Of a stretch of DNA of 64,000 bases, positions 1-64,000 are shown one piece after another. A model generated the notes under the pieces. The model did no database searches, was not told the origin of the DNA, and worked only from the letters and a program-made list of their open reading frames with translations. Within the stretch, counting starts at the first letter, position 1, and the number at the start of each line of letters is the position of its first letter. The stretch comes from Salinisphaera sp. T31B1 (GTDB lineage Bacteria; Pseudomonadota; Gammaproteobacteria; Nevskiales; Salinisphaeraceae). The translations under genes were made by a program, and so were the position numbers. The DNA lies in assembly GCF_040361275.1 (NCBI RefSeq), contig NZ_APNH01000006.1, positions 62,001 through 126,000 of the forward strand. Direction: 5' to 3'.

Positions 1-435
1 TCCCGGTACGCACGCTGCTGTGACAATGGGATCGCCAGATTGCTCGTAGGCAGTGAGCGTTGTCACGATTGCATGAGCATATGCGTAGGCCGATAGACCA
101 GCTATCTCGCCATCGAGCCCAAGCAGTTCCATGACGTGACGGGGGAAGATACGCCCGAGTTGTCGCTGCCGCGTATCGACTTTGATGTTGAGTTCCGCGT
201 ACGCGATTCCGTGCGCTGTATACACGTCAGCAGTCGCACCGAATTTCCGCTGCGCCTCCTGCTTGAGCGCACGGTTGTAGGCTAAATAAACGACGCGCTG
301 CCCAGCTGCGCTCAACGCTTGAGCTACGGCGCAAAGCGTTGAGGTCTTACCGCAGCCCGCGCCGGCCGGCACGAGTAACGACTCGTGACCGGCGACGGCG
401 TGGTCTACGACTGCAACCTGTTGCTCACAAAGCAC
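1..435 (-). CDS. SF1 (UvrD/Rep-type) DNA helicase, N-terminal part, cut by the left edge
   Basis: The reverse strand reads an open frame with a Walker A motif (PAGAGCGKTST) about 20 residues from the likely GTG start, followed by a YLAYNRALK segment and a TAHGIAYA segment. This order is typical of superfamily 1 UvrD/Rep-like helicases, which unwind DNA using ATP. Motifs III to VI lie beyond the window, so activity cannot be judged. The frame stays open upstream of the GTG at 435, overlapping the flhC-like gene, so the start is uncertain. It is the third gene after the FlhD- and FlhC-like genes on the same strand and could be cotranscribed with them. Confidence 0.7.
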   Translation of the reverse strand, partial: MLCEQQVAVVDHAVAGHESLLVPAGAGCGKTSTLCAVAQALSAAGQRVVYLAYNRALKQEAQRKFGATADVYTAHGIAYAELNIKVDTRQRQLGRIFPRHVMELLGLDGEIAGLSAYAYAHAIVTTLTAYEQSGDPIVTAACVPG

Positions 436-475
436 GGAAGGAGCCTGTCGGCGGGAACGCTGACGGTGCCAACAA

Positions 476-943
476 TCAGCAATGCGAGCATGCGGGCGCG
501 TAATGCTGGCGCGCAACTTCCAAATATCTGGCCGTACACTTGGGGCATGTCACAAGGCGCGCTTCGGCCGAACGCAAAGCTCTAGCGAGAACCCAGGTCT
601 CGTTGAGCGTAATGCAGTGACTCGCAGGCGGATTGTCCTCGAGATAAATTCGATGAGCTGCCATGACAGCCTCGGGGTCAACACCCGACTCGTAGTTCGG
701 CGCGAGTTCACAGTAGAAGGACATGATGCAGCTCGCGGCCATGAACTCTCGGCGTGTTCGAACGATGCTATCTGCATCACGCATCTGCCCTGAGCGCGGC
801 GCTACGCCGTGGAGCTCTCGGTAGAGCGCGCGTGCTTTGGGTTTTGTAATACCCGTTTCAAGAACTACGATGCACGGGCGTAAGTTCTGGGTCAGCATTT
901 TGATGGCTCGATGCTGCACGAGATGATCCATGTGTCGATTCAC
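476..943 (-). CDS. FlhC-family transcriptional activator subunit (SetC/AcaC-like)
   Basis: The 155-residue product matches the layout of FlhC: a helical N-terminal half with the ETGITKPKARALYRELHG segment, a middle AHRIYLED segment, and a C-terminal four-cysteine zinc site (CPKC near residue 134, CSHC at the very end). FlhC forms a heteromeric DNA-binding complex with FlhD. In SXT/R391 and IncA/C elements the relatives SetCD and AcaCD switch on conjugation genes. The start is GTG at 943, overlapping the FlhD-like stop codon, which implies translational coupling. A G-run (GGGGGTT on the reverse strand, 948-954) sits 4 bases before the GTG and is complementary to the loops of the small RNA proposed at 62.9 kb. 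Confidence 0.8.
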   Translation of the reverse strand: MNRHMDHLVQHRAIKMLTQNLRPCIVVLETGITKPKARALYRELHGVAPRSGQMRDADSIVRTRREFMAASCIMSFYCELAPNYESGVDPEAVMAAHRIYLEDNPPASHCITLNETWVLARALRSAEARLVTCPKCTARYLEVARQHYAPACSHC

Positions 944-1230
944 GACAACCCCCGTGCCAGCTGACGCAGGCGTGAATCCGGATCCTTCGCATCGTCAAAT
1001 ATTTTCAGGTCAACTTTCTTGACCCGGAACTGCATCAGCGAGGCGCTGGCCAGAACGTTCAAATCGCTAAGCGAGCAATCTTTGATCCGCTCAGCCGTCT
1101 GCTGCGTCACACCGTAGCGCAACGCGGCTTCTGCGACACTTTCCAGCGCGAGTTCGCGCAAGCTGTACCAATACAGCCGATTGATTTCTTGTATGTCACG
1201 TGCTCGCACGCTTACTGATTCAGTCTTCAT
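940..1230 (-). CDS. FlhD-family transcriptional activator subunit (SetD/AcaD-like)
   Basis: The 96-residue product is mostly helical. It has an FlhD-like segment around IQEINRLYWYSLRELALES and an HTH-like stretch (VTQQTAERIKDCSLSDLNVLA), and is followed without a gap by the FlhC-like gene. FlhD itself gives specificity to the FlhDC complex. Identification rests on weak similarity plus the diagnostic pairing with FlhC. An ATG at 1230 is preceded by a G-rich stretch and is preferred over the in-frame ATG at 1275. The probable targets are the eleven repeated boxes at 27.6-63.2 kb. No such box was seen upstream of this gene itself. Confidence 0.7.
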   Translation of the reverse strand: MKTESVSVRARDIQEINRLYWYSLRELALESVAEAALRYGVTQQTAERIKDCSLSDLNVLASASLMQFRVKKVDLKIFDDAKDPDSRLRQLARGLS

Positions 1231-1305
1231 CCCCGGTCCCTTTTCCCTTGCATGAATGTACCGCGCCAACTCCACGCGCGGCTTAATCCCTAGCGTTGTC
1301 TCCTA

Positions 1306-1530
1306 TCAGCATCCGGCTAAAAGTCGGCGCTTGATATTGGAGAAGTCGCCCTCGCTTGAGCCATTTGGTTGTACCGCGGCCGGCTCAGGTTCCGCGTCTT
1401 GTAATAGGCTTGCACGCAGTCCGATTTCCGCAAGCAACCGCAAACGCCCAGCGCGATCGCGTGGGGCGTAGCGACCGAGCTCCGCGATGAGTTCGGTATG
1501 ATGTTCAGGCACGCTGACTTTTATCTGCAT
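1306..1530 (-). CDS. Small ParR/StbB-like partner of the ParM-like protein
   Basis: The gene encodes 74 residues beginning MQIKVSVPEHHTELIAELG, a pattern like the short ribbon-helix-helix DNA-binding adaptors found after plasmid actins. It begins only 11 bases downstream of the actin-like gene on the same strand. The C-terminal half is low complexity and ends in a basic NIKRRLLAGC segment. By position it would be the adaptor linking centromere DNA to ParM filaments. The family assignment is an inference from size, position and N-terminal pattern; no motif proves it. Confidence 0.5.
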   Translation of the reverse strand: MQIKVSVPEHHTELIAELGRYAPRDRAGRLRLLAEIGLRASLLQDAEPEPAAVQPNGSSEGDFSNIKRRLLAGC

Positions 1531-1541
1531 CGCTAGAACTG

Positions 1542-2519
1542 TCAGGTGCCCAATGTCCAGAATCCACGAGCATTTGCGTTTACGGGATCGTCAATCTTCT
1601 GTACCCGCGTACCCGGGAACACAGCTCGCGCGGCATCCTCGTAGTAGCCAGCCCCGCCGCCGACAAGCAGCAGAAGGTCAAACCCGCTCATATCACCTCG
1701 AAGCGATTGCCGAAGCTCTCTCAAAGCGCTCGACGTCGTATCGGCAGCGGCATGCGCAATTACAGGGTGAAGCGCAATTTTTTTCCCGCCGATAAAAATA
1801 TTCTCTCGACCCTCTCGAATCGTTTGCTCGATTCGGTGCATGCCATAACGCTGGCCGTACTGTTCGAATAACAGATCGTCCGCGGCGGCGAGGAGCATCG
1901 ACATCGCTTTGACGCTTGAACCGGAAGCGGTATGCCGGATTTCGCCCCCTTGGATTGCCACCCAATCAACCGAATAGAATCCCGGATCGATGATCAGGAT
2001 TCGCCCGTCTTCGGCGAGCTCAACATCGGTGGTGGAAGTGGCATAGTCCATATACCCTCCGGCCGGCTGAGGTAGTACGGATACATTCTCGATCGTGACA
2101 TCAAAACCGTCGGCCACCCGGTGTACGCCTGTGAGCGAATGCGCCAATTTCTCTCGCCGATCGGTATCCAGATATTGAGTAACCGGCAGCCCCGTAATCA
2201 GGTGCGCCACCGATCGATGTCCCGCACGCAGCAAGGCAGCGTGGAATAGCGCTCGATATGTATCTGAGGACGGATAGTCGTCATGCAGATCTCGGCTCCA
2301 ACCTTGCAGCCGATCTGGCTCCACACCCGCCACCCACGTGTCGCCCTGTGCCGTAGTGACCGTATAGCCGGTGTCGAGTGTTCCACGCAGCGCTTTTGGC
2401 AACAGCTTGATTGATCCAGCCCCAGCGGGCATGCAGTAAGCCTGTGGGCGACCGGGCGGGCCGCTCACCACACCGACGTTCGAATACCCAATATCCAGTC
2501 CGACGACGACGTTATTCAT
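1542..2519 (-). CDS. parM: ParM/StbA-like actin-fold plasmid segregation ATPase
   Basis: The 325-residue product starts with an actin-fold phosphate-1 loop (VVGLDIGYSNVG). It has a second phosphate-binding segment (ILIIDPGFYSVDWV, around residue 180) and an adenosine-binding GGGAGYY near residue 290. This is the order in ParM/StbA and in PRTRC protein D, which polymerise to push plasmid copies apart. The ATG at 2519 is chosen because the open frame upstream runs through the GC-rich repeats at 2575-2676 and translates them into low-complexity sequence. The gene pairs with the small ORF at 1306. The PRTRC cassette at 8-15 kb lacks its usual actin, so this protein might serve it. Confidence 0.75.
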   Translation of the reverse strand: MNNVVVGLDIGYSNVGVVSGPPGRPQAYCMPAGAGSIKLLPKALRGTLDTGYTVTTAQGDTWVAGVEPDRLQGWSRDLHDDYPSSDTYRALFHAALLRAGHRSVAHLITGLPVTQYLDTDRREKLAHSLTGVHRVADGFDVTIENVSVLPQPAGGYMDYATSTTDVELAEDGRILIIDPGFYSVDWVAIQGGEIRHTASGSSVKAMSMLLAAADDLLFEQYGQRYGMHRIEQTIREGRENIFIGGKKIALHPVIAHAAADTTSSALRELRQSLRGDMSGFDLLLLVGGGAGYYEDAARAVFPGTRVQKIDDPVNANARGFWTLGT

Positions 2520-2574
2520 TACGGCGAGGTTCTCCGTTCCATTAAGAGTGCAAATCATTCCCTCGGCCCCTGCC

Positions 2575-2676
2575 GGGCCCCAACTGGGGCCCAACTGGGG
2601 CCCTGGATCGGCGCCCAATGTCCGGGCTGATGTCGTTGGGCCCCAACTGGGCCCCAACTGGGCCCCAATTGGGGCC
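2575..2676. repeat. Candidate parC centromere: repeats of CCCCAACTGGG
   Basis: Two copies of CCCAACTGGGG (2579-2600) and three of CCCCAACTGGG or CCCCAATTGGGG (2640-2676) flank a looser copy near 2613. The last unit is a perfect palindrome. Repeats just upstream of a plasmid actin gene normally form the centromere and promoter operator bound by ParR. The function is inferred from position. Confidence 0.6.
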
Positions 2677-2731
2677 GAGGCGCTGTTTTTGAAACTATAA
2701 GCGCGCCTCAATGGGCCAGACACGCGCAAAG

Positions 2732-2974
2732 TTACGGTTTTTGACGTTTCTCGAGCCACGTATCGAATGACTTAGGGCGCTCGCTGGTGAAAGCGAGCCA
2801 GGAGCCCCGCGTGAGCTGCGGGGCACTCAGACCGCTGAGAACACGTAAAAGACCCGGGAAGTATTCGTGGTCGCGATAACGCGCAATGGGGCCATTCGCA
2901 TGGAGTCGGAAAAGTCGCTGAATCCGACGCTTTACACGCGCGCTATAGCCGGAAGCGCGTGCAAACTCCTTCAT
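2732..2974 (-). CDS. Small basic hypothetical protein between centromere repeats and probable oriT
   Basis: The frame encodes 80 residues rich in Arg and Lys (KRRIQRLFRLHANG). No family is recognised and no clear Shine-Dalgarno sequence precedes the ATG at 2974. It lies between the ParM centromere repeats and the repeat-rich region proposed as oriT. The basic character would allow DNA binding, but this is speculative. It may not be a gene. Confidence 0.4.
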   Translation of the reverse strand: MKEFARASGYSARVKRRIQRLFRLHANGPIARYRDHEYFPGLLRVLSGLSAPQLTRGSWLAFTSERPKSFDTWLEKRQKP

Positions 2975-2987
2975 AGCGGACTAATTC

Positions 2988-3232
2988 AAGCAATTACCCT
3001 CGTTACTATTGGGTAACTGACCCCAAACACCCTCTTAAGCGCGCGCGAAGCGGGTATTAGGGGCCAGTTACCCCCCTTAAAGAGGCAACTGGTGCAAGTC
3101 GGCTTAAAAACGGCTGGAGACCGGTTTAGTCGGCTCCGAACAAGTCACCCTCTTTACTAGTGGGCAGTTGACCCCTAATACCCTCTTAACCGCGCGCGCG
3201 AAGGGGGAATCTGGGTCAAATACCCTATGAAT
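2988..3232. other. Candidate origin of transfer (oriT) with large direct and inverted repeats
   Basis: Two diverged copies of an 80 bp unit begin near 2990 and 3139. Each holds ACCCTC-TTACTA-TGGG, then a GACCCC, then TACCCTCTTAA followed by a CG-alternating run and GCGAAG. The first unit folds into a long hairpin: about 20-base arms starting GTAACTG at 3013 and ending CAGTTAC near 3070, with roughly 17 of 20 pairs. A second, shorter inverted repeat lies at 3168-3227. In SXT/R391 and IncA/C elements oriT lies beside mobI, and the next gene here is MobI-like. No nick site was identified. Confidence 0.5.
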
Positions 3233-3242
3233 AGGAAAGTGG

Positions 3243-3764
3243 GTGACACATGGCAATTCCAGACGAGTGATTTTCATGGACGACGACGGTGAGCGCTTCG
3301 AAAACGGGCTCGAACAAATGAACCAGGCAGCGCTCGAAAGTGCTGAGGCGCTATTCGAACGGGCACGTGATCTGGCGGATCAGTTCTGGGAGGCGCATCA
3401 CAGCGCTCACCAAGAACTCCCAAAGGAAGAGCGGGGGTTTATCGGCGTTCGTGCGCGCCTTCGGAATGGCTCGATCCAGATCGAATGGTTCCGAGCCAAG
3501 TATTGGCAGCGGAGGAAAGGCGCGAGTGGCGGCGCTAGCAACAAGCCCGCGCTCGAATACCTTGGTCGAGGCAAATCGATGCGATATACACCCAAAGCGT
3601 TCCAGCGCGTTCGGGCAAAAGACTGGGAAATCGAACTTGCTATGCGCTTCGAGGATCAATTCGAAGTGATACGTCGTCAAAGCCAGATGCTTGGAAAGAT
3701 CCGTCGCTATGTTGTCGAGGCAAGAAAAGCGAGTGCGCGGCCGGTCGAGCAGATTGGCACTTGA
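3243..3764 (+). CDS. MobI-like auxiliary mobilisation protein
   Basis: The 173-residue protein is helical at both ends and has a central β-type segment (FIGVRARLRNGSIQIEWFRAKYWQRRKG, residues about 65-92) followed by a YTPKAFQRVRAKDWEIELAMRFEDQF stretch. This resembles my memory of MobI of SXT/R391 and IncA/C elements, a protein needed at oriT for DNA processing. The GTG at 3243 follows AGGAAAG by a few bases; an internal ATG at 3276 lacks a good ribosome site. The repeat-rich region immediately upstream supports an oriT-mobI arrangement. Without a profile search the family call is tentative. Confidence 0.55.
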   Translation: MTHGNSRRVIFMDDDGERFENGLEQMNQAALESAEALFERARDLADQFWEAHHSAHQELPKEERGFIGVRARLRNGSIQIEWFRAKYWQRRKGASGGASNKPALEYLGRGKSMRYTPKAFQRVRAKDWEIELAMRFEDQFEVIRRQSQMLGKIRRYVVEARKASARPVEQIGT

Positions 3765-3818
3765 CGATACGGCAGGCTGTGGAGAATCGAATGAACATTC
3801 CCCACAGAGAATCGCAGC

Positions 3819-4136
3819 ATGGCCGACCCCGATACGAACTCAACCGCTGACTTCTGGCGAGATGTCTATGACGCGTGTCGCCTCGAGGACATACCCGAGG
3901 CGCCATGCTTCGAAACGTTCGTCGAAAACCCCTGGCATCACCTCCAGTCTGTCGGGCAGTCAGATGCGGCGCTAAGCATGGCTCGCGGCTTCCGGCCGCT
4001 GCTGCCTGCCCAAGCCGCGATCGCACTGCGTCTGCGTATCGACGAGCTGGCTGATGATCTGCGGCTCAAAGCCGGCCCGGAGGAACGCGCGTCTCAGAGC
4101 GGAGAAGACGCTGGCCGCACAGTCGTGCTCCATTAG
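3819..4136 (+). CDS. Hypothetical protein
   Basis: The product has 105 residues, acidic at the N-terminus, with a helical segment around AIALRLRIDELADDLRLKAG. No family is recognised. It sits 9 bases upstream of the RecJ-like gene and is probably cotranscribed with it. It overlaps no better frame. Confidence 0.5.
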   Translation: MADPDTNSTADFWRDVYDACRLEDIPEAPCFETFVENPWHHLQSVGQSDAALSMARGFRPLLPAQAAIALRLRIDELADDLRLKAGPEERASQSGEDAGRTVVLH

Positions 4137-4145
4137 GCCGGGTCC

Positions 4146-5930
4146 ATGACTAAGCAACCGACACCACGCTTCACCGATAGATCGATCGACAAACGCTGCT
4201 ACACCGCAGCGCTCAACGTAGGCTATTCGGGTTTGCTGGCACGCCTGCTGGCGGCACGGGGGCTCTCCGACAGGCCGCAAGGTATCGACGCTGCCGTGCA
4301 GCCGCATCTGGGCATGCTTGACCACTACAATGGCCTGCCGGACATCGAGAAGGCCGCGACACGGATCGCCTCGGCAATCCTGACCGGAGAGCACGTTGCC
4401 CTGGAAACCGATCACGACGTTGACGGGGTGGCAAGTCACGCTGTTCTACATGCCGCCCTCGTCGATCACTTCGGGCATCCATCCGAACGCTTAACCGGCT
4501 TCATCGGCCACCGACTCCGAGATGGCTACGGGTTATCAGCGACCGTGGCCGAACGAATCTTGGCTACGGAGCCGCGGCCGACGCTCGTGATCACCGCCGA
4601 CAACGGTTCAGCTGACGAGCCTCGAATCGCGCTACTAGCCGAGCAGGGCATCGACGTGATCGTCACAGATCACCACGAGCTACCGCGGTCAGGACCACCG
4701 GCGAGCGCTTATGCCTGCATCTCGCCCAAGCGAGAAGACTGCGGTTATCCCGATGCAGCGATCGCAGGCTGCATGGTCGCATGGCTTCTCGCCTGCGCCG
4801 TCAGAAACGAACTCCACGGCATCGGTTATCTCGACGACAAGGCGCCGCCGATGGCACAGCTTCTCGACTACGTTGCTGTGGGTACAGTGGCTGACTGCGT
4901 ATCGCTGGGCAGCCACAACAATCGCGCGATCGTTGGCTCAGGGCTGGCAAGGATCAATCGGCAGGACCGGCCATGCTGGCGTGCGATCTGTCCACGCCTA
5001 CCCGGACAACCTCTGATTACCGCGACCGATCTCGCCTTCACGGTCGGCCCGCGCATCAACGCTCGAGGCCGGCTGGACGAGGCCATGGCAGGCGTCGCTT
5101 TTCTACTGTCAGACACCGACAGCGAAGCGCGTAGCTATGCCGCATTGCTAGAGCAGGAGAACGACGAGCGCAAGGCCATTGAAAGGAAGATGAAAGGCCA
5201 GGCCATAGACCTCGCCGCAGCCCAGGTGGCTGCCGGCGCCACCGCGATCGTGATCTGGCTCCCCGATGGCCACGCCGGCGTTCACGGCATCGTCGCCAGC
5301 CGTCTGGTTGAAACCTACGGTCAGCCCGTGGTCTGCCTGTCTCCCAAGTTCGGCCAGCCCGACCTGGTGACCGGATCGGCGCGCGGCATCCCCGGCTTCC
5401 ATGTCGAGCAAGCCCTACAGTTCTGTGCTGACCGAGTACCCGAGATGTTCTTGGCCTTTGGCGGGCACGAAGGAGCAGGGGGTCTGACCATTGCCCGCGA
5501 GAATATCGAGTCCTTTCGCGACAGCTACGATCGAGCAGCACGAGAGCAACTCACTCCGGATCAACTCGGCCCACGCATCGACACCGACGGTGTACTCCAA
5601 GCCCACGAGATGACGCTCGACACCATCGACGCCATCAGCCGGCTGGAACCCTTCGGGCGTGGATTCGAGCAGCCCGTGTTCCAAGGCCAGTTCCTTGTCC
5701 TGGCAGTTAAGGCCATAGGAAACGGCACACACCTCAAGCTCACCCTGCGGCCTGTTGACCAGACCCGAGGCGCCGTGAACGGGGTCTGGTTCAATGCAGT
5801 GACAGATGCTGCCGACGAGCTTCCGATCGCGGCGAATGACGACGTAGATCTGGCCTACAACCTCACAGCGAACGAATACCGCGGCCGACACGTGCAGCTG
5901 CTGGTACGCGGGTGTCGCTCCGCGCGCTGA
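4146..5930 (+). CDS. RecJ-like single-strand DNA exonuclease (DHH family)
   Basis: The 594-residue protein has the DHH phosphoesterase motifs of RecJ. Motif I is TDHDVDGVA near residue 86, ADNGS near 149, and VTDHHELP near 176. The DHHA1 region carries GGHEGAGGLTI near residue 440, followed by an OB-like C-terminal domain. RecJ degrades single-stranded DNA 5' to 3' in mismatch repair and recombination. Its length is close to that of chromosomal RecJ (about 570-600). A plasmid copy could process transferred or recombining single strands together with the ssb/exonuclease block at 28-30 kb. The gene is flanked by small unknown genes on the same strand. Confidence 0.88.
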   Translation: MTKQPTPRFTDRSIDKRCYTAALNVGYSGLLARLLAARGLSDRPQGIDAAVQPHLGMLDHYNGLPDIEKAATRIASAILTGEHVALETDHDVDGVASHAVLHAALVDHFGHPSERLTGFIGHRLRDGYGLSATVAERILATEPRPTLVITADNGSADEPRIALLAEQGIDVIVTDHHELPRSGPPASAYACISPKREDCGYPDAAIAGCMVAWLLACAVRNELHGIGYLDDKAPPMAQLLDYVAVGTVADCVSLGSHNNRAIVGSGLARINRQDRPCWRAICPRLPGQPLITATDLAFTVGPRINARGRLDEAMAGVAFLLSDTDSEARSYAALLEQENDERKAIERKMKGQAIDLAAAQVAAGATAIVIWLPDGHAGVHGIVASRLVETYGQPVVCLSPKFGQPDLVTGSARGIPGFHVEQALQFCADRVPEMFLAFGGHEGAGGLTIARENIESFRDSYDRAAREQLTPDQLGPRIDTDGVLQAHEMTLDTIDAISRLEPFGRGFEQPVFQGQFLVLAVKAIGNGTHLKLTLRPVDQTRGAVNGVWFNAVTDAADELPIAANDDVDLAYNLTANEYRGRHVQLLVRGCRSAR

Positions 5931-6142
5931 CAGTCGCGCCACAGACCCGATAGAAAAAAGCACAAGGCAGTCATAGCGCGCCGCCGGCAGATCGTCCTGG
6001 TGCGATAACTCATCGATATCGCCCCGTATCCGAACGCACGAGTACAGCGTTCGCCCCCAACATTGCTCGGGCCGTAGCACACAGCTTGCGGATTCACGGC
6101 CCTGTGGAAATCTATCGTCATCACCAGCCAGCGGCACGACCG

Positions 6143-6517
6143 ATGACCCAGACCGAGCTTCTCCTCACCGACCCTCAGCCCCGCGTGGTCGACTTCGAGG
6201 CATTCGCCGTCAAGCGCCATGCCGCCATGACCGATCTTGGCGAAGCGGCGCTACACAAGGCCCATACCCGGCAGTCGCGGCGTCAGCGCCAGCGCCAGCT
6301 CGACGCACAACGGCAGCGCGATCACGAATGGGCTACCCGTCGAGCGCAGGCGCGTAATGACTACGCCGACATGATCGCGCGCGGCGAGATCCGCAAACTC
6401 ACCCGTCGAGAGCGACTGGAGCGCACCGCGCAGGGCCACCCCGACAACCCCAGCGTGCAGGCGGCACGACGCCTCCTGGCACGCATGGATGCCACCACGG
6501 CAAACGATATCGACTGA
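6143..6517 (+). CDS. Hypothetical Arg/Gln-rich coiled-coil protein
   Basis: The 124-residue product has a strongly charged helix (HTRQSRRQRQRQLDAQRQRDHEW, residues about 40-62) and a basic RKLTRRERLERT segment. No family is recognised. The ATG at 6143 is preferred to 6086 because the upstream extension looks non-coding. The region 5931-6142 upstream has no evident gene. Confidence 0.5.
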   Translation: MTQTELLLTDPQPRVVDFEAFAVKRHAAMTDLGEAALHKAHTRQSRRQRQRQLDAQRQRDHEWATRRAQARNDYADMIARGEIRKLTRRERLERTAQGHPDNPSVQAARRLLARMDATTANDID

Positions 6518-6531
6518 CCGATGAAGTACGC

Positions 6532-7031
6532 ATGAGACAGATCGATCTGCTGACCCAATCCAAAGCAGACTTCTCCCCCTGCGGCACTTGGCGCTACACG
6601 CTGCGCCGGCGCTGGGCAGATGCCCGACGATGTGCTGGCTCATGCTCAACCCGAGCACCGCAGACGAGATCGACAACGACCCGACAGTCGAGCGCTGTCA
6701 CCGACGGGCGATCACGGCGGGCTTCGGGGCTTTGTCCGTTGCCAACATCTTCGCTCTACGCTCCACCGACCCGATGGGCCTCTATACCCACCCCGACCCG
6801 ATTGGCCCGGTCAACGACGCCGCCATCATCGAGCTGACCACCGAAGCCGATCTTGTCGTCTGCGGCTGGGGCATGCACGGCGTCCTGAACCGACGCGGCG
6901 AGACCGTGCGGCAGATGCTCGACCGGGCCGGCGTCGAACCGCACTGCCTGTTGCTTACAGACAATGGCCAGCCTGGGCATCCGCTCTACGTCAGCTATGC
7001 CGCGAAGCCCATTCCCATGCCCAAGGCGTAG
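6532..7031 (+). pseudogene. DUF1643 family gene with an internal frameshift
   Basis: From the ATG at 6532 the first 28 codons read a DUF1643-type N-terminus (ADFSPCGTWRYTLRRRW). The frame is then lost near 6619-6625, and the rest of the domain continues in the next frame: CWLMLNPSTADE, DPIGPVNDAAI, VCGWGMHG, LYVSYAAKPI. One base appears to be missing, so the gene is a recent pseudogene, a sequencing error, or uses frameshifting. DUF1643 proteins are common on mobile elements and have no established role. A second, shorter copy of the same C-terminus lies at 7706-7842. Confidence 0.7.
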
Positions 7032-7130
7032 ACCTGGCATTGGCGGGTCCGACGGGCACAGCGGGGACTTGCAGAAGCGGGCGCGCGTGCGAGCTTAGAT
7101 GCCACACGCAATTACCCCGTAGGTGCGAGC

Positions 7131-7616
7131 ATGATCAAGATGGAAGTCAACGAACTGGATGGGTCGGCACTCGACTGGGCGGTAGCCACTGCCGTAGGCG
7201 ACGACCTGGACATTGAGCACGACGATCAGAGCCGCGTCTGGCTGCGGAGCACGCTCGAATCATCAGACGGTGTGCACGAGCTGTTCACGCCGAGCAGCAA
7301 CCACGCTCAGGCCGGGCCGCTCATCGACGAATCCGGCATTGCCACCCGCCGGCATAGCAGCGGCACTTGGTACGCCATGCTCTCTGATGATCTGGGTGAT
7401 GGGGTGCTCGTCCGTTGGGATAAGCACACCGTGCGAGGCGGCCAGAAGTACGGGCCGCATTCCTATCAGGTCCGTAAGCGCCAGCAGCGCTTCACGGGAT
7501 CAACACGCCTCATAGCTTCCATGCGCACGTTGGTCGCATCTCGCATGGGGCCGGTCGTTCAGGTGCCCAGTACACTGATAGCGGCGCCCACGGCGGACAG
7601 TACCGTGTCGGCATAA
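7131..7616 (+). CDS. DUF2591 (phage/plasmid) protein
   Basis: The 161-residue protein opens with EVNELDGSALDWAVATA and contains PSSNHAQAGPLIDESGIATR and a C-terminal STRLIASMRTLVASRMG segment. This is the typical series of DUF2591 proteins from phages and mobile elements, whose function is unknown. It lies between two related DUF1643 remnants. A signal for its own transcription was not seen. Confidence 0.7.
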   Translation: MIKMEVNELDGSALDWAVATAVGDDLDIEHDDQSRVWLRSTLESSDGVHELFTPSSNHAQAGPLIDESGIATRRHSSGTWYAMLSDDLGDGVLVRWDKHTVRGGQKYGPHSYQVRKRQQRFTGSTRLIASMRTLVASRMGPVVQVPSTLIAAPTADSTVSA

Positions 7617-7705
7617 CCTGATCGGGCGCCTTGTACCTGTCTCGAATCGGCAGCAGGACACACCCGCCGCATGGAGCAATAACGGCGTTCTGAATAGACG
7701 GTGCG

Positions 7706-7842
7706 CTAGCGTGCGGCGCATGCAGGAACAGGCCGGCTCGACCCGCACCGTCTGTTGCTCACCGACAGCGGACAGACTGGGCAAACGCTCTACGTCAGCT
7801 ACGCCGAGAAGCCCATTTGCATGCCGCGCCTCAACGCCTAAA
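7706..7842 (+). pseudogene. Truncated second copy of a DUF1643 C-terminus
   Basis: Reading in the frame that ends at the TAA at 7840-7842 gives RLDPHRLLLTDSGQTGQTL followed by YVSYAEKPICMPRLNA. This parallels the end of the DUF1643 gene at 6532-7031. No start or N-terminal domain precedes it, so it is a relic. The surrounding 7617-8082 stretch otherwise shows no gene. Confidence 0.6.
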
Positions 7843-8082
7843 GCCTGCGCTCACTTCTGCTTCCACGCCCACCCATTTCTGGCTGTTCATTCCTGCATCC
7901 AGCAGCAGACGCGAGCGGCGACGCAGGGCGGGCCAGGTCAGCGACAGGGCAAATCGCAGCAGTTGCAGGGTGCTCAGTTTTCCATGTTGTTACCTCGATG
8001 AGTTGCGTATGCACCCCATAAGGGGGGGCAGAGACAACCATTCGAGCCGATAGATAAACCCCCTTGCGGATCATCCCGGTAG

Positions 8083-8097
8083 GGGTACTTTGTACCC
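8083..8097. promoter_or_regulatory. Inverted repeat GGGTAC-TTT-GTACCC upstream of the PRTRC ParB gene
   Basis: A perfect 6+3+6 inverted repeat lies 23 bases before the ParB-like ATG. A near-identical copy precedes the PRTRC E gene (10463-10477). Shared repeats at two starts within one cassette suggest a common operator. Confidence 0.55.
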
Positions 8098-8120
8098 GTT
8101 ATTCACCGGAGCACAGACCA

Positions 8121-9902
8121 ATGGAGATCGCAGAACAAACCGTCAGCACCCTGAACCTCCCGATCAGCCAGATCGAGGTGCAGGCCGATTTCAACCCACG
8201 GCGCTTTTTCAACGACGACGCCCTCAACGAATTGACCGAGAGCGTACGCACGCAGGGCGTGCTGCAATCGATCCTCGTGCGCCCGACAGGCGAGGGCGCG
8301 CGCTACTACCTCGTGGCGGGCGAGCGCCGGTTCCGTGCCGCGCAGCGCGCCGGTCTGACCTCGATCCCGGCGCAGGTGCGCCAGATGACCGACGAGGCTG
8401 CACTCGCGGCGGCGACCGCCGAGAACGGTGCCCGTGAGGACATTTCCGTGGCCGAGGAAGCGCGGCTGGCCAAGCGCGCTGTAAGCCTGTCCGAAGGCGA
8501 CCGTGACGAAGCCGCCAAGCTGCTCGGCTGGAAGCGCTCGCGTGTCGATGCGCGCCTGATGCTTCTGCACGCCTGCGATGAAGTGCTCGATGCGCTGGAG
8601 CGCAGCCAGATCAAGATCGGCCACGCCGAACTGCTCTCCACGCTGCCCAAGGCCACGCAACAAGGCACGCTCGAAAAGATCATCGCCGACGAGATCAGCG
8701 TTGCCGACCTCAAGGGCAAGATCGGTCAATTCACCCGCGAACTGGCACGCGCGCGCTTCGATACCAGCGCCTGTCAGGGCTGTCCGTTCAATTCCTCCAC
8801 GCAGGCCAGCCTGTTCGATTTCTCGGTTGGTGCCGGACGGTGCAGCAACCATGAGTGCTGGACGCAGAAGAACATCGATCACGTCGCCAAAGTCGTTACC
8901 GAACAGCGCATCAATTTCCCGGCCGTGCATACCGATGCCGAGCGCGACGAAACCGGCCGCGTCATGCTGTTCGAGAACGGCACGACCGGCGTTGGCCCGG
9001 ATCAGTTCGCCGCCTGCAAGTCCTGTGAGTTCTACGGCGCGCTCGTGTCCACCGAGCCGGGACGCGAAGGCGCAGTCACCGAAGGCGTGTGCTTCAAGAC
9101 CGCCTGCAACAAGAAAAAGATCGCCGCCTTCGCCAAGGCCCAGAAGGAGGCCGCAGCCGAGGCCCAGCCCAAGGCAACCGGCACCGACAGCAGCACGAGC
9201 ACGCCCTCGGCCACCGCTGCCGCGCAGACCACGCCTGCCGCGCCCTCGAAGCCCAAGCCCAAGGACACCGCAGGCACGCCCAAGGCCGTGACCGAACGGG
9301 CCGATGCGTTCGTGCGCGAGCAAGCGATCCGCGAACAGAAAGCCGACACCACGATCAGCAGTGCGCTGGCTGTGTTCGGGCTGTTCCAGATGGCCGACAC
9401 CGTAAGCCAAGGCACGATCCGCGAACTGATGGTCGAGTTCACGGGCGATAAAAACACCACGACGGCCACCTCGTCCAAGCTCTATGCCGGGCTGCTCGCC
9501 GCGACCCCGCAACGCCGCGATCTGGCCCGCATGGCGCTACTGGCACACCTGCTCGGCGAGCACACCAGCGCCATGTCCCATCACGTCAACTGGCAGAACA
9601 TGGCCAAGGCGACCGTCGCCCATCGCCAGCCCGACCTGACCCAGACCTTCAAGCTCGATGAAGCCTACCTGCGTGCGCACACCAAATCCGGCATGGAGGC
9701 GCTGTTGCGCGAGGCCGGATTCGATAAGTGGTACGACGCCCAGACCGGCCACAACAAGGGCGCGTTCGCCAAGCTGATGAAGGCTAAGGTCGATCAGATC
9801 GTGGCCAAGGTGCTGCCGGAGTCCGGCGGCTTCGACTTCACCGGCTTTGTCCCGGCCAGCGTCTACCAGCAAGCCGGTTTCACCCCCAACCCCGCCGCAT
9901 AA
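8121..9902 (+). CDS. PRTRC system ParB-family protein
   Basis: The 593-residue protein has a ParB/Srx nuclease-like N-terminal domain (FNPRRFFND, then YLVAGERRFRAAQRAG near residue 70, ENGAREDISVAEEARLAKRA near 105) and an HTH region (AAKLLGWKRSRVDARL). A middle region holds cysteine pairs (CQGCPF, CKSCEF), followed by an Ala/Pro/Lys-rich linker around residues 340-390 and a conserved C-terminal domain. This architecture is the ParB-related member of the PRTRC (ParB-Related, ThiF-Related Cassette) system. The role is unknown; DNA binding is likely. The ATG at 8121 follows GGAG and is preferred over the in-frame ATG at 8064. It heads the cassette. Confidence 0.85.
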   Translation: MEIAEQTVSTLNLPISQIEVQADFNPRRFFNDDALNELTESVRTQGVLQSILVRPTGEGARYYLVAGERRFRAAQRAGLTSIPAQVRQMTDEAALAAATAENGAREDISVAEEARLAKRAVSLSEGDRDEAAKLLGWKRSRVDARLMLLHACDEVLDALERSQIKIGHAELLSTLPKATQQGTLEKIIADEISVADLKGKIGQFTRELARARFDTSACQGCPFNSSTQASLFDFSVGAGRCSNHECWTQKNIDHVAKVVTEQRINFPAVHTDAERDETGRVMLFENGTTGVGPDQFAACKSCEFYGALVSTEPGREGAVTEGVCFKTACNKKKIAAFAKAQKEAAAEAQPKATGTDSSTSTPSATAAAQTTPAAPSKPKPKDTAGTPKAVTERADAFVREQAIREQKADTTISSALAVFGLFQMADTVSQGTIRELMVEFTGDKNTTTATSSKLYAGLLAATPQRRDLARMALLAHLLGEHTSAMSHHVNWQNMAKATVAHRQPDLTQTFKLDEAYLRAHTKSGMEALLREAGFDKWYDAQTGHNKGAFAKLMKAKVDQIVAKVLPESGGFDFTGFVPASVYQQAGFTPNPAA

Positions 9903-9932
9903 GGCGGGGTTCATTCCCCAGGAGCATTCACC

Positions 9933-10433
9933 ATGTCGATTCAGTATTTCGTTCACACCAACTGCGACTACAACGAAGCGATGACGCACCACACCACGGT
10001 GCGTGACGCCTACGACGCCATCCGTGCCGAGATGCACATCGAACTGCCCGTGACCGATCCCGGCTTCGGCGAGGCGATCAGCGATGCCTACGAATCCGGC
10101 AACTGGAAAGGGCTGATGATCTATCGCTTCGATCCCCAGAGCGGCCAGATCACCACGGTGGGCGAGAGCGAACTCCAGGCCGAGATCGCGGGCCACGCCG
10201 ACAGCGCAGTCATGCCGATGACCCCCGCGCAGTACATGGACGTGGGGGCTCAGCAGTGCCCGCTCTGCCGTTCCCACGAGATCACGGGTGAGAGCATCGA
10301 CGTGGACACGCTCACCGCCTGGCAGCCCGTGTCGTGTTCGGACTGTGGGGCCGAATGGAACGACCTGTACGGCATGACCGGCTACGAACTGACCTTCGAT
10401 CCGACCGCCAAACCCGAGGCCGCAGCCGCCTGA
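9933..10433 (+). CDS. Hypothetical protein with a zinc-ribbon-like C-terminus, inside the PRTRC cassette
   Basis: The product has 166 residues. A C-terminal pair of CxxC motifs (CPLC near residue 108, CSDC near 133) followed by GAEWNDLYGMTGYEL suggests a small zinc ribbon. No named family is recognised. Lying 30 bases after the ParB-like gene with a good ribosome site (AGGAG), it is probably cotranscribed. Confidence 0.6.
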   Translation: MSIQYFVHTNCDYNEAMTHHTTVRDAYDAIRAEMHIELPVTDPGFGEAISDAYESGNWKGLMIYRFDPQSGQITTVGESELQAEIAGHADSAVMPMTPAQYMDVGAQQCPLCRSHEITGESIDVDTLTAWQPVSCSDCGAEWNDLYGMTGYELTFDPTAKPEAAAA

Positions 10434-10462
10434 AATAAGCGGCTTACGGTTCCTCTCACTAG

Positions 10463-10477
10463 GGGTACTTTGTACTC
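10463..10477. promoter_or_regulatory. Second GGGTAC-TTT-GTACTC inverted repeat, upstream of PRTRC E
   Basis: It matches the 8083-8097 repeat in 14 of 15 positions, and the flanking AG..T matches too. It sits 27 bases before the PRTRC E start and marks a second transcription unit. Confidence 0.55.
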
Positions 10478-10504
10478 CTATCCAAGACAACGCCGGAGAA
10501 TCCG

Positions 10505-10981
10505 ATGCTCGACCTACTCACACGAATGACCCATGCCGGGGAATCGATGACCGTGCGCTACACGCGCAAGTCCGACGACAGCGTGGAACTGTTGATCCAG
10601 CCCGCGCTGGGCGACGATGCCGACCTCGTGACCGACGAGGACGCCATGAAGGCCCGCGCCGCCCTGTGCCGCCCGGTGCTGTTCCGTGGCAGCCATGCAG
10701 ACGTGAGCGAGTGCTTCACGCGCCATGTGCAGGCCAACGTCGATGCCCGCCAGCAGTTGCGCGATTCCTACGACGACCTCACGAGCGCGACCAAGGAAGC
10801 CGCCAAGAGCGCGGCGCAGGCCGCTGCAAGCAAGAAGGCCAAGACCGCCGCCTCCGCCAAGGCCGCGAACACCGATACCACTGCGACCACCACCAAAGCG
10901 GACAGCACCACCGAGTCGCAGGCCGAGGCCACGCCCAAAGCCGACACGGCCCCGGCAAGCAACCCCTCCAGTCTGTTCTAA
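10505..10981 (+). CDS. PRTRC system protein E
   Basis: The 158-residue protein starts MLDLLTRMTHAGESMTVRYTR, continues with VELLIQPALGDDA, and ends in a long Ala/Lys/Thr-rich tail (residues about 95-158). The short folded domain plus low-complexity tail is characteristic of PRTRC protein E, whose function is unknown. Position directly before protein C agrees with other PRTRC cassettes. Confidence 0.72.
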   Translation: MLDLLTRMTHAGESMTVRYTRKSDDSVELLIQPALGDDADLVTDEDAMKARAALCRPVLFRGSHADVSECFTRHVQANVDARQQLRDSYDDLTSATKEAAKSAAQAAASKKAKTAASAKAANTDTTATTTKADSTTESQAEATPKADTAPASNPSSLF

Positions 10982-10996
10982 GCAGGAAGTCGAACC

Positions 10997-11209
10997 ATGA
11001 CCGCTATCACCCAGACCCTGACCCGCGTGTTCAAGCTCGGCGCAACTGAACTCGACGACCCGGCACCGCAGGAAACCCCCGAGATCGCCATGAGCCTCTA
11101 CGAAACGGCTTTCCCGGTACTCAAGACGGCATCGCTGGCCGAACCCGTGATCGACGGCGAGCGCCTCGTCTACGAGATCGTCAAGCCGCAGGCCAAGACC
11201 AAGGGCTGA
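10997..11209 (+). CDS. PRTRC system protein C, ubiquitin-like
   Basis: The 70-residue protein (start TQTLTRVFKLGATELDDPAP, then MSLYETAFPVLKTAS) fits PRTRC protein C. This family has been described as a prokaryotic ubiquitin-like β-grasp fold (Prok_Ub). It ends KPQAKTKG, a single terminal glycine rather than the Gly-Gly of ubiquitin. With the E2-like, JAMM and ThiF/E1-like genes downstream it could be the modifier that is activated and conjugated, although this has to my knowledge not been shown. Confidence 0.75.
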   Translation: MTAITQTLTRVFKLGATELDDPAPQETPEIAMSLYETAFPVLKTASLAEPVIDGERLVYEIVKPQAKTKG

Positions 11210-11213
11210 TGCA

Positions 11214-11414
11214 ATGAGCGACAAGGCGCAATCACTGTTGAAGGCATGGGCCGAGGGCAAGACCCCGGCCCGGCGCAGCCAGCCCGGTCTGGCGCTGCAA
11301 GGCAGCAACATGGCCGCGCACCTGCTCGGTAAAGCGCTCTCGCACACCCGTCACAACCGCGAGTCACGCCCCGGCGCGGGCGTGCTCCATGCCAAGGAGT
11401 TGCCGCCGGTATGA
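11214..11414 (+). CDS. Small basic hypothetical protein in the PRTRC cassette
   Basis: The frame encodes 66 residues with a basic ALSHTRHNRESR stretch. It begins 4 bases after protein C and overlaps the start of protein F by 4 bases (ATGA), which supports translation. No family is recognised. Confidence 0.5.
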   Translation: MSDKAQSLLKAWAEGKTPARRSQPGLALQGSNMAAHLLGKALSHTRHNRESRPGAGVLHAKELPPV

Positions 11415-12574
11415 CGGGACACGTCTACACCCTGAACAGCGCGACGCAGGCGCTGGCGATGCTGCCGATCCCGGCCATCGACGCCGATGCACTGTCTGTC
11501 TACGACCGTATCGCCGAGAACCTGACCACGCCCGAGAACGCGATCACCGAGGTCGCCGCAGTCGTGCGCTATGGCCATGCGCAAGGCCAGTTCAGCGATG
11601 CCCAGATCGAGGGCGTCACAGCGACCGCCCACGGCATCACGCAGGCCACGACGCTTGCCGCCGCTCTGGTGGATCGCCTGTGTCGTGAGGCCATGCAGTC
11701 TGCACTGTCGCACCTCGACCATGCAGGGCTGCGCGCGCCCGAGCGCAACGGGCTCGATCTCATTCTCAAGACCGAGAGCGCCTACGACTGTGGCGTCAGC
11801 CTGAATATCGAGCACGCCCACATGCTGCGCGTCGGCGAATGCACCGACTTCTACAGCGACGATCTGCCCGGACAACTGCGCGATCTGGCCAACGCCGCGA
11901 TCACCGCGCTGGCCGATATGGCACCACTTTGCTGCCTTGCCCAAGAGTGCATGACCTATGACGACTTCTGGCTGTTGCAGTACGCCTGCGGCCATAGCAA
12001 CACGCTGTCATCGCTCGCCGAGGAATGGCACTGCGAGGGTGTGCCGTCATGGCCCGATGCCGTGGCCCAGGTCAGACAAGAAGCCGTGACGATGGGCGAG
12101 GACGCAGACGAGCAGGTCGCCGAACTCAAGCTGGTATGGCCCCGCATCAATCCCGATGCCGAGATCGCGGTCACGAAGGCCGATCCCGCAACCATCGCCT
12201 GTCTCGCCGATGCAGCCGAGCAGGGCGAGCACGACCACCCGTTGATCGACTTTGCCCGTGGAATTGCCCGCTTGAGCGAGCGCCTGCGCCCGATCATCAC
12301 CCACCCGGACACCCCCTTCGATCAGGCCGCAATCATGCCGCTGCTGATGATCGTGACCCGAGACGACGAACTCGCGTTCACCGAAGAACACGCGCAAATG
12401 ATGATGCAGGGCGACGAAGGCCCGAGCGTGATGTTCAGCCTTTTCGACAGTACGCCGTGGCCCCTGCTGCGGGACGTGCTCGGTGCCTGCTACGCACAGG
12501 CGCTGGCATTCGAGGCGCTGCCCGATTACGGGCTGTGCCGCCACTACGACAATCAGGAGACTGACCATGCTTGA
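11411..12574 (+). CDS. PRTRC system protein F
   Basis: The 387-residue protein is helix-rich. It starts TLNSATQALAMLPIPAIDADAL and contains a Cys-containing MAPLCCLAQECMTYDDFW segment near residue 175. Its size and its position between proteins C and B match PRTRC protein F, whose role is unknown. Its end overlaps the ATG of protein B. Confidence 0.7.
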   Translation: MTGHVYTLNSATQALAMLPIPAIDADALSVYDRIAENLTTPENAITEVAAVVRYGHAQGQFSDAQIEGVTATAHGITQATTLAAALVDRLCREAMQSALSHLDHAGLRAPERNGLDLILKTESAYDCGVSLNIEHAHMLRVGECTDFYSDDLPGQLRDLANAAITALADMAPLCCLAQECMTYDDFWLLQYACGHSNTLSSLAEEWHCEGVPSWPDAVAQVRQEAVTMGEDADEQVAELKLVWPRINPDAEIAVTKADPATIACLADAAEQGEHDHPLIDFARGIARLSERLRPIITHPDTPFDQAAIMPLLMIVTRDDELAFTEEHAQMMMQGDEGPSVMFSLFDSTPWPLLRDVLGACYAQALAFEALPDYGLCRHYDNQETDHA

Positions 12575-13337
12575 ACCCATGACCCCGACGCCTGACGAGT
12601 GCGGCATGACCTCCATCGTGCCGCATACCGCGCTGATCCTGTCCCAGATCAACAACGGCGGCGACGTGTCCATGCTGGTCGCCCAGCACAAGCTCTATCA
12701 GGCCAGTGGCCAAGTGCGCATGGGATCGGGCGAGATCATCGGCCCGGAACGCATCGCCCAGATCGTGGCCATGCTCGACGAGAACGCCGCGCGCCACGCC
12801 AGCGAACACGTCTTGCCCGCCCATGTCATTGCCCACAGCGCGGATATGGTCGCGTGGCATGTGCCCGGCAAGCGTCGTCCGATGTTCTTCACAGACCCGC
12901 CCAATCCGCCGGAGTCGATGCAGGTCGCATGGCCGTCGCTGCTTTTCCTCGCCCGTGGCAATCGGCTCTGGCTGGCCGCGCTCGACAGCGACGCGCGCCC
13001 CGACGCCGACACACCGCTCTACCACGCGCCGCTGATGAATCACGACGCCCGTAACGGCCTGTGCTTCGGCAATGCAGCGCGACCGGCGCGCGCCTCACTG
13101 GAGACGATGCGCACTTTCGAGGCTGCCGTGTTCGAGTCCAACTTCTCGCACTGCAATGGCGGCAATCATCTGCGCTATCGCCATCTCAACAGCGCGAGTC
13201 AGTCCGCGTGCGACAGCACGCATCTCGGGTTCTACCGCAGCATCGCAAAGCGGCGTCTGAAACGCTTCCCCGCCCGCCATCTGCTGCCGCTGAACATGAC
13301 CGTGGCCGATTTCCTCAAGACCGGGAGCAACCGATGA
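12567..13337 (+). CDS. PRTRC system protein B (prokaryotic E2-like, family D)
   Basis: The 256-residue product has the PRTRC B hallmarks: YHAPLMNHDARNGLCFGNA around residue 152-170, FESNFSHCNGG, and a C-terminal RFPARHLLPL. The family is assigned to E2-like folds (Prok-E2_D). The cysteine in NGLCFGN is the candidate catalytic residue for carrying a ubiquitin-like protein. The ATG at 12567 overlaps the end of protein F and the stop overlaps the start of protein A, so the genes are tightly coupled. Conjugation activity is inferred from fold. Confidence 0.78.
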   Translation: MLEPMTPTPDECGMTSIVPHTALILSQINNGGDVSMLVAQHKLYQASGQVRMGSGEIIGPERIAQIVAMLDENAARHASEHVLPAHVIAHSADMVAWHVPGKRRPMFFTDPPNPPESMQVAWPSLLFLARGNRLWLAALDSDARPDADTPLYHAPLMNHDARNGLCFGNAARPARASLETMRTFEAAVFESNFSHCNGGNHLRYRHLNSASQSACDSTHLGFYRSIAKRRLKRFPARHLLPLNMTVADFLKTGSNR

Positions 13338-13951
13338 ATACCTATGCCGAAAGCGTCCTCGACCGCGCCCTCGCGCGCGCTACCCCGGTCTATCCGGCCG
13401 CACACAGCGGGGAACTGCCTCCGCTTGCCGAAGGCGCGCACTGCTATCTGATCGCCAGTGACGGCCTGTTCGTCCTGGGGCGCGGGCGCGGCTTCTCGGC
13501 GCTGATCCGCGTGTCGCGCATTCGCAAGCTCAGTCCGTTCGGCGAATTGTCCGAAGGCGTGATCTTCGATGACGCGCGTGTGCCGCGTGCGCTGGTACGC
13601 GAAGCCGCCGACCGCGCCATCGCCGAGAACCCCAACGAGTGGGCCGGGGCCATCGTGCGCACCGAGCAAGGCTATGCGCTGCAATCGGTCGAGGTGGAGT
13701 CCGCCTCACCCGGACACGTCACCTATCGGCGCGACAGCTACAACGACGCGGCGGTAGTTGTGGATATGCACTCCCACGGCACACTGGAAGCGTACTTCTC
13801 TCGCACCGACGATGCCTCGGACGAGCAGGGCGTACACCTGTCGAGCGTGTTCGGTCACTGCACCGACCGCAAGCGCCTGCAAATGGTCGCCCGCGTGACC
13901 ATCAACGGGCATTTCCTCGAAATCGAACCCGAGCACTGGCTCGCCGACTGA
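13334..13951 (+). CDS. PRTRC system protein A (JAMM-type metalloprotease-like)
   Basis: The 205-residue protein carries a JAMM/MPN motif near residue 141: HSHGTLEAYFSRTD, that is HxH-x7-SxxD. It matches PRTRC protein A. JAMM enzymes remove or process ubiquitin-like tags with a zinc ion. The start overlaps the stop of protein B (ATGA). In this cassette it would be the deconjugating or maturing enzyme for protein C. Confidence 0.8.
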   Translation: MNTYAESVLDRALARATPVYPAAHSGELPPLAEGAHCYLIASDGLFVLGRGRGFSALIRVSRIRKLSPFGELSEGVIFDDARVPRALVREAADRAIAENPNEWAGAIVRTEQGYALQSVEVESASPGHVTYRRDSYNDAAVVVDMHSHGTLEAYFSRTDDASDEQGVHLSSVFGHCTDRKRLQMVARVTINGHFLEIEPEHWLAD

Positions 13952-13970
13952 CAACGACAAGCACAACGCC

Positions 13971-14822
13971 ATGACCGACCAGAACAGCACAAACCGCCTC
14001 GTGTCCACGCCCACGCGTCAGACCTTCTACGCACCGGAATGGCTGATGAATCCGCACCAAGCCGTCGAGATCACGGTGCTCGGCGCGGGCGGTACCGGCG
14101 GCGAGGTGCTTGACCAGCTCTGCCGTCTGCACGCAACGCTCAATGCGCTCGGCCATCGCGGGCTGCATGTCACCCTCTATGACGGCGACACCATCTCGGC
14201 CTCGAACGTCGGGCGTCAGCGCTACTCGGCGATGGAGATCGGCGAGAACAAGGCGGCAGCGATCATCAGCCGGATCAATATGTTCTACGGCACGGCTTGG
14301 GAGGGCGTACCGCTGCACTGGGCGCCGGAAGCTGGGCTTGACCGCTGGGTCATCTCGGCAACCGACTCCGCCGCCGTGCGCCACCAGATCGCGGCCTACG
14401 GCGCGCAGCAGAGCCACAGAATCACGTTCTCGAACAACCGCTCGCTCTGGCTGGACTTCGGCAACGGCGAACACACCGGACAAGCGATCCTCGGCCATCT
14501 GCATGCCCCACAAGACTTCGCGCGCGATGCGCTGCGTCTGCCGCATGTGATCGATCTGTTCCCCGAGATGCAGGACGATCCGAACGATGGGCCGAGTTGC
14601 TCGGTCGAAGCCGCCATCCGTTCGCAGGCGTTCGGCATCAATGCCGCGCTGGTGACCAACGCCTTCGCCACGCTGGTCTGGCCACTGTTTCGTACCGGCG
14701 CCATCGACCGCCATGGGTTGTTCATCGACGTGCGCGAGGGCAGCGTCAGCCCGTTGCGTATCGATCCGCTCGAATGGTCTCTCATGGGCTACGATGCTGC
14801 GATAGAAGGGACCGCGGCCTAG
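13971..14822 (+). CDS. PRTRC system ThiF-family (E1-like) adenylyltransferase
   Basis: The 283-residue protein has a nucleotide-binding glycine loop (VLGAGGTGGEV near residue 28), an acidic DGD and SNVGRQRYS segment typical of ThiF/MoeB/E1 proteins, and DGPSCSVEAAIRSQAFGIN near residue 206. It would activate the C-terminus of a ubiquitin-like protein as an adenylate. The SCSV cysteine is a candidate for the thioester. It is the last gene of the PRTRC run. Confidence 0.85.
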   Translation: MTDQNSTNRLVSTPTRQTFYAPEWLMNPHQAVEITVLGAGGTGGEVLDQLCRLHATLNALGHRGLHVTLYDGDTISASNVGRQRYSAMEIGENKAAAIISRINMFYGTAWEGVPLHWAPEAGLDRWVISATDSAAVRHQIAAYGAQQSHRITFSNNRSLWLDFGNGEHTGQAILGHLHAPQDFARDALRLPHVIDLFPEMQDDPNDGPSCSVEAAIRSQAFGINAALVTNAFATLVWPLFRTGAIDRHGLFIDVREGSVSPLRIDPLEWSLMGYDAAIEGTAA

Positions 14823-14877
14823 CACCGCGTCACGCACCAACAGGGCGCGCCACACGCCAACCGACCCCGTACCAACG

Positions 14878-15171
14878 ATGACATCGACGACACGCAGCGG
14901 CCTGCACAAAGGGCCAGATCAGCCTTATGCCACCTTGCAGTTCGCCAACGACGAGGAGCGCCAGGCCGATCAGCGCCGGCGCGACGCATTGAATGCCTAC
15001 CGTGACTCTCTGGGTGTCACCGTGCAGGAGCTGGCTGAGCTGTTGAGCCGGCTCCGGGGCGATCGGGTGAGCTACTGGACAGTCCGATCCTGGACATCTG
15101 GCCAGACCTCCAGACGCGCACGAATCACACCGAACTGGGTCATAAAGCTGCTTGACGCGAACGTGGACTAG
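14878..15171 (+). CDS. Hypothetical protein with HTH-like segment
   Basis: The 97-residue product contains VTVQELAELLSRLRGDRVSYWTVRSW, which reads like a helix-turn-helix of the Cro/C1 or excisionase type. No family is certain. It follows the ThiF gene by 55 bases and ends before a 280-base gap without a recognised gene. Confidence 0.5.
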   Translation: MTSTTRSGLHKGPDQPYATLQFANDEERQADQRRRDALNAYRDSLGVTVQELAELLSRLRGDRVSYWTVRSWTSGQTSRRARITPNWVIKLLDANVD

Positions 15172-15452
15172 ATCGCAGAGCTGTCTGCTCTCAACCCGAA
15201 TGTCAGAAGCACCAGGCACTGCATCTCGGCTGGGTCGCCTCAACCCAATAACCGCCCCTTCGTTGCGCAGAAGCATTCGCACAAGCGGTTACTGACGACG
15301 TGTATTGTCGTGTCAAGACAGTGCACATCATAATTCGGGAAAATATCGCAATATCAATACCTAACCCTTGATCTCGCCCGATCTCGTTGTATAGAGAAAC
15401 GAAGTTGCTGCCGCTCAATCGATTTAATCCAATCGGATCACGAGGAGGCACC

Positions 15453-15533
15453 ATGGCGAGCCAACTTCAACCCAACGCGCGTTGCATCGAGCCTGAGCGA
15501 GCGTTGTCTGACATCATTGGACACCACCGATGA
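15453..15533 (+). CDS. 26-codon upstream peptide ORF coupled to the next gene
   Basis: An ATG at 15453 follows a strong AGGAGG by four bases. The frame encodes 26 residues (MASQLQPNARCIEPERALSD, then six more) and stops at a TGA whose ATGA overlaps the next start at 15530. The strong ribosome site and exact overlap argue for translation and for a coupling or leader role. Confidence 0.5.
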   Translation: MASQLQPNARCIEPERALSDIIGHHR

Positions 15534-15964
15534 GTCAGCCCGTCTATCGCATCGAGTTTGATGGCAAGGTGTACTGCGAGACTCGCGGCGCGGCCATCGC
15601 GCAGACTGCCTGGCATCGTGTGTCTCGCGATCGCAGCTCCGCGACTCCGAACACCGTCGCCCGACTCCTGAAGGATGGCGAGCTGCTGGCGCAAACGCTC
15701 CCGATGGCTCGACTACCACGCGACTGGCCGGACGCCGCGATGCCAAAGGTCAACGGCCATGACGTTGTGAAACGGATACTGCGCTTGCTACGACAGCGGG
15801 GACTGGGCACACGAGAGATCGCAGATGCAATCTCATCGGCTGGTTTACCCACAAGTCGAAGCCGCATCGACGCCCTGAGAGGCAATTCACGGCCCATCGA
15901 AATCATCCCTGCCGAGCTGGCCGTCCTACTGGATGTCCTGATCGAAGGTGCGGACATCGAATGA
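15530..15964 (+). CDS. Hypothetical protein with C-terminal HTH-like region
   Basis: The product has 144 residues. The C-terminal half (LRLLRQRGLGTREIADAISSAGLPTSRSRIDALRG) resembles a helix-turn-helix. It overlaps both the 26-codon ORF upstream and the next gene (ATGA at 15961), forming a three-gene coupled unit. Function unknown. Confidence 0.55.
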   Translation: MSQPVYRIEFDGKVYCETRGAAIAQTAWHRVSRDRSSATPNTVARLLKDGELLAQTLPMARLPRDWPDAAMPKVNGHDVVKRILRLLRQRGLGTREIADAISSAGLPTSRSRIDALRGNSRPIEIIPAELAVLLDVLIEGADIE

Positions 15965-16398
15965 GAGTCGAAACCCGACAGTACTACGGTCACTTCGATT
16001 ACGAGCCCTGCATCGAACGCGGCACGGTCTGGCTCGATATCGCGTTCCAAATACCCGCGGTTCTGGCCGATCATCTCAGCGAGCCTCATCTACCGGACAA
16101 GTTGGGTCCAGGCCTTATCGTCGATGGACAGCCGCTATGCGATCTTGCGAGATTCGAAGTATCAGCCCGACGTACAGCGGCTGTAGCGGATCGAACACGG
16201 CGGTGGCGAATCGATGTGATCTGGCACGCCGATATCGCCGAGCGGGTCGCCGGTGACGCTCCAGCGTATGTCGTATTGGCACAGCACGTCCACGACGGGG
16301 GGGCCGATCGCAGGCAGATCAAGCGGTTGCTGACCGGCGCGCTCACGCAGATCGAAGCGACGTTAGACGACACCGGTTCGGCCGACGCGTGTCTCTAG
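15961..16398 (+). CDS. Hypothetical protein
   Basis: The 145-residue product shows no recognised motif. It begins within the stop codon of the preceding gene, so the pair is translationally coupled. Mixed β-rich N-terminus and helical C-terminus are suggested by the sequence. Confidence 0.5.
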   Translation: MRVETRQYYGHFDYEPCIERGTVWLDIAFQIPAVLADHLSEPHLPDKLGPGLIVDGQPLCDLARFEVSARRTAAVADRTRRWRIDVIWHADIAERVAGDAPAYVVLAQHVHDGGADRRQIKRLLTGALTQIEATLDDTGSADACL

Positions 16399-16785
16399 CC
16401 GCCGAATTGACGGCTGGCTAAACCGTAACCAAACCGTAATGGCCTTCGCAGATCAATGCTCTGCTGGGCGATATGACTGAGTTTTCCACCTTCGCTGGGG
16501 ATAAGTCCGCTCCATTTCGACCCGTCTATCCCGAACGCCTCAGACGAGAGCCTGGCGCGGACTTTTTGAGCTGAAAGTACGATGGCCCGGAACGGAGCAT
16601 GGAAGTGGTAACGGCCGTCGTGACGCCCGGGTGCGCACTACACGCTTAATTCGCCCCGTGGGAGCGCGGAAACAAAGTACCGCTCAGCGGTATTGCTGTA
16701 ATTGCCAATAGTTAGGCGTGTAGATTCGCCGCGGGCAACCATATTGGCTACTTTCGACCCATAAAAACTAGAAACGAGCCGATCG
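16399..16785. other. 387-base region without a recognised gene
   Basis: Only a short tandem repeat of AAACCGTAA (near 16420-16440) and a possible promoter region before 16786 were noticed. No credible coding frame was seen. Confidence 0.5.
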
Positions 16786-16992
16786 ATGGCAGAAATCGTT
16801 TATTGGGTGTGGCCGCGGCCGGCGGGCTGGATGGTTCAGCGAGAGGGCAGCGAGCGCGCGGCGGCGATTCGCGATACGCGTGATGAGGCCCTGGCCGTGG
16901 CCAGTGAATTGGCGCGCTCTGCACAATCAGGACGTGTCTATGTACAGGAAGCAGACGGCGACCTTTATGAACACCAGGCGCCCGATGAATAA
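16786..16992 (+). CDS. Small DUF2188-like protein
   Basis: The 68-residue product has an aromatic start (YWVWPRPAGWMVQREGSERA), then RDTRDEALAVASELARS and a final VYVQEADGDLYEH. This is the pattern of small DUF2188 proteins, whose function is unknown. It is separated from the RecG-like gene by 81 bases. Confidence 0.6.
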   Translation: MAEIVYWVWPRPAGWMVQREGSERAAAIRDTRDEALAVASELARSAQSGRVYVQEADGDLYEHQAPDE

Positions 16993-17073
16993 GGGGCCGG
17001 CGATGCGAGCGTGTAGGGCGGGGTAGCGTTCACGGCGGTTGCACAATCCAGCACCTGACCGAAACTCGGGCAG

Positions 17074-18984
17074 ATGAGTACTGCTCGCACTGAATCAACA
17101 AAGCTGGGCCGCATCAGCACTTTCGGTCCTGTCGAACCGTGGCAAGCGGCGCTATTGCTGCCGTCACACTGGCACGACTATCGGTCGCCTCTCACGAACT
17201 ACGCAGACATCACCGAGAACAGCGCTGTGGTGATTACGGGTGTGCTGGCCCAGGATGCGACGACGGGCCTCATCAACGGCACGCCACGCCTGCAAGCGAG
17301 CGTCATCGGCAACGATGGCATCAGCGTGACATTCACGCTGTTCGGGGACCATCGTGAGTTGGCCCAGCGTCTGCCGGCCGGTACCGCCGTCTCGGTACAG
17401 GGTACGGCCGTCAACATCCGCCGACAGTGGTATCTCAACAACGCCACGCTCATCGAGCAAAAATGGATCGGGCGGCTGTGCCCGGTCTACCCGGGCAAGC
17501 CTCGTGTCATCAAGGCCGAGACGGTACGCGATCGCGTACTGGAACTGCTCGATACGGTCGTCGATGAAGCCGCAACGCACCTGCTGTCTGAACTCGACGC
17601 CTACGGCGGCGCGCAACGCGCGCTCGAGCCCCTGGGCCTCAAACCGAACCAGATCGCCTATGTCATTCGCGCTGCACACCAGCCACGCGACATCAGCCAA
17701 GGCGAGAAGGCCCAGCAGGCGCTGGAACGGATCGTGGCGATGCAGGCGGTCGCACGCGCGGCCAGTGCGCGGGACCGGCACAACCAGGCACAGGTGTTTG
17801 ATATCGACTGGACTCGCGTGCGTGCGCGCGTCGCGGCATTGCCGTACGGCCTGACCAAAGAACAGCGCCAGGCGGCATACGAGATCCAGCTCGATCTCGG
17901 TCATGCCCAGCCGATGCGACGCATGCTTTCGGGTGATGTCGGTACCGGTAAGACGGTCGTGTACGGACTCGCTGCCGCGGCCTGTGTCGATCACGGCGGT
18001 CATGTCGTCATCCTGGCGCCGACGGTACCGCTGGCGGCGCAGATCCACGCGGAGCTACGCCAGTGGTGGCCGGATATCGACGTCGAGCTGGTCGCCGGCG
18101 ATGCGCCGGTACGATCGACTACGGCGTCCATTCGGATCGGCACGACTGCGCTTCTGCACCGCGACAGCGATACGCCTCCGAGTCTGATGATCGTGGACGA
18201 ACAGCAGAAATTCAGCCGTGACCAGCGTGAGAAGATGACCGCTCACGGCTGTCATCTGCTCGAAGTCTCCGGCACTTGCATACCTCGCTCGATGGCGCTG
18301 ATTCGCTACGGCGCACTCGATGTGTCGCGCCTGACGCAGCCGCATGCACCGAAGAACATCGCCTCTCGCCTGTGGGCACGCCAGGAACAGCGCGCACTGA
18401 TGGCCGACATCAAGACGAGCCTCGACGCCGGCGATCAGGTGCTCGTGGTCTACCCGCTCAAAGAAGGTGAGGGGAGGGACTCAGCTGAGCGGGCTTATCA
18501 GCTGTGGCAAAACATTCGCCCGGGCCGGGTGCGACTTGTGCATGCGAACCTGAGCGACGAGGAGAAAAAGGCCGCGGTCGACGCCCTCAAGACACAACAG
18601 GCCGATGTGCTGGTGGCCACCACCGTGGTCGAGGTGGGTATCAGCATCGACGGCCTGCGCCACGTGGTCGTCATTGATCCGCAGCGTCTGGGTCTGACGC
18701 AGCTACACCAGATTCGTGGGCGTGCAGCCCGCCAGGGCGGTGCCGGTACGTTCTCGATGTATCCCCGCAGCGAGCTCAAACCCGAGGCGCAGGAGCGACT
18801 CCAGGTGCTGCTCGATACCTGTGACGGCTTCGAGATTGCCGAGCGAGATCTAGCGCTTCGCGGCTACGGCAGTCTGGCGGCGAACGCGGACAAGCAGACG
18901 GGCAGCGACGAGCTGCTCTATGGGCGCAGCGTTCGACTCGAACTGCTGGACGAGGCTGCCAAGCGGCTCAGCGCGGCGTGCTAG
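17074..18984 (+). CDS. RecG-like SF2 DNA helicase
   Basis: The 636-residue protein has a wedge/OB-type N-terminal domain, then helicase motifs. Motif I is SGDVGTGKTVV near residue 289, Ia is ILAPTVPLAAQ near 317, and II is VDEQQKF. Motif III is SGTCIPRSMALIRYGALDVS, V is VLVATTVVEVGI, and VI is QIRGRAARQG. RecG remodels stalled replication forks and recombination intermediates. Two motifs differ from canonical RecG (DEQH becomes DEQQ; TATPIPR becomes GTCIPR), suggesting a diverged plasmid version. A TTGCACAATCC sequence upstream is shared with the DinG-like gene. Confidence 0.82.
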   Translation: MSTARTESTKLGRISTFGPVEPWQAALLLPSHWHDYRSPLTNYADITENSAVVITGVLAQDATTGLINGTPRLQASVIGNDGISVTFTLFGDHRELAQRLPAGTAVSVQGTAVNIRRQWYLNNATLIEQKWIGRLCPVYPGKPRVIKAETVRDRVLELLDTVVDEAATHLLSELDAYGGAQRALEPLGLKPNQIAYVIRAAHQPRDISQGEKAQQALERIVAMQAVARAASARDRHNQAQVFDIDWTRVRARVAALPYGLTKEQRQAAYEIQLDLGHAQPMRRMLSGDVGTGKTVVYGLAAAACVDHGGHVVILAPTVPLAAQIHAELRQWWPDIDVELVAGDAPVRSTTASIRIGTTALLHRDSDTPPSLMIVDEQQKFSRDQREKMTAHGCHLLEVSGTCIPRSMALIRYGALDVSRLTQPHAPKNIASRLWARQEQRALMADIKTSLDAGDQVLVVYPLKEGEGRDSAERAYQLWQNIRPGRVRLVHANLSDEEKKAAVDALKTQQADVLVATTVVEVGISIDGLRHVVVIDPQRLGLTQLHQIRGRAARQGGAGTFSMYPRSELKPEAQERLQVLLDTCDGFEIAERDLALRGYGSLAANADKQTGSDELLYGRSVRLELLDEAAKRLSAAC

Positions 18985-19847
18985 TGCAACCGTCTTGAAT
19001 CGATTTTTCGCAGAAGGCGCTGCGTTTCGAAATGCGCCCTCAGCGCCTGTTTGCGCGTGATGTCTCGACTGTGCGCCAGGATGTTGCGGATAGGGGTCAG
19101 ATGCCTGAACGCTTCTTTCACTGAAGCCTTACTCGCGAAATAAGCGCTGAAGCACTCAGCCCATAACTCGTCGTCTACGATGAGGTCGCCGAGTTGGCTG
19201 AAGTTGGAGTAATCGATAAGGCGTTTTGACGAGGAACTATCCCGGTGAATCTCTCGGTCCAGCTTTTTACGCCATTTCCTGTACAAATTCCTTAGCCGCG
19301 GCTGTTCCTCTTCGCGATCCGGTCCGTACAAGCGCGTCAACTCCGAATCGATCAGATCGCGCATGGTTCTCTCGAAGTCCCTCACGCGGACGATGGCGTT
19401 CAAGTAGTCGCCATCGGGTTCGTTCGATACGGGAAACGTGTTCGATAGGTCGGTGAACGAGTCTGTCTCACCGAAGTCGTGATCTTGGATCACCTTCGAA
19501 TACAGATCACTTAGCAAGCGCTTTACCTGGTCAGCTGTAGACACCTGGGCGCGCGATTGCTGTACGGGCTGCCCAGCCATAGCATCGAGTCTGTTTACGA
19601 CCGTCATCACTGGGTCCGATGACACGCATTTCCGTCCCGACGTGTTTGCGCGGCGGCGCGATCCCAGGTGCTTGATCAGTCTTCCCCTCGCTGTCGGCAC
19701 AAGGTCGATCACGGCCTCTGGCCTGCGCGCATAGGCTTCGAGATCATCAAGATCTTCGAGCAGGCGAGCGGTCGCATCATCAACAATGGCGCTTTCCATG
19801 CGCGCGAGAAATCTCTCAAGAGAATTCTCCCTGTCTACAGGCTGCAT
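18981..19847 (-). CDS. HEPN-domain protein (Swt1-type), putative RNase/effector
   Basis: The 288-residue protein has a C-terminal helical domain ending in TPIRNILAHSRDITRKQALRAHFET, with the RNxxxH (R-x4-H) motif of HEPN ribonucleases of the Swt1 class. The N-terminal part is helical and charged. The ATG at 19847 follows a clear AAGGAGG on the reverse strand. It converges with the RecG-like gene, overlapping its last codons by 4 bases. HEPN proteins often act in phage defence or toxin systems, but no partner antitoxin was recognised. Confidence 0.65.
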   Translation of the reverse strand: MQPVDRENSLERFLARMESAIVDDATARLLEDLDDLEAYARRPEAVIDLVPTARGRLIKHLGSRRRANTSGRKCVSSDPVMTVVNRLDAMAGQPVQQSRAQVSTADQVKRLLSDLYSKVIQDHDFGETDSFTDLSNTFPVSNEPDGDYLNAIVRVRDFERTMRDLIDSELTRLYGPDREEEQPRLRNLYRKWRKKLDREIHRDSSSSKRLIDYSNFSQLGDLIVDDELWAECFSAYFASKASVKEAFRHLTPIRNILAHSRDITRKQALRAHFETQRLLRKIDSRRLH

Positions 19848-19994
19848 CGTGCCTCCTTGATTCCAGCCGAATAGGGCTGAGCGTTCCCGACAACTTGCCA
19901 CAAATTAGGGCCTGAAGCCCTGAACCCAATCGAGCTTGCGGATTCCCCGACCTGTTCTACGTTTACATCGTCCTCCCTTCGCAACAGGCGAAAA

Positions 19995-20339
19995 GTGACG
20001 AAACGCAGCGGTTTACGCCCCTATGCAGTATCTCCGGCGTTCTACGGTAACGATGAACCCGAACACGGCTGTACGTGCATGGAATGGCTACCTGCTGAGA
20101 AGTACTACCAAGCATCCGAGAATGGGCGTTATACGGTCTCCGCCGGACTTTGCCGTGGCGAGTGGATCTATACCGCCTGGCGCTGCAATACCTCGCCAGG
20201 CACACCGTTAGGCTACCGAAAGAAAGCCGCGGCGTGCCGAGCGATTTGCGAAGCCGACTCGAAGGCCAGCGGCGCAGCGACCATGCCCCTGACGACGGAT
20301 GCGGCCGCACAGGATCTTGTCCATGAACAGCCCGCTTGA
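19995..20339 (+). CDS. Hypothetical Cys-containing protein
   Basis: The 114-residue product has several cysteines (GCTCMEWLPAEKYY, GLCRGEW, ACRAIC) and no recognised family. It overlaps the next gene by 17 bases. The start could also be further in. Confidence 0.42.
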   Translation: MTKRSGLRPYAVSPAFYGNDEPEHGCTCMEWLPAEKYYQASENGRYTVSAGLCRGEWIYTAWRCNTSPGTPLGYRKKAAACRAICEADSKASGAATMPLTTDAAAQDLVHEQPA

Positions 20340-20805
20340 ACTGACCCGTCAGGAAATCGAATTGACGGTCTGGCGCCACCTTGAGAGCGGCCACGAACCG
20401 CTTGAGGGCCATGAGCCCGACGCGTTTGCGGACCACGGCGTCTATGTCGTCGCTGACGTCCGCGGCTACACACTTCTGCACGGCACCACGCCCTTGGGCA
20501 ACGAATTGAGCTTGCTCGTCAACTGGGTCTGCCATGGCGAGAAGAACTACCACCTGCCGGGCATGTCCCTATATCACCCCCCGGTACCCGATCTGGTCAT
20601 GCGCCCAAGCTTGACGCTGCTCGAGTTCGCGATCGTGATCGATGTCGAAGGACGCGTGTTGAACACGTCAGAGCTGGCGCGCGTGCTGGCCACCAGCATC
20701 TGGTCATCGAAGTGGCTCAAAAAAGCCGTAGCCTGCCTACCACGCAATCCGCACATCGTGACCCGGAAGCACGCGGCCGAGCGCGTTCTGACGCAAATCG
20801 ACTGA
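20323..20805 (+). CDS. Hypothetical protein
   Basis: The 160-residue product begins MNSPLELTRQEIELTVWRH. The middle is hydrophobic (LGNELSLLVNWVCHG) and the C-terminus basic. No family is recognised. The ATG at 20323 is chosen because the longer frame overlaps the previous gene more heavily. Confidence 0.48.
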   Translation: MNSPLELTRQEIELTVWRHLESGHEPLEGHEPDAFADHGVYVVADVRGYTLLHGTTPLGNELSLLVNWVCHGEKNYHLPGMSLYHPPVPDLVMRPSLTLLEFAIVIDVEGRVLNTSELARVLATSIWSSKWLKKAVACLPRNPHIVTRKHAAERVLTQID

Positions 20806-20854
20806 GCGAAGACGAACCGATGCGGCCGCCCGCGTCGCACGTGTCAAAACCGGC

Positions 20855-21052
20855 ATGGGCTCCGACTGGCAGCCCTACATCTGGGAGCGTGTCATCGGAG
20901 GTGTACTGATTACTGGCTGCAAGACCCGCCCGAAGCAATCCGGGCCGAACACGGGCACGCCGATGTTTCTGATCCGCCAGGACAACTATCGCGCCCTGGT
21001 CACGCACGAGGCGATCGACCGCATGCTCGAACAGGCCAAAGTCAGCGCCTGA
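20855..21052 (+). CDS. Small hypothetical protein
   Basis: 65 residues (start MGSDWQPYIWERVIGG) with no recognised motif, on the same strand as its neighbours. The short length makes it uncertain. Confidence 0.4.
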   Translation: MGSDWQPYIWERVIGGVLITGCKTRPKQSGPNTGTPMFLIRQDNYRALVTHEAIDRMLEQAKVSA

Positions 21053-21116
21053 GCACTCGCAGCCGCGCCTGGGTCTGGCTCACAATGCGCATGGATTATT
21101 CTTGCATCCTCTCGAC

Positions 21117-21530
21117 ATGAACCACGACACACCAATGGCCGAGGTCATCGCCGGCATGGCCCGGGCCGAACATGAAGCCTGCTACGAGTTCGTGCGTCGC
21201 CAGACACGCGAAGATCAGCAGGCCCTCGAGACCGGGGCGATCGCGTTGCGGGATATCGCCACCGATCTGCGCGCTCGCGATGTCGCAAACCTAATGGCGT
21301 GGAAATTTCCCGAGTATTACGATCCCGTGCCTGAGGGGCTGCTCAAGCAGGCTCTCAACGGCGCGGCCGACAACGACATTGTGCGCATGCGCGCCGCGCT
21401 CGAGCCTATGGCGTTTGCTGATCTGTGCGCCATGGCCACCGCGGCGGAGTATCTACGTCAGGCGGCCGAGCACCTGCGCCTTTACGGTGGCCACGGGCAC
21501 ACGGCAAAGCCGCAGCGCGAGCTCATCTGA
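21117..21530 (+). CDS. Hypothetical helical protein
   Basis: The 137-residue product (MNHDTPMAEVIAGMARAEHE, then helices with ALRDIATDLRARDVANLMAW) is not recognised. The ATG at 21117 is one of two close in-frame starts (also 21102). It is followed by the palindrome at 21543. Confidence 0.48.
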   Translation: MNHDTPMAEVIAGMARAEHEACYEFVRRQTREDQQALETGAIALRDIATDLRARDVANLMAWKFPEYYDPVPEGLLKQALNGAADNDIVRMRAALEPMAFADLCAMATAAEYLRQAAEHLRLYGGHGHTAKPQRELI

Positions 21531-21542
21531 GAAAATTTTTAA

Positions 21543-21562
21543 GCATTTTTGTTCAAAAATGC
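21543..21562. promoter_or_regulatory. Palindrome GCATTTTTGTTCAAAAATGC, shared with the parA promoter
   Basis: A perfect 9+2+9 inverted repeat. Its inner 16 bases (ATTTTTGTTCAAAAAT) are identical, on the reverse strand, to the palindrome before parA at 32115-32136. A common regulator binding site is likely. Confidence 0.6.
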
Positions 21563-21610
21563 GACCGCTTGAAACGCCCGCCACATAAGGCTTTGCGCCG
21601 ATCGCCCATG

Positions 21611-21626
21611 CGAGTTCCGCGCGGGA
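21611..21626. promoter_or_regulatory. CGAGTTCCGCGCGGGA element, also present upstream of parA
   Basis: The same 16 bases occur on the reverse strand at 32188-32203 between parA and rep. The element lies 22 bases before the small gene at 21649. Confidence 0.5.
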
Positions 21627-21648
21627 ATTTCTGCCACGGACAGACCCA

Positions 21649-21891
21649 ATGAAACTCTCCGAGCTGCGCACAGCGATCGCGTTCTATCGCGGACAAATCC
21701 GCGCACAGGTCAACCGGGATCCGATCTACGCCGACGATTACATCATCGTGATTCGCTTTGGTAGCAACGAATGGGCGGTGGTGGAGACCGGCGCTGGCGC
21801 GTACCGGACCTTCAAGACGGTCGATGCAGCCATCCGCGTGGTTCGCCAGCTCGGCCTGTCCCATGCCGAAGTCGAAACACGCCCACGATAA
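21649..21891 (+). CDS. Small hypothetical protein possibly coregulated with parA
   Basis: The 80-residue product (MKLSELRTAIAFYRGQIRAQ; VIRFGSNEWAVVETGAGAYR; a C-terminal AIRVVRQLG helix) is not recognised. Two 16-base elements upstream (21543, 21611) also occur upstream of parA, which suggests a shared regulator. Confidence 0.55.
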   Translation: MKLSELRTAIAFYRGQIRAQVNRDPIYADDYIIVIRFGSNEWAVVETGAGAYRTFKTVDAAIRVVRQLGLSHAEVETRPR

Positions 21892-22321
21892 GCCGCCGAC
21901 TGTCCGAGCCGAACAGGACATCAGGAACGCGTCCTCACACAACCCGCATTTTCAGATGGGCAAGCCCACCACGACTGGCGACTAGTCAGATTCCAGATCT
22001 CTGATCGGTGTTCTCGCAGCGCGTGCACAAGTGCGCGTTTTACGGGGCTTGCACAATCCGCTGACCGTGGAGAATGGAACCCATCAACAGATCAACGGGC
22101 CGGCCCCAGCCAATAACCGGGGTGGGACAAGCTGGAGGGTGTCCCGGTCGTCATAGCCGAATAACCGCCAGCAGTCAGAGAGCAGGTCTGCTCCCATATA
22201 GCACCTCCACCTGCGAGATCTGACCGGTTTGCCTCGTCATCGGCACGCCCCGCTGGCGCTGGGCGGCACGACCATCACGTCGGCGCCGCTCAGCGTGCAG
22301 CCTCTAATCGAAGGAAGCGCT
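21892..22321. other. 430-base region without a recognised gene
   Basis: It holds TTGCACAATCC at 22049-22059, shared with the region before the RecG-like gene, and small inverted repeats near 22130. No coding frame is convincing; the frame from 22229 joins the DinG-like gene but lacks family sequence before 22322. Confidence 0.45.
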
Positions 22322-24469
22322 ATGGACGATCAGACTGACAACGAATCCATCGACACACGGCTCGCTGAGATCCATGACGCGCATGCCCAGGTCGTGCGCA
22401 GCATGCCCGGCTTTCGAGAGCGCGAAGGCCAGTGTCAGATGATTGACGAGATCGCCTACACGCTACTGGGCGGCACCGCGTCGCCACTCATCGCGATCGA
22501 GGGCCAGACCGGAACTGGCAAGACGCTGGGCTATCTCCTCCCGGCGATCCCTGCCGCCCAGGCTCGCGAGAAGTCTTTAATCGTGTCCACGGCCACAACG
22601 TCGCTTCAAAGCCAGCTGATGCGCAATGAGCTGCCGGCGCTGGCGAAGCATTCTGGCCTTCAATTCACCGCGGTGCTCGCAAAAGGCCGTTCTCGCTATG
22701 CTTGTCCCTTCCGACTGGAGACAGCGCTCGCCCAGGGCGGCGGACACGCAGACATGTTCGGCCCTGACGCCGACCTGCCGGATACCACGGGCGGTTTCAG
22801 TCCCGACGAGAAACAGATCGCGCTACTGGCTGATCTTCAACTTCAGCTGACCACCGGCGAATGGAGTGGCTGCAAGGACGAGCTCGAGGATGAGATCGAG
22901 TCGCGCCTATGGGGCGCGATATCGAGCACGCCGCACAGCTGCACGGGCCCGAATCAGTGCGCCCCAATGGGCTTGTGCCCGTTTCATCGCTCTCGTGCGG
23001 CCATGCGCGACGCCGACGTGATCGTGGCCAACCACGATCTCGTACTGTCGGATGTCTTTCTCGGCGGCGGCGTAGTGCTGCCCGATCCAAAAGACACGTT
23101 CTATATCTTCGACGAGGGCCATCACCTACCTGAAAAGGCCGTAGAGCACGGTTCGGCGCGTAGTTCGATCGGTGCCATGCGTGAGCATATGCGATCGCTA
23201 CAGCGGCTGCTGCCGAAACTTCCGGCCCATATCGCGCGCCCGGATATCCGCGAATCCGCCAAAGACGCCGAATCAGCGCTCAAGGCACTGACCGATGCCT
23301 ATGGAGAGCTCCCATTCACCCAGGATCGTGACGAGCTGTTTCGCTATCGGGCGCCGCACGGCAAGCTGTCGGCCCCGGTTCGTGAGGCCGCAAGCGCGTT
23401 GCACGGCGAGATGGCCGTTCTCTGGGAAGTGGCCCACGACATGGCCGACGAACTCGACGATAAGGAAGGTAGCGCCGGCGCACAGCATATCGCTCGTTTG
23501 CTCGCCCCTGAAATGGGTAAGCTCGCCGGACTGCTGGAGAACGATCTGCGCTTGCTTCGTCTGCTCAAGATCGAGCAACCCGACGATGCCCCGCCGATCG
23601 CGCGCTGGGCCGAACGCGACGTCAATGAGCTGTGGCTGGAAGCCGCGCCGGTGACGGCCGCGCCGATGCTGCGCATGATGCTCTGGGACAAATGTGCGGG
23701 TGCCGTGATCACCTCAGCGACGCTGACCTCGCTTAACCGCTGGTCACGCTTCCGGGCAAAAGCAGGCCTGAGCGGCAGCGACGGTACCCGCTATCTGCGT
23801 CTGCTCTCGCCGTTCGACTATCCCCGCATTGCAGAGCTGCGGGTGCCCTGGATGAAGCACGACGGCGGCCAGGCGACAGGTCACACCGAGGAGATCAAGT
23901 CGATGATGCCGTCGCTTTTGGCGCATTGTTCGACCGGGACACTCGTACTGTTCGCCTCGTGGTATCAACTAAACGCCGTCTATAAGAGCCTGCCGGCATC
24001 AGAGAAGAAGCGTGTGCTTTGTCAGGGAAAACTCAGCCGCGACACGCTCGTAACGCGCCATCGCAGGGCGGTCGCCGCGGGCAAAGCCAGTGTCATTTTC
24101 GGCCTGGCAAGCATGGCCGAGGGTGTTGATCTGTCCGGCTCGGCCTGCGAGCACGTGATCATCGCCAAACTCCCGTTCGCCCCCCCGACGTCGCCAATCG
24201 AAGCCACGCGCGCAGAGTGGCTGGAGAAACATGGCAAGAACCCGTTCATGACCATGGCCGTGCCGGACGCCTCACTCAAGCTCATCCAGGCCTGTGGCCG
24301 TCTGATTCGGTGCGAGACCGATCAGGGACGCATCACACTGCTGGATCGACGGATCGTGACCAAACGCTACGGCAAGCAGCTGCTGGATTCGCTGCCACCG
24401 TTTCACCAGAGCATCGACCGCAAACCACCCCACGTAACTCACAACACCCGTCAAGCTGCACTCGCCTGA
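22322..24469 (+). CDS. DinG/XPD-like Fe-S DNA helicase
   Basis: The 715-residue SF2 helicase has Walker A IEGQTGTGKTLGYLLP near residue 60 and a DEGH-type Walker B (IFDEGHHLPEKA). Cysteines that may hold an Fe-S cluster (YACPF, then CTGPNQCAPMGLCPF) lie between motifs Ia and II. Late motifs are GLASMAEGVDLSG and QACGRLIR. DinG unwinds R-loops and damaged forks. The ATG at 22322 follows GGAAGC and opens at the acidic MDDQTDNES segment. Confidence 0.85.
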   Translation: MDDQTDNESIDTRLAEIHDAHAQVVRSMPGFREREGQCQMIDEIAYTLLGGTASPLIAIEGQTGTGKTLGYLLPAIPAAQAREKSLIVSTATTSLQSQLMRNELPALAKHSGLQFTAVLAKGRSRYACPFRLETALAQGGGHADMFGPDADLPDTTGGFSPDEKQIALLADLQLQLTTGEWSGCKDELEDEIESRLWGAISSTPHSCTGPNQCAPMGLCPFHRSRAAMRDADVIVANHDLVLSDVFLGGGVVLPDPKDTFYIFDEGHHLPEKAVEHGSARSSIGAMREHMRSLQRLLPKLPAHIARPDIRESAKDAESALKALTDAYGELPFTQDRDELFRYRAPHGKLSAPVREAASALHGEMAVLWEVAHDMADELDDKEGSAGAQHIARLLAPEMGKLAGLLENDLRLLRLLKIEQPDDAPPIARWAERDVNELWLEAAPVTAAPMLRMMLWDKCAGAVITSATLTSLNRWSRFRAKAGLSGSDGTRYLRLLSPFDYPRIAELRVPWMKHDGGQATGHTEEIKSMMPSLLAHCSTGTLVLFASWYQLNAVYKSLPASEKKRVLCQGKLSRDTLVTRHRRAVAAGKASVIFGLASMAEGVDLSGSACEHVIIAKLPFAPPTSPIEATRAEWLEKHGKNPFMTMAVPDASLKLIQACGRLIRCETDQGRITLLDRRIVTKRYGKQLLDSLPPFHQSIDRKPPHVTHNTRQAALA

Positions 24470-24495
24470 CAGAAAGCCATAGCAGGGCCTAGGAA

Positions 24496-25263
24496 ATGAC
24501 CAAGAACATCGACCAGCTGCCGCCGAACAGTGCTGGCCCGGCCTCGGTACTCTCGAGCCATTCGACCGCACTGCAACGCGCGGCCGTGCGAGTGTCCGAA
24601 TCATTCCTGCTCCTGGCGGTTTTTGCTGTCGTGGTCGGACCTGTCTATGCCATGACTCTGTGGCTTGTACCGCAGGGACTGGGCAGTCAGCTGGCGCTGT
24701 ATCTGCTCGCCACCATGAGCTATGTCGCGATGGTAGTCGCGGGCATAGTGCTCATCGATGCAGAGGGACGGCGGGAATCACCCAAGGGCCGGAGTCGTCT
24801 TACGACCCGATGGTCCCTGGTTCGTGCCGAGGTCGCTAGGACGGTGCTCTTGAGCTGGGTCATTTTCGCCGGCATCGACGCTGTGACCTATATTGGCTCC
24901 AGTCTTGTAGGGATCCAGCTACAGGGAACCCCCTATAGCGATGATTTGGTGTACTACGCGACCGGCGGTGCGGCGCTGATGGCATGGGTCAGTCACATGC
25001 GCGGCAGCGTCCATCTGCCGCAGCTGATGATGATCTGCCGTGATCGGCCGGTGGCGGTACTGCGTGAAACGCTCATTACGCGCGCAAAACGACGATACGA
25101 TGCACCGGTCACCTTCGGTTTGATTCTCCCGTTAGTGGTGGCGATTGCAGCCAGTCAGAGCATGCCATTGGTGTCCGTATTCGCCTGGCTGCATACCGCA
25201 TGGTATCTGCACGTCACATTGACGAAGGCATGGCTTGCCAAACCAGTTTTGCCAGCCGCGTAG
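24496..25263 (+). CDS. Membrane protein of unknown function
   Basis: The 255-residue protein has about five or six hydrophobic segments (for example FLLLAVFAVVVGPVYAMTLW, LALYLLATMSYVAMVVAGIV, FGLILPLVVAIAASQS). It follows the DinG-like gene by 26 bases. No family is recognised. It opens a short run of membrane-associated genes. Confidence 0.6.
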   Translation: MTKNIDQLPPNSAGPASVLSSHSTALQRAAVRVSESFLLLAVFAVVVGPVYAMTLWLVPQGLGSQLALYLLATMSYVAMVVAGIVLIDAEGRRESPKGRSRLTTRWSLVRAEVARTVLLSWVIFAGIDAVTYIGSSLVGIQLQGTPYSDDLVYYATGGAALMAWVSHMRGSVHLPQLMMICRDRPVAVLRETLITRAKRRYDAPVTFGLILPLVVAIAASQSMPLVSVFAWLHTAWYLHVTLTKAWLAKPVLPAA

Positions 25264-25287
25264 CATTTACCTACGGTGAGTAGAGTT

Positions 25288-25554
25288 CTACCGCTTCAGT
25301 GCGGATAGCAAAGACATCGAGGTGCGGCCGCTGAGCAATCGCACCGCATTCTCTCGGTCGTAGTCATCCGAAGCTCTCACGAACGCAAGATCACGCTCAA
25401 GCGCTTCGCTATGACGACGAAGCTGATGGCGTGCCAGTTGAGCCATCCATGCAACGAACATGGCAATGCAGGCCATGATCGGTGCCATGAACATGAGCAA
25501 TAGCACCGCCGCAACACTCATTACGGTGACGAAGAGCAAGGTCGTTCGGCACAC
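25288..25554 (-). CDS. Small membrane protein
   Basis: An 88-residue reverse-strand frame with two hydrophobic segments in tandem (VTVMSVAAVLLLMFMAPIMACIAMFVAWM region) and a charged tail (RASDDYDRENAVRLLSG). No family is recognised. It converges with the preceding membrane protein gene. Confidence 0.5.
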   Translation of the reverse strand: MCRTTLLFVTVMSVAAVLLLMFMAPIMACIAMFVAWMAQLARHQLRRHSEALERDLAFVRASDDYDRENAVRLLSGRTSMSLLSALKR

Positions 25555-25757
25555 GTTGATCGCGCTCTTACGTTGCCTGGCGCTGAATAAGACTTCTCTC
25601 GGTCATGGCCGATCCTTAGCGAATACCAACTTGCCCTACATTGCCTCTCCTTCTTCGCATAGAGCGGGCGTAAAGCACTCAATCCGAGCGTTTTTCGGCC
25701 CCACCGGGCAATCCAGGTCGACGAGCATCTGTTGAGGATTCATCCACCATCCGTCTT

Positions 25758-25991
25758 ATGCTCTCCCTCGTCGTGGTTGGCATCGTCGTTGTCTGCATCA
25801 TCACGCGCGGCGTTCGCATCGTCTTCGCACTCGCATTGATCGGCCTGATCTATTACGGCCTCCACCACGGTATCGACCTGGACAACGTGACAGAATTTGC
25901 TCTGAGCGTAGCTTCTCAGGCTACCAGCGCGCTCTCGTCGATCGATCCGGTGACTTGGCTCCAATCACTGCTACAGACTGGAGCCGAATGA
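25758..25991 (+). CDS. Small membrane protein upstream of the M48 protease
   Basis: The 77-residue product has two hydrophobic segments (LVVVGIVVVCIITRGVRIVF and ALALIGLIYYGLHHG). Its TGA overlaps the ATG of the protease gene, so the two are coupled. It may be a partner or anchor; this is inferred from coupling only. Confidence 0.55.
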   Translation: MLSLVVVGIVVVCIITRGVRIVFALALIGLIYYGLHHGIDLDNVTEFALSVASQATSALSSIDPVTWLQSLLQTGAE

Positions 25992-26980
25992 ATCGAATGG
26001 TCTCGATCGCCATCCCTCTTTTTGTCTGGGCCGCGGCGTGCCTTGTTGTGTTCGGCGTGCCATTGCTTGCGCTGAATTTCCTGCACGAACTGCTGGCTAG
26101 CAATCAGGCCGCCTTGTCAGTGGTACTTGACCCAGCATGGGCGATGCTTGACGTGCTGGGTTACCACTCGGCGACCGGTCGCCTGTCGATACATGACACT
26201 GTGCTTGATGCAGCCCTGTATGGATCGATCACGGCCTGCATCGCGATCTTCGCGATCCTCCTCCTAATCCATGGGCTCACGCCGCTGAAGTGGCAGATCC
26301 AGGCCATGGGGTCAATCACCCGTATTCAGGCATCTACGGCGTTGCACGATGACTGTGCAGCGTTGGCCGCCATGGCTGGCCAACCCATGCCGTCGCTTTG
26401 GCTGTTGAACAGCCCTCGAATCAACGCCTGGGTCTACAGCGCCCCGGGCGGCCGGCGCGCCGTCTTACTTACTGACGGGCTCGTTAATCAGCTTCGCGCT
26501 GATCAACTCCGCTGGGTATTCGCTCATGAACTGGGTCATCTGGCACACGGTGATGCCGCCGGCGCCGGGCTGTGGGCGGCCGGCACTCAATGCCTGAAAC
26601 TGCTTGATCGCATCCGTACGCTTATCGTCTTCTGGACCCTGCGCTCGATCGCGCGCTTGCCGGTGTTATGTCTGCTGCATCCCCCGATTGCGCTGGCCAT
26701 GCGAGTCATGGTCGTACTGGCGCGAATGATCGAACGGTTTCTCTGGGCTGCCCTAGTGTGTGTCAGTCGCGTATGGAATCGACATGCTGAGTTTCGCGCT
26801 GACGTCTATGCGTCAGAGCTCATCGGCCCAGAACCGGGGGCCGAGCTGCTTCAGCAGTTAGCGCGTACCGGCAGCCCACTTCTGGCGGATCTCATCGGGT
26901 CACATCCTTCGCATTCACGTCGAATTCAGGCCCTGATAAAGCGCCATCGACGAGTCGACAGTCGCCCACCAACCCATTGA
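25988..26980 (+). CDS. M48-family (HtpX/Ste24-like) membrane zinc metalloprotease
   Basis: The 330-residue protein has N-terminal membrane segments, then HELGHLAHGD (HExxH zinc motif) near residue 180. A helix further on (RHAEFRADVYASEL) supplies the third ligand, as in M48 peptidases. HtpX-like enzymes degrade misfolded membrane proteins. Two extra hydrophobic segments lie between the zinc helices. The ATG at 25988 overlaps the upstream stop codon (ATGA). Confidence 0.82.
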   Translation: MNRMVSIAIPLFVWAAACLVVFGVPLLALNFLHELLASNQAALSVVLDPAWAMLDVLGYHSATGRLSIHDTVLDAALYGSITACIAIFAILLLIHGLTPLKWQIQAMGSITRIQASTALHDDCAALAAMAGQPMPSLWLLNSPRINAWVYSAPGGRRAVLLTDGLVNQLRADQLRWVFAHELGHLAHGDAAGAGLWAAGTQCLKLLDRIRTLIVFWTLRSIARLPVLCLLHPPIALAMRVMVVLARMIERFLWAALVCVSRVWNRHAEFRADVYASELIGPEPGAELLQQLARTGSPLLADLIGSHPSHSRRIQALIKRHRRVDSRPPTH

Positions 26981-27070
26981 TTCACGCGCCTGATCTTAAT
27001 CTGGTCAACGCCGCAGCCGATGATTATATTTACGCCGCCGCAAAGGCATTACACATGGGGGAAAGTAATA

Positions 27071-27598
27071 GTGAGTCGTTTCGCTCTTGGATTTGCTGGT
27101 GTGCTCGCCGGCTCTTTATTGGCTGGTTGCGCTGCGATGCAACCGAAAACCGTACAGATGAACAGCCCATTCGATGCTGAAAAAGCCCAGCAAATGCTCA
27201 AACCAGGGCCCAATACGATCACTGGTAGCGCAGTGATTCGCCAGTCCGGAGGCGGGGTCGTGACCTGTGCCGGAAACCCCGTCTACCTTGTTCCGTCGAC
27301 TGAGTACGCGACCCAACGGATCCGGGCGATTTATGGAAACGGATATAAGGGATACGTTCCAGCCGCGGGATACCGGAAGATCGAGTTCATTCCGGACGAG
27401 CCGGGTTATAACAAATACACACGACAAACCAGCTGCGATGCGCAGGGCAACTTTGAGTTCACCAGCGTTGCTGATGGCTATTTCTATGTCACCACGGCTA
27501 TTACCTGGAGCGTCAACTATGTCGCTCAGGGTGGCGCGTTGATGCAATACGTAGATGTAAGGGGCGGTGAAACCGAGAAGGTTGTGCTATCACCGTAG
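27071..27598 (+). CDS. Putative lipoprotein
   Basis: The 175-residue product begins with a lipoprotein signal (ALGFAGVLAGSLLAGCAAMQ; lipobox LLAGC) and is otherwise rich in β-type segments (AVIRQSGGGVVTCAGNPVYL; NFEFTSVADGYFYVTTAITW). A GTG at 27071 preceded by GGGGGA is the best start. The function is unknown. A terminator follows at 27621. Confidence 0.65.
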   Translation: MSRFALGFAGVLAGSLLAGCAAMQPKTVQMNSPFDAEKAQQMLKPGPNTITGSAVIRQSGGGVVTCAGNPVYLVPSTEYATQRIRAIYGNGYKGYVPAAGYRKIEFIPDEPGYNKYTRQTSCDAQGNFEFTSVADGYFYVTTAITWSVNYVAQGGALMQYVDVRGGETEKVVLSP

Positions 27599-27620
27599 AC
27601 AAGAGCGTCGAAGATGTTGA

Positions 27621-27648
27621 AGCCCGGCCTACGCCCGGGCTTTTTTTT
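27621..27648 (+). terminator. Rho-independent terminator after the lipoprotein gene
   Basis: AGCCCGG hairpin followed by eight Ts. It directly precedes a repeated activator box. Confidence 0.85.
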
Positions 27649-27660
27649 GCGCCATACCAT

Positions 27661-27690
27661 GCAAAAATCGCGATATTTGACGCTTTGCGC
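27661..27690 (+). promoter_or_regulatory. FlhDC-type activator box 1 and promoter of the ssb operon
   Basis: CAAAAATCGCG, then ATAT-N6-CTTTGCG. The fixed six-base spacer before CTTT is common to all eleven copies. A -10-like TAGAT/TAGAAT follows at about 27712-27721. Confidence 0.6.
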
Positions 27691-27728
27691 AGTCTCTGTT
27701 GGCGTGATCGTTAGATAGAATCGACGCT

Positions 27729-27862
27729 GTTCTCTCGTCCATCTCGGACGACGCGCCGCCTTCGCGCAAAACGTGGCCACGGCAGCTGACCGTGTAATAA
27801 GCACAGCAATCCAGCCACCCAGCGGGGTCATCAACCCGTTGGGGCATGGTGCCTGTTGGGTT
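27729..27862 (+). ncRNA. Structured leader RNA L1 (ssb)
   Basis: The leader has three hairpins (TCGTCC/GGACGA, GCGC/GCGC, CACGG-CAGCTGA-CCGTG). A CAGC follows that can pair with the third loop. Then comes an H-type pseudoknot (CCCAgCGGG/CCCGTTGGG and CATCA/TGGTG). Four further copies of the same plan occur at 34.6, 35.7, 37.95 and 41.3 kb. The ssb ribosome site lies 25 bases beyond. Confidence 0.7.
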
Positions 27863-27894
27863 ATTAATCCATTGTTTAGACAGGAGTAATCATC

Positions 27895-28389
27895 ATGCAA
27901 CGAGGCATCAACAAAGCCATTCTAGTCGGCAACCTCGGCGCCGATCCGGAAGTTCGATACACCGCCGGCGGCACTGCTGTCGCCAACGTCACCCTTGCGA
28001 CCTCCGATACATGGAAAGACAAATCCACGGGCGAGTCGCAGGAGCGAACCGAATGGCATCGCGTCGTTTTGTTCAACCGTCTGGGCGAAATCGCGGGCGA
28101 GTATCTGCGTAAAGGTTCCAAGATCTACGTTGAGGGTCGTCTTCAGACCCGCAAATGGCAGAACAAGGATGGCGTCGATCAGTACACGACTGAGGTGATC
28201 GCCAACGATATGCAGATGCTCGACAGCCGATCGTCGTCACGTTCTGACGAGAATCAGCAGCAAGGTGCACCGCAAAATCGCGTACAGCGCCCGTCGCAGC
28301 AGCCTCGCCAACAAGCACCGCAGCAACAACGCCAGCCGGCGTTCGCGGGTGGTTTCGGCGAAGACGAAGAGGATGACATCCCCTTCTAG
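27895..28389 (+). CDS. ssb: Single-stranded DNA-binding protein
   Basis: The 164-residue protein has the OB-fold series of bacterial SSB ([61 protein letters not shown]). A Gln/Pro/Arg-rich linker and the acidic tip DDIPF follow, the tip that binds partner proteins. It coats single-stranded DNA during transfer and repair. It opens an operon with a possible annealing protein and a nuclease. AGGAG precedes the ATG. A pseudoknotted leader upstream may regulate it. Confidence 0.95.
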
Positions 28390-28445
28390 CAGTTACTAAT
28401 GCTGCTTCGTTTATTCTAACCACCTGATTTTTCAGGACATTAAAC

Positions 28446-28483
28446 CCCCGAGGGGCGCACCAGCCCCCGTGGGGCTGGTGTGC
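28446..28483 (+). other. Pseudoknot-like hairpin between ssb and the next gene
   Basis: CACCAGCCCC/GGGGCTGGTG forms a strong stem. An upstream CCCC can compete for the GGGG, giving the same a1-a2-b1-b2 order as the clearer modules at 29239 and 39321. It is the weakest of the three. Confidence 0.5.
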
Positions 28484-28508
28484 CTTCATTTAGCTATGGA
28501 GTCACACC

Positions 28509-29225
28509 ATGACAGCCAGTAACCAGAAAGTCCTGCTCGGCTTCGACGATGAAGGCGAAGCAATTCAGTACCGCAAGCTCTCATCTCGTCTGCCTTCGTT
28601 CCTCGAGGCGTATCCGCCGAGTCAGGATTACCAGGTGCGGATCGAATATCTCGATCCGATTGAAGCAAAGCCAGGGCTCAGCGCTCTATACCAGACCGCG
28701 ATCGCGGGTGGCCATAACCCGGCCGATATCGGTCTACCGCCGATCACCGGCAATACGATGATCTTTCGGGCCGAGCTTGTGAGCCCTAACGATAAGATCA
28801 TCGGTTCGGCATCGGCACTTGTGCTGATTCAGGAATATAAGGACTGGGAAAAAGGCGAAACTGCGGCACGCCAGCGACTGTTGGCATCGCTGGGTTTCGG
28901 GGGCGAGGTGTTCGATAACGATGAGGGTCGAGACCAACGTGGTCAGGGATTCACACCGGCACCGGTACCAGCCGCCGCTCCCAGTGATAAATCCTCATCG
29001 GCTGCTGTCGTTCCAATCAAGGGCAAGTCGCAGCCGACACCGGCTGTAGTCGAGCCGTCCGTGGAATCCACCTCCCAGAAGCCACAGGCGGCAACGGAGA
29101 GTTCGATACCGCAGGCGCTGGTCCGCCAGATCGACCATCAATCCGCACTCAAAGGGATCGATGTGCCCGAATATTCGAACCATGCCGAAGCCAAGGCAGT
29201 ACTCAAGCAGCTGATCCAGAGCTAG
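28509..29225 (+). CDS. Possible single-strand annealing/recombination mediator (ssb-exo operon)
   Basis: The 238-residue protein has an N-terminal domain of about 140 residues (VLLGFDDEGEAIQYRKLSSR; MIFRAELVSPNDKIIGSASA). It contains the phrase DWEKGETAARQRLLASLGF, like the ETAA-RAL-A-GF segment of ERF/Rad52-type annealing proteins. A disordered Pro/Ser-rich linker and a short C-terminal helix follow. It lies between ssb and a nuclease, where SXT carries bet and exo. Function is inferred from position and this one segment. Confidence 0.45.
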   Translation: MTASNQKVLLGFDDEGEAIQYRKLSSRLPSFLEAYPPSQDYQVRIEYLDPIEAKPGLSALYQTAIAGGHNPADIGLPPITGNTMIFRAELVSPNDKIIGSASALVLIQEYKDWEKGETAARQRLLASLGFGGEVFDNDEGRDQRGQGFTPAPVPAAAPSDKSSSAAVVPIKGKSQPTPAVVEPSVESTSQKPQAATESSIPQALVRQIDHQSALKGIDVPEYSNHAEAKAVLKQLIQS

Positions 29226-29238
29226 GCCTACCTACCCA

Positions 29239-29282
29239 CCGCCCGTGGAGTGTTTTATGCACCTCCCGGGCGGGGGAGGTGC
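29239..29282 (+). other. H-type pseudoknot before the exonuclease gene
   Basis: CCGCCCG (29239) pairs with CGGGCGG (29267). GCACCTCC (29259) pairs with GGAGGTGC (29275). The order a1-a2-b1-b2 makes an H-type pseudoknot ending 18 bases before the ATG at 29300. Confidence 0.6.
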
Positions 29283-29299
29283 GTCTGCTAGGAGCAGTC

Positions 29300-30160
29300 A
29301 TGAGCACTAGAACCTATCGACCGTCGGGTGTTCTCAAGTTCGAGGATTGCCCGCGGGCTTTTTACTATCAGTACGTGGAAGGGATCCGATCCGTCGGAGT
29401 TTCTTCAAACCTTGTGTTTGGTACCGCTGTGCATACGGCTGTCACCGGCTACCTCGATGGCAGCGTCTCAGATCCGGAAACGAAGTTTCGTGAGGAGTGG
29501 GCCGCAGGCATCGAGAAAGCCGAAGTTCACTACACATCGAGATTTGGTCCTGATGACCTGGAGGCGATCGGCGCCTCGTTATGCGATCAATTTCCTGAAG
29601 CATGGCAGGACACCGGCCTGGTGCCCTTGGTCGATGCCCAGGGCCCGGTCATCGAACGGCGATTCAAAGCCGAAGTCGCGCCTTCCGTGTACCTAAGCGG
29701 CCAGCTCGATATTGCGGCGATGAATTGTGACGGTGATGTTCAACTGGTTGACGTCAAAACGCCCGCAAGCGTCCCTGACGTGATCTGGCAATCGGACCAG
29801 TTGACTGGGTATCAATTACTCATCGAAGAGCATAAGCAGGAGCTGGGTATCGAGTCTGTTACGAAGGTTGGCTTCATGAACCTTCTCAAGCGCAAGGTTC
29901 CTACCGGCAAGAGCCGGAGCAAGGGACCGGAGATCCAGCCCATCGAGTTCCTACCCGCACGTAAGAGTGAGGATGTGCTCGAGTACAAGCAGAAAATCCG
30001 TTGGATGGATGAGGATGTTGTCAAAGGACGCTTTCCACGCCGCGGTCGTATGGCCCACAACACACCTTGTGGCATGTGCGACTTCGCCGGGTTGTGCCTG
30101 AATGGCGACTGGGAAGGACTCGAGCAACCACAGCAACAAGCCGTGGCCAATCTGGTCTGA
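29300..30160 (+). CDS. PD-(D/E)XK exonuclease, Cas4/RecB-like, with probable Fe-S cluster
   Basis: The 286-residue protein begins with the RPSGVLKFEDCPRAFYYQYV segment seen in Cas4/AddB-type nucleases. It has the catalytic core (SGQLDIAAM...VQLVDVKTP: LD then DxK, residues about 140-160). One N-terminal cysteine (FEDCP) and three C-terminal ones (CGMCDFAGLC) would hold a 4Fe-4S cluster. By position it corresponds to exo of the SXT bet/exo pair, supplying single-stranded ends. The ATG at 29300 follows GGAG. A two-way terminator ends the operon. Confidence 0.8.
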   Translation: MSTRTYRPSGVLKFEDCPRAFYYQYVEGIRSVGVSSNLVFGTAVHTAVTGYLDGSVSDPETKFREEWAAGIEKAEVHYTSRFGPDDLEAIGASLCDQFPEAWQDTGLVPLVDAQGPVIERRFKAEVAPSVYLSGQLDIAAMNCDGDVQLVDVKTPASVPDVIWQSDQLTGYQLLIEEHKQELGIESVTKVGFMNLLKRKVPTGKSRSKGPEIQPIEFLPARKSEDVLEYKQKIRWMDEDVVKGRFPRRGRMAHNTPCGMCDFAGLCLNGDWEGLEQPQQQAVANLV

Positions 30161-30191
30161 TCGATCGAACGCCCAGGACGTTCGATCAACA

Positions 30192-30220
30192 TAAAGGGCG
30201 CCTCTGGGGCGCCCTTTTTT
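30192..30220. terminator. Bidirectional terminator between the exonuclease gene and parB
   Basis: AAGGGCGCC-tctg-GGGCGCCC followed by six Ts. It separates converging units and could serve both strands. Confidence 0.75.
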
Positions 30221-31211
30221 ATTGCTGTTCGTCGTGCAGCCGGTTGAGTAAGTTTCGCCAGACCTTTCCCGCCTGGTTAAAGTCGCTCCAATCGATGCGC
30301 GAGTAGTCACCTTCAGGGTCGATGCGCGACACGAGCGTCTTGACCACCTCGCCGCTGTGAGCGCGCCCCATGTTCACATGAGACGGTGGCCGCCCCTTCT
30401 TGCGTTTCGGCGCTGGCTCAGGCTCGACATGGGTCTGCGCGGTACGTGCAGCCGAACGCCGTTGCGGCATCATGTCCTCGAAGTCTTGAGTCTCGATGCG
30501 CTGTTTGCGTTCGTGTCCGTGCAGCTTGGTCAGCTGCTCTGCAATCGTGATATTCGGTACCTGGTCACGCAACACAGCATCGCGTAGATCTGCTGGCCCT
30601 GTTATCACAGACCACCAGCGATAGGCTTGCGTTTTCGGAATGCGAACAGTCTCTTGCAGCTCGACTCCGCTGAGGATGGGCGAGCCGGCCGCTTCACGTT
30701 CGTCCAAAATGTTGAGCAAGCCCCGAAGCATCGCAGAGGCGGTCAGGTTGCGACGATGCACGTTTTCAATCAGATGGCGCGTTGCATTGCCGCTGGGCTT
30801 TTCCGGATAGACCATGACCTGCATTTCGTCGAGCCCAGCGAGCTGACAAGCCCACCAGCGCCGTTCGCCTGCCATGAGTTCGATAAGGCCCGTGCCGACG
30901 CGGTAGCCCAAGCCAGGTTGAAGCTGGCCATGGTCGCGTATGGTGAGTGCCAAATCGTTTATGTACTCAGCCTCCTCGCGCATAGCGGGGTCTTCGATGC
31001 CCTCCGGATTCGAAAGTTTCTCGAGCGTAATATCGAGCTTGCGAGCGTTTTTCGGCGAGGGCCGGATATCGTCAATCGGGACGTAGACCAGCGTTGCCTT
31101 CGCATCCCAATCCTTCGCAAGATGATCGCCCGTTTCGTTCAAGCCTGAATCCGATCGGCTAATCGTTTCAGCTTTACCCTTTAGGGGCGAGACGGATTTA
31201 CCTCTAAGCAT
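30219..31211 (-). CDS. parB: ParB plasmid partition protein
   Basis: The 330-residue protein has the ParB nuclease-like domain (VPIDDIRPSPKNARKL; GLIELMAGERRWWACQLAG; IENVHRRNLTASAMLRGLL). An HTH region (LQETVRIPKTQAYRWWSVI) and a basic C-terminus follow. It would bind the parS-like site at 32213 and bridge to ParA. The ATG at 31211 follows GGAG by seven bases and overlaps the end of parA; the frame further upstream is parA sequence. GERRWWA varies from the usual GERRYRA. Confidence 0.85.
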   Translation of the reverse strand: MLRGKSVSPLKGKAETISRSDSGLNETGDHLAKDWDAKATLVYVPIDDIRPSPKNARKLDITLEKLSNPEGIEDPAMREEAEYINDLALTIRDHGQLQPGLGYRVGTGLIELMAGERRWWACQLAGLDEMQVMVYPEKPSGNATRHLIENVHRRNLTASAMLRGLLNILDEREAAGSPILSGVELQETVRIPKTQAYRWWSVITGPADLRDAVLRDQVPNITIAEQLTKLHGHERKQRIETQDFEDMMPQRRSAARTAQTHVEPEPAPKRKKGRPPSHVNMGRAHSGEVVKTLVSRIDPEGDYSRIDWSDFNQAGKVWRNLLNRLHDEQQ

Positions 31212-32094
31212 TGTCATTCTCCGGGAAGAGCCGGTTTTCCAAAGCGACGCACCAGGGTTCGATAACCCTCCGTGCCGGATTGCTCGGACGCAAAGCGAAT
31301 ACAGACCGTGGCAGCAAACCTCGAACGTCGCGTTCGGCATAAGCGGCGCGGTTCGGTATCAGCGTTTCATTGAGATGTGGCGCCAGACCCGGCGAATCCT
31401 TTAGCTGCTTCAGTAGACCGTTATGGAGGCTTCGCACCTTCTGGTACTTGTTGACCTGCAACCCCAAGAGCTCAAGCGGATTATCCGACGCGCGCTCACG
31501 CTGTTCTTCAACCACCATGCCGATCACCGCATCAAGACCGTCGACGCATTGCTGTTCAAGTTCAACGGGGATGAGCGTATGGGTCGACGCCTTGATCACC
31601 CCGCGCATCAGAGATGATTCCATCGGACCCGTATCGAATATAACCATGTCGTATTCGGCGCTCAGCATTTCATCGCTAAAGAATTTTGCGATCGTACCCT
31701 CGATACTTTCGCGAACGTTGACGTCCTTTGCTTCTCTTACATTTAGAAGCTCCCGGCTGTCAGCCGGCAGCAGATCTAATCGTCCGTTCGGCAACTCCTC
31801 GAGCTGGTACTGGTAGATCACCCGATCAGGATAAAAGATATCCGCGGATGACGATCGACCGTTCCAGTCGGCGAGCGCTGGGTCTGTTGGATCAAAGTCG
31901 GGATTCCGTGGAGGCCTCTTGTACCGACCAGACGAAACCCTGTTCATAGGTAGATATAGAGAACTCAGCGAACATTGGTCATCAAAATCGACGATCAGAA
32001 CTCGGTGATTCCGGGAGAACCATTCGGCCAGGATGCGAACGAGCGTGGTCTTACCAACGCCCCCTTTTCGTTGCGGCAATGAGAGTCTGATCAC
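31204..32094 (-). CDS. parA: ParA plasmid partition ATPase
   Basis: The 296-residue Walker-type ATPase starts MIRLSLPQRKGGVGKTTLVR, with the deviant Walker A KGGVGKTT. It continues with VLIVDFDDQCSLSS and MVIFDTGPMESSLMRG. ParA forms DNA-bound ATP gradients that move the ParB-plasmid complex. It lacks an N-terminal HTH. A perfect palindrome 21 bases upstream of its start is the likely operator. It overlaps parB by a few bases. Confidence 0.88.
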   Translation of the reverse strand: MIRLSLPQRKGGVGKTTLVRILAEWFSRNHRVLIVDFDDQCSLSSLYLPMNRVSSGRYKRPPRNPDFDPTDPALADWNGRSSSADIFYPDRVIYQYQLEELPNGRLDLLPADSRELLNVREAKDVNVRESIEGTIAKFFSDEMLSAEYDMVIFDTGPMESSLMRGVIKASTHTLIPVELEQQCVDGLDAVIGMVVEEQRERASDNPLELLGLQVNKYQKVRSLHNGLLKQLKDSPGLAPHLNETLIPNRAAYAERDVRGLLPRSVFALRPSNPARRVIEPWCVALENRLFPENDNA

Positions 32095-32114
32095 GTCGTT
32101 CCTTCCAGAATTTT

Positions 32115-32136
32115 AGGGTATTTTTGAACAAAAATA
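32115..32136. promoter_or_regulatory. parA operator palindrome GGTATTTTTG-AA-CAAAAATACC
   Basis: A perfect 10+2+10 inverted repeat just before parA. Its core is shared with the palindrome at 21543-21562. Confidence 0.65.
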
Positions 32137-32212
32137 CCGGGTTTTAACTCATTGTTACTAAAGACGTATTTCTGATTTTCAAATAAGTCCCGCGCGGAAC
32201 TCGACCGCCAAA

Positions 32213-32228
32213 TGTTCCACGTAGAACA
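32213..32228. promoter_or_regulatory. parS-like site TGTTCCACGTAGAACA
   Basis: A near-perfect palindrome resembling the canonical parS TGTTTCACGTGAAACA (13 of 16 positions). It lies between parA and rep, next to parB's operon. Confidence 0.65.
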
Positions 32229-32254
32229 TCGCGCAATCCTACGTTTAAGGGCTT

Positions 32255-33637
32255 TCAGACCTTTAGATTCGCCTCCGTCCGCAAATCGACAATAGCGACG
32301 CCCTGCTCTAGCGCGCACCGGTTCTCGTCGTCTTTTGTCGGCGCAGGTAGGACATGCGTACGAACAAATGTTCTGAAGTGCGCAGTCACCATGGGTGCGT
32401 CCTCGTTCTTGGTGTAGCGCTTCATCAGCAACGGCGTGCATTTGAGTACCTCCTCATAAAACCGGTCCCAGGTCTGTTGGTACTCGTTACTCGTTGCACT
32501 GTTCACCCACTCCTGGAAACGCCAAGCGGGAAAGATATTGTTGTTGAACTCAGCGAGCTTTTCTCGGGCAGCCTTTCGGCGCTCATCATCGTTGTTTCGC
32601 TCGTTTGTAGTTTTTTCATTGCCTGAGAGCGCGATGATCGCATCGTAATCAATGTCCTTGGGTCTGTAGTCGCCTTTCAACGCGTTGAACGTGTACCCGG
32701 GTACCCCCTTGCTACGGATCTTGCCGGCCCTAATTCGTTCTGAAACGACTAGGAGATTGTCGTAAATATACTGATCGTCGTATTCGTCCAGCATGTTGAC
32801 GGCGGTATTGCGCTCCAAACCAAAGGCAAGAAGAGCCTCATATGTAGGAAGTCGATCAGCGACTATCTCATCGCTCACATCGGCTGCGAGCAACGGCGGC
32901 ATCGGTGGGCCGTCGTAGTCGGTGTTTTCCAGAACGATGAACTGAATTGCTAAGACTTCGTGGCCGTGCTTCTTCAAGATCGGCTCGACAAAGATCTCCG
33001 TGGTCTCGTTGATCTCCTTGACCGAAGGCTTGACGACATCTCTGTTTAGTATTTTGAATTCTGGATATCGTCCCGACACTCCCATGAGAGCCCGGAATGT
33101 ATCTAACGACCAGGCCCGTGTACGACCGAGATCGCGATAACGTGCACAGTTCTCGTATAACGCGAGGCTTTGCTTTCTGACTAGTTGGTGCTGTACCGAA
33201 TAGTTAATTCGTGCAAAGACTTCAGGATCGAGAATGCTTTCGACAATCTCAACGGAATACGAATATTTGATGATGTCGTCGACCATCTCATAGCCGGCGA
33301 GCCAGCTCGAACCGCCTAGGCGTTGACGAAGGTTCTCATCGATGTAGTTCCACTCAACAGTTTTCTTCAGCAAACCGTTAAGTATTCGCCGCAGGTTATT
33401 CGTGCTTTGCCTCGAGCCGGTAACCAGCTTCGCGAACTGATTCCGGTCGATCCAGTGCTGACGAACACCGCCACCGAAATTCTCACTATCGGCGTGGAGT
33501 GACATCGCATTGGCAAGCAGCACATTGACTGCAATCCGTTCTTTGGCTGTCAGTGGTGCTGCCGAGTGAACAGCTCCAACGTGTTTCCGAAGGATCGTAG
33601 CCTTCTGCATCCCTGGTAACGTGATTTGTGTCGGCAT
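32255..33637 (-). CDS. rep: Rep_3-family plasmid replication initiator
   Basis: The 460-residue protein has two winged-helix-type regions typical of RepB/Rep_3 initiators: residues 25-135 (LTAKERIAVNVLLANAMSLH; VTGSRQSTNNLRRILNGLLK) and 140-230 (VEIVESILDPEVFARINYSV, then KQSLALYENCARYRDLGRTR, FRALMGVSGRYPEFKILNRD and VKPSVKEINETTEIFVEP). A long C-terminal region of about 200 residues is extra and unrecognised. It would bind the 17 iterons upstream. Iteron-like sequence overlaps its start codon and promoter, which fits autorepression. Confidence 0.85.
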   Translation of the reverse strand: MPTQITLPGMQKATILRKHVGAVHSAAPLTAKERIAVNVLLANAMSLHADSENFGGGVRQHWIDRNQFAKLVTGSRQSTNNLRRILNGLLKKTVEWNYIDENLRQRLGGSSWLAGYEMVDDIIKYSYSVEIVESILDPEVFARINYSVQHQLVRKQSLALYENCARYRDLGRTRAWSLDTFRALMGVSGRYPEFKILNRDVVKPSVKEINETTEIFVEPILKKHGHEVLAIQFIVLENTDYDGPPMPPLLAADVSDEIVADRLPTYEALLAFGLERNTAVNMLDEYDDQYIYDNLLVVSERIRAGKIRSKGVPGYTFNALKGDYRPKDIDYDAIIALSGNEKTTNERNNDDERRKAAREKLAEFNNNIFPAWRFQEWVNSATSNEYQQTWDRFYEEVLKCTPLLMKRYTKNEDAPMVTAHFRTFVRTHVLPAPTKDDENRCALEQGVAIVDLRTEANLKV

Positions 33638-33684
33638 GGTGAGAACTATTCTTTGTGTGATATCACCTCAGCGTGATGTTACAC
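33638..33684. promoter_or_regulatory. Iteron-like operator at the rep promoter
   Basis: GGTGAGAACTATTC adjoins the rep start codon. TGTGATATCACC and GTGATGTTACAC follow. They are variants of the iteron ends GTGA and TCAC, as expected for Rep autoregulation. Confidence 0.5.
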
Positions 33685-33906
33685 GTCTACCATAGAAGAG
33701 CAATGAGTTGTTGAACGGAAAATCTCACCTCATCCGTCTTTTTCGGCGGAGCTGTATGACAGCAAGCGATTGATTCTTTGCAGTCGATCTTCGATGAGCT
33801 TTTAAAACGGCTGCTTGCTAGCTGTATCTAACCTATCTCTTAAGCAACTTATATATAACTATAGCGTCTCAAAAACACATACAAGACAATGAGTTACGAT
33901 AATTCA

Positions 33907-34481
33907 GGTGAGAAGAATTTCACGCGTGAGTGAGAGGAATCACACACTTTTCAAAATGGAGTGAGAACAATCCCGCGCCTGGGTGATAAGAATTGCACGT
34001 CTGGTCTTGCAGGTGAGTAAAATTCTACGCATTGGTGAGAGCAATTCCACGCGTGGGTGATACGAATCCCACGCTGCGTCTGTTCAGTCGCTAGCCGGAT
34101 ATAAGTAGGCGGCTTAAATTCAGGCGATATGGGATTTTTACGTTCGCGAATACGTGTAAGCTATTGAAAAATCAGCAACTTCATAACAGCGAGATAGCGT
34201 AGCGTGCATCGGACACTGTGAAGGTGATAGAAATTTCACGCTTTCGATTAGGTGAGTATTTTTCCACGCCTTGTTCGTGGTGAGAGGAATTACACACACT
34301 TGTGGTGAGAAGATTTACACAGCAACGAAGGTGAGAGGAGTTACACGCCTAACTGGAGGTGATAGAAATTCCACAGGATCCCGAAGTGAGACGAATTACA
34401 CGGTCGATAGGGTGAGTAGAATATAGAGCAACTGGAAGTGAGAGCTTTTCCACACCTTATTGAGTGAGAAGCATTCCACAT
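33907..34481. other. Replication origin (oriV) with 17 iterons in two clusters
   Basis: The 19-base repeats read GGTGAGAnGAATTnCACGC. Seven lie at 33907-34074 (starts 33907, 33929, 33960, 33982, 34012, 34034, 34056). Ten lie at 34223-34481 (34223, 34251, 34279, 34304, 34330, 34358, 34385, 34411, 34437, 34463). All are on one strand. Each has weak dyad ends (GTGA/TCAC). The 148-base gap at 34075-34222 and AT-rich stretch 33836-33900 are candidates for melting. No DnaA box was confirmed. Confidence 0.88.
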
Positions 34482-34485
34482 TCGC

Positions 34486-34512
34486 GAAAGTTGCATATAT
34501 GAGCGCTTTGCC
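34486..34512 (+). promoter_or_regulatory. Activator box 2 before the WGR gene
   Basis: GAAAGTTGC, TATA, six bases, CTTTGCC. It begins 5 bases after the last iteron, so replication origin and promoter adjoin. Confidence 0.6.
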
Positions 34513-34556
34513 TGGTCACTGCTGACGATCAGTTCCGATAGAGTGTTGGCTCCTAC

Positions 34557-34680
34557 GCGTTCTCAATGAACGCCACGCTGCTCGCGTGTAAAACCGCAGC
34601 CACGGCAGCTGACCGCGTACCAAGTACAGCAACTATTACCCCGACGGGACAGATGTTCCCGGTGGGGGGCATGTGTTTCC
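34557..34680 (+). ncRNA. Structured leader RNA L2
   Basis: Hairpin 1 is GCGTTC/GAACGC here instead of TCGTCC/GGACGA, a compensated change. Hairpin 3 keeps the CAGCTGA loop. The pseudoknot pairs are CCCCGaCGGGA/TTCCCGgTGGGG and ACAgATG/CATgTGT. Confidence 0.7.
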
Positions 34681-34711
34681 AAGGGCCACTAAGCCATCAG
34701 GAGTAATGCAT

Positions 34712-35056
34712 ATGTCAGAGATTTATCTTACTTTCGACAACACCAACGGTACCCAGAAATTCTGGACAGGCCGTACGGATCCTTCGACCGGCCGCGTCGT
34801 AATCGAACACGGCAAGGTAGGGGCCAGACCCCGCACGATCGAGATTCCGAAGGAACGTTTTTCGGAGCCGACGCCGGAACTTGAAATGCACGCTCGGGCG
34901 CGCAAAAAGCTCAACGAGGGCTACTATGAGGACAGCCCTCTACAGAGCACCCCGGTAACGCCTAGCCCCCAATCTTCGGCAAAGCCAGTGCCGAAGTCGG
35001 TAGACATACATGCCGCACTCAGCTCAGGTGATCAAGCGGGTGGGTGGTTCTTTTAA
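34712..35056 (+). CDS. WGR-type domain protein with C-terminal WFF
   Basis: The 114-residue protein has a WGR-like domain: EIYLTFDNTNGTQKFWTGRT, then GRVVIEHGKVGARPRTIEIP, then a helix ELEMHARARKKLNEGYYE. A flexible Ser/Pro-rich tail ends GGWFF. WGR domains bind nucleic acid or assist DNA-end recognition in other proteins. Two paralogues follow (35186, 36764), and all three share the terminal WFF. The ATG at 34712 has AGGAG eight bases upstream. Confidence 0.72.
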   Translation: MSEIYLTFDNTNGTQKFWTGRTDPSTGRVVIEHGKVGARPRTIEIPKERFSEPTPELEMHARARKKLNEGYYEDSPLQSTPVTPSPQSSAKPVPKSVDIHAALSSGDQAGGWFF

Positions 35057-35185
35057 CCCGGCAAGCCATAGCGTTCGCAACGAACGCCATATACCCAGGC
35101 ATCAGTCATGGGTTCATCCCGACCGCTGTGCATACGTCCCATTGGGGCCTGTGTCCACGGTCCTACAATCGATAGGTACATAGCA

Positions 35186-35542
35186 ATGGACAGTGTTACG
35201 CTGATCTATACCTATCCCGACGGGCGCAAGAAGTACTGGCGCGGAATGGTCGATCATCGACGAAGCGAGGTCGTTTTGGAGTACAGCGAGGCAACGCGTC
35301 GCGTACGTCAGACGGTTATCGACCAGGCGCGGCTCAAGAAGCCTACGCTCGAGCTTGAGTTGGAGTGGAGAGCCCAGAAGAAACTCCGTAAGGGTTACGT
35401 CCACCTCCAGGTCGAACAGTACGACGAGAACGATCCCGACGATTCATCAGCCTCGGAGTCCTCCATGCCCGCGTCGGCGAGTATGGCTCGGGTGCTGGCG
35501 TTGGTGAACGCAGATGATTGCGATGCGGATTGGTTCTTCTAG
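35186..35542 (+). CDS. WGR-type domain protein paralogue 2, C-terminal WFF
   Basis: The 118-residue product repeats the pattern of its neighbour (LIYTYPDGRKKYWRGMVDHR; VVLEYSEATRRVRQTVIDQA; LELEWRAQKKLRKGYVHLQ) with an acidic Ser-rich linker and a terminal DADWFF. The start is taken at 35186; an in-frame ATG at 35108 would add 26 residues unlike the family. It belongs to the same unit as the first WGR gene. Confidence 0.68.
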   Translation: MDSVTLIYTYPDGRKKYWRGMVDHRRSEVVLEYSEATRRVRQTVIDQARLKKPTLELELEWRAQKKLRKGYVHLQVEQYDENDPDDSSASESSMPASASMARVLALVNADDCDADWFF

Positions 35543-35582
35543 CCAGACCCAGCGGCTGATAGGTACGACAGGGGCAGGGCGG

Positions 35583-35611
35583 CGAAACTACGCTTTATCG
35601 GCGTTTATCCC
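35583..35611 (+). promoter_or_regulatory. Activator box 3 before the MoxR/CobS-like gene
   Basis: GAAACTACGC, TTTA, TCGGCG, TTTATCCC. A diverged but correctly spaced copy. Confidence 0.55.
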
Positions 35612-35647
35612 GCCCCGCATTCTGCTCGCGCGCTCCTAAGCTCTAGG

Positions 35648-35780
35648 TTCTTCTCGTCCTTTTCGGACGACACGCTGCCCGCGTGTAAAGCCGGGTATCG
35701 GCAGCTGACCGATTCACAAGCGCAGCATCCCAAGCCTTCCCGTCGGGGACGTATTCCCCCGATGGGGGCGTGCGTCTTCT
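35648..35780 (+). ncRNA. Structured leader RNA L3
   Basis: Hairpins TCGTCC/GGACGA, ACACGC/GCGTGT, ATCGG-CAGCTGA-CCGAT. The pseudoknot is CCCgTCGGGG/CCCCGAtGGG plus GACG/CGTC. The ATG of the ATPase gene lies about 30 bases beyond, after CAGGAG. Confidence 0.7.
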
Positions 35781-35810
35781 GTTCGGGTTCAATCTGTTCA
35801 GGAGACTGTT

Positions 35811-36767
35811 ATGACTACTCAGCGTTTTTCGGTTCGCCATACCTTCGATATCGACGCCCCGGACGGGATCGAGGTCGCAGGCCTGGCACAAGCCGGCATG
35901 TTTACCCCGGCTGTGGATACCAACTACAAGTTCCGCAAGTCGGTGGTATCTGATGTTCTGGCCTGGTTGCAGTTCTCGGATGAGCCGCTCTACATCACGG
36001 GCCCCACGGGTTCCGGTAAGTCGAGTCTCGTCTGCCAGGTCGCGGCCCGTTTGAACCTCTCGGTCCAGAGGGTGACGGCGCACTCGCGTCTGGAAGCCCC
36101 CGAACTCATTGGGCATCACACCCTCGTCGATGGTGACATGATGTTTGTGGACGGGCCGTTGACCACGGCCATGCGATACGGGCACTTATTCTTGCTCGAT
36201 GAGATCGATCTGCTCGACCCGGCAACGGCTGCTGGTTTGAACGGGATTCTGGAGGGAGACCCTCTGATGATTCCGGAAAACGGCGGCGAGATAGTCAAGC
36301 CGGCCGACGGGTTTCGCTTCGTGGCAACCGGCAATACGGCCGGTGGTGGCGATCGAAATGGCATGTTCCAAGGCACCATGCGCCAGAATATGGCGTTCAT
36401 GGATCGCTTCTGGATGATGGAAGTGGGTTATCCCGAACAAGCTGATGAGGAGTCGATCCTCGAAACGACAGCACCGGGTTTGCCAGAGGTGGTTCGTGCA
36501 CCGCTGGTGGAAACTGCTAATACGATCCGTCAGGCCTTCATGGGTGATGGCCGGGGTGATGCGCCGCCGCTCGATGTCACGATGTCCACCCGTACACTCG
36601 TACGTTGGGCACAGATGATCACGATGTTTCGTGGTCTGAGTCGTCAGGGTATCAATCCTGTCTCGCATGCACTGGATCGTGCGTTAGCGTACAAGGCTTC
36701 GCCCGAGAGCCGTGAAGCGTTGCACGAGATCGTTCAGCGTCACCTCGGTGATGGTGCGCTGTCATGA
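35811..36767 (+). CDS. MoxR/CobS-like AAA+ ATPase
   Basis: The 318-residue protein has Walker A ITGPTGSGKSSLV near residue 63, Walker B LFLLDEIDLLD near 126, a sensor-1 FRFVATGNT and a C-terminal lid (MSTRTLVRWAQMI). CobS/MoxR ATPases work with a VWA-domain partner to remodel or load metal into a client. Its likely partner is the CobT-like VWA protein at 39392. SXT and IncA/C elements have a similar pair of unknown role. It overlaps the next WGR gene by 4 bases (ATGA). Confidence 0.85.
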   Translation: MTTQRFSVRHTFDIDAPDGIEVAGLAQAGMFTPAVDTNYKFRKSVVSDVLAWLQFSDEPLYITGPTGSGKSSLVCQVAARLNLSVQRVTAHSRLEAPELIGHHTLVDGDMMFVDGPLTTAMRYGHLFLLDEIDLLDPATAAGLNGILEGDPLMIPENGGEIVKPADGFRFVATGNTAGGGDRNGMFQGTMRQNMAFMDRFWMMEVGYPEQADEESILETTAPGLPEVVRAPLVETANTIRQAFMGDGRGDAPPLDVTMSTRTLVRWAQMITMFRGLSRQGINPVSHALDRALAYKASPESREALHEIVQRHLGDGALS

Positions 36768-37444
36768 GCGTTGTGCGAATGATCCTCGAAAAGCCCGACC
36801 AGACCGTCTGGGTCTGGGAGGGCGAGGCTGATCGTGCGGGGGGCCGTGTCGTTATTCGACACGGCAACCTCGACGGCAAGCTTCAAAAGGTCGTCGTAGA
36901 ACAGGGTAGTTTCACGCAGGACGATGCCGAGCTTGAGCTACAGCATCGTGTAGCCCAGAAATGGGCCGAAGGCTACGTGGAAGAAAGAGCTCTGGCCGAC
37001 CATGTGAACAAGCCGGTTAAGGCTCCCGCCCGTAACGGGGAGTGGCCGGATGTCCACTTGATGCCCTCAATTTCGTTTCGCGATGCGAGCGAGCCGTCAT
37101 CGACGGCGCAACCGCTCGATCTCGAGCGATCGATTGCTTCGATCGTCACGGGAGAGTTCGGACTGGATATCGCGCCGTTCTGGGGAGCCAGGCCACGAAC
37201 CCTGTCGAGCGAAATGGACCTGTCCTTGCCCATGCTTATCTACGCCTGTGCGCTTGCGCAGCAAGATCTGGTGACCATGGCGGACGAGCAGGGGAACAGT
37301 CTTGACCCCGTAGCGTTCATCGATCGCTACTGGCTCGAAGACGTTGAACCGCGGATCAATACGATTCTGTCCGATCTCGGGCTGGTATCGATGCGCCGCG
37401 CCCTCGATCTCGCGTCAAGTGAGTCCGAGGAATGGTTCTTCTGA
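36764..37444 (+). CDS. WGR-type domain protein paralogue 3 with extra domain, C-terminal WFF
   Basis: The 226-residue protein has the same N-terminal domain (MILEKPDQTVWVWEGEADRA; VVIRHGNLDGKLQKVVVEQG; ELQHRVAQKWAEGYVEE). A second helical domain follows (LPMLIYACALAQQDLVTMAD; FIDRYWLEDVEPRINTILSD), ending ESEEWFF. It is translationally coupled to the AAA+ ATPase, so it may be a client or adaptor of it. Confidence 0.7.
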   Translation: MSVVRMILEKPDQTVWVWEGEADRAGGRVVIRHGNLDGKLQKVVVEQGSFTQDDAELELQHRVAQKWAEGYVEERALADHVNKPVKAPARNGEWPDVHLMPSISFRDASEPSSTAQPLDLERSIASIVTGEFGLDIAPFWGARPRTLSSEMDLSLPMLIYACALAQQDLVTMADEQGNSLDPVAFIDRYWLEDVEPRINTILSDLGLVSMRRALDLASSESEEWFF

Positions 37445-37483
37445 CGCCTAGATAGACACGCCTGCCGTACCAGGTCAGTTCAC

Positions 37484-37552
37484 GACACTGCCGGTACGGC
37501 GGCAGTGTCATCACGATCCCGACCGGGGAGTTCCACTCCCCGGCGCGGGGGT
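37484..37552 (+). other. Two strong hairpins before the 64-codon gene
   Basis: GACACTGCCG-gta-CGGCGGCAGTGTC and CCGGGGAGT-tcc-ACTCCCCGG form stems. A GGGGGTT follows. There is no T-tract after either, so they are not terminators. Confidence 0.5.
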
Positions 37553-37585
37553 TCCCTGGTCAGTTTCGTGCACGGAGGTCATGCC

Positions 37586-37780
37586 TTGAGCACGCAACAG
37601 CTGGCTATGTTTCCCATCAATAAACGGCTCTATCACACGGCGACGCGCTTTGTTCGTCCTGCACGACGCAATGCCGATCGCCAGCGTGATATTCGGGCCT
37701 GCATGGAGTTCTTCCCCGAAGGCTCAGGTTGGCGCCAGGCCGTCGAGCTGGCCTGTCAGATCCAACACATCGAGCTCTAG
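37586..37780 (+). CDS. Small hypothetical protein with TTG start
   Basis: The 64-residue product (LSTQQLAMFPINKRLYHTAT; ACMEFFPEGSGWRQAVELAC) starts at TTG, seven bases after GGAGG. No ATG is in frame nearby. It ends the MoxR transcription unit before a terminator. Not recognised. Confidence 0.55.
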   Translation: MSTQQLAMFPINKRLYHTATRFVRPARRNADRQRDIRACMEFFPEGSGWRQAVELACQIQHIEL

Positions 37781-37803
37781 GGAGGGAGCGACAAAAGCGA
37801 AGG

Positions 37804-37828
37804 GGCGCCGGTTAATCCGGCGCCTTTG
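37804..37828 (+). terminator. Terminator after the MoxR unit
   Basis: GGCGCCGG-ttaat-CCGGCGCC with a short T-run. Confidence 0.7.
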
Positions 37829-37883
37829 TCCAATACTCGCGCGCGGGTATTCGACAAGGGTGTCAGTCCCTGCGGGACGAGCA

Positions 37884-37910
37884 GAAAGTGTCGAAAAGAC
37901 ACGCTTTGCG
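37884..37910 (+). promoter_or_regulatory. Activator box 4 before the DUF3150 gene
   Basis: GAAAGTGTCG-AAAA-GACACG-CTTTGCG. The inner GTGTC/GACAC is a perfect inverted repeat. Confidence 0.65.
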
Positions 37911-37947
37911 GCCCGTCACCGACAGCACCAACGCGCAGACTCGAAGG

Positions 37948-38077
37948 TGTTATCTCGTCCTTTTCGGACGACACGCTACCCGCGTGTAAAGCCGGGTCTC
38001 GATAGCTGATCGAGTCATAAAAGCAGCGCCAAAGCTCACCCATAGGGATGTCATCTGTCCCTATGGGACAGCTGCGT
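37948..38077 (+). ncRNA. Structured leader RNA L4
   Basis: Hairpins TCGTCC/GGACGA, ACACGC/GCGTGT, CTCGAT-AGCTG-ATCGAG. The pseudoknot stems are CCATAGG/CCTATGG and CTGTC/GACAG. It is followed by a terminator/antiterminator pair. Confidence 0.72.
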
Positions 38078-38080
38078 CCT

Positions 38081-38122
38081 CTGGGTGTTTTTCACCCAGG
38101 TTTCGCGCCCTGGGTCTTTTTT
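38081..38122 (+). promoter_or_regulatory. Attenuator: mutually exclusive antiterminator and terminator hairpins
   Basis: CTGGGTG (38081) can pair with CACCCAG (38093). The same ACCCAGG can instead pair with CCTGGGT (38109), directly followed by CTTTTTT. The two forms exclude each other and sit between the leader RNA and the gene start at 38159. Confidence 0.65.
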
Positions 38123-38158
38123 AGATCCGGGCTGCGCGAGCCCCAGGAGGTAGTAGTT

Positions 38159-39307
38159 GTGGAAACTCGTGTACTTGAAGAAGTGGTGGTCATTCATCCT
38201 GAAATCCACCTGTGGTCGGGCCGCAAGCGTCTGCGTCGTGAGGATCTCAAGAAGATCTCTGGCGATCAGCTGCCGCCGTCCGATCTGGCGTCTCTGGGGT
38301 CGAAGCGTATTTGCGATCCCAAGGACGTCTCCGTGTTCGAGAAGATCAAGCGTCGTGTCGAGCGTGACTGTCAGGAAGTGGGGATTCGCTTTCTGGGTGG
38401 CTACGCGATTCCCGAGCGTCGCTTCGATGAGCTGATTGGCAAGGTCAAGCAGAACGAGAGTGAGTTCAATGCCGCACGGCAGGACTTTCTCCAGCGCTAT
38501 GACCAGTCGATCGAAGGCTGGGTGCGATCCCACTCCCAGTGGGCAGAGGTCATCCGGCGTGCTGTAAGCCCGTTGGGTGTCGTCGAGCGGCAACTGCGTT
38601 TCGACTTTCAGGTCTTCCGGGTGCAGCCGCTGGCGTCGTATGAAGCCGGACCCGAGGAAACAGGCATGCAGCGCAAGCTGGATAGCCTGCCGGCCAAGCT
38701 GTTCCAGGAGGTCGCCACCGAAGCGGGTGTGGCGCTGGAGCAGACGTTCAAAGGGCGTAGCGAGATCACGCGTCGGGCACTGCGCCCGATTCGTCGTATT
38801 CGCGACAAGCTCGATGGACTGTCGTTTCTTGATGCTCGGGTTGCCCCGGTCGTCGAATGGATCGACGAGACGCTGGAGAGCGTGCCGAAAACCGGCCCGA
38901 TCGAAGGCAAGACCCTCAACGACATTCAGGCCACGGTCTACGTGCTGGCCGACTCCGAAAAGCTCAAAGAGCTTGGGGCGTCGCGCTTGGCGCAAACGCC
39001 GGTCGATCTGGATGACGAGGATGAGGGCGACGATACCGAGTCCGTTACCGACATGGTGACGAACACGGTTACGCAGGAGCACGACACCGATAGCCAGCCG
39101 GCTGAGGTCGAGTCTTCCGACGAGGATGTGGAACAGGTCGAGCCTGAGCCGCAGCCATCCGAACCCGACGCCAATGTGTCGGTGCCGGATACCCACCAGG
39201 CCGAAAGCACCAACGTCGTTCCGTTCGTGGAAAGGGAAGTCGAGGACTCCGTAGAGGAGACCGAAGCTGAACCCCAACCCGCAGCGGTGGCTGGCTGGTT
39301 CTTCTAA
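38159..39307 (+). CDS. DUF3150-family protein with C-terminal WFF
   Basis: The 382-residue protein (VETRVLEEVVVIHPEIHLWS; then long helices with FDELIGKVKQNESEFNAARQ) matches the DUF3150 family known from ICEs and IncA/C plasmids; its role is unknown. The C-terminal 90 residues are acidic and disordered and end VAGWFF. A GTG at 38159 follows AGGAGG by nine bases; the ATG at 38048 lies inside the pseudoknot and is rejected. It is the first gene of the VWA unit. Confidence 0.75.
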   Translation: METRVLEEVVVIHPEIHLWSGRKRLRREDLKKISGDQLPPSDLASLGSKRICDPKDVSVFEKIKRRVERDCQEVGIRFLGGYAIPERRFDELIGKVKQNESEFNAARQDFLQRYDQSIEGWVRSHSQWAEVIRRAVSPLGVVERQLRFDFQVFRVQPLASYEAGPEETGMQRKLDSLPAKLFQEVATEAGVALEQTFKGRSEITRRALRPIRRIRDKLDGLSFLDARVAPVVEWIDETLESVPKTGPIEGKTLNDIQATVYVLADSEKLKELGASRLAQTPVDLDDEDEGDDTESVTDMVTNTVTQEHDTDSQPAEVESSDEDVEQVEPEPQPSEPDANVSVPDTHQAESTNVVPFVEREVEDSVEETEAEPQPAAVAGWFF

Positions 39308-39320
39308 GCCTTATCTCCCG

Positions 39321-39373
39321 CCGCACGCGGGCTGTGTTCATGCGAATGAACACGCCCCCGTGCGGGGGGCGTG
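39321..39373 (+). other. H-type pseudoknot before the CobT-like gene
   Basis: CCGCACG (39321) pairs with CGTGCGG (39359). CACGCCCC (39351) pairs with GGGGCGTG (39366). A third small hairpin (GTGTTCAT/ATGAACAC) lies between. It ends 18 bases before the ATG and just before GGAGGG. Confidence 0.65.
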
Positions 39374-39391
39374 TCTTTGGAGGGTATGTAG

Positions 39392-41155
39392 ATGAGCAAT
39401 CTCACGAAGTCGCTGCCGATCGTGGCGAAGATTCTGGGTGACAAGTACGGCGTTCGTGTCGCGATTGGCGGAGGCCGGGCGTGTACCGATGGCCAGACGA
39501 TCTATCTGCCGGCACTGCCGGCCGACGATGAAAAGGCCGCGGTACTGGTTCGTGGTTATATCGACCATGAAGCGGCGCATGTGCGCTTCACTGAAGGCGG
39601 TCTTGAGGGGTCACCCCTTGAGCGTTCTTTGCAGAATATCCTCGAGGATATTCGTATCGAGCGTCGTATGGGCAAGCGTTTCCCCGGCTGCGTGAGCAAC
39701 CTGGATCGCTTGGCTTCGACGCTGGTGGCCGATGGCATGTTCGAACGGCTGCATGACGACGCCCATCCGGGTGCGGTCTTGCAGGGTTATCTGCTACATC
39801 GAATGCGCCATGACGTGCTCGAACAGTCTGCGTTGCGTGATCTGGCTGACCATAGCGAATCGTTGTTCCACAAAGTCTTCTCGAAGGGGAAGGCTACGCG
39901 GATTTCGGCGATCGCCTGGCAGGCTGAAAACGCGGCTTCGACGGTCGAGGTCAAGGCGCTGGTGGGTCGTATTCTCGAATCCATGCAGGAGCCCGAGGAG
40001 GAAGAAGAGCCGGAGTCCGGCGATTCGCAGGATGCCACGCAACAGGCATCGGATACCTCTGAGGGGAAGCAGGATGACAGTCAGCAGTCAGGGCAGAGCG
40101 ACGACTCGCAATCCGATGACTCGGGGGCGGATCAAAGCGATGCCTCGGGTGAGGACGGCGAGGATGATCAGAGTTCGAGTTCGCAGCAATCGCCGGCCGA
40201 TGTGTCGGACGACGATCAAGCGGATGAGAGCCCATCGTCGAGTCAGGACAGCCACGGGCACGGTCGCGGACACGGTGGTCAGGACGACATCGAGGAAGCG
40301 GTCGAGCGTGCGTTGTCGGCTACAGAGCAAGACCTCATGGATGACGTGGCCAAGCAGGTCGCAGAGATGCTCGAGGAGCATGCGAGCGATTGTCCTTACG
40401 AAGCCGCTGTCGAGGTGGCTGAGGAGAGGAACGACCAAATCCGTGCGTTCGGTGTGATCAACGCCAAGGAAGCCCGCAAGGCGACCAACGCGCTGCGGTC
40501 ACGTCTGGATGGTCTGATTCAGGCGTCAAAGCAACAGCGAAACCCGCCTCGCCGTACTGGGCGGCGGCTGGATTCGCGCTCGCTGGCTCGTCTGAGCTGT
40601 GGTGATACGCGGGTGTTCAAGTCTTCGAGTGAGCGCAAGGCCGTCAATACGGCGGTTCATGTGCTGCTCGATCGGTCTGGCTCCATGGGCCATCAGATCG
40701 CTACGGCTTGCGCCGCGGTGTATGCCACCGCAGTCGCTTTGGAAGGTATCTCTGGCGTGAATCTGGAAACCGCTGCGTTTCCGGTGAGTCAGGACGGTGT
40801 GAAAACGCTCACGCGCTTTGGTGAGCGGATTTGCATTGACGCCTACGAGATGGGCGTCGATGGATCCACGCCGATGGCCCAGGCGCTGTGGCATGTCGCA
40901 TACAGGCTGGTGGCGCAGAAGCAGCCCCGCAAGATCGCTCTCGTGATCACCGATGGTGACCCGGACGATCGCGCGGCGACTGTGGACGTGATCGCTCGCA
41001 TGGAAGCCGCTGGCATCGAGACGATCGGGATCGGGATTGGAAGTAACGCCAAAGAACATCTGTTCTCGCGTCACCGCAAGATCCTCTCGGTCGATGAGCT
41101 GCCGAACGCGCTATTCGGGTTGCTTGAGCAACCGCTGATGGCGCAGTCGGCTTGA
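39392..41155 (+). CDS. CobT-like VWA-domain protein with HExxH motif
   Basis: The 587-residue protein has an N-terminal HEAAHVRFTE (HExxH, residues 64-73) with a following ILEDIRIERR helix. A long acidic Ser/Asp/Gln-rich linker (residues about 190-300) follows, then a C-terminal VWA domain with MIDAS motif DRSGSMG near residue 429 and VITDGDPDD near 518. CobT-like proteins bind divalent metal and pair with CobS/MoxR ATPases. Here the partner is probably the ATPase at 35811. The client is unknown. Confidence 0.82.
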   Translation: MSNLTKSLPIVAKILGDKYGVRVAIGGGRACTDGQTIYLPALPADDEKAAVLVRGYIDHEAAHVRFTEGGLEGSPLERSLQNILEDIRIERRMGKRFPGCVSNLDRLASTLVADGMFERLHDDAHPGAVLQGYLLHRMRHDVLEQSALRDLADHSESLFHKVFSKGKATRISAIAWQAENAASTVEVKALVGRILESMQEPEEEEEPESGDSQDATQQASDTSEGKQDDSQQSGQSDDSQSDDSGADQSDASGEDGEDDQSSSSQQSPADVSDDDQADESPSSSQDSHGHGRGHGGQDDIEEAVERALSATEQDLMDDVAKQVAEMLEEHASDCPYEAAVEVAEERNDQIRAFGVINAKEARKATNALRSRLDGLIQASKQQRNPPRRTGRRLDSRSLARLSCGDTRVFKSSSERKAVNTAVHVLLDRSGSMGHQIATACAAVYATAVALEGISGVNLETAAFPVSQDGVKTLTRFGERICIDAYEMGVDGSTPMAQALWHVAYRLVAQKQPRKIALVITDGDPDDRAATVDVIARMEAAGIETIGIGIGSNAKEHLFSRHRKILSVDELPNALFGLLEQPLMAQSA

Positions 41156-41159
41156 ACCA

Positions 41160-41187
41160 AGCCCCGGAGAAATCCGGGGCTCTTTTC
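41160..41187 (+). terminator. Terminator after the VWA gene
   Basis: AGCCCCGGA-gaaa-TCCGGGGCT followed by CTTTT. Confidence 0.8.
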
Positions 41188-41221
41188 CGAGTGCCGGGCG
41201 CCGGCATTGGGACAAGAGGGT

Positions 41222-41250
41222 GAAAGTAGCCGAAAAGCGCGTCTTTCCAG
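41222..41250 (+). promoter_or_regulatory. Activator box 5 before the toprim gene
   Basis: GAAAGTAGCCG-AAA(A)-GCGCGT-CTTTCC. It lies 35 bases after the terminator. Confidence 0.62.
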
Positions 41251-41286
41251 TCTGGGTACGCGATCGCCGCGTGCCAGACTGACAGT

Positions 41287-41427
41287 GTTCTCTCATCCCT
41301 TTGTGGATGACACGTCGCCGGCGTGTAAAACCCGGTCTCGATAGCTGGTCGAGTCATCAAAAGCAGCATCAAGCCAACCCTGGTCCGGGCGGACACGTAT
41401 CGCCCCGGCTGGGGTGGCGCGTGGACG
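41287..41427 (+). ncRNA. Structured leader RNA L5
   Basis: Hairpin 1 is TCATCC/GGATGA (compensated change). Hairpin 3 is CTCGAT-AGCTG-GTCGAG. The pseudoknot is ACCCtGGtCCGG/CCGGCtGGGGT plus CACGtatCGCC/GGCGCGTG. Further competing stems (CCCGATT/AATCGGG; CCAGGGCC/GGCCCTGG with a T-run) lie between it and the gene. Confidence 0.7.
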
Positions 41428-41530
41428 CCTTCGACGGGGTTTAACCCGCCCGATTCCAGGGCCTTCCAAAGCGCCCAAATCGGGTGTTTCGGCAGGCCCT
41501 GGTTTTGGGGTTTGTACTCGGAGGTGTTCT

Positions 41531-42607
41531 ATGAAACAGAAGCTGGATGTTCGCCACGTTGCGAGCGTTGCTGAAAACAAGTGGGCCGAGATCTTCAATG
41601 TCCTGGCCCCTGATTTGGAAGATGCGATCGCGCGTCCCGGCCGTCACGGGCCTTGCCCGTTGCACGGTGGCACGGACGGCTTTCGTTTGTTCCGGGATGT
41701 CCACAAGACCGGTGGCGGGATCTGTAATCAGTGTGGGCCGTTTGCTGACGGTTTTGCCTTGATTCAGAGCCTCAATGGATGGCGTTTTCGTGAAACGCTG
41801 GAAGCGGTAGCGGCCTGTGTCGGTATCGAACGCAGTGATTCTCGTAATATCCCGCCAGTGCGTCGTCGGCAGTTTCGTGAAATCGAGACGACCCATGACG
41901 CAGCTCAGGCTCGCCGCAAACTGCGGCAGGTCTGGGAAGCTAGCGTGTCCTTGCATGACCCGAGCGCCGCGCCTTTGCGGCGTTACCTGTTATCTCGTGG
42001 TCAGCTTCAGATGGCACTACCGAATAGCAAGGTGATCCGGTTTCATCCCGCTCTGCCTTACTACGACGAAGACCATGTGTTGCTCGGTCATTTCCCCGCG
42101 ATGGTTTCGCTTGTGCGTGACCGGACCGGGGAGGCGGGATCGATCCATCGGACCTATCTGACCGAAGACGGGAAGAAAGCCGATGTTCCCAAGGCCAAGA
42201 AGCTGATGGTGCCGCACTACGGCCCCGGAACGCTTGGCGGGGGTGCGATTCCTCTCAACGAGCATCATGGGATGCTTGGACTCGCAGAGGGCATCGAAAC
42301 GGCGTTGTCGGTGACACTGGCCACGGGGATTCCCACCTGGTCGTGTGTTTCGGCAACCATGCTCGAACGATTCGAACCGCCGGAGAACGTGCATACGATC
42401 ATCGTATGGGCGGACAAGGATCTCTCAGGCGCCGGACAGAAGGCAGCTGCTGGACTCAAGCTCCGTATGTGGGAGCTGGGCAAGACCTGCTGCATCATGT
42501 CACCGCCGGGCGAGGTTCCCGAAGGTTCCAAATCGATCGACTGGAATGATGTGCTGCTACGCAATGGTGTCTCGGGTTTCCCGCGTCGCCGCGAGCGAGC
42601 TGCATGA
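41531..42607 (+). CDS. Zinc-finger/toprim primase-like protein (DUF7146-type)
   Basis: The 358-residue protein has a CHC2-type zinc finger (CPLHGGTD and CNQCG, residues about 39-67), as in primases. A toprim-like domain follows with LAEGIETALS near residue 249 and IIVWADKDLSGAG near 288. Such proteins are plasmid or phage primase/helicase-loader relatives that may start DNA synthesis on the transferred strand. AGGTG-like ribosome site, ATG at 41531. It is a single-gene unit with its own box and leader. Confidence 0.78.
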   Translation: MKQKLDVRHVASVAENKWAEIFNVLAPDLEDAIARPGRHGPCPLHGGTDGFRLFRDVHKTGGGICNQCGPFADGFALIQSLNGWRFRETLEAVAACVGIERSDSRNIPPVRRRQFREIETTHDAAQARRKLRQVWEASVSLHDPSAAPLRRYLLSRGQLQMALPNSKVIRFHPALPYYDEDHVLLGHFPAMVSLVRDRTGEAGSIHRTYLTEDGKKADVPKAKKLMVPHYGPGTLGGGAIPLNEHHGMLGLAEGIETALSVTLATGIPTWSCVSATMLERFEPPENVHTIIVWADKDLSGAGQKAAAGLKLRMWELGKTCCIMSPPGEVPEGSKSIDWNDVLLRNGVSGFPRRRERAA

Positions 42608-42612
42608 TCCTG

Positions 42613-42646
42613 ACCCCTGGGCGCTTACGCGTCTGGGGGTTTTTTT
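42613..42646 (+). terminator. Terminator after the toprim gene
   Basis: ACCCCTGGGCGC-ttac-GCGTCTGGGGGT followed by seven Ts. Confidence 0.82.
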
Positions 42647-42797
42647 ATGCGTGGCGTTCCTGGGCCAGCTGCGTTGCTGTCGAAGCTGAATCGTTTCGGC
42701 TTAGTCAGTTGCAGAATTCTTTGGTGCTTTTAATTTGGTTCGAATAAGGCCGATAGCTGGCCTTGTCACATGCACCCACGCCACAGGACGATCCACG

Positions 42798-43232
42798 ATG
42801 AGTAATTCCGAAGCCCAGCGCCCCACCTACCGCACGCTCTATGTCCCCACGCAAATGGGACAATTACACTCATCCAAGAAAGTCAGAAAGCAGGTTGGCG
42901 TTCACAAGGTCACGCGAACAGAAGGGGTGTTCAAAAAGAAGGAAGTGGAAGTCGAGGAGCCGATCTTCGAGGATCGATTGGAATATACGCCCACGGGTGA
43001 GCTATCAGATACGTTCATCGATCAGCCAGTCTTTATTGGCACGATCGAGGACGCCTGCAACTCCATGGCTGAGGCTGGATACGAAGTGATTTCGATCATG
43101 CCGATCATCCGCGGTGCTTATAGCTGGAGAGAGAGGGGTGTCTCTTCCGTCTTGGCGGGTCTGGCTGGGGGATATGGCTACGGCTATAGCTACACCGATG
43201 GCGCTGTAATCACCGCCCGGCTGCTTAAATAG
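42798..43232 (+). CDS. Hypothetical protein with glycine-rich C-terminus
   Basis: The 144-residue product (YRTLYVPTQMGQLHSSKKVR; DACNSMAEAGYEVISIMPII; LAGLAGGYGYGYSYTDGAVI) looks like a membrane-associated or β-rich small protein. No family is recognised. Promoter and ribosome site are not obvious. Confidence 0.5.
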   Translation: MSNSEAQRPTYRTLYVPTQMGQLHSSKKVRKQVGVHKVTRTEGVFKKKEVEVEEPIFEDRLEYTPTGELSDTFIDQPVFIGTIEDACNSMAEAGYEVISIMPIIRGAYSWRERGVSSVLAGLAGGYGYGYSYTDGAVITARLLK

Positions 43233-43433
43233 GGCCTTTCTGCATTCACCGTTAGTTGCTACGCACTGTGCCTGTGATTTTTGCGACCCCAAATCAATCG
43301 ATATGAACTGGCCACTGTAAAGACCGCGCCGGCACCCGCCGCCGGCGCGATGGATGTGCCGAAAACGACCATCGCTATGGTCAGGCCGCCGCCCAACATG
43401 CCGTTGAAGATCAGAGTGTGCATGCGTGGCTAT

Positions 43434-43904
43434 TCACTTCGGATAGACGCAATCGCCGGCGATGGCATCCGGCACCCCATGTTCGAGGCCATTGTTACGA
43501 ACGAACGCCCAGTCAGCCTCGGTCATGCCGACGCCGGCATCACAGTAGCGGCGCCAGGCGAGAGCGATACTCTCGTGCGGGACAGTCGTTGACGGCATCT
43601 GCGTGGTGTTGTGCTCGTTGAGCTGGGCGACAAGCCGGTCATAAGGGGGGTCACTTGCCGCCAAGTCGCCTGCTGCGAGCAGATCGTCGCTGTTTCGCCA
43701 CAGCACGTCCTCGATAGCACGCACGCGATAGGCTGCGCCCCCGAGATCACCACCAATCGAGGCCGCAGTCAGACGCACGGGTTGGCGCATGGAGTTGAGC
43801 GGCGGCGGTGCCACATATCCAACAGGGGCCGGCGCCGGCTCGGGTGCAGTGGCACAGCCGACCATCAGGCCGAGGTAAGCGAGGGAGGGCAGTAGCCGGG
43901 TCAT
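43434..43904 (-). CDS. Putative lipoprotein
   Basis: The 156-residue product begins MTRLLPSLAYLGLMVGCATA, a lipoprotein signal with lipobox LMVGC, then a Pro-rich linker and a helical domain (IALAWRRYCDAGVGMTEADW). It is divergent from traI, and the region between holds a traI activator box. Function unknown. Confidence 0.6.
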   Translation of the reverse strand: MTRLLPSLAYLGLMVGCATAPEPAPAPVGYVAPPPLNSMRQPVRLTAASIGGDLGGAAYRVRAIEDVLWRNSDDLLAAGDLAASDPPYDRLVAQLNEHNTTQMPSTTVPHESIALAWRRYCDAGVGMTEADWAFVRNNGLEHGVPDAIAGDCVYPK

Positions 43905-43973
43905 GGCAGAACGCTCTAGGTAATAGGACACGAACGAAAGATAGCTTTCGTATCGGCGCGCTCGGGGCCGCAA

Positions 43974-44000
43974 GACGTCGAAAATCGGCGTTTATCCCGC
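43974..44000 (+). promoter_or_regulatory. Activator box 6 before traI
   Basis: GACGTCG-AAAA-TCGGCG-TTTATCCC, 36 bases before the traI ATG. The left GAAA arm is lacking. Confidence 0.55.
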
Positions 44001-44035
44001 GCACAGCGTTTCTGCCGGTCGCCACAATCACCGCC

Positions 44036-46345
44036 ATGTTGAAGCGCACATTTGATTGGATCATGGGCAAACCCGCGATCCCCGAAGAAGAGATCCCGCA
44101 CTACCCGCCGTTCGCGAAGGGTTTGCCGGCCGTGCGTGCGTCAAAGCTGCTCGATAAGCATGGCGAATTGCTCGAACAGCTGCATGAAGCGGTCATGTTC
44201 AAAAAGAGCGTGTTCGATGAGCTGGTGATGCCTGTCATCGAGCGTTACGCCGCCTTTGTGCATCTGTTGCCGGCTTCCGAGGCCCATCATCATCGCGGTG
44301 CGGGCGGACTCCTACACCATGGCCTAGAGGTCGCCTTTCTAGCCACTCGGGCATCCGAGGATGTTTTGTTCGCCGCACGCGAAGTGCCCCAGCGGCGTCT
44401 CGAGCTGGAGCCGCGCTGGCGCCTTGCGGTCTGCATGGCCGGCCTGATCCACGACATCGGCAAGCCGGCCAGTGACGTGTCGGTAACCGACAGCACTGGC
44501 GAGCATCACTGGGATTGCTACTCGCAGTCCATCGACGCCTGGGCGACCGAGAAAAAGATCGATCGGTACTTCCTTCATTGGCAACCGAATCGTCACGGCG
44601 ACCATGAAATGATGAGTACGCTCGTCTTGGATCGTGTTCTGACTACAGAGGTCAGGACGTACTTGGGCAGCATGGGTTCGGATGTTGTCAAAGCCATGAT
44701 GCGGGCTGTTCTGCACATGGAAACAGACCCAGGCCATATTGGGCGACTGATTCGCCATGCGGACAGCGCATCGGTCGAGCGCGACATGCGCCGGTTTCAG
44801 AACCCGATCGACGTATCGCTGGGTGTTCCTGTTGAGCGTTATTTGGTCGACTCAATGCGTCGCCTGGTCAAGAGCGGGCGGTGGCGCATCAATGAGAAGG
44901 GCGCGCGCCTTTGGCTTCTTGATGGCGACCTTTATGTTGTCTGGCACGCAGCAGCGGAGGAAATAGGCAGCATCCTTCGTGACGATCGCATTCCGGGTGT
45001 GCCGCGCGATCCAGACTCGATGGCCGACGTACTCATCGATCGTGCCTTGGCCGTTCCGCGTGAAACCGAAAGGGTCACATATCGATTCTGGCCGATGCGG
45101 CCCGATCTGTTCGGCGACAACGATCCACATCGGCTGATGATGCTACGTCTGAGCAGTCCAGAGTTGCTCCTCGATACGCCGCCGCCCTCGATCAGTGCGC
45201 AGATCGTTCCGACGCGAGCGGACAAGAAACCCGCTGCCGCTCAAGCCGAGGCCGTAGAAGCACCCAGTGAAACCGACAAGGCTGAACGCTCGAAGAAGCC
45301 CAAAGCGGAGAAGAAACGTCATTCACAGCCCACGCTGGAGACGGTTGAGTCACCGCTAACTAATGAGAACGAAGTCCCCGTGGCGACATCGGAATCCAGC
45401 GAACCCGTCGATGAGTCGCTGGCGATGTATGACGAGTGGGCGTCACAGCAGCAGGCACTGGATAACGACGGTTCCGAAACGGTCGGCGTTGAAGATCAAA
45501 CCGTGTCAGCGCGTCCGAGCGAGCCCGTAGCTGCGCCCGAGCCAACGCCTTCTAAACCCAAGCCAGTGCAATTCGATGCCGGCTATGCCGAGGGCTTGTT
45601 GCGCGCGATTTACAGGCATGGTGACTGGACCGATCATCTGTTCATGCACAACGGCCATGTCGTGATTGCCTACCCGGAGGGTGCGGCGCTGGCTGCGATA
45701 CCCGCTGAGGTTCAGCGCCTGCTTGGTGACGAAGGACTCGTGGTGCCTGATCCCATGAGTTCGCTGGTCATCGTGCGAATCTTCAATGGCCGCAAGGGCA
45801 TCATGCTCGACAAGCATCGGTCCCAGCTTTTCCTCGAATCGGGGCAGGCGCCGGCAAATTCCTCGCCTGAGAACCCCGTTGTCGCCGATTCCGTCACGGC
45901 GGAGCCAGAAGATGAGCCGTCTGCGGCCGATAAGGGCTCGGCGCCTGAGCGATCAACCACGACGAGCACAAGCAAACCCAGCTCCCGCCCGAATGGCAAA
46001 CGACGCAAGCGCAAAAAACGCAGCAGCAACGCTGAAAATGACGCGAAAGTCGTCTCGACCCCAACCACGGGAAGTCAACCAGACGAGTCACTCTCGGACG
46101 AGCTGGTGACTTGCACCGAGGAATTCATCGCCGCAGCTCGCACGCCTGATCACCCCATCAACCGTTCAGGTCAGGAAGACGACGGCTGGATTCATGTGCC
46201 GCAGTACTGCATCGGCAGGGCTGTCTCTGAAAAATCCTACGAAGGTGTCACTACGGCCGATCTACGGAATGCCCTCATGAATCACCCGGACATACGTGTA
46301 ATCGGTAGTTCGAGAATCGCTGTACGGATAGCATCGAATGGCTAA
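44036..46345 (+). CDS. traI: MobH-family conjugative relaxase TraI
   Basis: The 769-residue protein has the MobH/TraI_2 hallmarks: HHHRGAGGLLHHGLEVAFLA near residue 82 and GLIHDIGKPASDV (HD motif) near 136. A charged linker with Lys/Pro/Ser repeats (residues about 400-500) and a C-terminal TraI_2_C-type domain follow. MobH relaxases nick oriT and lead the strand through the secretion channel. It starts 26 bases after a promoter-like region and overlaps the start of traD. Confidence 0.88.
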   Translation: MLKRTFDWIMGKPAIPEEEIPHYPPFAKGLPAVRASKLLDKHGELLEQLHEAVMFKKSVFDELVMPVIERYAAFVHLLPASEAHHHRGAGGLLHHGLEVAFLATRASEDVLFAAREVPQRRLELEPRWRLAVCMAGLIHDIGKPASDVSVTDSTGEHHWDCYSQSIDAWATEKKIDRYFLHWQPNRHGDHEMMSTLVLDRVLTTEVRTYLGSMGSDVVKAMMRAVLHMETDPGHIGRLIRHADSASVERDMRRFQNPIDVSLGVPVERYLVDSMRRLVKSGRWRINEKGARLWLLDGDLYVVWHAAAEEIGSILRDDRIPGVPRDPDSMADVLIDRALAVPRETERVTYRFWPMRPDLFGDNDPHRLMMLRLSSPELLLDTPPPSISAQIVPTRADKKPAAAQAEAVEAPSETDKAERSKKPKAEKKRHSQPTLETVESPLTNENEVPVATSESSEPVDESLAMYDEWASQQQALDNDGSETVGVEDQTVSARPSEPVAAPEPTPSKPKPVQFDAGYAEGLLRAIYRHGDWTDHLFMHNGHVVIAYPEGAALAAIPAEVQRLLGDEGLVVPDPMSSLVIVRIFNGRKGIMLDKHRSQLFLESGQAPANSSPENPVVADSVTAEPEDEPSAADKGSAPERSTTTSTSKPSSRPNGKRRKRKKRSSNAENDAKVVSTPTTGSQPDESLSDELVTCTEEFIAAARTPDHPINRSGQEDDGWIHVPQYCIGRAVSEKSYEGVTTADLRNALMNHPDIRVIGSSRIAVRIASNG

Positions 46346-48152
46346 AGACCTATACGCCTACCAGGCATTTCTGCGACCCAACTTCGAGAGCTGGGCAGCG
46401 AGTGTGTGGCTGCTCAGTGGGGTTACGGGGCTTCTGTTCGCCAGCGTCACCGAGCTGCCGCCGACTCCTCTCTGGGTGATCGCCGCCATCGCATTGGTGA
46501 TGGCGATATCTCGCGGGCGTGTGGCGATGCGCAATCGCCGAGTCCAGAAACGACTGGGCGGAAGCGCGATCGAGTTCGTGACGCATAAGGACATTCGTAA
46601 ACAGGTGGCCAAGAACCCTGATCAGGTCTGGCTGGGCGAAGGCTTCGAATGGGGCAATGCGCATATCCAGCGCGCCCAGGAAATTCTCAATCAGGACTCG
46701 CGGCGTTATCTGCCCAAGGCGACGCTCGAGACCGGTGGCGCGCAGTGGCTACACGGCCTGGAACATGAAAAGGCCCCGGTGCGCATCAGCTTGGACACAC
46801 TCAAGGGGCACACCCTGATCGCCGGCACCACGCGCGCGGGCAAGAGTGTCATGTTCCGACTGCTGATAAGCCAGTGCATCGGACGAAACGAGCCGGTCAT
46901 CATCATTGATCCGAAAGGCGACCCGGACATGCTGGCCGAGACGCGACGAGCCTGCGCGTTTCACGGGCGGAGCTTCAAATATCTTCATCCGGCATTCCCC
47001 CAGGAGTCCGTGCGAATCAACCTGCTGCGCAACTTCTCGCGTGGCACCGATCTGGCCGGGCGCATTGCATCGATCATCCCGACCGAATCAGGCGCCGACC
47101 CGTTCGTTGCGTTCGGCCACATGGCGTTGAACAACGTCGTCCAGGGCCTGTTGCTCATCGACAAGCGCCCCACGCTTGTTTCCATCCGTCAGCAGCTGGA
47201 GCAAGGCCCGGACGAGCTAGTGATCCAGGCCGTCGGTTCTTGGGCAACCCAGGTCAAGCCAGAGTGGGTTTCCAAGGCAGCGCCCTTTTTGCAGAAGGCC
47301 AACACAAGCGAGAAGAAAGCGCACGCCATGGTGAAGTTCTATCGCGAACAGATCCGTGCCGATCATCCGAATCAGGATCTCGAAGGTCTGATCTCGATGC
47401 AGGAGCACAACCGCGAGCACTTCCAGAAGATGATCGCGAGCCTGTTGCCGGTACTGGCGATGCTGACTTCGAGTGAGCTTGGGCCGTTGTTCTCCCCGCG
47501 ACCGGGCGAGAGCGAAGACGCGCGCTCGATCGTGAACCTGACCCAGATCATTGAAGGCCGTAGCGTGCTCTATGTCGGCCTCAATTCGATGAGTGACGCG
47601 CAAGTCGGTGGCGCGATCGGTGCGCTCATCATGGCCGACCTCGCTGCTGTCGGTTCACAACGCTACAGCTACGGCATGGGCGAGATGGTCAACATCTTCG
47701 TCGACGAGGCTTCAGAAGCGGCCAACGTGCCATTTACCCAGGTACTCAACAAAGGCGGCGGCGCGAAGCTGCGCATGTTCGTGGCCACCCAGACGATTGC
47801 TGACTTCGCATCGAAGCTCGGCAGCCAGGACAAGGCCTTGCAGCTACTCGGCAATCTCAACAACGTCATCTCGTTGCGCGTGCTCGATGAAGCCACGCGT
47901 GACTACGTGACCAATAACCTGCCCACCACGCGCTACAAGTACGTGATGCGTACACAGGCCACCAGCAATGACGGCAGCGAGCCGCTCATGTCGTCGGGCA
48001 ACCAGGGCGAACGTCTCATGGAGGAAGAGACCGACCTGTTTCCCTCGCAGCTGCTGACGATGCTGCCGAATCTCGAATACCTCGCCCGGTTGGCAGACGG
48101 GCGAATCATCAAGGGGCGAATTCCCATTCTCATGGACGAACAGGACAAGTAA
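46338..48152 (+). CDS. traD: TraD type IV coupling protein
   Basis: The 604-residue protein has two N-terminal membrane segments (SVWLLSGVTGLLFASV; LWVIAAIALVMAIS), Walker A IAGTTRAGKSVMF near residue 162, Walker B IIIDPKGDPDM, and a later FVDEASEA segment. It couples the relaxosome to the MPF channel and drives DNA transfer with ATP. It belongs to the SXT TraD type rather than the F TraD type. It overlaps traI by 8 bases. Confidence 0.9.
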   Translation: MAKDLYAYQAFLRPNFESWAASVWLLSGVTGLLFASVTELPPTPLWVIAAIALVMAISRGRVAMRNRRVQKRLGGSAIEFVTHKDIRKQVAKNPDQVWLGEGFEWGNAHIQRAQEILNQDSRRYLPKATLETGGAQWLHGLEHEKAPVRISLDTLKGHTLIAGTTRAGKSVMFRLLISQCIGRNEPVIIIDPKGDPDMLAETRRACAFHGRSFKYLHPAFPQESVRINLLRNFSRGTDLAGRIASIIPTESGADPFVAFGHMALNNVVQGLLLIDKRPTLVSIRQQLEQGPDELVIQAVGSWATQVKPEWVSKAAPFLQKANTSEKKAHAMVKFYREQIRADHPNQDLEGLISMQEHNREHFQKMIASLLPVLAMLTSSELGPLFSPRPGESEDARSIVNLTQIIEGRSVLYVGLNSMSDAQVGGAIGALIMADLAAVGSQRYSYGMGEMVNIFVDEASEAANVPFTQVLNKGGGAKLRMFVATQTIADFASKLGSQDKALQLLGNLNNVISLRVLDEATRDYVTNNLPTTRYKYVMRTQATSNDGSEPLMSSGNQGERLMEEETDLFPSQLLTMLPNLEYLARLADGRIIKGRIPILMDEQDK

Positions 48153-48154
48153 TC

Positions 48155-48736
48155 ATGGTGGAGACATTTTCGTGGGATGACTCGCGGCTGAGCGAGCATG
48201 ACGATGAAGCCATAAAGCTCTTTCGCAAGGAGCATCAGACCAAGGTATCGCCCTATCATCAGCTCAAGCTCGACTGGCCGGACGCCGAACACTCCCTGCG
48301 GGTGCTGTTCAGCTACATCAGTGCCGGTCTGATCGATGAGGAGCAAGGTCGCCCGCTGATCTACATGGCGGCGTGCGATGCACTCGACGCACACAACAAG
48401 GCGGTGCTGGAAACCCGTACCGATCCCCTGCGCATGATCATTTTTCTGCGCGTGCTGTTGCAGACGGCGCTGCCGCGTCTGACCACGATACGTGTGGTCT
48501 CGGCCAATGGTGATGTCTGGCGTGCGAATCAGCCCGAGCCGCTGACCGAGTGGGCCACGCGACAAGGCCCGGGCTTGAAGGTCGAGGACGCGGACGCGCT
48601 GCCCTACAACGAGGTCTACGCCGCGGTTGTGGGTCACGCGATCACCGAGCGACAAGCACGGGTGATCAAGGCGTACTACGGCAACCCGGATACCGACATC
48701 GTTGCGCAGATGAAAGCGCTCGACGACCCGGAGTAG
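48155..48736 (+). CDS. Hypothetical protein between TraD and the DUF4400 protein
   Basis: The 193-residue product (FSWDDSRLSEHDDEAIKLFR; LKLDWPDAEHSLRVLFSYIS; IKAYYGNPDTDIVAQMKALD) is not recognised. It lies 2 bases after traD, within the transfer operon, so a transfer-related role is likely. Confidence 0.6.
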   Translation: MVETFSWDDSRLSEHDDEAIKLFRKEHQTKVSPYHQLKLDWPDAEHSLRVLFSYISAGLIDEEQGRPLIYMAACDALDAHNKAVLETRTDPLRMIIFLRVLLQTALPRLTTIRVVSANGDVWRANQPEPLTEWATRQGPGLKVEDADALPYNEVYAAVVGHAITERQARVIKAYYGNPDTDIVAQMKALDDPE

Positions 48737-48745
48737 GACAGGGCG

Positions 48746-49360
48746 ATGATTCTCAAAGCGTACTGGGTAATGATCGTGGTGCTGGTTGAGATCCTCATGC
48801 TGGTCTTGTTCGTTCCCAGCGCCTGGCTCGACAGCATGGATGCTGGCGAGACTCGGATGCTCAGTACCCTGTTCTCCCCGGCGTCCATAGAACGCGTCGA
48901 GCGACGCACGGCGGATTGGTACACCACGGCGCTCATAGACACGGGCGCGAGCGCCGCGATGCGTGACTACGTGACCCCGCGCAAAGACGCGCGCACAGTC
49001 CTGCCCGAACAGTCTTTCAACACCTACATGCAGCAGCGCGTGGACGCGATGCTCATGCTTGCCTACACGGTGATTCGGCGTGTCGTGGTCACATTGGCGT
49101 GGCTGCCGTTCATCGCGCTGATCGGGTTGCCGGCCGTGATCGATGGCTATCTGTGCTGGCGGATCAAGCGATACGGCTTCGACTACACCAGCCCTGCCAT
49201 TCATCGCTACGCGTGGCGAATGAAGGGGATCATCCTGCTCGGGTTGCTGCTTGTGCTGCTACTGCCAATCCCGGTACCGCCTGTGATCCTGCCCTCTGGC
49301 CTGGCTGTCATTGCCATATCGTTGGCCATGGCGATCTCACACATGCCCAAGCGTTACTGA
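48746..49360 (+). CDS. DUF4400-family membrane protein (TraJ-like of SXT)
   Basis: The 204-residue protein has an N-terminal membrane segment (YWVMIVVLVEILMLVLFV), a periplasmic-type region, and C-terminal membrane segments (LPFIALIGLPAVIDGYLCWR; ILLGLLLVLLLPIPVPP). This matches DUF4400 of ICE/plasmid conjugation loci, which follow traD and precede traL. Its function is unclear. Confidence 0.75.
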   Translation: MILKAYWVMIVVLVEILMLVLFVPSAWLDSMDAGETRMLSTLFSPASIERVERRTADWYTTALIDTGASAAMRDYVTPRKDARTVLPEQSFNTYMQQRVDAMLMLAYTVIRRVVVTLAWLPFIALIGLPAVIDGYLCWRIKRYGFDYTSPAIHRYAWRMKGIILLGLLLVLLLPIPVPPVILPSGLAVIAISLAMAISHMPKRY

Positions 49361-49382
49361 CCAGCTGATACCGCTCGCATTA

Positions 49383-49416
49383 AGCCCCGTGGCCGAAAGG
49401 TCCGGGGCTTTTTTAT
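49383..49416 (+). terminator. Terminator after the DUF4400 gene
   Basis: AGCCCCG...CCGGGGCT followed by six Ts. It separates the traI-traD unit from the traL unit. Confidence 0.8.
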
Positions 49417-49450
49417 TGCCCGTGAAAAGCGCGGCGCGAGCGGAAAAGGA

Positions 49451-49477
49451 GAAACGTCAAAAACAGAAACTTTGCGC
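49451..49477 (+). promoter_or_regulatory. Activator box 7 before traL
   Basis: GAAACGTCA-AAAA-CAGAAA-CTTTGCG, 34 bases after the terminator. TACCATC (49502) is a possible -10. Confidence 0.65.
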
Positions 49478-49515
49478 GCGTTGCGCACTGAGCAGCCTCC
49501 TTACCATCTCTGCCC

Positions 49516-49794
49516 ATGGAATATGAAATCCCTCAAGGCATCGATGACCCGCCGCAGGTTCTTCTCTGGAACTTGAATGAGCTGGCGCCGATCGTTCTCG
49601 GACTCGTGATCGGAATGATTACGGGCAATGCGATGTTGCTGACCGCAGGCGGTCTGATCATCACGCATATCTACCGCCGCGCCGGCGCCCGATCGCCTGA
49701 CGGACACATTATCCACCTCATGTACTGGCTGGGTGTGCCGCTTCGTAAGACGGTCACCCTTCCTAACACGTTCGTGCGTATTTTTGTCCCTTAG
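49516..49794 (+). CDS. traL: TraL pilus assembly protein
   Basis: The 92-residue protein (IPQGIDDPPQVLLWNLNELA; LGLVIGMITGNAMLLTAGGL) has the TraL pattern with a membrane hairpin. It starts the mating-pair apparatus run L-E-K-B-V-A. Confidence 0.85.
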   Translation: MEYEIPQGIDDPPQVLLWNLNELAPIVLGLVIGMITGNAMLLTAGGLIITHIYRRAGARSPDGHIIHLMYWLGVPLRKTVTLPNTFVRIFVP

Positions 49795-49806
49795 AGGCAT
49801 CGAAGC

Positions 49807-50415
49807 GTGAAGTTATCTGAACTGACTAAGACATGGCGCGGCGCAAAGGTAGAAAACACGTTTCATCGTGTGATCCTTTCGCTCTCATCTGTAGCGGTTG
49901 TCGTGCTCGCCTACGGCGCGGTGAACAAATCCACCGTCGTTACGCTTGTGTCGCCCACCCTCAAAACAGAAGCATGGGTCGGCATCGACAATGCTCAGCA
50001 GGATTACAAGACCAGCTGGGCCCTGTACCTGTCCCAGCTGCTTGGCAACGTCACGCCTGGCAACGCGCAATTCATCGTTGATGCGATCGGGCCGCTACTC
50101 GACCCCGAGATCTATCAGCAGACCGTTGCTGCGATCCATCGCCAGGCCGAGCAGATCACGCAAGACGGCGTAACGCTTCGCTTCCAGGGCCGCAAAGTCC
50201 AGTACGAGACCACCTCGAAAAAGGCGTTCGTGCAGGGCTACTCCTACGTGAGTGGCAACAGTGGCGAAGAGGAGCGCACGACGCGCACCTATGAGTTCGT
50301 GATCCAGATTCAGGATTACGCCCCCCTGATTACCGATATCGATACCTATGAAGGCCGCGCTCGCACCGAAGACGTGCTGAGCAAGATCGAAGGGCGCTCG
50401 GAGCGACGCAAATGA
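49807..50415 (+). CDS. traE: TraE (VirB5/8-like) pilus assembly protein
   Basis: The 202-residue protein has an N-terminal membrane anchor (FHRVILSLSSVAVVVLAYGA) and a periplasmic domain (YLSQLLGNVTPGNAQFIVDA). TraE of F-type systems has the same size and anchor. The start GTG at 49807 follows the traL stop by 12 bases, and the end overlaps traK. Confidence 0.85.
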   Translation: MKLSELTKTWRGAKVENTFHRVILSLSSVAVVVLAYGAVNKSTVVTLVSPTLKTEAWVGIDNAQQDYKTSWALYLSQLLGNVTPGNAQFIVDAIGPLLDPEIYQQTVAAIHRQAEQITQDGVTLRFQGRKVQYETTSKKAFVQGYSYVSGNSGEEERTTRTYEFVIQIQDYAPLITDIDTYEGRARTEDVLSKIEGRSERRK

Positions 50416-51677
50416 ATTCTTCCCCGTTTCGGGCCAGCGTTGCGCTGGCACTCAGCCTGATCGCATCGACGAGTCAGGTCGCTTTCGCTGACAACGCCAA
50501 CAGTTTTGGCGACACCCGGCAGGCGACATTGCCACTAGTGCCGGTCGAGCAGACGAATGTGTCGCAGGCGCCGGCGGTTACACCCAAGAAAGTGGCTGTT
50601 CCAGCCGAGGTCGATTTCGATGGGACGGCCGCGAAGTACGACCGCCGCCGGATCACGGTCGAGCCGGGCGTGAACACGATCGTTCGTGTAGCCGAGGGTC
50701 ATCTGAACCGCATTGTCACACCGTTTCAGCACCCCCAGGTGCGGACCACGGCCACCAACGCGACTACGCAGGTCAGCGACTCCGTTGTCTACGTCGCCCC
50801 GGCATCGAGTGCGCCCGTCACGCTCTATCTCACGGAAAAGGGCGATGAGATGACGGCGGTATCGCTGACGCTCGTTCCTCGCCGAGTACCGCCGCGCTCA
50901 TTCGAAGTCGATGTGCAGGGACACATGCCACGCGCGGTATCCGCCAAAGCAGAGAAATGGGAGCGCGCCAGCGACTATCAGCAAGCGATCACCAACGTAA
51001 TGCGCACGCTCGCCCTGGGCCAAATCCCACCGGGCTATTCCATGTCGCGCGGCGCCAAGAGCGAGCCGCCGTATTGCTATCAGCCCGGACTCAAGTTCGA
51101 GTTCATGCAGTCCATCCAGGGCCATGACTTCTGGGTCGCCGTGGGCCGGATGAGCAATGTCAGCGGCTACCGGATCGAGTTCGAGGAGAACGCCTGCCTG
51201 TATGAGCGTCGTGTCGCCGGCGTGGCTGCGTGGCCCCGCATCATCTTGCAGCCGGGCCAGCAAAGCGAGGTCTATGTGGTGATGCGCCACGTGGCCGAAA
51301 CGCAGGATCGCGCGCCTGAGCGGCCGTCCTTGATTCAATCCGACCTGACCGCGCGGGTTCCCGCTGCGGCACCACGTCAACCGGCGCCTGCGCCTGCCCC
51401 CATGGCACGTCCGGCACCGGTTACGAGCGCCCCCGCACCTGCGCCTGTGGCCGCGTCGGAGTGGAAGGTCATGTACCCGCCATTCCCAACCGCCAAGTCG
51501 GCGCGAGAGAAAGTCGGCCAGCTGCGTGCCATGGGCTATCCGGCTGAGACGTATGCCGATGGCGGCGACCTGTTCGTACGGATTCCCGGCTACACCTCGC
51601 GCGAGGATGCCAACAGGGCGATGGCCAAGCTTCATCAGAAAGGTGAAGTGAGCCTGACCGTGAGCGGGGGTTACTAA
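50412..51677 (+). CDS. traK: TraK (VirB9-like secretin) with a C-terminal SPOR-type domain
   Basis: The 421-residue protein has a signal peptide (ASVALALSLIASTSQVAFAD), then β-rich TraK/VirB9-type sequence. A Pro/Ala-rich linker follows (residues about 310-345). The end is SPOR-like: EWKVMYPPFPTAKSAREKVG, MGYPAETYADGGDLFVRIPG. SPOR domains bind denuded peptidoglycan. TraK of F and SXT is shorter and lacks this end, so the fusion is unusual. Confidence 0.82.
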   Translation: MNSSPFRASVALALSLIASTSQVAFADNANSFGDTRQATLPLVPVEQTNVSQAPAVTPKKVAVPAEVDFDGTAAKYDRRRITVEPGVNTIVRVAEGHLNRIVTPFQHPQVRTTATNATTQVSDSVVYVAPASSAPVTLYLTEKGDEMTAVSLTLVPRRVPPRSFEVDVQGHMPRAVSAKAEKWERASDYQQAITNVMRTLALGQIPPGYSMSRGAKSEPPYCYQPGLKFEFMQSIQGHDFWVAVGRMSNVSGYRIEFEENACLYERRVAGVAAWPRIILQPGQQSEVYVVMRHVAETQDRAPERPSLIQSDLTARVPAAAPRQPAPAPAPMARPAPVTSAPAPAPVAASEWKVMYPPFPTAKSAREKVGQLRAMGYPAETYADGGDLFVRIPGYTSREDANRAMAKLHQKGEVSLTVSGGY

Positions 51678-51680
51678 GCC

Positions 51681-52988
51681 ATGCAAGCGATCCGAGCCAA
51701 GATTGACCAGATCCCACCCAAGTACCGTCGCTATGTGGTGATGGGCGTAGGCGGCGGTGTGATCGTAGCTGCCTTGTGGTTCTTCGCGAGCGGCGAAGAC
51801 CAGACGCGTCGCACCGATGAAGGCGAGAGCGTCATCGAGAACGTGCTCACCGATGCAGATACGCGAGCGATCGGCGTCGATTCCTTGAGTGCCCGCATGG
51901 ACCGGGTTCAGGACGAGAACAAAAACCTCAAGCGTGAGGTCGAGCGCCTGAAGAAGACCGAGCAACGGATGACGGCACGCGAAGGCGGCGTCGATCAGCT
52001 CGCGATTGAGCGCATCGAACGAAAGATCAAGGCAGAGTCTGACGCCCGTAAAGAGTTCGAGCGGCGCATGCGTGAACGCTCGGACGAACCCAGCGCGGCA
52101 GGGGTCGTTCGCGCTGATGGCAGCCCGTTGAACGAGCGGCCGGAATCAGCAAACGCGGGCCTCTATGACGACACGAGCGAGCGGCCAGCTTTCGATCCGA
52201 GTGCGATCTTCAAGACGCCGGGTGAAACGAGCGAAGGCGAGAGCACCACGGTAAGCAACGCCAAGGGCGACCGCGATACGAACCAGGCCGCCAAGATCGT
52301 CACGATCGTGGAGGACGAGGCCGAAGTGCCGGAGGAAGAGGGCGAGCAGCCCAACCGCACCTATCTCGCCGCGGGTTCCATTGTGTCCGGCACGAACATT
52401 ACAGGCATGGACGCACCGACCGGACAGGCTGCACGCCGCGATCCGTTTCCGCTCCTGCTGCGCGTCAAACACGAAGCAATCCTGCCCAACCGTTTCCGTC
52501 AGGACATCAAGGAATGCTTCCTGTTGGCGTCTGGCTACGGCGATCTGAGTTCCGAGCGCGCCTATCTGCGTGCCGAGACCATTTCCTGTGTCCGTGATGA
52601 CGGCGGTGTGATCGAGCAGAGCATCAAAGCCTTTGCGACAGGTGAAGACGGCAAAGCCGGTATCCGCGGTCGCCTCGTGTCCAAGCAGGGACAAGTCATC
52701 GCCAATTCGATGATGGCCGGCTTCCTGGGCGGCGTAGCTGAAGCATTCGATGTGAACCCTGTGCCGACCATTAATACGAGCAATGACGGCCAGCAGGAAT
52801 ATCAGCGCGTGCTCAGCCGCGACGCCATGCAAGGCGCAGCGGTTTCGGGCACCAGTGGCGCGCTTGATCGCATTGCCCAGTTCTACATCGACATGGCCGA
52901 GGATATGTACCCGGTCATCGAGATCAACGCCGGACGCAACATTACATTCATCGTCCAGTCGGGAGTGAGTTTCGATGTCAAAAAGTAA
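51681..52988 (+). CDS. traB: TraB (VirB10-like) mating-pair protein
   Basis: The 435-residue protein has a short cytoplasmic start, a membrane segment (YVVMGVGGGVIVAALWFFAS), and a coiled coil (residues about 65-130, MDRVQDENKNLKREVERLKK). Its VirB10-type C-terminal β-domain carries SVIANSMMAGFLGG-like and FIVQSGVSFD segments. It links inner and outer membrane complexes. The ATG at 51681 is preceded by GGGGGTT (51666), a target-like sequence for the small RNA loop. It overlaps traV by 14 bases. Confidence 0.85.
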   Translation: MQAIRAKIDQIPPKYRRYVVMGVGGGVIVAALWFFASGEDQTRRTDEGESVIENVLTDADTRAIGVDSLSARMDRVQDENKNLKREVERLKKTEQRMTAREGGVDQLAIERIERKIKAESDARKEFERRMRERSDEPSAAGVVRADGSPLNERPESANAGLYDDTSERPAFDPSAIFKTPGETSEGESTTVSNAKGDRDTNQAAKIVTIVEDEAEVPEEEGEQPNRTYLAAGSIVSGTNITGMDAPTGQAARRDPFPLLLRVKHEAILPNRFRQDIKECFLLASGYGDLSSERAYLRAETISCVRDDGGVIEQSIKAFATGEDGKAGIRGRLVSKQGQVIANSMMAGFLGGVAEAFDVNPVPTINTSNDGQQEYQRVLSRDAMQGAAVSGTSGALDRIAQFYIDMAEDMYPVIEINAGRNITFIVQSGVSFDVKK

Positions 52989-53544
52989 CAAAAACCAGCG
53001 TTTTGCGCGCATGTGCGGCTTCGCCGGCACGCTAACTTTGGTTACAGCACTTTCCGGTTGCGCGAGCCTTGGCTACGGCGAGTCGGAGTTCAACGGATGC
53101 CCCGATACCGATCATGGTGTGGCCTGTATGTCAGCACGCGAGGTCTACCGGCAAACCGAGGATCGCGACGCGTTGAGTTCGGCGGATATGAAGACCCACG
53201 AGAACCACGATCACGATGAAGTCGCCCAGGCGCCCGTTGCGGCGCCGGCGGCTCGTCCTTTCAACCATGCGCCGGCATTGCCCGCAGTCGATGGACCGAT
53301 TCCGCTACGCACCCCGGCACGGGTGATGCGGATTCGCCTGAGCTACTGGCAGAGCGATGACGGCAACTTACACGTGCCCGGCTACATCTATACCGAGATC
53401 GAGCCGCGCCGCTGGCAGGTCGGATTGCAGGAGCCGGGCGCAGCCCCGGTATTGCATCCGCTCCAGACGGTCGCGCCGGTCGGTAGGGATGAGTCTTCGG
53501 GCCGACAGAGCAGGTCAGGTCGCCAGAACGGGAACCGAATGTAG
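52975..53544 (+). CDS. traV: TraV outer-membrane lipoprotein
   Basis: The 189-residue protein has a signal and lipobox (TLVTALSGCASLGYG), two further cysteines (NGCPDTDHGVACMSAREVY), and a C-terminal β-segment. This is the TraV pattern. The lipoprotein anchors the secretin to the outer membrane. Confidence 0.85.
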   Translation: MSKSNKNQRFARMCGFAGTLTLVTALSGCASLGYGESEFNGCPDTDHGVACMSAREVYRQTEDRDALSSADMKTHENHDHDEVAQAPVAAPAARPFNHAPALPAVDGPIPLRTPARVMRIRLSYWQSDDGNLHVPGYIYTEIEPRRWQVGLQEPGAAPVLHPLQTVAPVGRDESSGRQSRSGRQNGNRM

Positions 53545-53612
53545 ACGGCAGACCAGCAACAGGCCGGCTGCGGTCGGCCTCTCAACCCCAAGCCACCAGA
53601 GGTAGGCATCAG

Positions 53613-53975
53613 ATGAAAATGCAGATGAAGATGGATAAGAAAGCGGCCCTTTGTGCGGGTCTGACCGTTGCGCTGATCGCGCTGGTACTGCCGGGCGTCG
53701 CAGCCGCCGGCACGGGCGGCGAGGCGCTGTCCGACGTCTGGTTGCAGATTTCGGACTTCACCCAGGGCACCCTCGGCCGCATCATCGCAGGCTTGATGGT
53801 CGTCGCGGGTCTGGGCGCAGGCATCATGCGTCAGTCGCTCGGCGGCTTTATCGTCGGCCTCGGTGCAGGCATCGGCCTGTATAACGCCCCGACTGTGCTT
53901 GAGGAAATGGTCTCCGCGACCTTGCCGGTGATGCAGGCGGCAGCACACACTGCAATGGCCGTTCCGCTGGGGTAA
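53613..53975 (+). CDS. traA: TraA-like pilin
   Basis: The 120-residue protein has a long signal peptide ending AAAGTGG, then hydrophobic segments (IIAGLMVVAGLGAGIMRQSL; GGFIVGLGAGIGLYNAPTVL). The pattern fits SXT-type TraA prepilin. The terminator at 54003 ends the L-A unit. Confidence 0.78.
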   Translation: MKMQMKMDKKAALCAGLTVALIALVLPGVAAAGTGGEALSDVWLQISDFTQGTLGRIIAGLMVVAGLGAGIMRQSLGGFIVGLGAGIGLYNAPTVLEEMVSATLPVMQAAAHTAMAVPLG

Positions 53976-54002
53976 CGCCCCCACCCCTCCCTGGCGAACG
54001 GA

Positions 54003-54035
54003 AGCCCCGTCCATATCGGACGGGGCTTTTTTTTT
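54003..54035 (+). terminator. Terminator after traA
   Basis: AGCCCCGTCC-atatc-GGACGGGGCT followed by nine Ts, running directly into the next activator box. Confidence 0.88.
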
Positions 54036-54065
54036 GAAAGTTCGCAAAAGGTGCACTTTCCGGCC
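54036..54065 (+). promoter_or_regulatory. Activator box 8 before the giant protein gene
   Basis: GAAAGTTCGC-AAAA-GGTGCA-CTTTCCGG. The outer GAAAGT/ACTTTC is a perfect inverted repeat. Confidence 0.65.
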
Positions 54066-54129
54066 CCGGCCACACGGCCAGCGGAATGATCATCGAGCCC
54101 GTACCAATGCGAGACGGGGATCTCACTCG

Positions 54130-57100
54130 ATGTGTAAGCGGAAACTGGGTTATTTGATCTGTACGGCCATCCTATTGATGGTTTCGTTATCAGCAAACGC
54201 CGGAATGGTCGTCATCGCGTTCGATGATACGAACGGTGAGAGTGTCGAGCGTGAGCCTTGGCCCTATGACTACTCGCCGTATAGCTACTTCAATTATGTT
54301 TCCAGCGTGTCTTACAAGGTTGAGGCACCTGTTGGGAGCAAGATCCGAATCACCGATAAGCTCGCCTACAAGACTAAAGACCAGCTTGCTATAAAAACGA
54401 GCACGTCCGTTAAAGCAAGCGACTCATTTTCATTTGAAGGGGAAAACTATACCGGGCGAGTTATGGCGATGCCGCCCAAGATCCTGCCATCTGGAGAGAC
54501 GCTAGGGGACGGGGAGCTCGTAAAAACGACGATCGAGATCCTAGCATCAGACGGCTCGGTACAAGAGACCAGAACGTACAATTGGATGCGCGATCGCGAA
54601 CCGAGGGTGACCAAAAATGAACACCCATATCCGAATTTCTTTCAGAAATACCAGGACGTTTCGAATCTCGATGAGCGGCGCGCTGATTTGGTTTCGGCTC
54701 AGCCGATAGGTATTGAGTACGGCACGTCCGGCACTCTTTCATCACTCCATAAAGTGCTCATTGAGGTTAAATCGTTGACGACTGGGAAAGTCGTAAATAT
54801 CAGTGATGCGCATACGGAATATCCATCGAGAAACGTGGGTCGTGTGATGATTCCTACCGATCCCTCGATCATGCCTGAACGAAAGGGTAACTATCGTGTA
54901 ATTGCGACTATCGTGGATGAGGCGGGCAATCGGACGAAAAATTCAATCGAGTTCTACTTCGACGCCGTACCGCCTGCGTTCGAGATCATTGGCGTTCGAT
55001 CAAACGACTATGGCGCGAACAAGCCCTGGAGCCATGTGTCTGGCCTCGAAAAATTCGTTAAGTACACGCCTGGGTTAACCGTAAAGGATTCATACCCCGT
55101 TTTTCTTGTGCGCACACGTCGCAACAAACACTCCCGTTATTCAGATAACGGGTTGATGGTGCCCACAGACGCCGAGTACACCCACGACTACGGCTGCGAA
55201 TCCGAGAGTCGATTCGATCTGTGTGTCGAAAAAGACATGCACGAAGATGGAAGTTATGTCTATTCGGTGACCGGAGCGGCCCAGGGATATACCCAACATT
55301 CGGCTAGTGATTACCGCGTTTACGCTCGTGATGTGGCCGGGAATTGGGGCGTGCGAAACGCAACAGTCCGCGTGGATTCAGCAAGCGCGTTATTGCCGTT
55401 CGTTACGGCTGCCAGCCTGAAGTTCACTAACGGGGAAACAGTAGAGATGTATGGCACGCCCGGTGGGCGTGATTGGTTGGGCCTTGTCCGCAATTACTCG
55501 ACCAATGGGTACGGGCAGATCGATTACAGCAACGTAGAAAGCGTAACGGTGACCGCGATCGAACCGGCGGTGACTTCACACCAGATCAAGCTGCGTGAGG
55601 CAACCGGCGGCTGGTATGGGCAAACGACAGATACAACAGTGGGCACGTTCAATGCTGGCGCGAGCCAGGCGACGTTTCCCCTGAAAAACACGACAGAACC
55701 CTATCGATTCTGTAACGCATGGGGTACTAACTGCATCGAATACACCTTCAAGCTCACGACGGTTCCGCAAGAGCGGTTCGTGCTCGCTGATTGGGCGTTT
55801 GGCGAGTATTACTCGAATGCTTATACAAGCCGCTTCTACATGGACGGCTACGAAGTCGAGATCCTGCATCAACAGACATCGAGGGTCTCTGGCGAGCTGA
55901 TCGCAACCGAGTCGCGTACCGGAATTACCCACCAGGTCGATCTTCAATACGCCAAAAATGGTAGCAATAACAATGCGACGAAGCTGTACTTTCGGACCGA
56001 GAACCTTCCACTGACGGCTTATGACTTTGCTGTTCGGGTAGAGGGCGAAGACGGCGAAACAGAAGTCTTTCAGCTTGAGTCGCGAGATTTCACGCCGGCA
56101 GATGCCATCGATCCCACAGTCGCCTTGAGCGCGAACGGCGTGCCGCTCAAACATGCCGTCATTGGCGATTCCGGCGATATCGTCGTGACCGTGACGGACA
56201 ATCTTGCCGGCAGCTCGATTGAGTCGGCAAAGATCACTGGCGGTCCGGCTGATAAGACGCTCACTGCATCTTGGACGAAAGCCAACGACACGACCTATCG
56301 GATCACGGGCCCGGCACTGTCCGCCTCGGCCGCGGCGAATGACTATGCGATCACCGTTGTCGGGATCGATGCGGTGGGTAACAGAAAGGTCGAGACCGTC
56401 GCGTTCACTGTTGACGGCGAAAAGCCGTCCGTGTCGCTACGGGACGGCTCGGCTGCGCTCAGTGGCGCCTCGATCGATGACGTTTCCGATATTCGCGTTC
56501 GGGTCACCGACAACCTGCCAGGCGCCGATATCAAGTCGGCCAAGATCAGAAAGCCCAACGGGTCCACCGTCAATGCCAGCTGGTCGCGTCTCGACAGCAA
56601 GAATTTCCGCCTCACCGGGCCGAGCCTTGCAGCGTCGCAGTCGGCCAACGATTACACCCTGACTGTTGTGGGCGAGGACGAGGGCGGGAATACCGATTCA
56701 GCGACCGCCTCGTTCACAGTCGATGGCATTGATCCTGAAGTATCACTTCTCGTTGGCAGCAAAGCCTTGGATGGTGCTGTGCTGACCAATGCCGAGCAGA
56801 TCACCATTCGAGTTACCGATAACCTCGCCGGGGCGTCGCTGGTTTCGGCCACATTCAGGAGCGGCTCAGACGGCAAGACAATCAACGCTGATGTCTCACA
56901 GGTCAATGCAACGACCTACCGTGCGTCCGCGCCGAGTCTTACCGGAACAAGCGACTACACGCTCACGGTTGAGGCTGAAGATAATGCCGGGAACACCGTC
57001 ACGGACGACGCTTCTTTCATTGTTGACGGTCTCGAGCCTGTGCTCGATTTGAGTAGCGGTGGCCGAGCGCTCAACGGCGCGGCGCTCTCGCCCGATGATC

Positions 57101-60100
57101 AGATCGATGTCCGTATCACCGATGACCGGTCGGGCGCCGATATCCAGTCGATCAAGGTCAGGGCGCCGAACGGCAAGACCACGAATGCCAGCTGGCAGCG
57201 TGTCAGTACCGGCAACTATCGGCTCTCAGCCCCTTCTGGCGCATCGGGCACCTACACGATCACCGTTGTGGGCGTTGATGCGGTTGGAAACAGCGCGCAG
57301 GAGAGCGCGAGCTTTACCCTCGACTCAGACGGTCCCGAAGTGACACTGAGTTCATCAGGCAAGGCCCTCGACAGTTCTGTGATCGCCCCTGGTGCGAAGA
57401 TTCGTATCGCGGTGACCGACAATCGCGCTGGCGCCGATCTCCAGTCCGTGAAGCTCACGCGCCCTGATGGCCGAAAGGTCAACATGAGCTGGGATCGAAT
57501 CAACAGCGGCACCTTCGAGGTCACTGCCCCGGACGGCGGAAAGGACGACGATTACACGATCGTCGCAGTCGCCGAAGATGCGGTGGGCAATGCTGAGCAG
57601 GCCAGTGCTGCTTTCACGGTCGATAGCATCGAACCCGACGTCACCTTGCTTGGTAACGGTAAGCCGCTCGGTGGGTCTCTGTTGATGCAGAGTGGCGATA
57701 TCCGCGTCGTGGTTGCCGACAACCGCTCGGGTACCACGATCGACTCACTCGAGGTCACCGACTCGAGAGGTCGTGCGGTGGCGACGAACTGGACGCGGCT
57801 CAACGGTACGACGTTCCGGTTGGATACGCCCAATGGCGGCGATTACGCGATCAACGTCACGGGCGCCGACGCGGTGGGCAATACGAGCCAGGCCAGTGCC
57901 TCTTTCTCGATCGACGGCACAAAGCCCAGTCTTGCACTGACAGTGGATGGCGACCCGCTTGAAGGCGCCATCTTCTCGCCAGAAGGCGATATCCGTATCC
58001 GCTTGACCGATGATCGTCCAGATCCCGAGATCCAGTCTGCAAAGCTGACTGGCCCGGGCGGGAAGCTGGTGAGTAGCCAGTGGACCCGGATCAACAGCAC
58101 CACGTACCGGGTTGGCACGCCGGATGACGGCAAACACTCCCAGTACACACTCGTAGTGGACGCTATCGACGCCGCAGGCAATACCGAACAGGTCAGTGCC
58201 ACCTTCACGATTGATGCGATCGACCCGGAGGTGACCCTGCGTGCCGATGGGGAATCGCTTGACGGTGCGCTACTAAGGCCGGAGAGCGAGATTCGCATCG
58301 TCGTCGATGACAACCGTGCCGGTACGTCGATCCAGTCTCTGATCGTCACCGGATCAGACGACCGTGTGATCGATGCGAGCTGGTCGCGGGTGAATGCCAC
58401 CACCTTCAAGCTCGATACGCCGGCTGGCGATGACTACACGATCAAGGTCACGGGTGTGGACGCCGTGGGCAACACCACGCAGGTGAGTGCTGCGTTCTCA
58501 GTCGACGACACAAAGCCGAATCTGGCGATCAAGATCGATGGAGAGCCGCTCAACGGAGCGATTTTCTCGCCTGCGGGCGAGATCCGGGTTCAGCTCGGTG
58601 ATGATCGCCCAGGCGCCGGTCTTGAATCCGTGACGCTGACCGGCCCGAGCGGCAAGGCAGTGGATGTCAGCTGGAATCGAATCAACAGTTCGACCTATGT
58701 GCTGGCGACCCCGGATAGCGGCGATCACGAGTACACCTATACGGTGGCCGCGATTGACGCAGCCGGTAATACGGCCCAACTCAGTGCGCGCTTCACGGTC
58801 GATGCGATCGTGCCGGACGTGACGCTTGTGTCTGATGGCGCGCCATTAGCCGGTGCACATCTGATGCCGGGTGACGATATTCGGATCAAGGTCGAGGACA
58901 ATCGCCCCGATACGCGCGTCGTATCCGCTTCATTCACGGGTTCCGACGGGAAATCTGAGACGGCAGAACTGGAGCGCCTTGATGGCACGACCCTTCGCGT
59001 CGAGACGCCGACTATGGGCGGTGACGATTACACGATGAACGTGGTTGGCGCCGATGCCGTCGGCAATGAAGCCTCGGCCAGCGCCGTGTTCGTTCTCGAC
59101 GTAGAGCCGCCGGCCATTCTGATCCGGGCCGAAGGCGAATCACTCGATGGTGCAGCGGTCGACCGGACCAACGTGATCCAGATCAGCGTGACCGACAATT
59201 ACCCAGGGGTCGATATTCAATCCGCCACAATCACGGGCGGGCCCAATGGTGAAACGGTCAACGCGACCTGGACGCGTGTTGATGACTTCACCTTCCGCGT
59301 GACCGGCCCCTTCCTGTACGCCTCGGCGTCTGCGAACGACTACACGATCGATGTGGTCGGTATCGACGCGGTTGGGATCACGAATCGCAAATCGGCGTCG
59401 TTCACTTACGCGCCGCCGGCGGGTGAGGTCGCGGCCGGCGTCAATGGCGGGGTGGCCATCATCCCCGGCACGAAGCACGCCTTCACGTCCATCGAAAGTG
59501 AGCCGTTCACTCGCATGGATGGTTCGGTTCTGGCTGGTAGCCATGCGGTTCAGGCCACCCTTCGGTCTGGTTCGGGTGTCGGGCTCGTCGTCAACGGCGT
59601 GGCTTTAGCCCCCGGTGAGACCAAGCGAGTGGCCAAGTCATTCAACTTCACCGCGTCGGGTGGCCAGATCGTGCTACCGGTCGCGGCCCGGTCTATGGGT
59701 GACGAAGGCAACGCGTATGTCGATCTGAAGATCGACGCGCCAGGCGTGGGCGAGCTGAGTGCGCCTGTCGAGGTTTGGCGCGCGAACATTGATCTCCAGT
59801 CGGCTGCGTGGAAAGTGAAGCAGGGCTTCGAGGAGATCACTATCGATGCCGTGGCCGACGGCGCGACGCGTTGCCGGTTGACGCGCGATGAGGCCGAAGC
59901 GCGACAGCATGATGCGTTGTCCGAGCCGGTCTGCTATCTCGAGTGGGACGAGCTGCCGCAGGGGCTCGAGGCTGCACGTGTGGCCGAACCCTATGCCAAC
60001 AGCATCGGCCTGCGTGGCTTTGCCGAGGTCACGGGCAAGCAGGACATCGAATACAGCGTCTGGATCTTCGACGAGGCAGATGACCCGTATTTGATGCAAC

Positions 60101-62805
60101 AGCGTCGCTTCAAGCTCGACGTGGTGCCGCCCTATGTCATGGGTGATTTCGCGCTCGAAGCCCGTGAGGATGCACGCGAAGCCTACCGTCAGGTACAGAC
60201 GGTCAACATCTCGTTGCGCCAGTCCGAGGGCGAGCAGTGCCTACTCACGCTCAACGAGGACGAAGCGATCAGCCGCAGCGCAATGGGGCGGCTGACTTGC
60301 CTGGTGGAATGGACGAACATGCCGAGCGGTTTGGCCCAGGTGGAGTGGTTCGACACGCCGAACCTGACCGGCATCCTCGATACGATGGGTGAAAACCTGT
60401 TGACGTGGGATCTGTCCGTATTCACGCCGCAAGGTGCCAAGATCAAGGTCAACTCACAGACGCTGCGGATCGAGGTCAAAGATCCGCCGTTGCCCTTGCT
60501 GGCCATGGACGACAAGGAGCGCGTGGTAGAGGGCTTGTATGCCGCGTCCATGGACGGTGGCTATCTCGGTGATCTGAAGGCCACGAGCTACAGCGCCGAT
60601 CTGCGTCTGACGCTTTCCCGCGAGGGTGAGGTCTATGAATCGGTCGTGGCGCCGGGCGGCTGGGGCGACTTCAACATTGCCCAACGGCGTGTGAATGCCG
60701 ACAAGCGCGACCTCTGGACGCAGACCCCGTATAGCGCGAAGGCCCAGTACACCGAACTGCCGACCTACAAGGCAGAAATGGCCTTCAAGGTGCTGGCGGT
60801 TCCGTCGGAGTCGATTTCGCCCGAGATCACGGTGGCCGAGGATGAGGTGCTCAACACTGAACCCCTGGCTGTCACGGTTCGCATGAACGATCCCTTCGCT
60901 GACACGGGCTACGATCCTGAGAGCATGGGCCGCTGGCGGGTTCGTATCGTCAGGATGGAGGGTCTGGATAGCGAACCGCTGACCGACTATGTGCCGGTAC
61001 CTGATAGCGGCGAGACATCATTCAGCATCGATCTGGATGACGTCGAAAGCCCGCGTATCCGGTTGAGCGCCCAGGCTGAACTGATCAGTCCGGTACCGGA
61101 ATACGAGCGTATGGTGCTCTCTCCGAGGCCGCTCTATCTCACAGTGCTGCGCGGCAAGGGTATCGAGGCAACGGTCGAGGGGCGGCGACTGAGCGGTCTC
61201 GCACCGCTGACCGCCGTGCTGTCGCTCGATCTGGATAACCGTCTGGATCACACGGCACTTGGTGATGTGGTCTGGGAGATGAGCGACGACAAGGAAACGT
61301 GGGAGCCGATGAACTCGCAGCAGCTCTATGCGACCCGCATGGTGCATGTCTTCGAGCGAGGGACGTACTGGGTGCGCGCGAACGTGACCAACGCCAATAG
61401 CGGCGTGAAACTGCGCACACCGACCGTTCAGGTCGACGCCTATCTCGTGCCCAAGGTTGTTGTTGAAGGCCCGGAAAACGCGTTCATCGGCAGCACAGGG
61501 CATTACACCGCGCTGGCCAAGGATGCCCAAGGCGAGGTTGTCTACGAGTGGTCACTCGACCGCGGCGAAAGCTGGCAGTCGGGCACGGACACGCTGGACA
61601 TCACGCGTGACGAGGAAACCCGGGTTTCGGTCTATGTCCGCGGCCGATATGAAAACGCCCCGGCAAGTGACGTGGAAGCATGGGATAGCGCTCGCACCCG
61701 GTTGTCGTTCCGCGAGCCACGCGGGCCGAACGTGCGTATTTCCGGTCGAAGCCTGATCGAGACCGGGAAGAGCTATGACTACCAGGCAATCGTTCGTCCG
61801 CCTTATCGGAACATGGACATCACGATTGGCGGGCGTTGGACGTTGCCGGATGGCACGAAACTCGAAGGCGCCCAGATGGCCTACACGCCGACACGCGAGG
61901 ATCTGCTCAATGAGCGAATCAAGCTCTACTATCACGCTTGGATCGAAGGCTATGAAGATCAGGGCGCAGTGGACGACGCCGAGCAAACCCTGCGTATCTG
62001 GCAATACAGCTGGCCGGAATTCCGGTTCCATAACCGGATCACGGCGAAGTACGCGCCGGCTGATGTTGTGGCGCGGCTGCGTTCGATGACTTCGACTCGG
62101 ATTCGCGAACTCGAGGAACCGGTCATCGAGTGGGAGATCCCGAGTGGTCTGAATGTCACAGAGGAGGGCACAGACGCGGTTCGGGTGTTCAATGTCGCAG
62201 AGCCGGGCGAATACACCCTGCGCGCGTACATTGAAGATGCGCGTGGTCATAGCTCGACGGTGGAACAGACCCTGGTGTTCGGACAGGCGCCGGACTACGC
62301 CTTCGATATCAGCTACAGCGCCTCGAATCGCTATAACAGGGCGCCGATGGATATTCGGGTTCGCCCGAACGTCAGCGGTGGTCATCCGCGCGATCGTATC
62401 CAGCGCTATATCTACCGGCTCAACGACGAGCAAATCGACACCGATGGCCGCTATGGCTCGATGAGCATCGGCGAGCCGGGCGAGCATCGCGTCAAGGTCT
62501 CTATCGAGACCGAGATGGGCGAGCAGGCTATTGGCGAGCTGACCATCGAGGCCAAGGAGAACGCGAAGCCGAGCTGCGAGATCGAGAGCATCGGTGGCGA
62601 CTCCTACTGGCGCCTCAGTGCGCAGTGCGACGATGAGGACGGCCGCGTGGTTGGCCACGAGTGGTACGTCAACGGCGATCGCGTTGGCCTGAGCGGCAAC
62701 CGGATCACGGTTCGCAATAGCGGTGACGGCCCGCCACGGGTTCGCATGATCGGGATCGATGATGGTGGCGCACGCGCACCGGAAGCGATCTGGACAGGCG
62801 GATAG
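54130..62805 (+). CDS. Giant secreted Ig-like (Big) protein, DUF4165-like, 2,891 residues
   Basis: The protein has a signal peptide (LICTAILLMVSLSANA) and an N-terminal domain of about 600 residues with no internal repeat. Eleven Ig-like repeats of about 100 residues follow (start lines such as IDPEVSLLVGSK; core VTDNLAGAS, YTLTVVGEDEGGN). About 1,100 residues of further domains end in ARAPEAIWTGG. It resembles the large Ig-like proteins of IncHI plasmids (R27), which are exported and needed for transfer. The ATG at 54130 is chosen over 54034 because of the signal peptide. Confidence 0.78.
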   Translation: MCKRKLGYLICTAILLMVSLSANAGMVVIAFDDTNGESVEREPWPYDYSPYSYFNYVSSVSYKVEAPVGSKIRITDKLAYKTKDQLAIKTSTSVKASDSFSFEGENYTGRVMAMPPKILPSGETLGDGELVKTTIEILASDGSVQETRTYNWMRDREPRVTKNEHPYPNFFQKYQDVSNLDERRADLVSAQPIGIEYGTSGTLSSLHKVLIEVKSLTTGKVVNISDAHTEYPSRNVGRVMIPTDPSIMPERKGNYRVIATIVDEAGNRTKNSIEFYFDAVPPAFEIIGVRSNDYGANKPWSHVSGLEKFVKYTPGLTVKDSYPVFLVRTRRNKHSRYSDNGLMVPTDAEYTHDYGCESESRFDLCVEKDMHEDGSYVYSVTGAAQGYTQHSASDYRVYARDVAGNWGVRNATVRVDSASALLPFVTAASLKFTNGETVEMYGTPGGRDWLGLVRNYSTNGYGQIDYSNVESVTVTAIEPAVTSHQIKLREATGGWYGQTTDTTVGTFNAGASQATFPLKNTTEPYRFCNAWGTNCIEYTFKLTTVPQERFVLADWAFGEYYSNAYTSRFYMDGYEVEILHQQTSRVSGELIATESRTGITHQVDLQYAKNGSNNNATKLYFRTENLPLTAYDFAVRVEGEDGETEVFQLESRDFTPADAIDPTVALSANGVPLKHAVIGDSGDIVVTVTDNLAGSSIESAKITGGPADKTLTASWTKANDTTYRITGPALSASAAANDYAITVVGIDAVGNRKVETVAFTVDGEKPSVSLRDGSAALSGASIDDVSDIRVRVTDNLPGADIKSAKIRKPNGSTVNASWSRLDSKNFRLTGPSLAASQSANDYTLTVVGEDEGGNTDSATASFTVDGIDPEVSLLVGSKALDGAVLTNAEQITIRVTDNLAGASLVSATFRSGSDGKTINADVSQVNATTYRASAPSLTGTSDYTLTVEAEDNAGNTVTDDASFIVDGLEPVLDLSSGGRALNGAALSPDDQIDVRITDDRSGADIQSIKVRAPNGKTTNASWQRVSTGNYRLSAPSGASGTYTITVVGVDAVGNSAQESASFTLDSDGPEVTLSSSGKALDSSVIAPGAKIRIAVTDNRAGADLQSVKLTRPDGRKVNMSWDRINSGTFEVTAPDGGKDDDYTIVAVAEDAVGNAEQASAAFTVDSIEPDVTLLGNGKPLGGSLLMQSGDIRVVVADNRSGTTIDSLEVTDSRGRAVATNWTRLNGTTFRLDTPNGGDYAINVTGADAVGNTSQASASFSIDGTKPSLALTVDGDPLEGAIFSPEGDIRIRLTDDRPDPEIQSAKLTGPGGKLVSSQWTRINSTTYRVGTPDDGKHSQYTLVVDAIDAAGNTEQVSATFTIDAIDPEVTLRADGESLDGALLRPESEIRIVVDDNRAGTSIQSLIVTGSDDRVIDASWSRVNATTFKLDTPAGDDYTIKVTGVDAVGNTTQVSAAFSVDDTKPNLAIKIDGEPLNGAIFSPAGEIRVQLGDDRPGAGLESVTLTGPSGKAVDVSWNRINSSTYVLATPDSGDHEYTYTVAAIDAAGNTAQLSARFTVDAIVPDVTLVSDGAPLAGAHLMPGDDIRIKVEDNRPDTRVVSASFTGSDGKSETAELERLDGTTLRVETPTMGGDDYTMNVVGADAVGNEASASAVFVLDVEPPAILIRAEGESLDGAAVDRTNVIQISVTDNYPGVDIQSATITGGPNGETVNATWTRVDDFTFRVTGPFLYASASANDYTIDVVGIDAVGITNRKSASFTYAPPAGEVAAGVNGGVAIIPGTKHAFTSIESEPFTRMDGSVLAGSHAVQATLRSGSGVGLVVNGVALAPGETKRVAKSFNFTASGGQIVLPVAARSMGDEGNAYVDLKIDAPGVGELSAPVEVWRANIDLQSAAWKVKQGFEEITIDAVADGATRCRLTRDEAEARQHDALSEPVCYLEWDELPQGLEAARVAEPYANSIGLRGFAEVTGKQDIEYSVWIFDEADDPYLMQQRRFKLDVVPPYVMGDFALEAREDAREAYRQVQTVNISLRQSEGEQCLLTLNEDEAISRSAMGRLTCLVEWTNMPSGLAQVEWFDTPNLTGILDTMGENLLTWDLSVFTPQGAKIKVNSQTLRIEVKDPPLPLLAMDDKERVVEGLYAASMDGGYLGDLKATSYSADLRLTLSREGEVYESVVAPGGWGDFNIAQRRVNADKRDLWTQTPYSAKAQYTELPTYKAEMAFKVLAVPSESISPEITVAEDEVLNTEPLAVTVRMNDPFADTGYDPESMGRWRVRIVRMEGLDSEPLTDYVPVPDSGETSFSIDLDDVESPRIRLSAQAELISPVPEYERMVLSPRPLYLTVLRGKGIEATVEGRRLSGLAPLTAVLSLDLDNRLDHTALGDVVWEMSDDKETWEPMNSQQLYATRMVHVFERGTYWVRANVTNANSGVKLRTPTVQVDAYLVPKVVVEGPENAFIGSTGHYTALAKDAQGEVVYEWSLDRGESWQSGTDTLDITRDEETRVSVYVRGRYENAPASDVEAWDSARTRLSFREPRGPNVRISGRSLIETGKSYDYQAIVRPPYRNMDITIGGRWTLPDGTKLEGAQMAYTPTREDLLNERIKLYYHAWIEGYEDQGAVDDAEQTLRIWQYSWPEFRFHNRITAKYAPADVVARLRSMTSTRIRELEEPVIEWEIPSGLNVTEEGTDAVRVFNVAEPGEYTLRAYIEDARGHSSTVEQTLVFGQAPDYAFDISYSASNRYNRAPMDIRVRPNVSGGHPRDRIQRYIYRLNDEQIDTDGRYGSMSIGEPGEHRVKVSIETEMGEQAIGELTIEAKENAKPSCEIESIGGDSYWRLSAQCDDEDGRVVGHEWYVNGDRVGLSGNRITVRNSGDGPPRVRMIGIDDGGARAPEAIWTGG
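56103..59410 (+). repeat. Eleven tandem Ig-like repeats, about 300 bp each
   Basis: Repeat starts lie near 56107, 56417, 56729, 57030, 57327, 57626, 57915, 58216, 58510, 58807 and 59104. Each keeps I-VTDNxxGxxIxSxxxTGPxGK and YTIxVVGxDAxGN. They are diverged at the DNA level, so slippage would be limited. Confidence 0.78.
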
Positions 62806-62830
62806 CCACGGCCTAAACCGAGCCTGGAGT

Positions 62831-62856
62831 GACCCGGCCTCGAGCCGGGTCTTTTT
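62831..62856 (+). terminator. Terminator after the giant protein gene
   Basis: GACCCGGC-ctcga-GCCGGGTC followed by TTTTTT. Confidence 0.85.
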
Positions 62857-62861
62857 TGGGA

Positions 62862-62888
62862 GAAACGTCAGAAATCGACGTTTACCCC
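62862..62888 (+). promoter_or_regulatory. Activator box 9 with -10-like CTACTAT
   Basis: GAAACGTCA-GAAA-TCGACG-TTTACCCC; AAACGTC/GACGTTT is a perfect inverted repeat. CTACTAT lies at 62912-62918. Confidence 0.65.
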
Positions 62889-62924
62889 GGTTTTCACGAA
62901 AGCTGTGTTGGCTACTATTTCTGT

Positions 62925-62999
62925 GCGGCGATTAACCCCCAATCGTCGTGTTTGTCAAAACCCCCTTGACCCGGCGCCCCCTCGCGCCGGGTTTTTTTT
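62925..62999 (+). ncRNA. Candidate small RNA 1 with two AACCCCC loops
   Basis: About 75 nt from the predicted start to a terminator (CCCGGCGC/GCGCCGGG plus nine Ts). Two perfect five-pair hairpins (62929-62945 CGATT/AATCG; 62954-62970 GTCAA/TTGAC) each display the same loop AACCCCC. No coding frame is evident. Confidence 0.65.
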
Positions 63000-63000
63000 T

Positions 63001-63029
63001 GAAAAGCTGCAAAAACAGTCGCTTTGCTC
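63001..63029 (+). promoter_or_regulatory. Activator box 10 with -10-like TTACTCT
   Basis: GAAAAGCTGC-AAAAA-CAGTCG-CTTTGC directly after the terminator of small RNA 1. TTACTCT lies at 63053. Confidence 0.62.
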
Positions 63030-63064
63030 GTGTTTCTCGAGACGACTCACGGTTACTCTGTGTC

Positions 63065-63135
63065 TGCGGGTTCGGTCCCCCAACCTCCCTTTACCCGCGT
63101 CCTTGTTGCCCGGCCGCTACGGCCGGGCTCTTTTT
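63065..63135 (+). ncRNA. Candidate small RNA 2 with a C-rich loop
   Basis: About 71 nt. GCGGGT (63066) pairs with ACCCGC (63093), and the loop contains CCCCC (63077) and CCTCCC. A terminator GCCCGGCC/GGCCGGGC plus TTTTT ends at 63135. CCTCC in a loop would match ribosome binding sites. Confidence 0.6.
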
Positions 63136-63138
63136 CGA

Positions 63139-63164
63139 GAAACGCTAAAAATCGCCACTTTCCG
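63139..63164 (+). promoter_or_regulatory. Activator box 11 before dsbC
   Basis: GAAACGCTA-AAAA-TCGCCA-CTTTCCG after the terminator of small RNA 2. GACTATCT at 63187 is a possible -10. Confidence 0.65.
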
Positions 63165-63225
63165 CACGAGCGGAAACCCTGCGCGTGACTATCTTTGCCG
63201 CATGTTCAAGCATGTAGGCACCCCA

Positions 63226-63927
63226 ATGAATCGAGTCGCTGCATCGCTGGCGCTGGCCGTAGGCCTGTTCGCCGGCAACGCAAGTGCGGAACTGCCGGCG
63301 AATGCCCTCGACATGAGCGGCATCACGGACATGACCACGTTGCCCACCGAGGGCTTGAAGCTCATCGCGACCGATCACGGGATGATCGCGGTGACCTCCA
63401 ACGGTCGCTGGGTGATCAAGGGCACCGTTTACGACACATGGCAGATGCGGGCTGTGCGCTCGATCGCTGACGTGCGTGAGTCGGCCAACAAGATCGACCT
63501 CGAACGTCTCAAGGTCGATATCGACGGCCTCGAACCGCTTTATGTCGGCACACCGGGCAAGCCCGAAGTGGTGGCCTATATCGATCCCTATTGCGATGCC
63601 TGCACCACGCTTGTCCGTCAGATGCAGGCCATCGGCGATGACTACCGCTTCAAGCTGTTGCTCATCGGTGTTGCCACCAAGGAATCCGCCGATCTGGTGC
63701 GCACGCTGGGCTGCTCGCCTGACGATGCCGCCGAGCGGGCCCTGGTGACCGGCGACTACTCCGGTCTGAAGCCCGACCCGGACTGCAATCTCGACCCGAT
63801 GCGCCGAACCCTGATCACGGCGCAGCTGTTCGGCGTCGATGCCCTTCCTTTTCTGATCGCCCCCGACGGCCGGGTGCGCAAGAGCGCGCCGCAAGACCTG
63901 TCGGGCTGGCTGGAGGCTGACTCGTGA
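63226..63927 (+). CDS. dsbC: DsbC-like periplasmic thiol-disulfide protein
   Basis: The 233-residue protein has a signal peptide (RVAASLALAVGLFAGNASA) and the fold of DsbC: active site CDAC (CxxC) within YIDPYCDACTTLVRQM near residue 123, and cis-Pro LPFLIAP. It folds disulfide-bearing pilus proteins in the periplasm. The ATG at 63226 is preferred over 63202, which lies at the predicted transcription start. Its TGA overlaps traC. Confidence 0.85.
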   Translation: MNRVAASLALAVGLFAGNASAELPANALDMSGITDMTTLPTEGLKLIATDHGMIAVTSNGRWVIKGTVYDTWQMRAVRSIADVRESANKIDLERLKVDIDGLEPLYVGTPGKPEVVAYIDPYCDACTTLVRQMQAIGDDYRFKLLLIGVATKESADLVRTLGCSPDDAAERALVTGDYSGLKPDPDCNLDPMRRTLITAQLFGVDALPFLIAPDGRVRKSAPQDLSGWLEADS

Positions 63928-64000
63928 AGCGATACAACGACGAAGAACGGATCTCGAGCCTGCTTACCGTAGTGGCTTATGACGAGGATTCCTCTCTGTT
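63924..64000 (+). CDS. traC: TraC ATPase, N-terminal part, cut by the right edge
   Basis: A GTG at 63924 overlaps the dsbC stop. The first residues (KRYNDEERISSLLTVVAYDE) match the N-terminus of TraC-type VirB4 ATPases, which drive pilus assembly. Only 25 codons are in the window, so the call leans on gene order. Confidence 0.6.
   Translation, partial: MKRYNDEERISSLLTVVAYDEDSSL

Follow-up and report, generated by a model that had tools for sequence, protein, structure and literature searches.

A repeated pseudoknot leader with a hairpin at the Shine–Dalgarno sequence points to a shared RNA control switch on conjugative elements

Results

Five leaders and the genes behind them

The window analysed here is a stretch of 64,000 nucleotides of Salinisphaera sp. 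T31B1 (contig NZ_APNH01000006.1, positions 62,001 to 126,000), and all coordinates are those of the window, on the plus strand unless stated otherwise. Five genes in it are preceded by a structured leader. These are ssb (L1; 27895–28389; PF00436, 3.8e-40), a gene for a 114-residue protein (L2; 34712–35056), a MoxR/CbbQ-type AAA ATPase gene (L3; 35811–36767; PF07728, 4.4e-24 and PF08406, 2e-14), a DUF3150 gene (L4; 38159–39307; PF11348, 6.9e-91) and a toprim/primase-type gene (L5; 41531–42607; PF13362, 4.1e-16 and PF08273, 3.3e-13). Likely start codons differ from those of the longest open reading frames in three cases: ATG 34712 after the Shine–Dalgarno sequence AGGAG (L2), GTG at about 38159 after AGGAGG (L4; longest frame from 38048, with the Pfam match starting at its residue 43) and ATG 41531 after GGAGG (L5; longest frame from 41414). 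The first-pass annotation had named the same genes; its label WGR for the L2 gene finds weak backing, at 13.8 bits under a cut-off of 22. Where the domain of a downstream gene is known, it points to DNA handling or an ATPase, and the set has no evident common metabolite.

The leader cores lie where they had been placed before, at 27728–27809 (L1), 34548–34632 (L2), 35646–35728 (L3), 37948–38029 (L4) and 41286–41369 (L5). Five is the correct number for the window only: a genome search found eight pseudoknot modules on the 180-kb contig, all on the plus strand, three of them outside the window. The rest of the 4.36-Mb genome gave no further match at E<=0.01 (fast filters, 19 of 1859 candidates scored).

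Each core consists of two hairpins and an H-type pseudoknot. In L1, hairpin 1 (27735–27751) and hairpin 2 (27752–27766, inner pair non-standard) are followed by the pseudoknot at 27778–27807 (41.2 bits), in which stem 1 pairs 27779–27782 with 27790–27793 and stem 2 pairs GCTG 27785–27788 with CAGC 27804–27807. L2 has hairpins at 34557–34573 and 34574–34588 and a pseudoknot at 34602–34630 (34.2 bits; GCTG 34608–34611, CAGC 34627–34630) with an A.C mismatch in stem 1. The corresponding parts are 35654–35670, 35671–35685 and 35697–35726 in L3 (37.3 bits; GCTG 35704–35707, CAGC 35723–35726), 37955–37971, 37972–37986 and 37998–38027 in L4 (37.2 bits; GCTG 38005–38008, CAGC 38024–38027), and 41293–41310, 41311–41325 and 41337–41367 in L5 (39.0 bits; GCTG 41344–41347, CAGC 41364–41367). 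By eye, the L5 linker is a nearly perfect long inverted repeat.

Pairing is conserved and probably lies on the coding strand

Stem 1 of the pseudoknot and hairpins 1 and 2 covary. In hairpins 1 and 2, 98.7% of positions are paired across seven of the eight plasmid copies, and five of 11 pairs are altered on both sides; none of 500 shuffles reached five such pairs and slid structures gave at most one. The copy own_B (C6:59703) was omitted from this alignment because it diverges there. For the pseudoknot, 26 distinct modules contain 26 two-sided changes as compared to 5.5 in shuffled alignments (0/500) and at most five in slid structures. Their 97.4% of paired cells is partly a matter of construction, since the descriptor behind many of the rows itself demands pairing in both stems. 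The descriptor list of 37 distinct copies became 36 after three were judged chance (L044, L053 and L035, minus strand) and L2 and the moxR copy of the SXT-like element were added by hand; an earlier form of the descriptor gave 10 matches in 3.62 Mb (one strand) of shuffled plasmid sequence.

Stem 2 behaves differently from stem 1. GCTG/CAGC is identical in all five window leaders, and three of its four pairs never vary, which makes them uninformative. It reads GCTA/TAGC in two copies of other elements; a two-sided change occurs in one copy of the SXT-like element (by eye) and in one of Vibrio penaeicida, the latter recovered also by the search model R2, which was built without stem 2. The earlier statement that the pseudoknot stems vary and stay paired is thus right for stem 1 among the five (L2 mismatched), while stem 2 is invariant in the window and shows compensatory changes only elsewhere. 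The broader claim of the first-pass annotation, a conserved RNA leader with covariation, is supported by the excess of two-sided changes in hairpins 1 and 2 and in the pseudoknot, the test it had proposed, and by the same module in other plasmid groups. Taken alone, the core has an ordinary folding energy (z −0.75 to −1.60).

Wobble pairs indicate which strand is folded. Under symmetric scoring the upstream stems have 45 G.T and 11 A.C pairs (0.804; shuffled 0.594, sd 0.065, highest of 60 0.800) and the downstream stems 59 and 20 (0.747; shuffled 0.447, sd 0.065, highest 0.580). Coding-strand wobbles are G.T rather than A.C, which favours a structure in the mRNA.

Two further predicted hairpins lead to the start codon

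Two hairpins missing from the earlier list, A and B, are predicted between the core and the start codon: 27818–27843 and 27845–27897 in L1, where B includes the Shine–Dalgarno sequence and the start codon, 34639–34667 and 34670–34714 in L2, and 35739–35766 and 35774–35806 in L3, where GTCTTCTG pairs with CAGGAGAC and would mask the Shine–Dalgarno sequence. The distance from copy to start codon is 92–121 nt in 17 of 19 annotated rows, with two hairpins in between, the second at the Shine–Dalgarno sequence. The last 50 nt before the start are unusually stable where leaders of IncC, V. penaeicida and the SXT-like element carry a pseudoknot (z −2.46; 11/14 below −2), as compared to other IncC genes (z −0.60; 2/19). 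On the window plasmid there is hardly any contrast (leaders z −1.27, 1/8 below −2; other genes −1.03, 4/16). A test of Shine–Dalgarno accessibility gave a modest result: it was at or under the 5% level in 5/14 and 4/8 pseudoknot leaders, in 4/22 and 3/9 pseudoknot-free genes of the same regions and in 1/13 and 2/11 other genes; in some IncC copies the Shine–Dalgarno sequence is only partly paired in the prediction.

A precedent exists in SXT: PMC4542580, with reference to Garriss et al. 2013, reports an experimentally supported translational attenuator before bet, and gives SetCD/AcaCD promoters as the source of transcription. A similar two-hairpin stretch stands before bet and most of its neighbours in the SXT-like element, and a hairpin at the Shine–Dalgarno sequence directly before the start is present in the folds for IncC, Vibrio and SXT-like copies. 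Unlike our leaders, bet itself has no pseudoknot, and the account in PMC4542580, as far as it goes, does not mention one. Genes without a pseudoknot, too, have attenuator-like hairpins in front of them, which makes the pseudoknot dispensable for the gate as such.

Promoter-like motifs precede the leaders

An operator-like 28-nt motif stands upstream of each window leader, at 27661–27688 (L1), 34484–34511 (L2), 35582–35609 (L3), 37882–37909 (L4) and 41220–41247 (L5). In seven of the eight plasmid copies it lies 119–123 nt before the pseudoknot A, a spacing that is partly by choice, since the sites had been selected by eye ahead of building the matrix. Leave-one-out scores are 12.5–28.5; own_B scores −6.3, and its motif, if any, is 149–150 nt away. 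Six sites off the leaders score at least 18.0, one of them inside the start of traV; the chance level was computed only for scores above 9 (mean 12.2 per shuffled contig). In SXT, SetCD sites likewise lie within the start of traV. By eye, a −10-like hexamer precedes copies of the window plasmid. An upstream 'hairpin 0' was considered as a further RNA part and rejected: with its fixed position before this hexamer it is likelier to be a DNA operator. The internal IncC copies have no promoter by eye.

A candidate activator of the leader promoters, of the AcaCD/SetCD type, is encoded on the minus strand at 476–1275 by an FlhC-type gene (479–943; PF05280, 43.3 bits, cut-off 27) and an FlhD-like gene (943–1275; PF05247, 20.4 bits, below the cut-off of 27). 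A homologous divergent gene adjoins the operon-head leader in our plasmid and in SXT-like, IncC, IncA and Vibrio elements. By gene order, the strongest SetCD peak given for SXT in PMC4344509 falls at the site of that divergent gene and operon-head leader.

These features bear on the Frpo-like single-strand DNA promoter raised as an alternative by the first-pass annotation, and on ssi-like priming sites, either of which would act from folded DNA during single-strand plasmid entry. Such sites, as PMC11541004 describes them, are likewise repeated, structured and near ssb in conjugative plasmids. The region has ssb and DUF3150/MoxR/CobT-type genes, IncC and Vibrio intergenic stretches hold many strong hairpins each, and the inverted repeat in L5 would also fit. 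However, a structure in the template strand would appear as A.C pairs on the coding strand, where G.T prevails, and the last hairpin is in register with the Shine–Dalgarno sequence and AUG. Frpo/ssi sites carry −35 and −10 in a DNA stem, whereas here the structure probably belongs to the coding strand and is tied to the start codon, and an operator-like motif (7/8 copies) and a −10-like hexamer stand on the window plasmid. Moreover, known Frpo sequences are depleted in hns-type plasmids according to the BLAST-based account in PMC12826799, and pVCR94 has an H-NS-family gene. Wobble bias, promoter-like motifs and hairpin placement together disfavour this explanation, and we regard it as very improbable.

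The module recurs on conjugative elements

Among 20 hand-picked plasmid records, eight (four already known to hold the module and four new) gave 62 matches at E<=0.1. There are 2–13 copies per element in IncC, IncA, Aeromonas and Vibrio MOBH plasmids and an SXT/R391-like element, and a single copy in a Methylomonas plasmid. The other 12 records had no R2 match at this threshold, including Xanthomonas citri pLH276.1 despite its having the same gene order. One IncC copy used as a blastn query matched 864 plasmid records, of which 843 are typed as conjugative. Matches of the sequence finder R1 in eight of 193 relatives (one each, E 0.0066–0.099) are at noise level, and single R2 matches in three genomes (G182, G306 and G035; E 0.0042, 0.0069 and 0.0024) were taken as chance.

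Copies occur at operon heads and again within long gene series, where nine of the 11 internal copies in IncC and Vibrio have strong hairpins upstream of them (z below −2, lowest −6.49). Because the internal IncC copies also have no visible promoter, a position at the 5′ end is not general. This arrangement could mean that the pseudoknot modifies RNA polymerase for reading long operons, for which put- or antiterminator-like RNAs are the comparison; the hairpins could stall polymerase. By eye, though, they have no clear U-run, pseudoknot-free genes follow such hairpins too, and the start codon lies at an almost fixed distance, which suggests translation. We consider this explanation unlikely. 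Slightly less likely is a non-regulatory element of mRNA stability or processing (5′-end protection or RNase III-type cleavage). The probable 5′-end position on the window plasmid and the long, cleavable duplexes before most internal IncC/Vibrio copies agree with it, but the invariant loop and the Shine–Dalgarno hairpin would be left unexplained.

Relation to known RNA families

No Rfam family matched over threshold in the window. STAXI RNA (RF01728), the family suggested earlier for comparison, had no match in the genome at E<=10. It resembles our leaders in that its pseudoknots lie near ssb and other DNA-handling genes (PMC2864571), and differs in having two to three pseudoknot repeats in tandem, not one per leader. 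The view that the RNA fits no named class is nearly right; it has a close structural relative, below threshold here, in the orphan DUF3085 RNA (RF02959). L1 can be aligned to its model and is the best match of the genome at 23.9 bits (curated cut-off 40.6; E 0.122); the remaining window copies gave no reported match at E<=10. Both have a hairpin loop and a downstream strand that pair, AGCUGG with CCAGC in DUF3085 RNA and, one pair shorter, AGCTG with CAGC in 8/8 copies here. In DUF3085 RNA there follow a CAACCC..GGG hairpin and, in seven of nine printed Azonexus copies (by eye), a hairpin over the Shine–Dalgarno sequence before AUG. It is multi-copy on a plasmid too (19 matches at E<=1, six above the cut-off). 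Unlike our leaders, it has a longer loop, one more pseudoknot pair and an additional hairpin between stem 1 and the pseudoknot strand, in place of which we find an A-rich strand of 9–11 nt. R2 gave no useful E-value on the Azonexus copies (best 0.93), and RF02959 found nothing at E<=1e-4 across 398 genomes, a search in which the controls were silent as well and which therefore shows no absence.

A constant loop and A-rich strand around a variable stem, about 34 nt in all, could also form a riboswitch whose pseudoknot binds a small molecule; the preQ1-I topology, with a short stem and an A-rich crossing strand, is alike. No Rfam riboswitch matched on the stretches searched, the downstream genes suggest no shared metabolite, and 2–13 copies per plasmid would be unusual, all of which makes a riboswitch rather improbable.

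Discussion

The explanation we prefer, and to which we give about an even chance, is a multi-copy 5′-leader regulon that combines an activator-driven promoter, a pseudoknot sensor and a translational gate. Each element would be the composite 5′ leader of an mRNA. As most copies on the window plasmid stand behind the operator-like motif and the hexamer, their transcripts probably start a few bases before hairpin 1. The RNA would then form hairpins 1 and 2 and a compact H-type pseudoknot whose crossing strand is A-rich, a pairing backed by covariation. About 90–120 nt further on in most annotated copies, the second of two predicted hairpins, at or over the Shine–Dalgarno sequence, would act as the translational gate. 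With its constant loop and tail and freely varying stem, the pseudoknot may be recognised by a single shared partner, most probably an element or host protein, which would set gate opening, message lifetime or both on all copies together.

More speculatively, one element-encoded factor might recognise the pseudoknots of as many as a dozen mRNAs and lift their gates jointly at a set point in the transfer cycle, so that recombination and establishment genes, though already transcribed, are released only then. DUF3085 RNA and the pseudoknot leaders would form the two branches of a single superfamily distributed among conjugative elements of gamma- and betaproteobacteria. This extended proposal is possible but less likely than not.

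Multidrug resistance has important carriers in IncC plasmids and SXT/R391 elements, whose activator circuits, AcaCD and SetCD, are known. On the RNA side of their control the literature examined says next to nothing, recording a single attenuator, the one before bet. A pseudoknot shared by many genes provides a testable handle on what may release attenuation, and the pseudoknot leaders offer a context for the orphan DUF3085 RNA. The repeated knotted leader with its Shine–Dalgarno hairpin on drug-resistance plasmids points to a shared, almost undescribed RNA control switch.

A covarying pseudoknot leader on conjugative elements

Several groups of conjugative elements share a recurrent leader with a covarying H-type pseudoknot, which stands at a nearly constant distance before genes and shows the wobble bias of the coding strand. 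In Salinisphaera sp. T31B1 the window is part of contig C6 (180,063 bases of a 4.36 Mb genome), which encodes a conjugative system with a TraI_2 relaxase of the MOBH type, a TraD-type coupling protein, TraE, TraK, a TrbI/TraB-type protein and TraV. Of the five window leaders, L1 precedes ssb, L2 a small gene, L3 a gene for a MoxR/CbbQ ATPase, L4 a DUF3150 gene and L5 one of toprim/primase type. This region shares with the SXT-like element pR997 and X. citri pLH276.1 the gene order ssb, nuclease or bet/exo, MoxR, DUF3150, CobT/VWA, toprim or primase. We take pR997 to be an SXT/R391-like element, and its gene order agrees with this naming. A long minus-strand ORF block (window 30219–33637) lies between the ssb operon and L2 and is possibly inserted cargo. 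Three further leaders on C6, at C6:49445, C6:59703 and C6:138755 (+ strand; stretches L029 and L031), were matched by R2, a covariance model of the pseudoknot module, and the small genes behind them had no Pfam match above cut-off. The C6:59703 copy has a different hairpin 1 and lacks the operator-like motif at the usual distance.

In all eight C6 copies a stem closes the loop (C/T)AGCTG(A/G), and an A-rich strand then leads to CAGC, 15–16 nt past AGCTG. Seven of the eight have a stem 1 of 4–6 contiguous pairs, and that of L2 consists of three pairs, a mismatch and a further pair. R2, built with stem 1 and without stem 2, gave eight genome matches at E ≤ 0.01, all on the + strand of C6. That run scored 19 of 1859 first-look candidates, and a second, which scored 82 of 1865, returned the same eight. 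Covariation was evaluated in 26 distinct but related modules from the Salinisphaera, IncC, IncA, Aeromonas, Vibrio, SXT-like and Methylomonas copies. In these, 97.4% of the cells are paired, a percentage that is partly by construction, since many rows came from a descriptor requiring pairing in both stems. Changes on both sides of a pair occur in 26 cells as compared to 5.5 in shuffles, none of 500 shuffles reaching 26, and the covariation score is 0.381 versus 0.160 shuffled, with slid structures at or below 0.095. Four pairs have a two-sided change, a number that, like the pair-type count, is inside the shuffled range. Taken with hairpins 1 and 2, where five pairs are changed on both sides in seven of the C6 copies, these modules bear out the conserved, covarying RNA leader proposed in the first-pass annotation. 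The accompanying claim that both pseudoknot stems vary holds for stem 2 at the fourth pair alone, in SXT-like and V. penaeicida copies: three pairs are invariant and the fourth is G–C in 24 rows and A–U in two. The two A–U rows give GCTA with TAGC, seen by eye at the SXT-like operon head and present in one V. penaeicida copy, which R2 also matched. In four of the 26 rows stem 1 lacks its innermost pair. RNAfold, which sees no pseudoknots, gives the isolated core an unremarkable folding energy (z −0.75 to −1.60).

Spread and position before genes

We searched 20 plasmid records chosen by hand to be diverse, one from the list of blastn matches to an IncC copy and the others from two tblastn lists of 4538 and 1143 records. 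At E ≤ 0.1, R2 gave 62 matches in eight records: IncC pVCR94 (8), IncA p5955A (7), Aeromonas pAhD4-1 (7), V. penaeicida (12), V. furnissii (12), V. alginolyticus (13), SXT-like pR997 (2) and Methylomonas pLM6 (1). A few of the matches are weak (E 0.0075–0.082), and the other 12 hand-picked records had none at this threshold. Copies were known beforehand in four of these eight records (IncC, IncA, V. penaeicida and SXT-like), three of which had supplied R2 rows. Copies lie all on one strand in seven of the eight records, one of these single-copy. In V. alginolyticus the two strands carry 11 and two copies; the latter two score like the SXT-like copies, and one of them is just 5' of a moxR gene. 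An IncC copy used as blastn query matched 864 records, 843 of them typed conjugative.

The pseudoknot-to-start-codon distance is 92–121 nt in 17 of 19 rows with annotated genes (IncC, IncA, V. penaeicida and SXT-like, from related plasmids) and 141 and 355 nt in the others; in the row at 355 nt an unannotated short ORF starts sooner. Behind an IncC leader copy at L035 7639–7800 lies a short ORF that has no annotation but a Shine-Dalgarno sequence of its own. On C6 the distance is 99–111 nt in five copies and about 155, 158 and 188 nt in three.

Comparison with known RNA families

No Rfam family reached threshold in the window, in the SXT-like stretch, in six further plasmid stretches, or in the IncC region apart from two group II introns of Methylobacter source. 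Permissive scans of IncC leaders returned nothing beyond chance-like matches to eukaryotic families. STAXI RNA (RF01728), suggested earlier for comparison, gave no match in the genome at E ≤ 10. DUF3085 RNA (RF02959), an orphan family, matches L1 alone and weakly, at 23.9 bits, below the cut-off of 40.6 for strict membership (E 0.024 for 196 bases, 0.122 in the genome). Blastn of its consensus led to the Azonexus hydrophilus plasmid NZ_CP151407.1 (L092–L104), with 19 RF02959 matches at E ≤ 1, 16 at E ≤ 4.5e-4 and 6 above cut-off, some in close pairs. By eye, seven of nine inspected Azonexus copies have the same order of parts as the window leaders: an AGCTGG/CCAGC pseudoknot, a CCC..GGG hairpin, a Shine-Dalgarno hairpin and ATG. 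On this order, DUF3085 RNA and the window leaders look like branches of one kind. No published description of the pseudoknot was found in the literature searched (listings and abstracts, with subscription journals mostly outside it).

RNA or single-stranded DNA

The first-pass annotation had offered a Frpo-like single-strand DNA promoter as an alternative. Stems of 36 copies, related copies among them, were scored with G·T and A·C as equal, and identical stems entered the count once. The share of G·T among the two was 0.804 in the upstream region as compared to 0.594 in shuffles (sd 0.065, highest of 60 0.800), and 0.747 versus 0.447 (sd 0.065, highest 0.580) in the downstream region. In stem 1 alone the two are even, 2 to 2. 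A structure of the complementary strand is expected to show the opposite bias; thus the wobble bias and the start-codon register disfavour the DNA promoter, and mRNA is likely the working form of the leader.

Promoter and activator

A 28-nt operator-like motif lies 119–123 nt 5' of the pseudoknot in seven of the eight C6 copies, and a −10-like hexamer was seen by eye about 12 nt 5' of hairpin 1. Together these support activator control and a start site in the Salinisphaera plasmid, where the transcript would begin just 5' of hairpin 1. The window encodes an FlhC-type protein, the type of AcaC, and an FlhD-like neighbour scoring below its cut-off. The motif matrix gave further operator-like sites at window 2725, 2908, 43969, 49449 (−), 52979 and 63137 (−), and a weaker one at 63000. 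The traV start taken from the longest ORF contains the site at 52979 and may therefore be placed too early; SetCD sites in SXT are likewise at the traV start and elsewhere, according to PMC4344509.

The Salinisphaera, SXT-like, IncC, IncA and V. penaeicida elements all keep an opposite-strand gene adjoining a pseudoknot leader. Its V. penaeicida annotation is DUF1845, and the Salinisphaera protein has no DUF1845 match in Pfam. Judged by gene order, this locus would equate to the s063–s089 region of SXT, the strongest SetCD peak (PMC4344509). In IncC, bet/exo is activated by AcaCD (PMC4207636).

Nine of 11 internal IncC and Vibrio copies follow strong hairpins (z below −2, to −6.49), and two promoter-side copies have no strong preceding hairpin (z +1.58 and −1.90). 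Strong hairpins 5' of internal IncC copies are at L010 14750–14860, 19620–19680, 24080–24140 and 28460–28530; they could be processing or pause sites, for example.

A predicted hairpin at the Shine-Dalgarno sequence

In most folds two hairpins are predicted between pseudoknot and start codon, the second containing or abutting the Shine-Dalgarno sequence. Over the 50 nt immediately 5' of the start codon, z averages −2.46 in the leaders with a pseudoknot from IncC, V. penaeicida and SXT-like elements (11 of 14 below −2). Genes lacking the pseudoknot average −1.99 in the same region of IncC (12 of 25) and −2.21 in the SXT-like region (6 of 9), and other IncC genes −0.60 (2 of 19). The Salinisphaera plasmid shows no contrast in this stretch (leaders −1.27, 1 of 8 below −2, versus −1.03 and 4 of 16 in other genes). 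A separate test of Shine-Dalgarno accessibility had a modest outcome.

According to the review PMC4542580, bet and exo of SXT are highly transcribed, and a strong attenuator of translation ahead of bet restrains them; IncA/C plasmids have this attenuator as well. In the SXT-like stretch L034 (11609–21000) most genes from the operon head to primase, not bet alone, carry a CCC..GGG hairpin and then a Shine-Dalgarno hairpin.

The folds support a model in which a hairpin would gate the Shine-Dalgarno sequence in IncC, Vibrio and SXT-like elements. A common partner may read the pseudoknot and set this gate.
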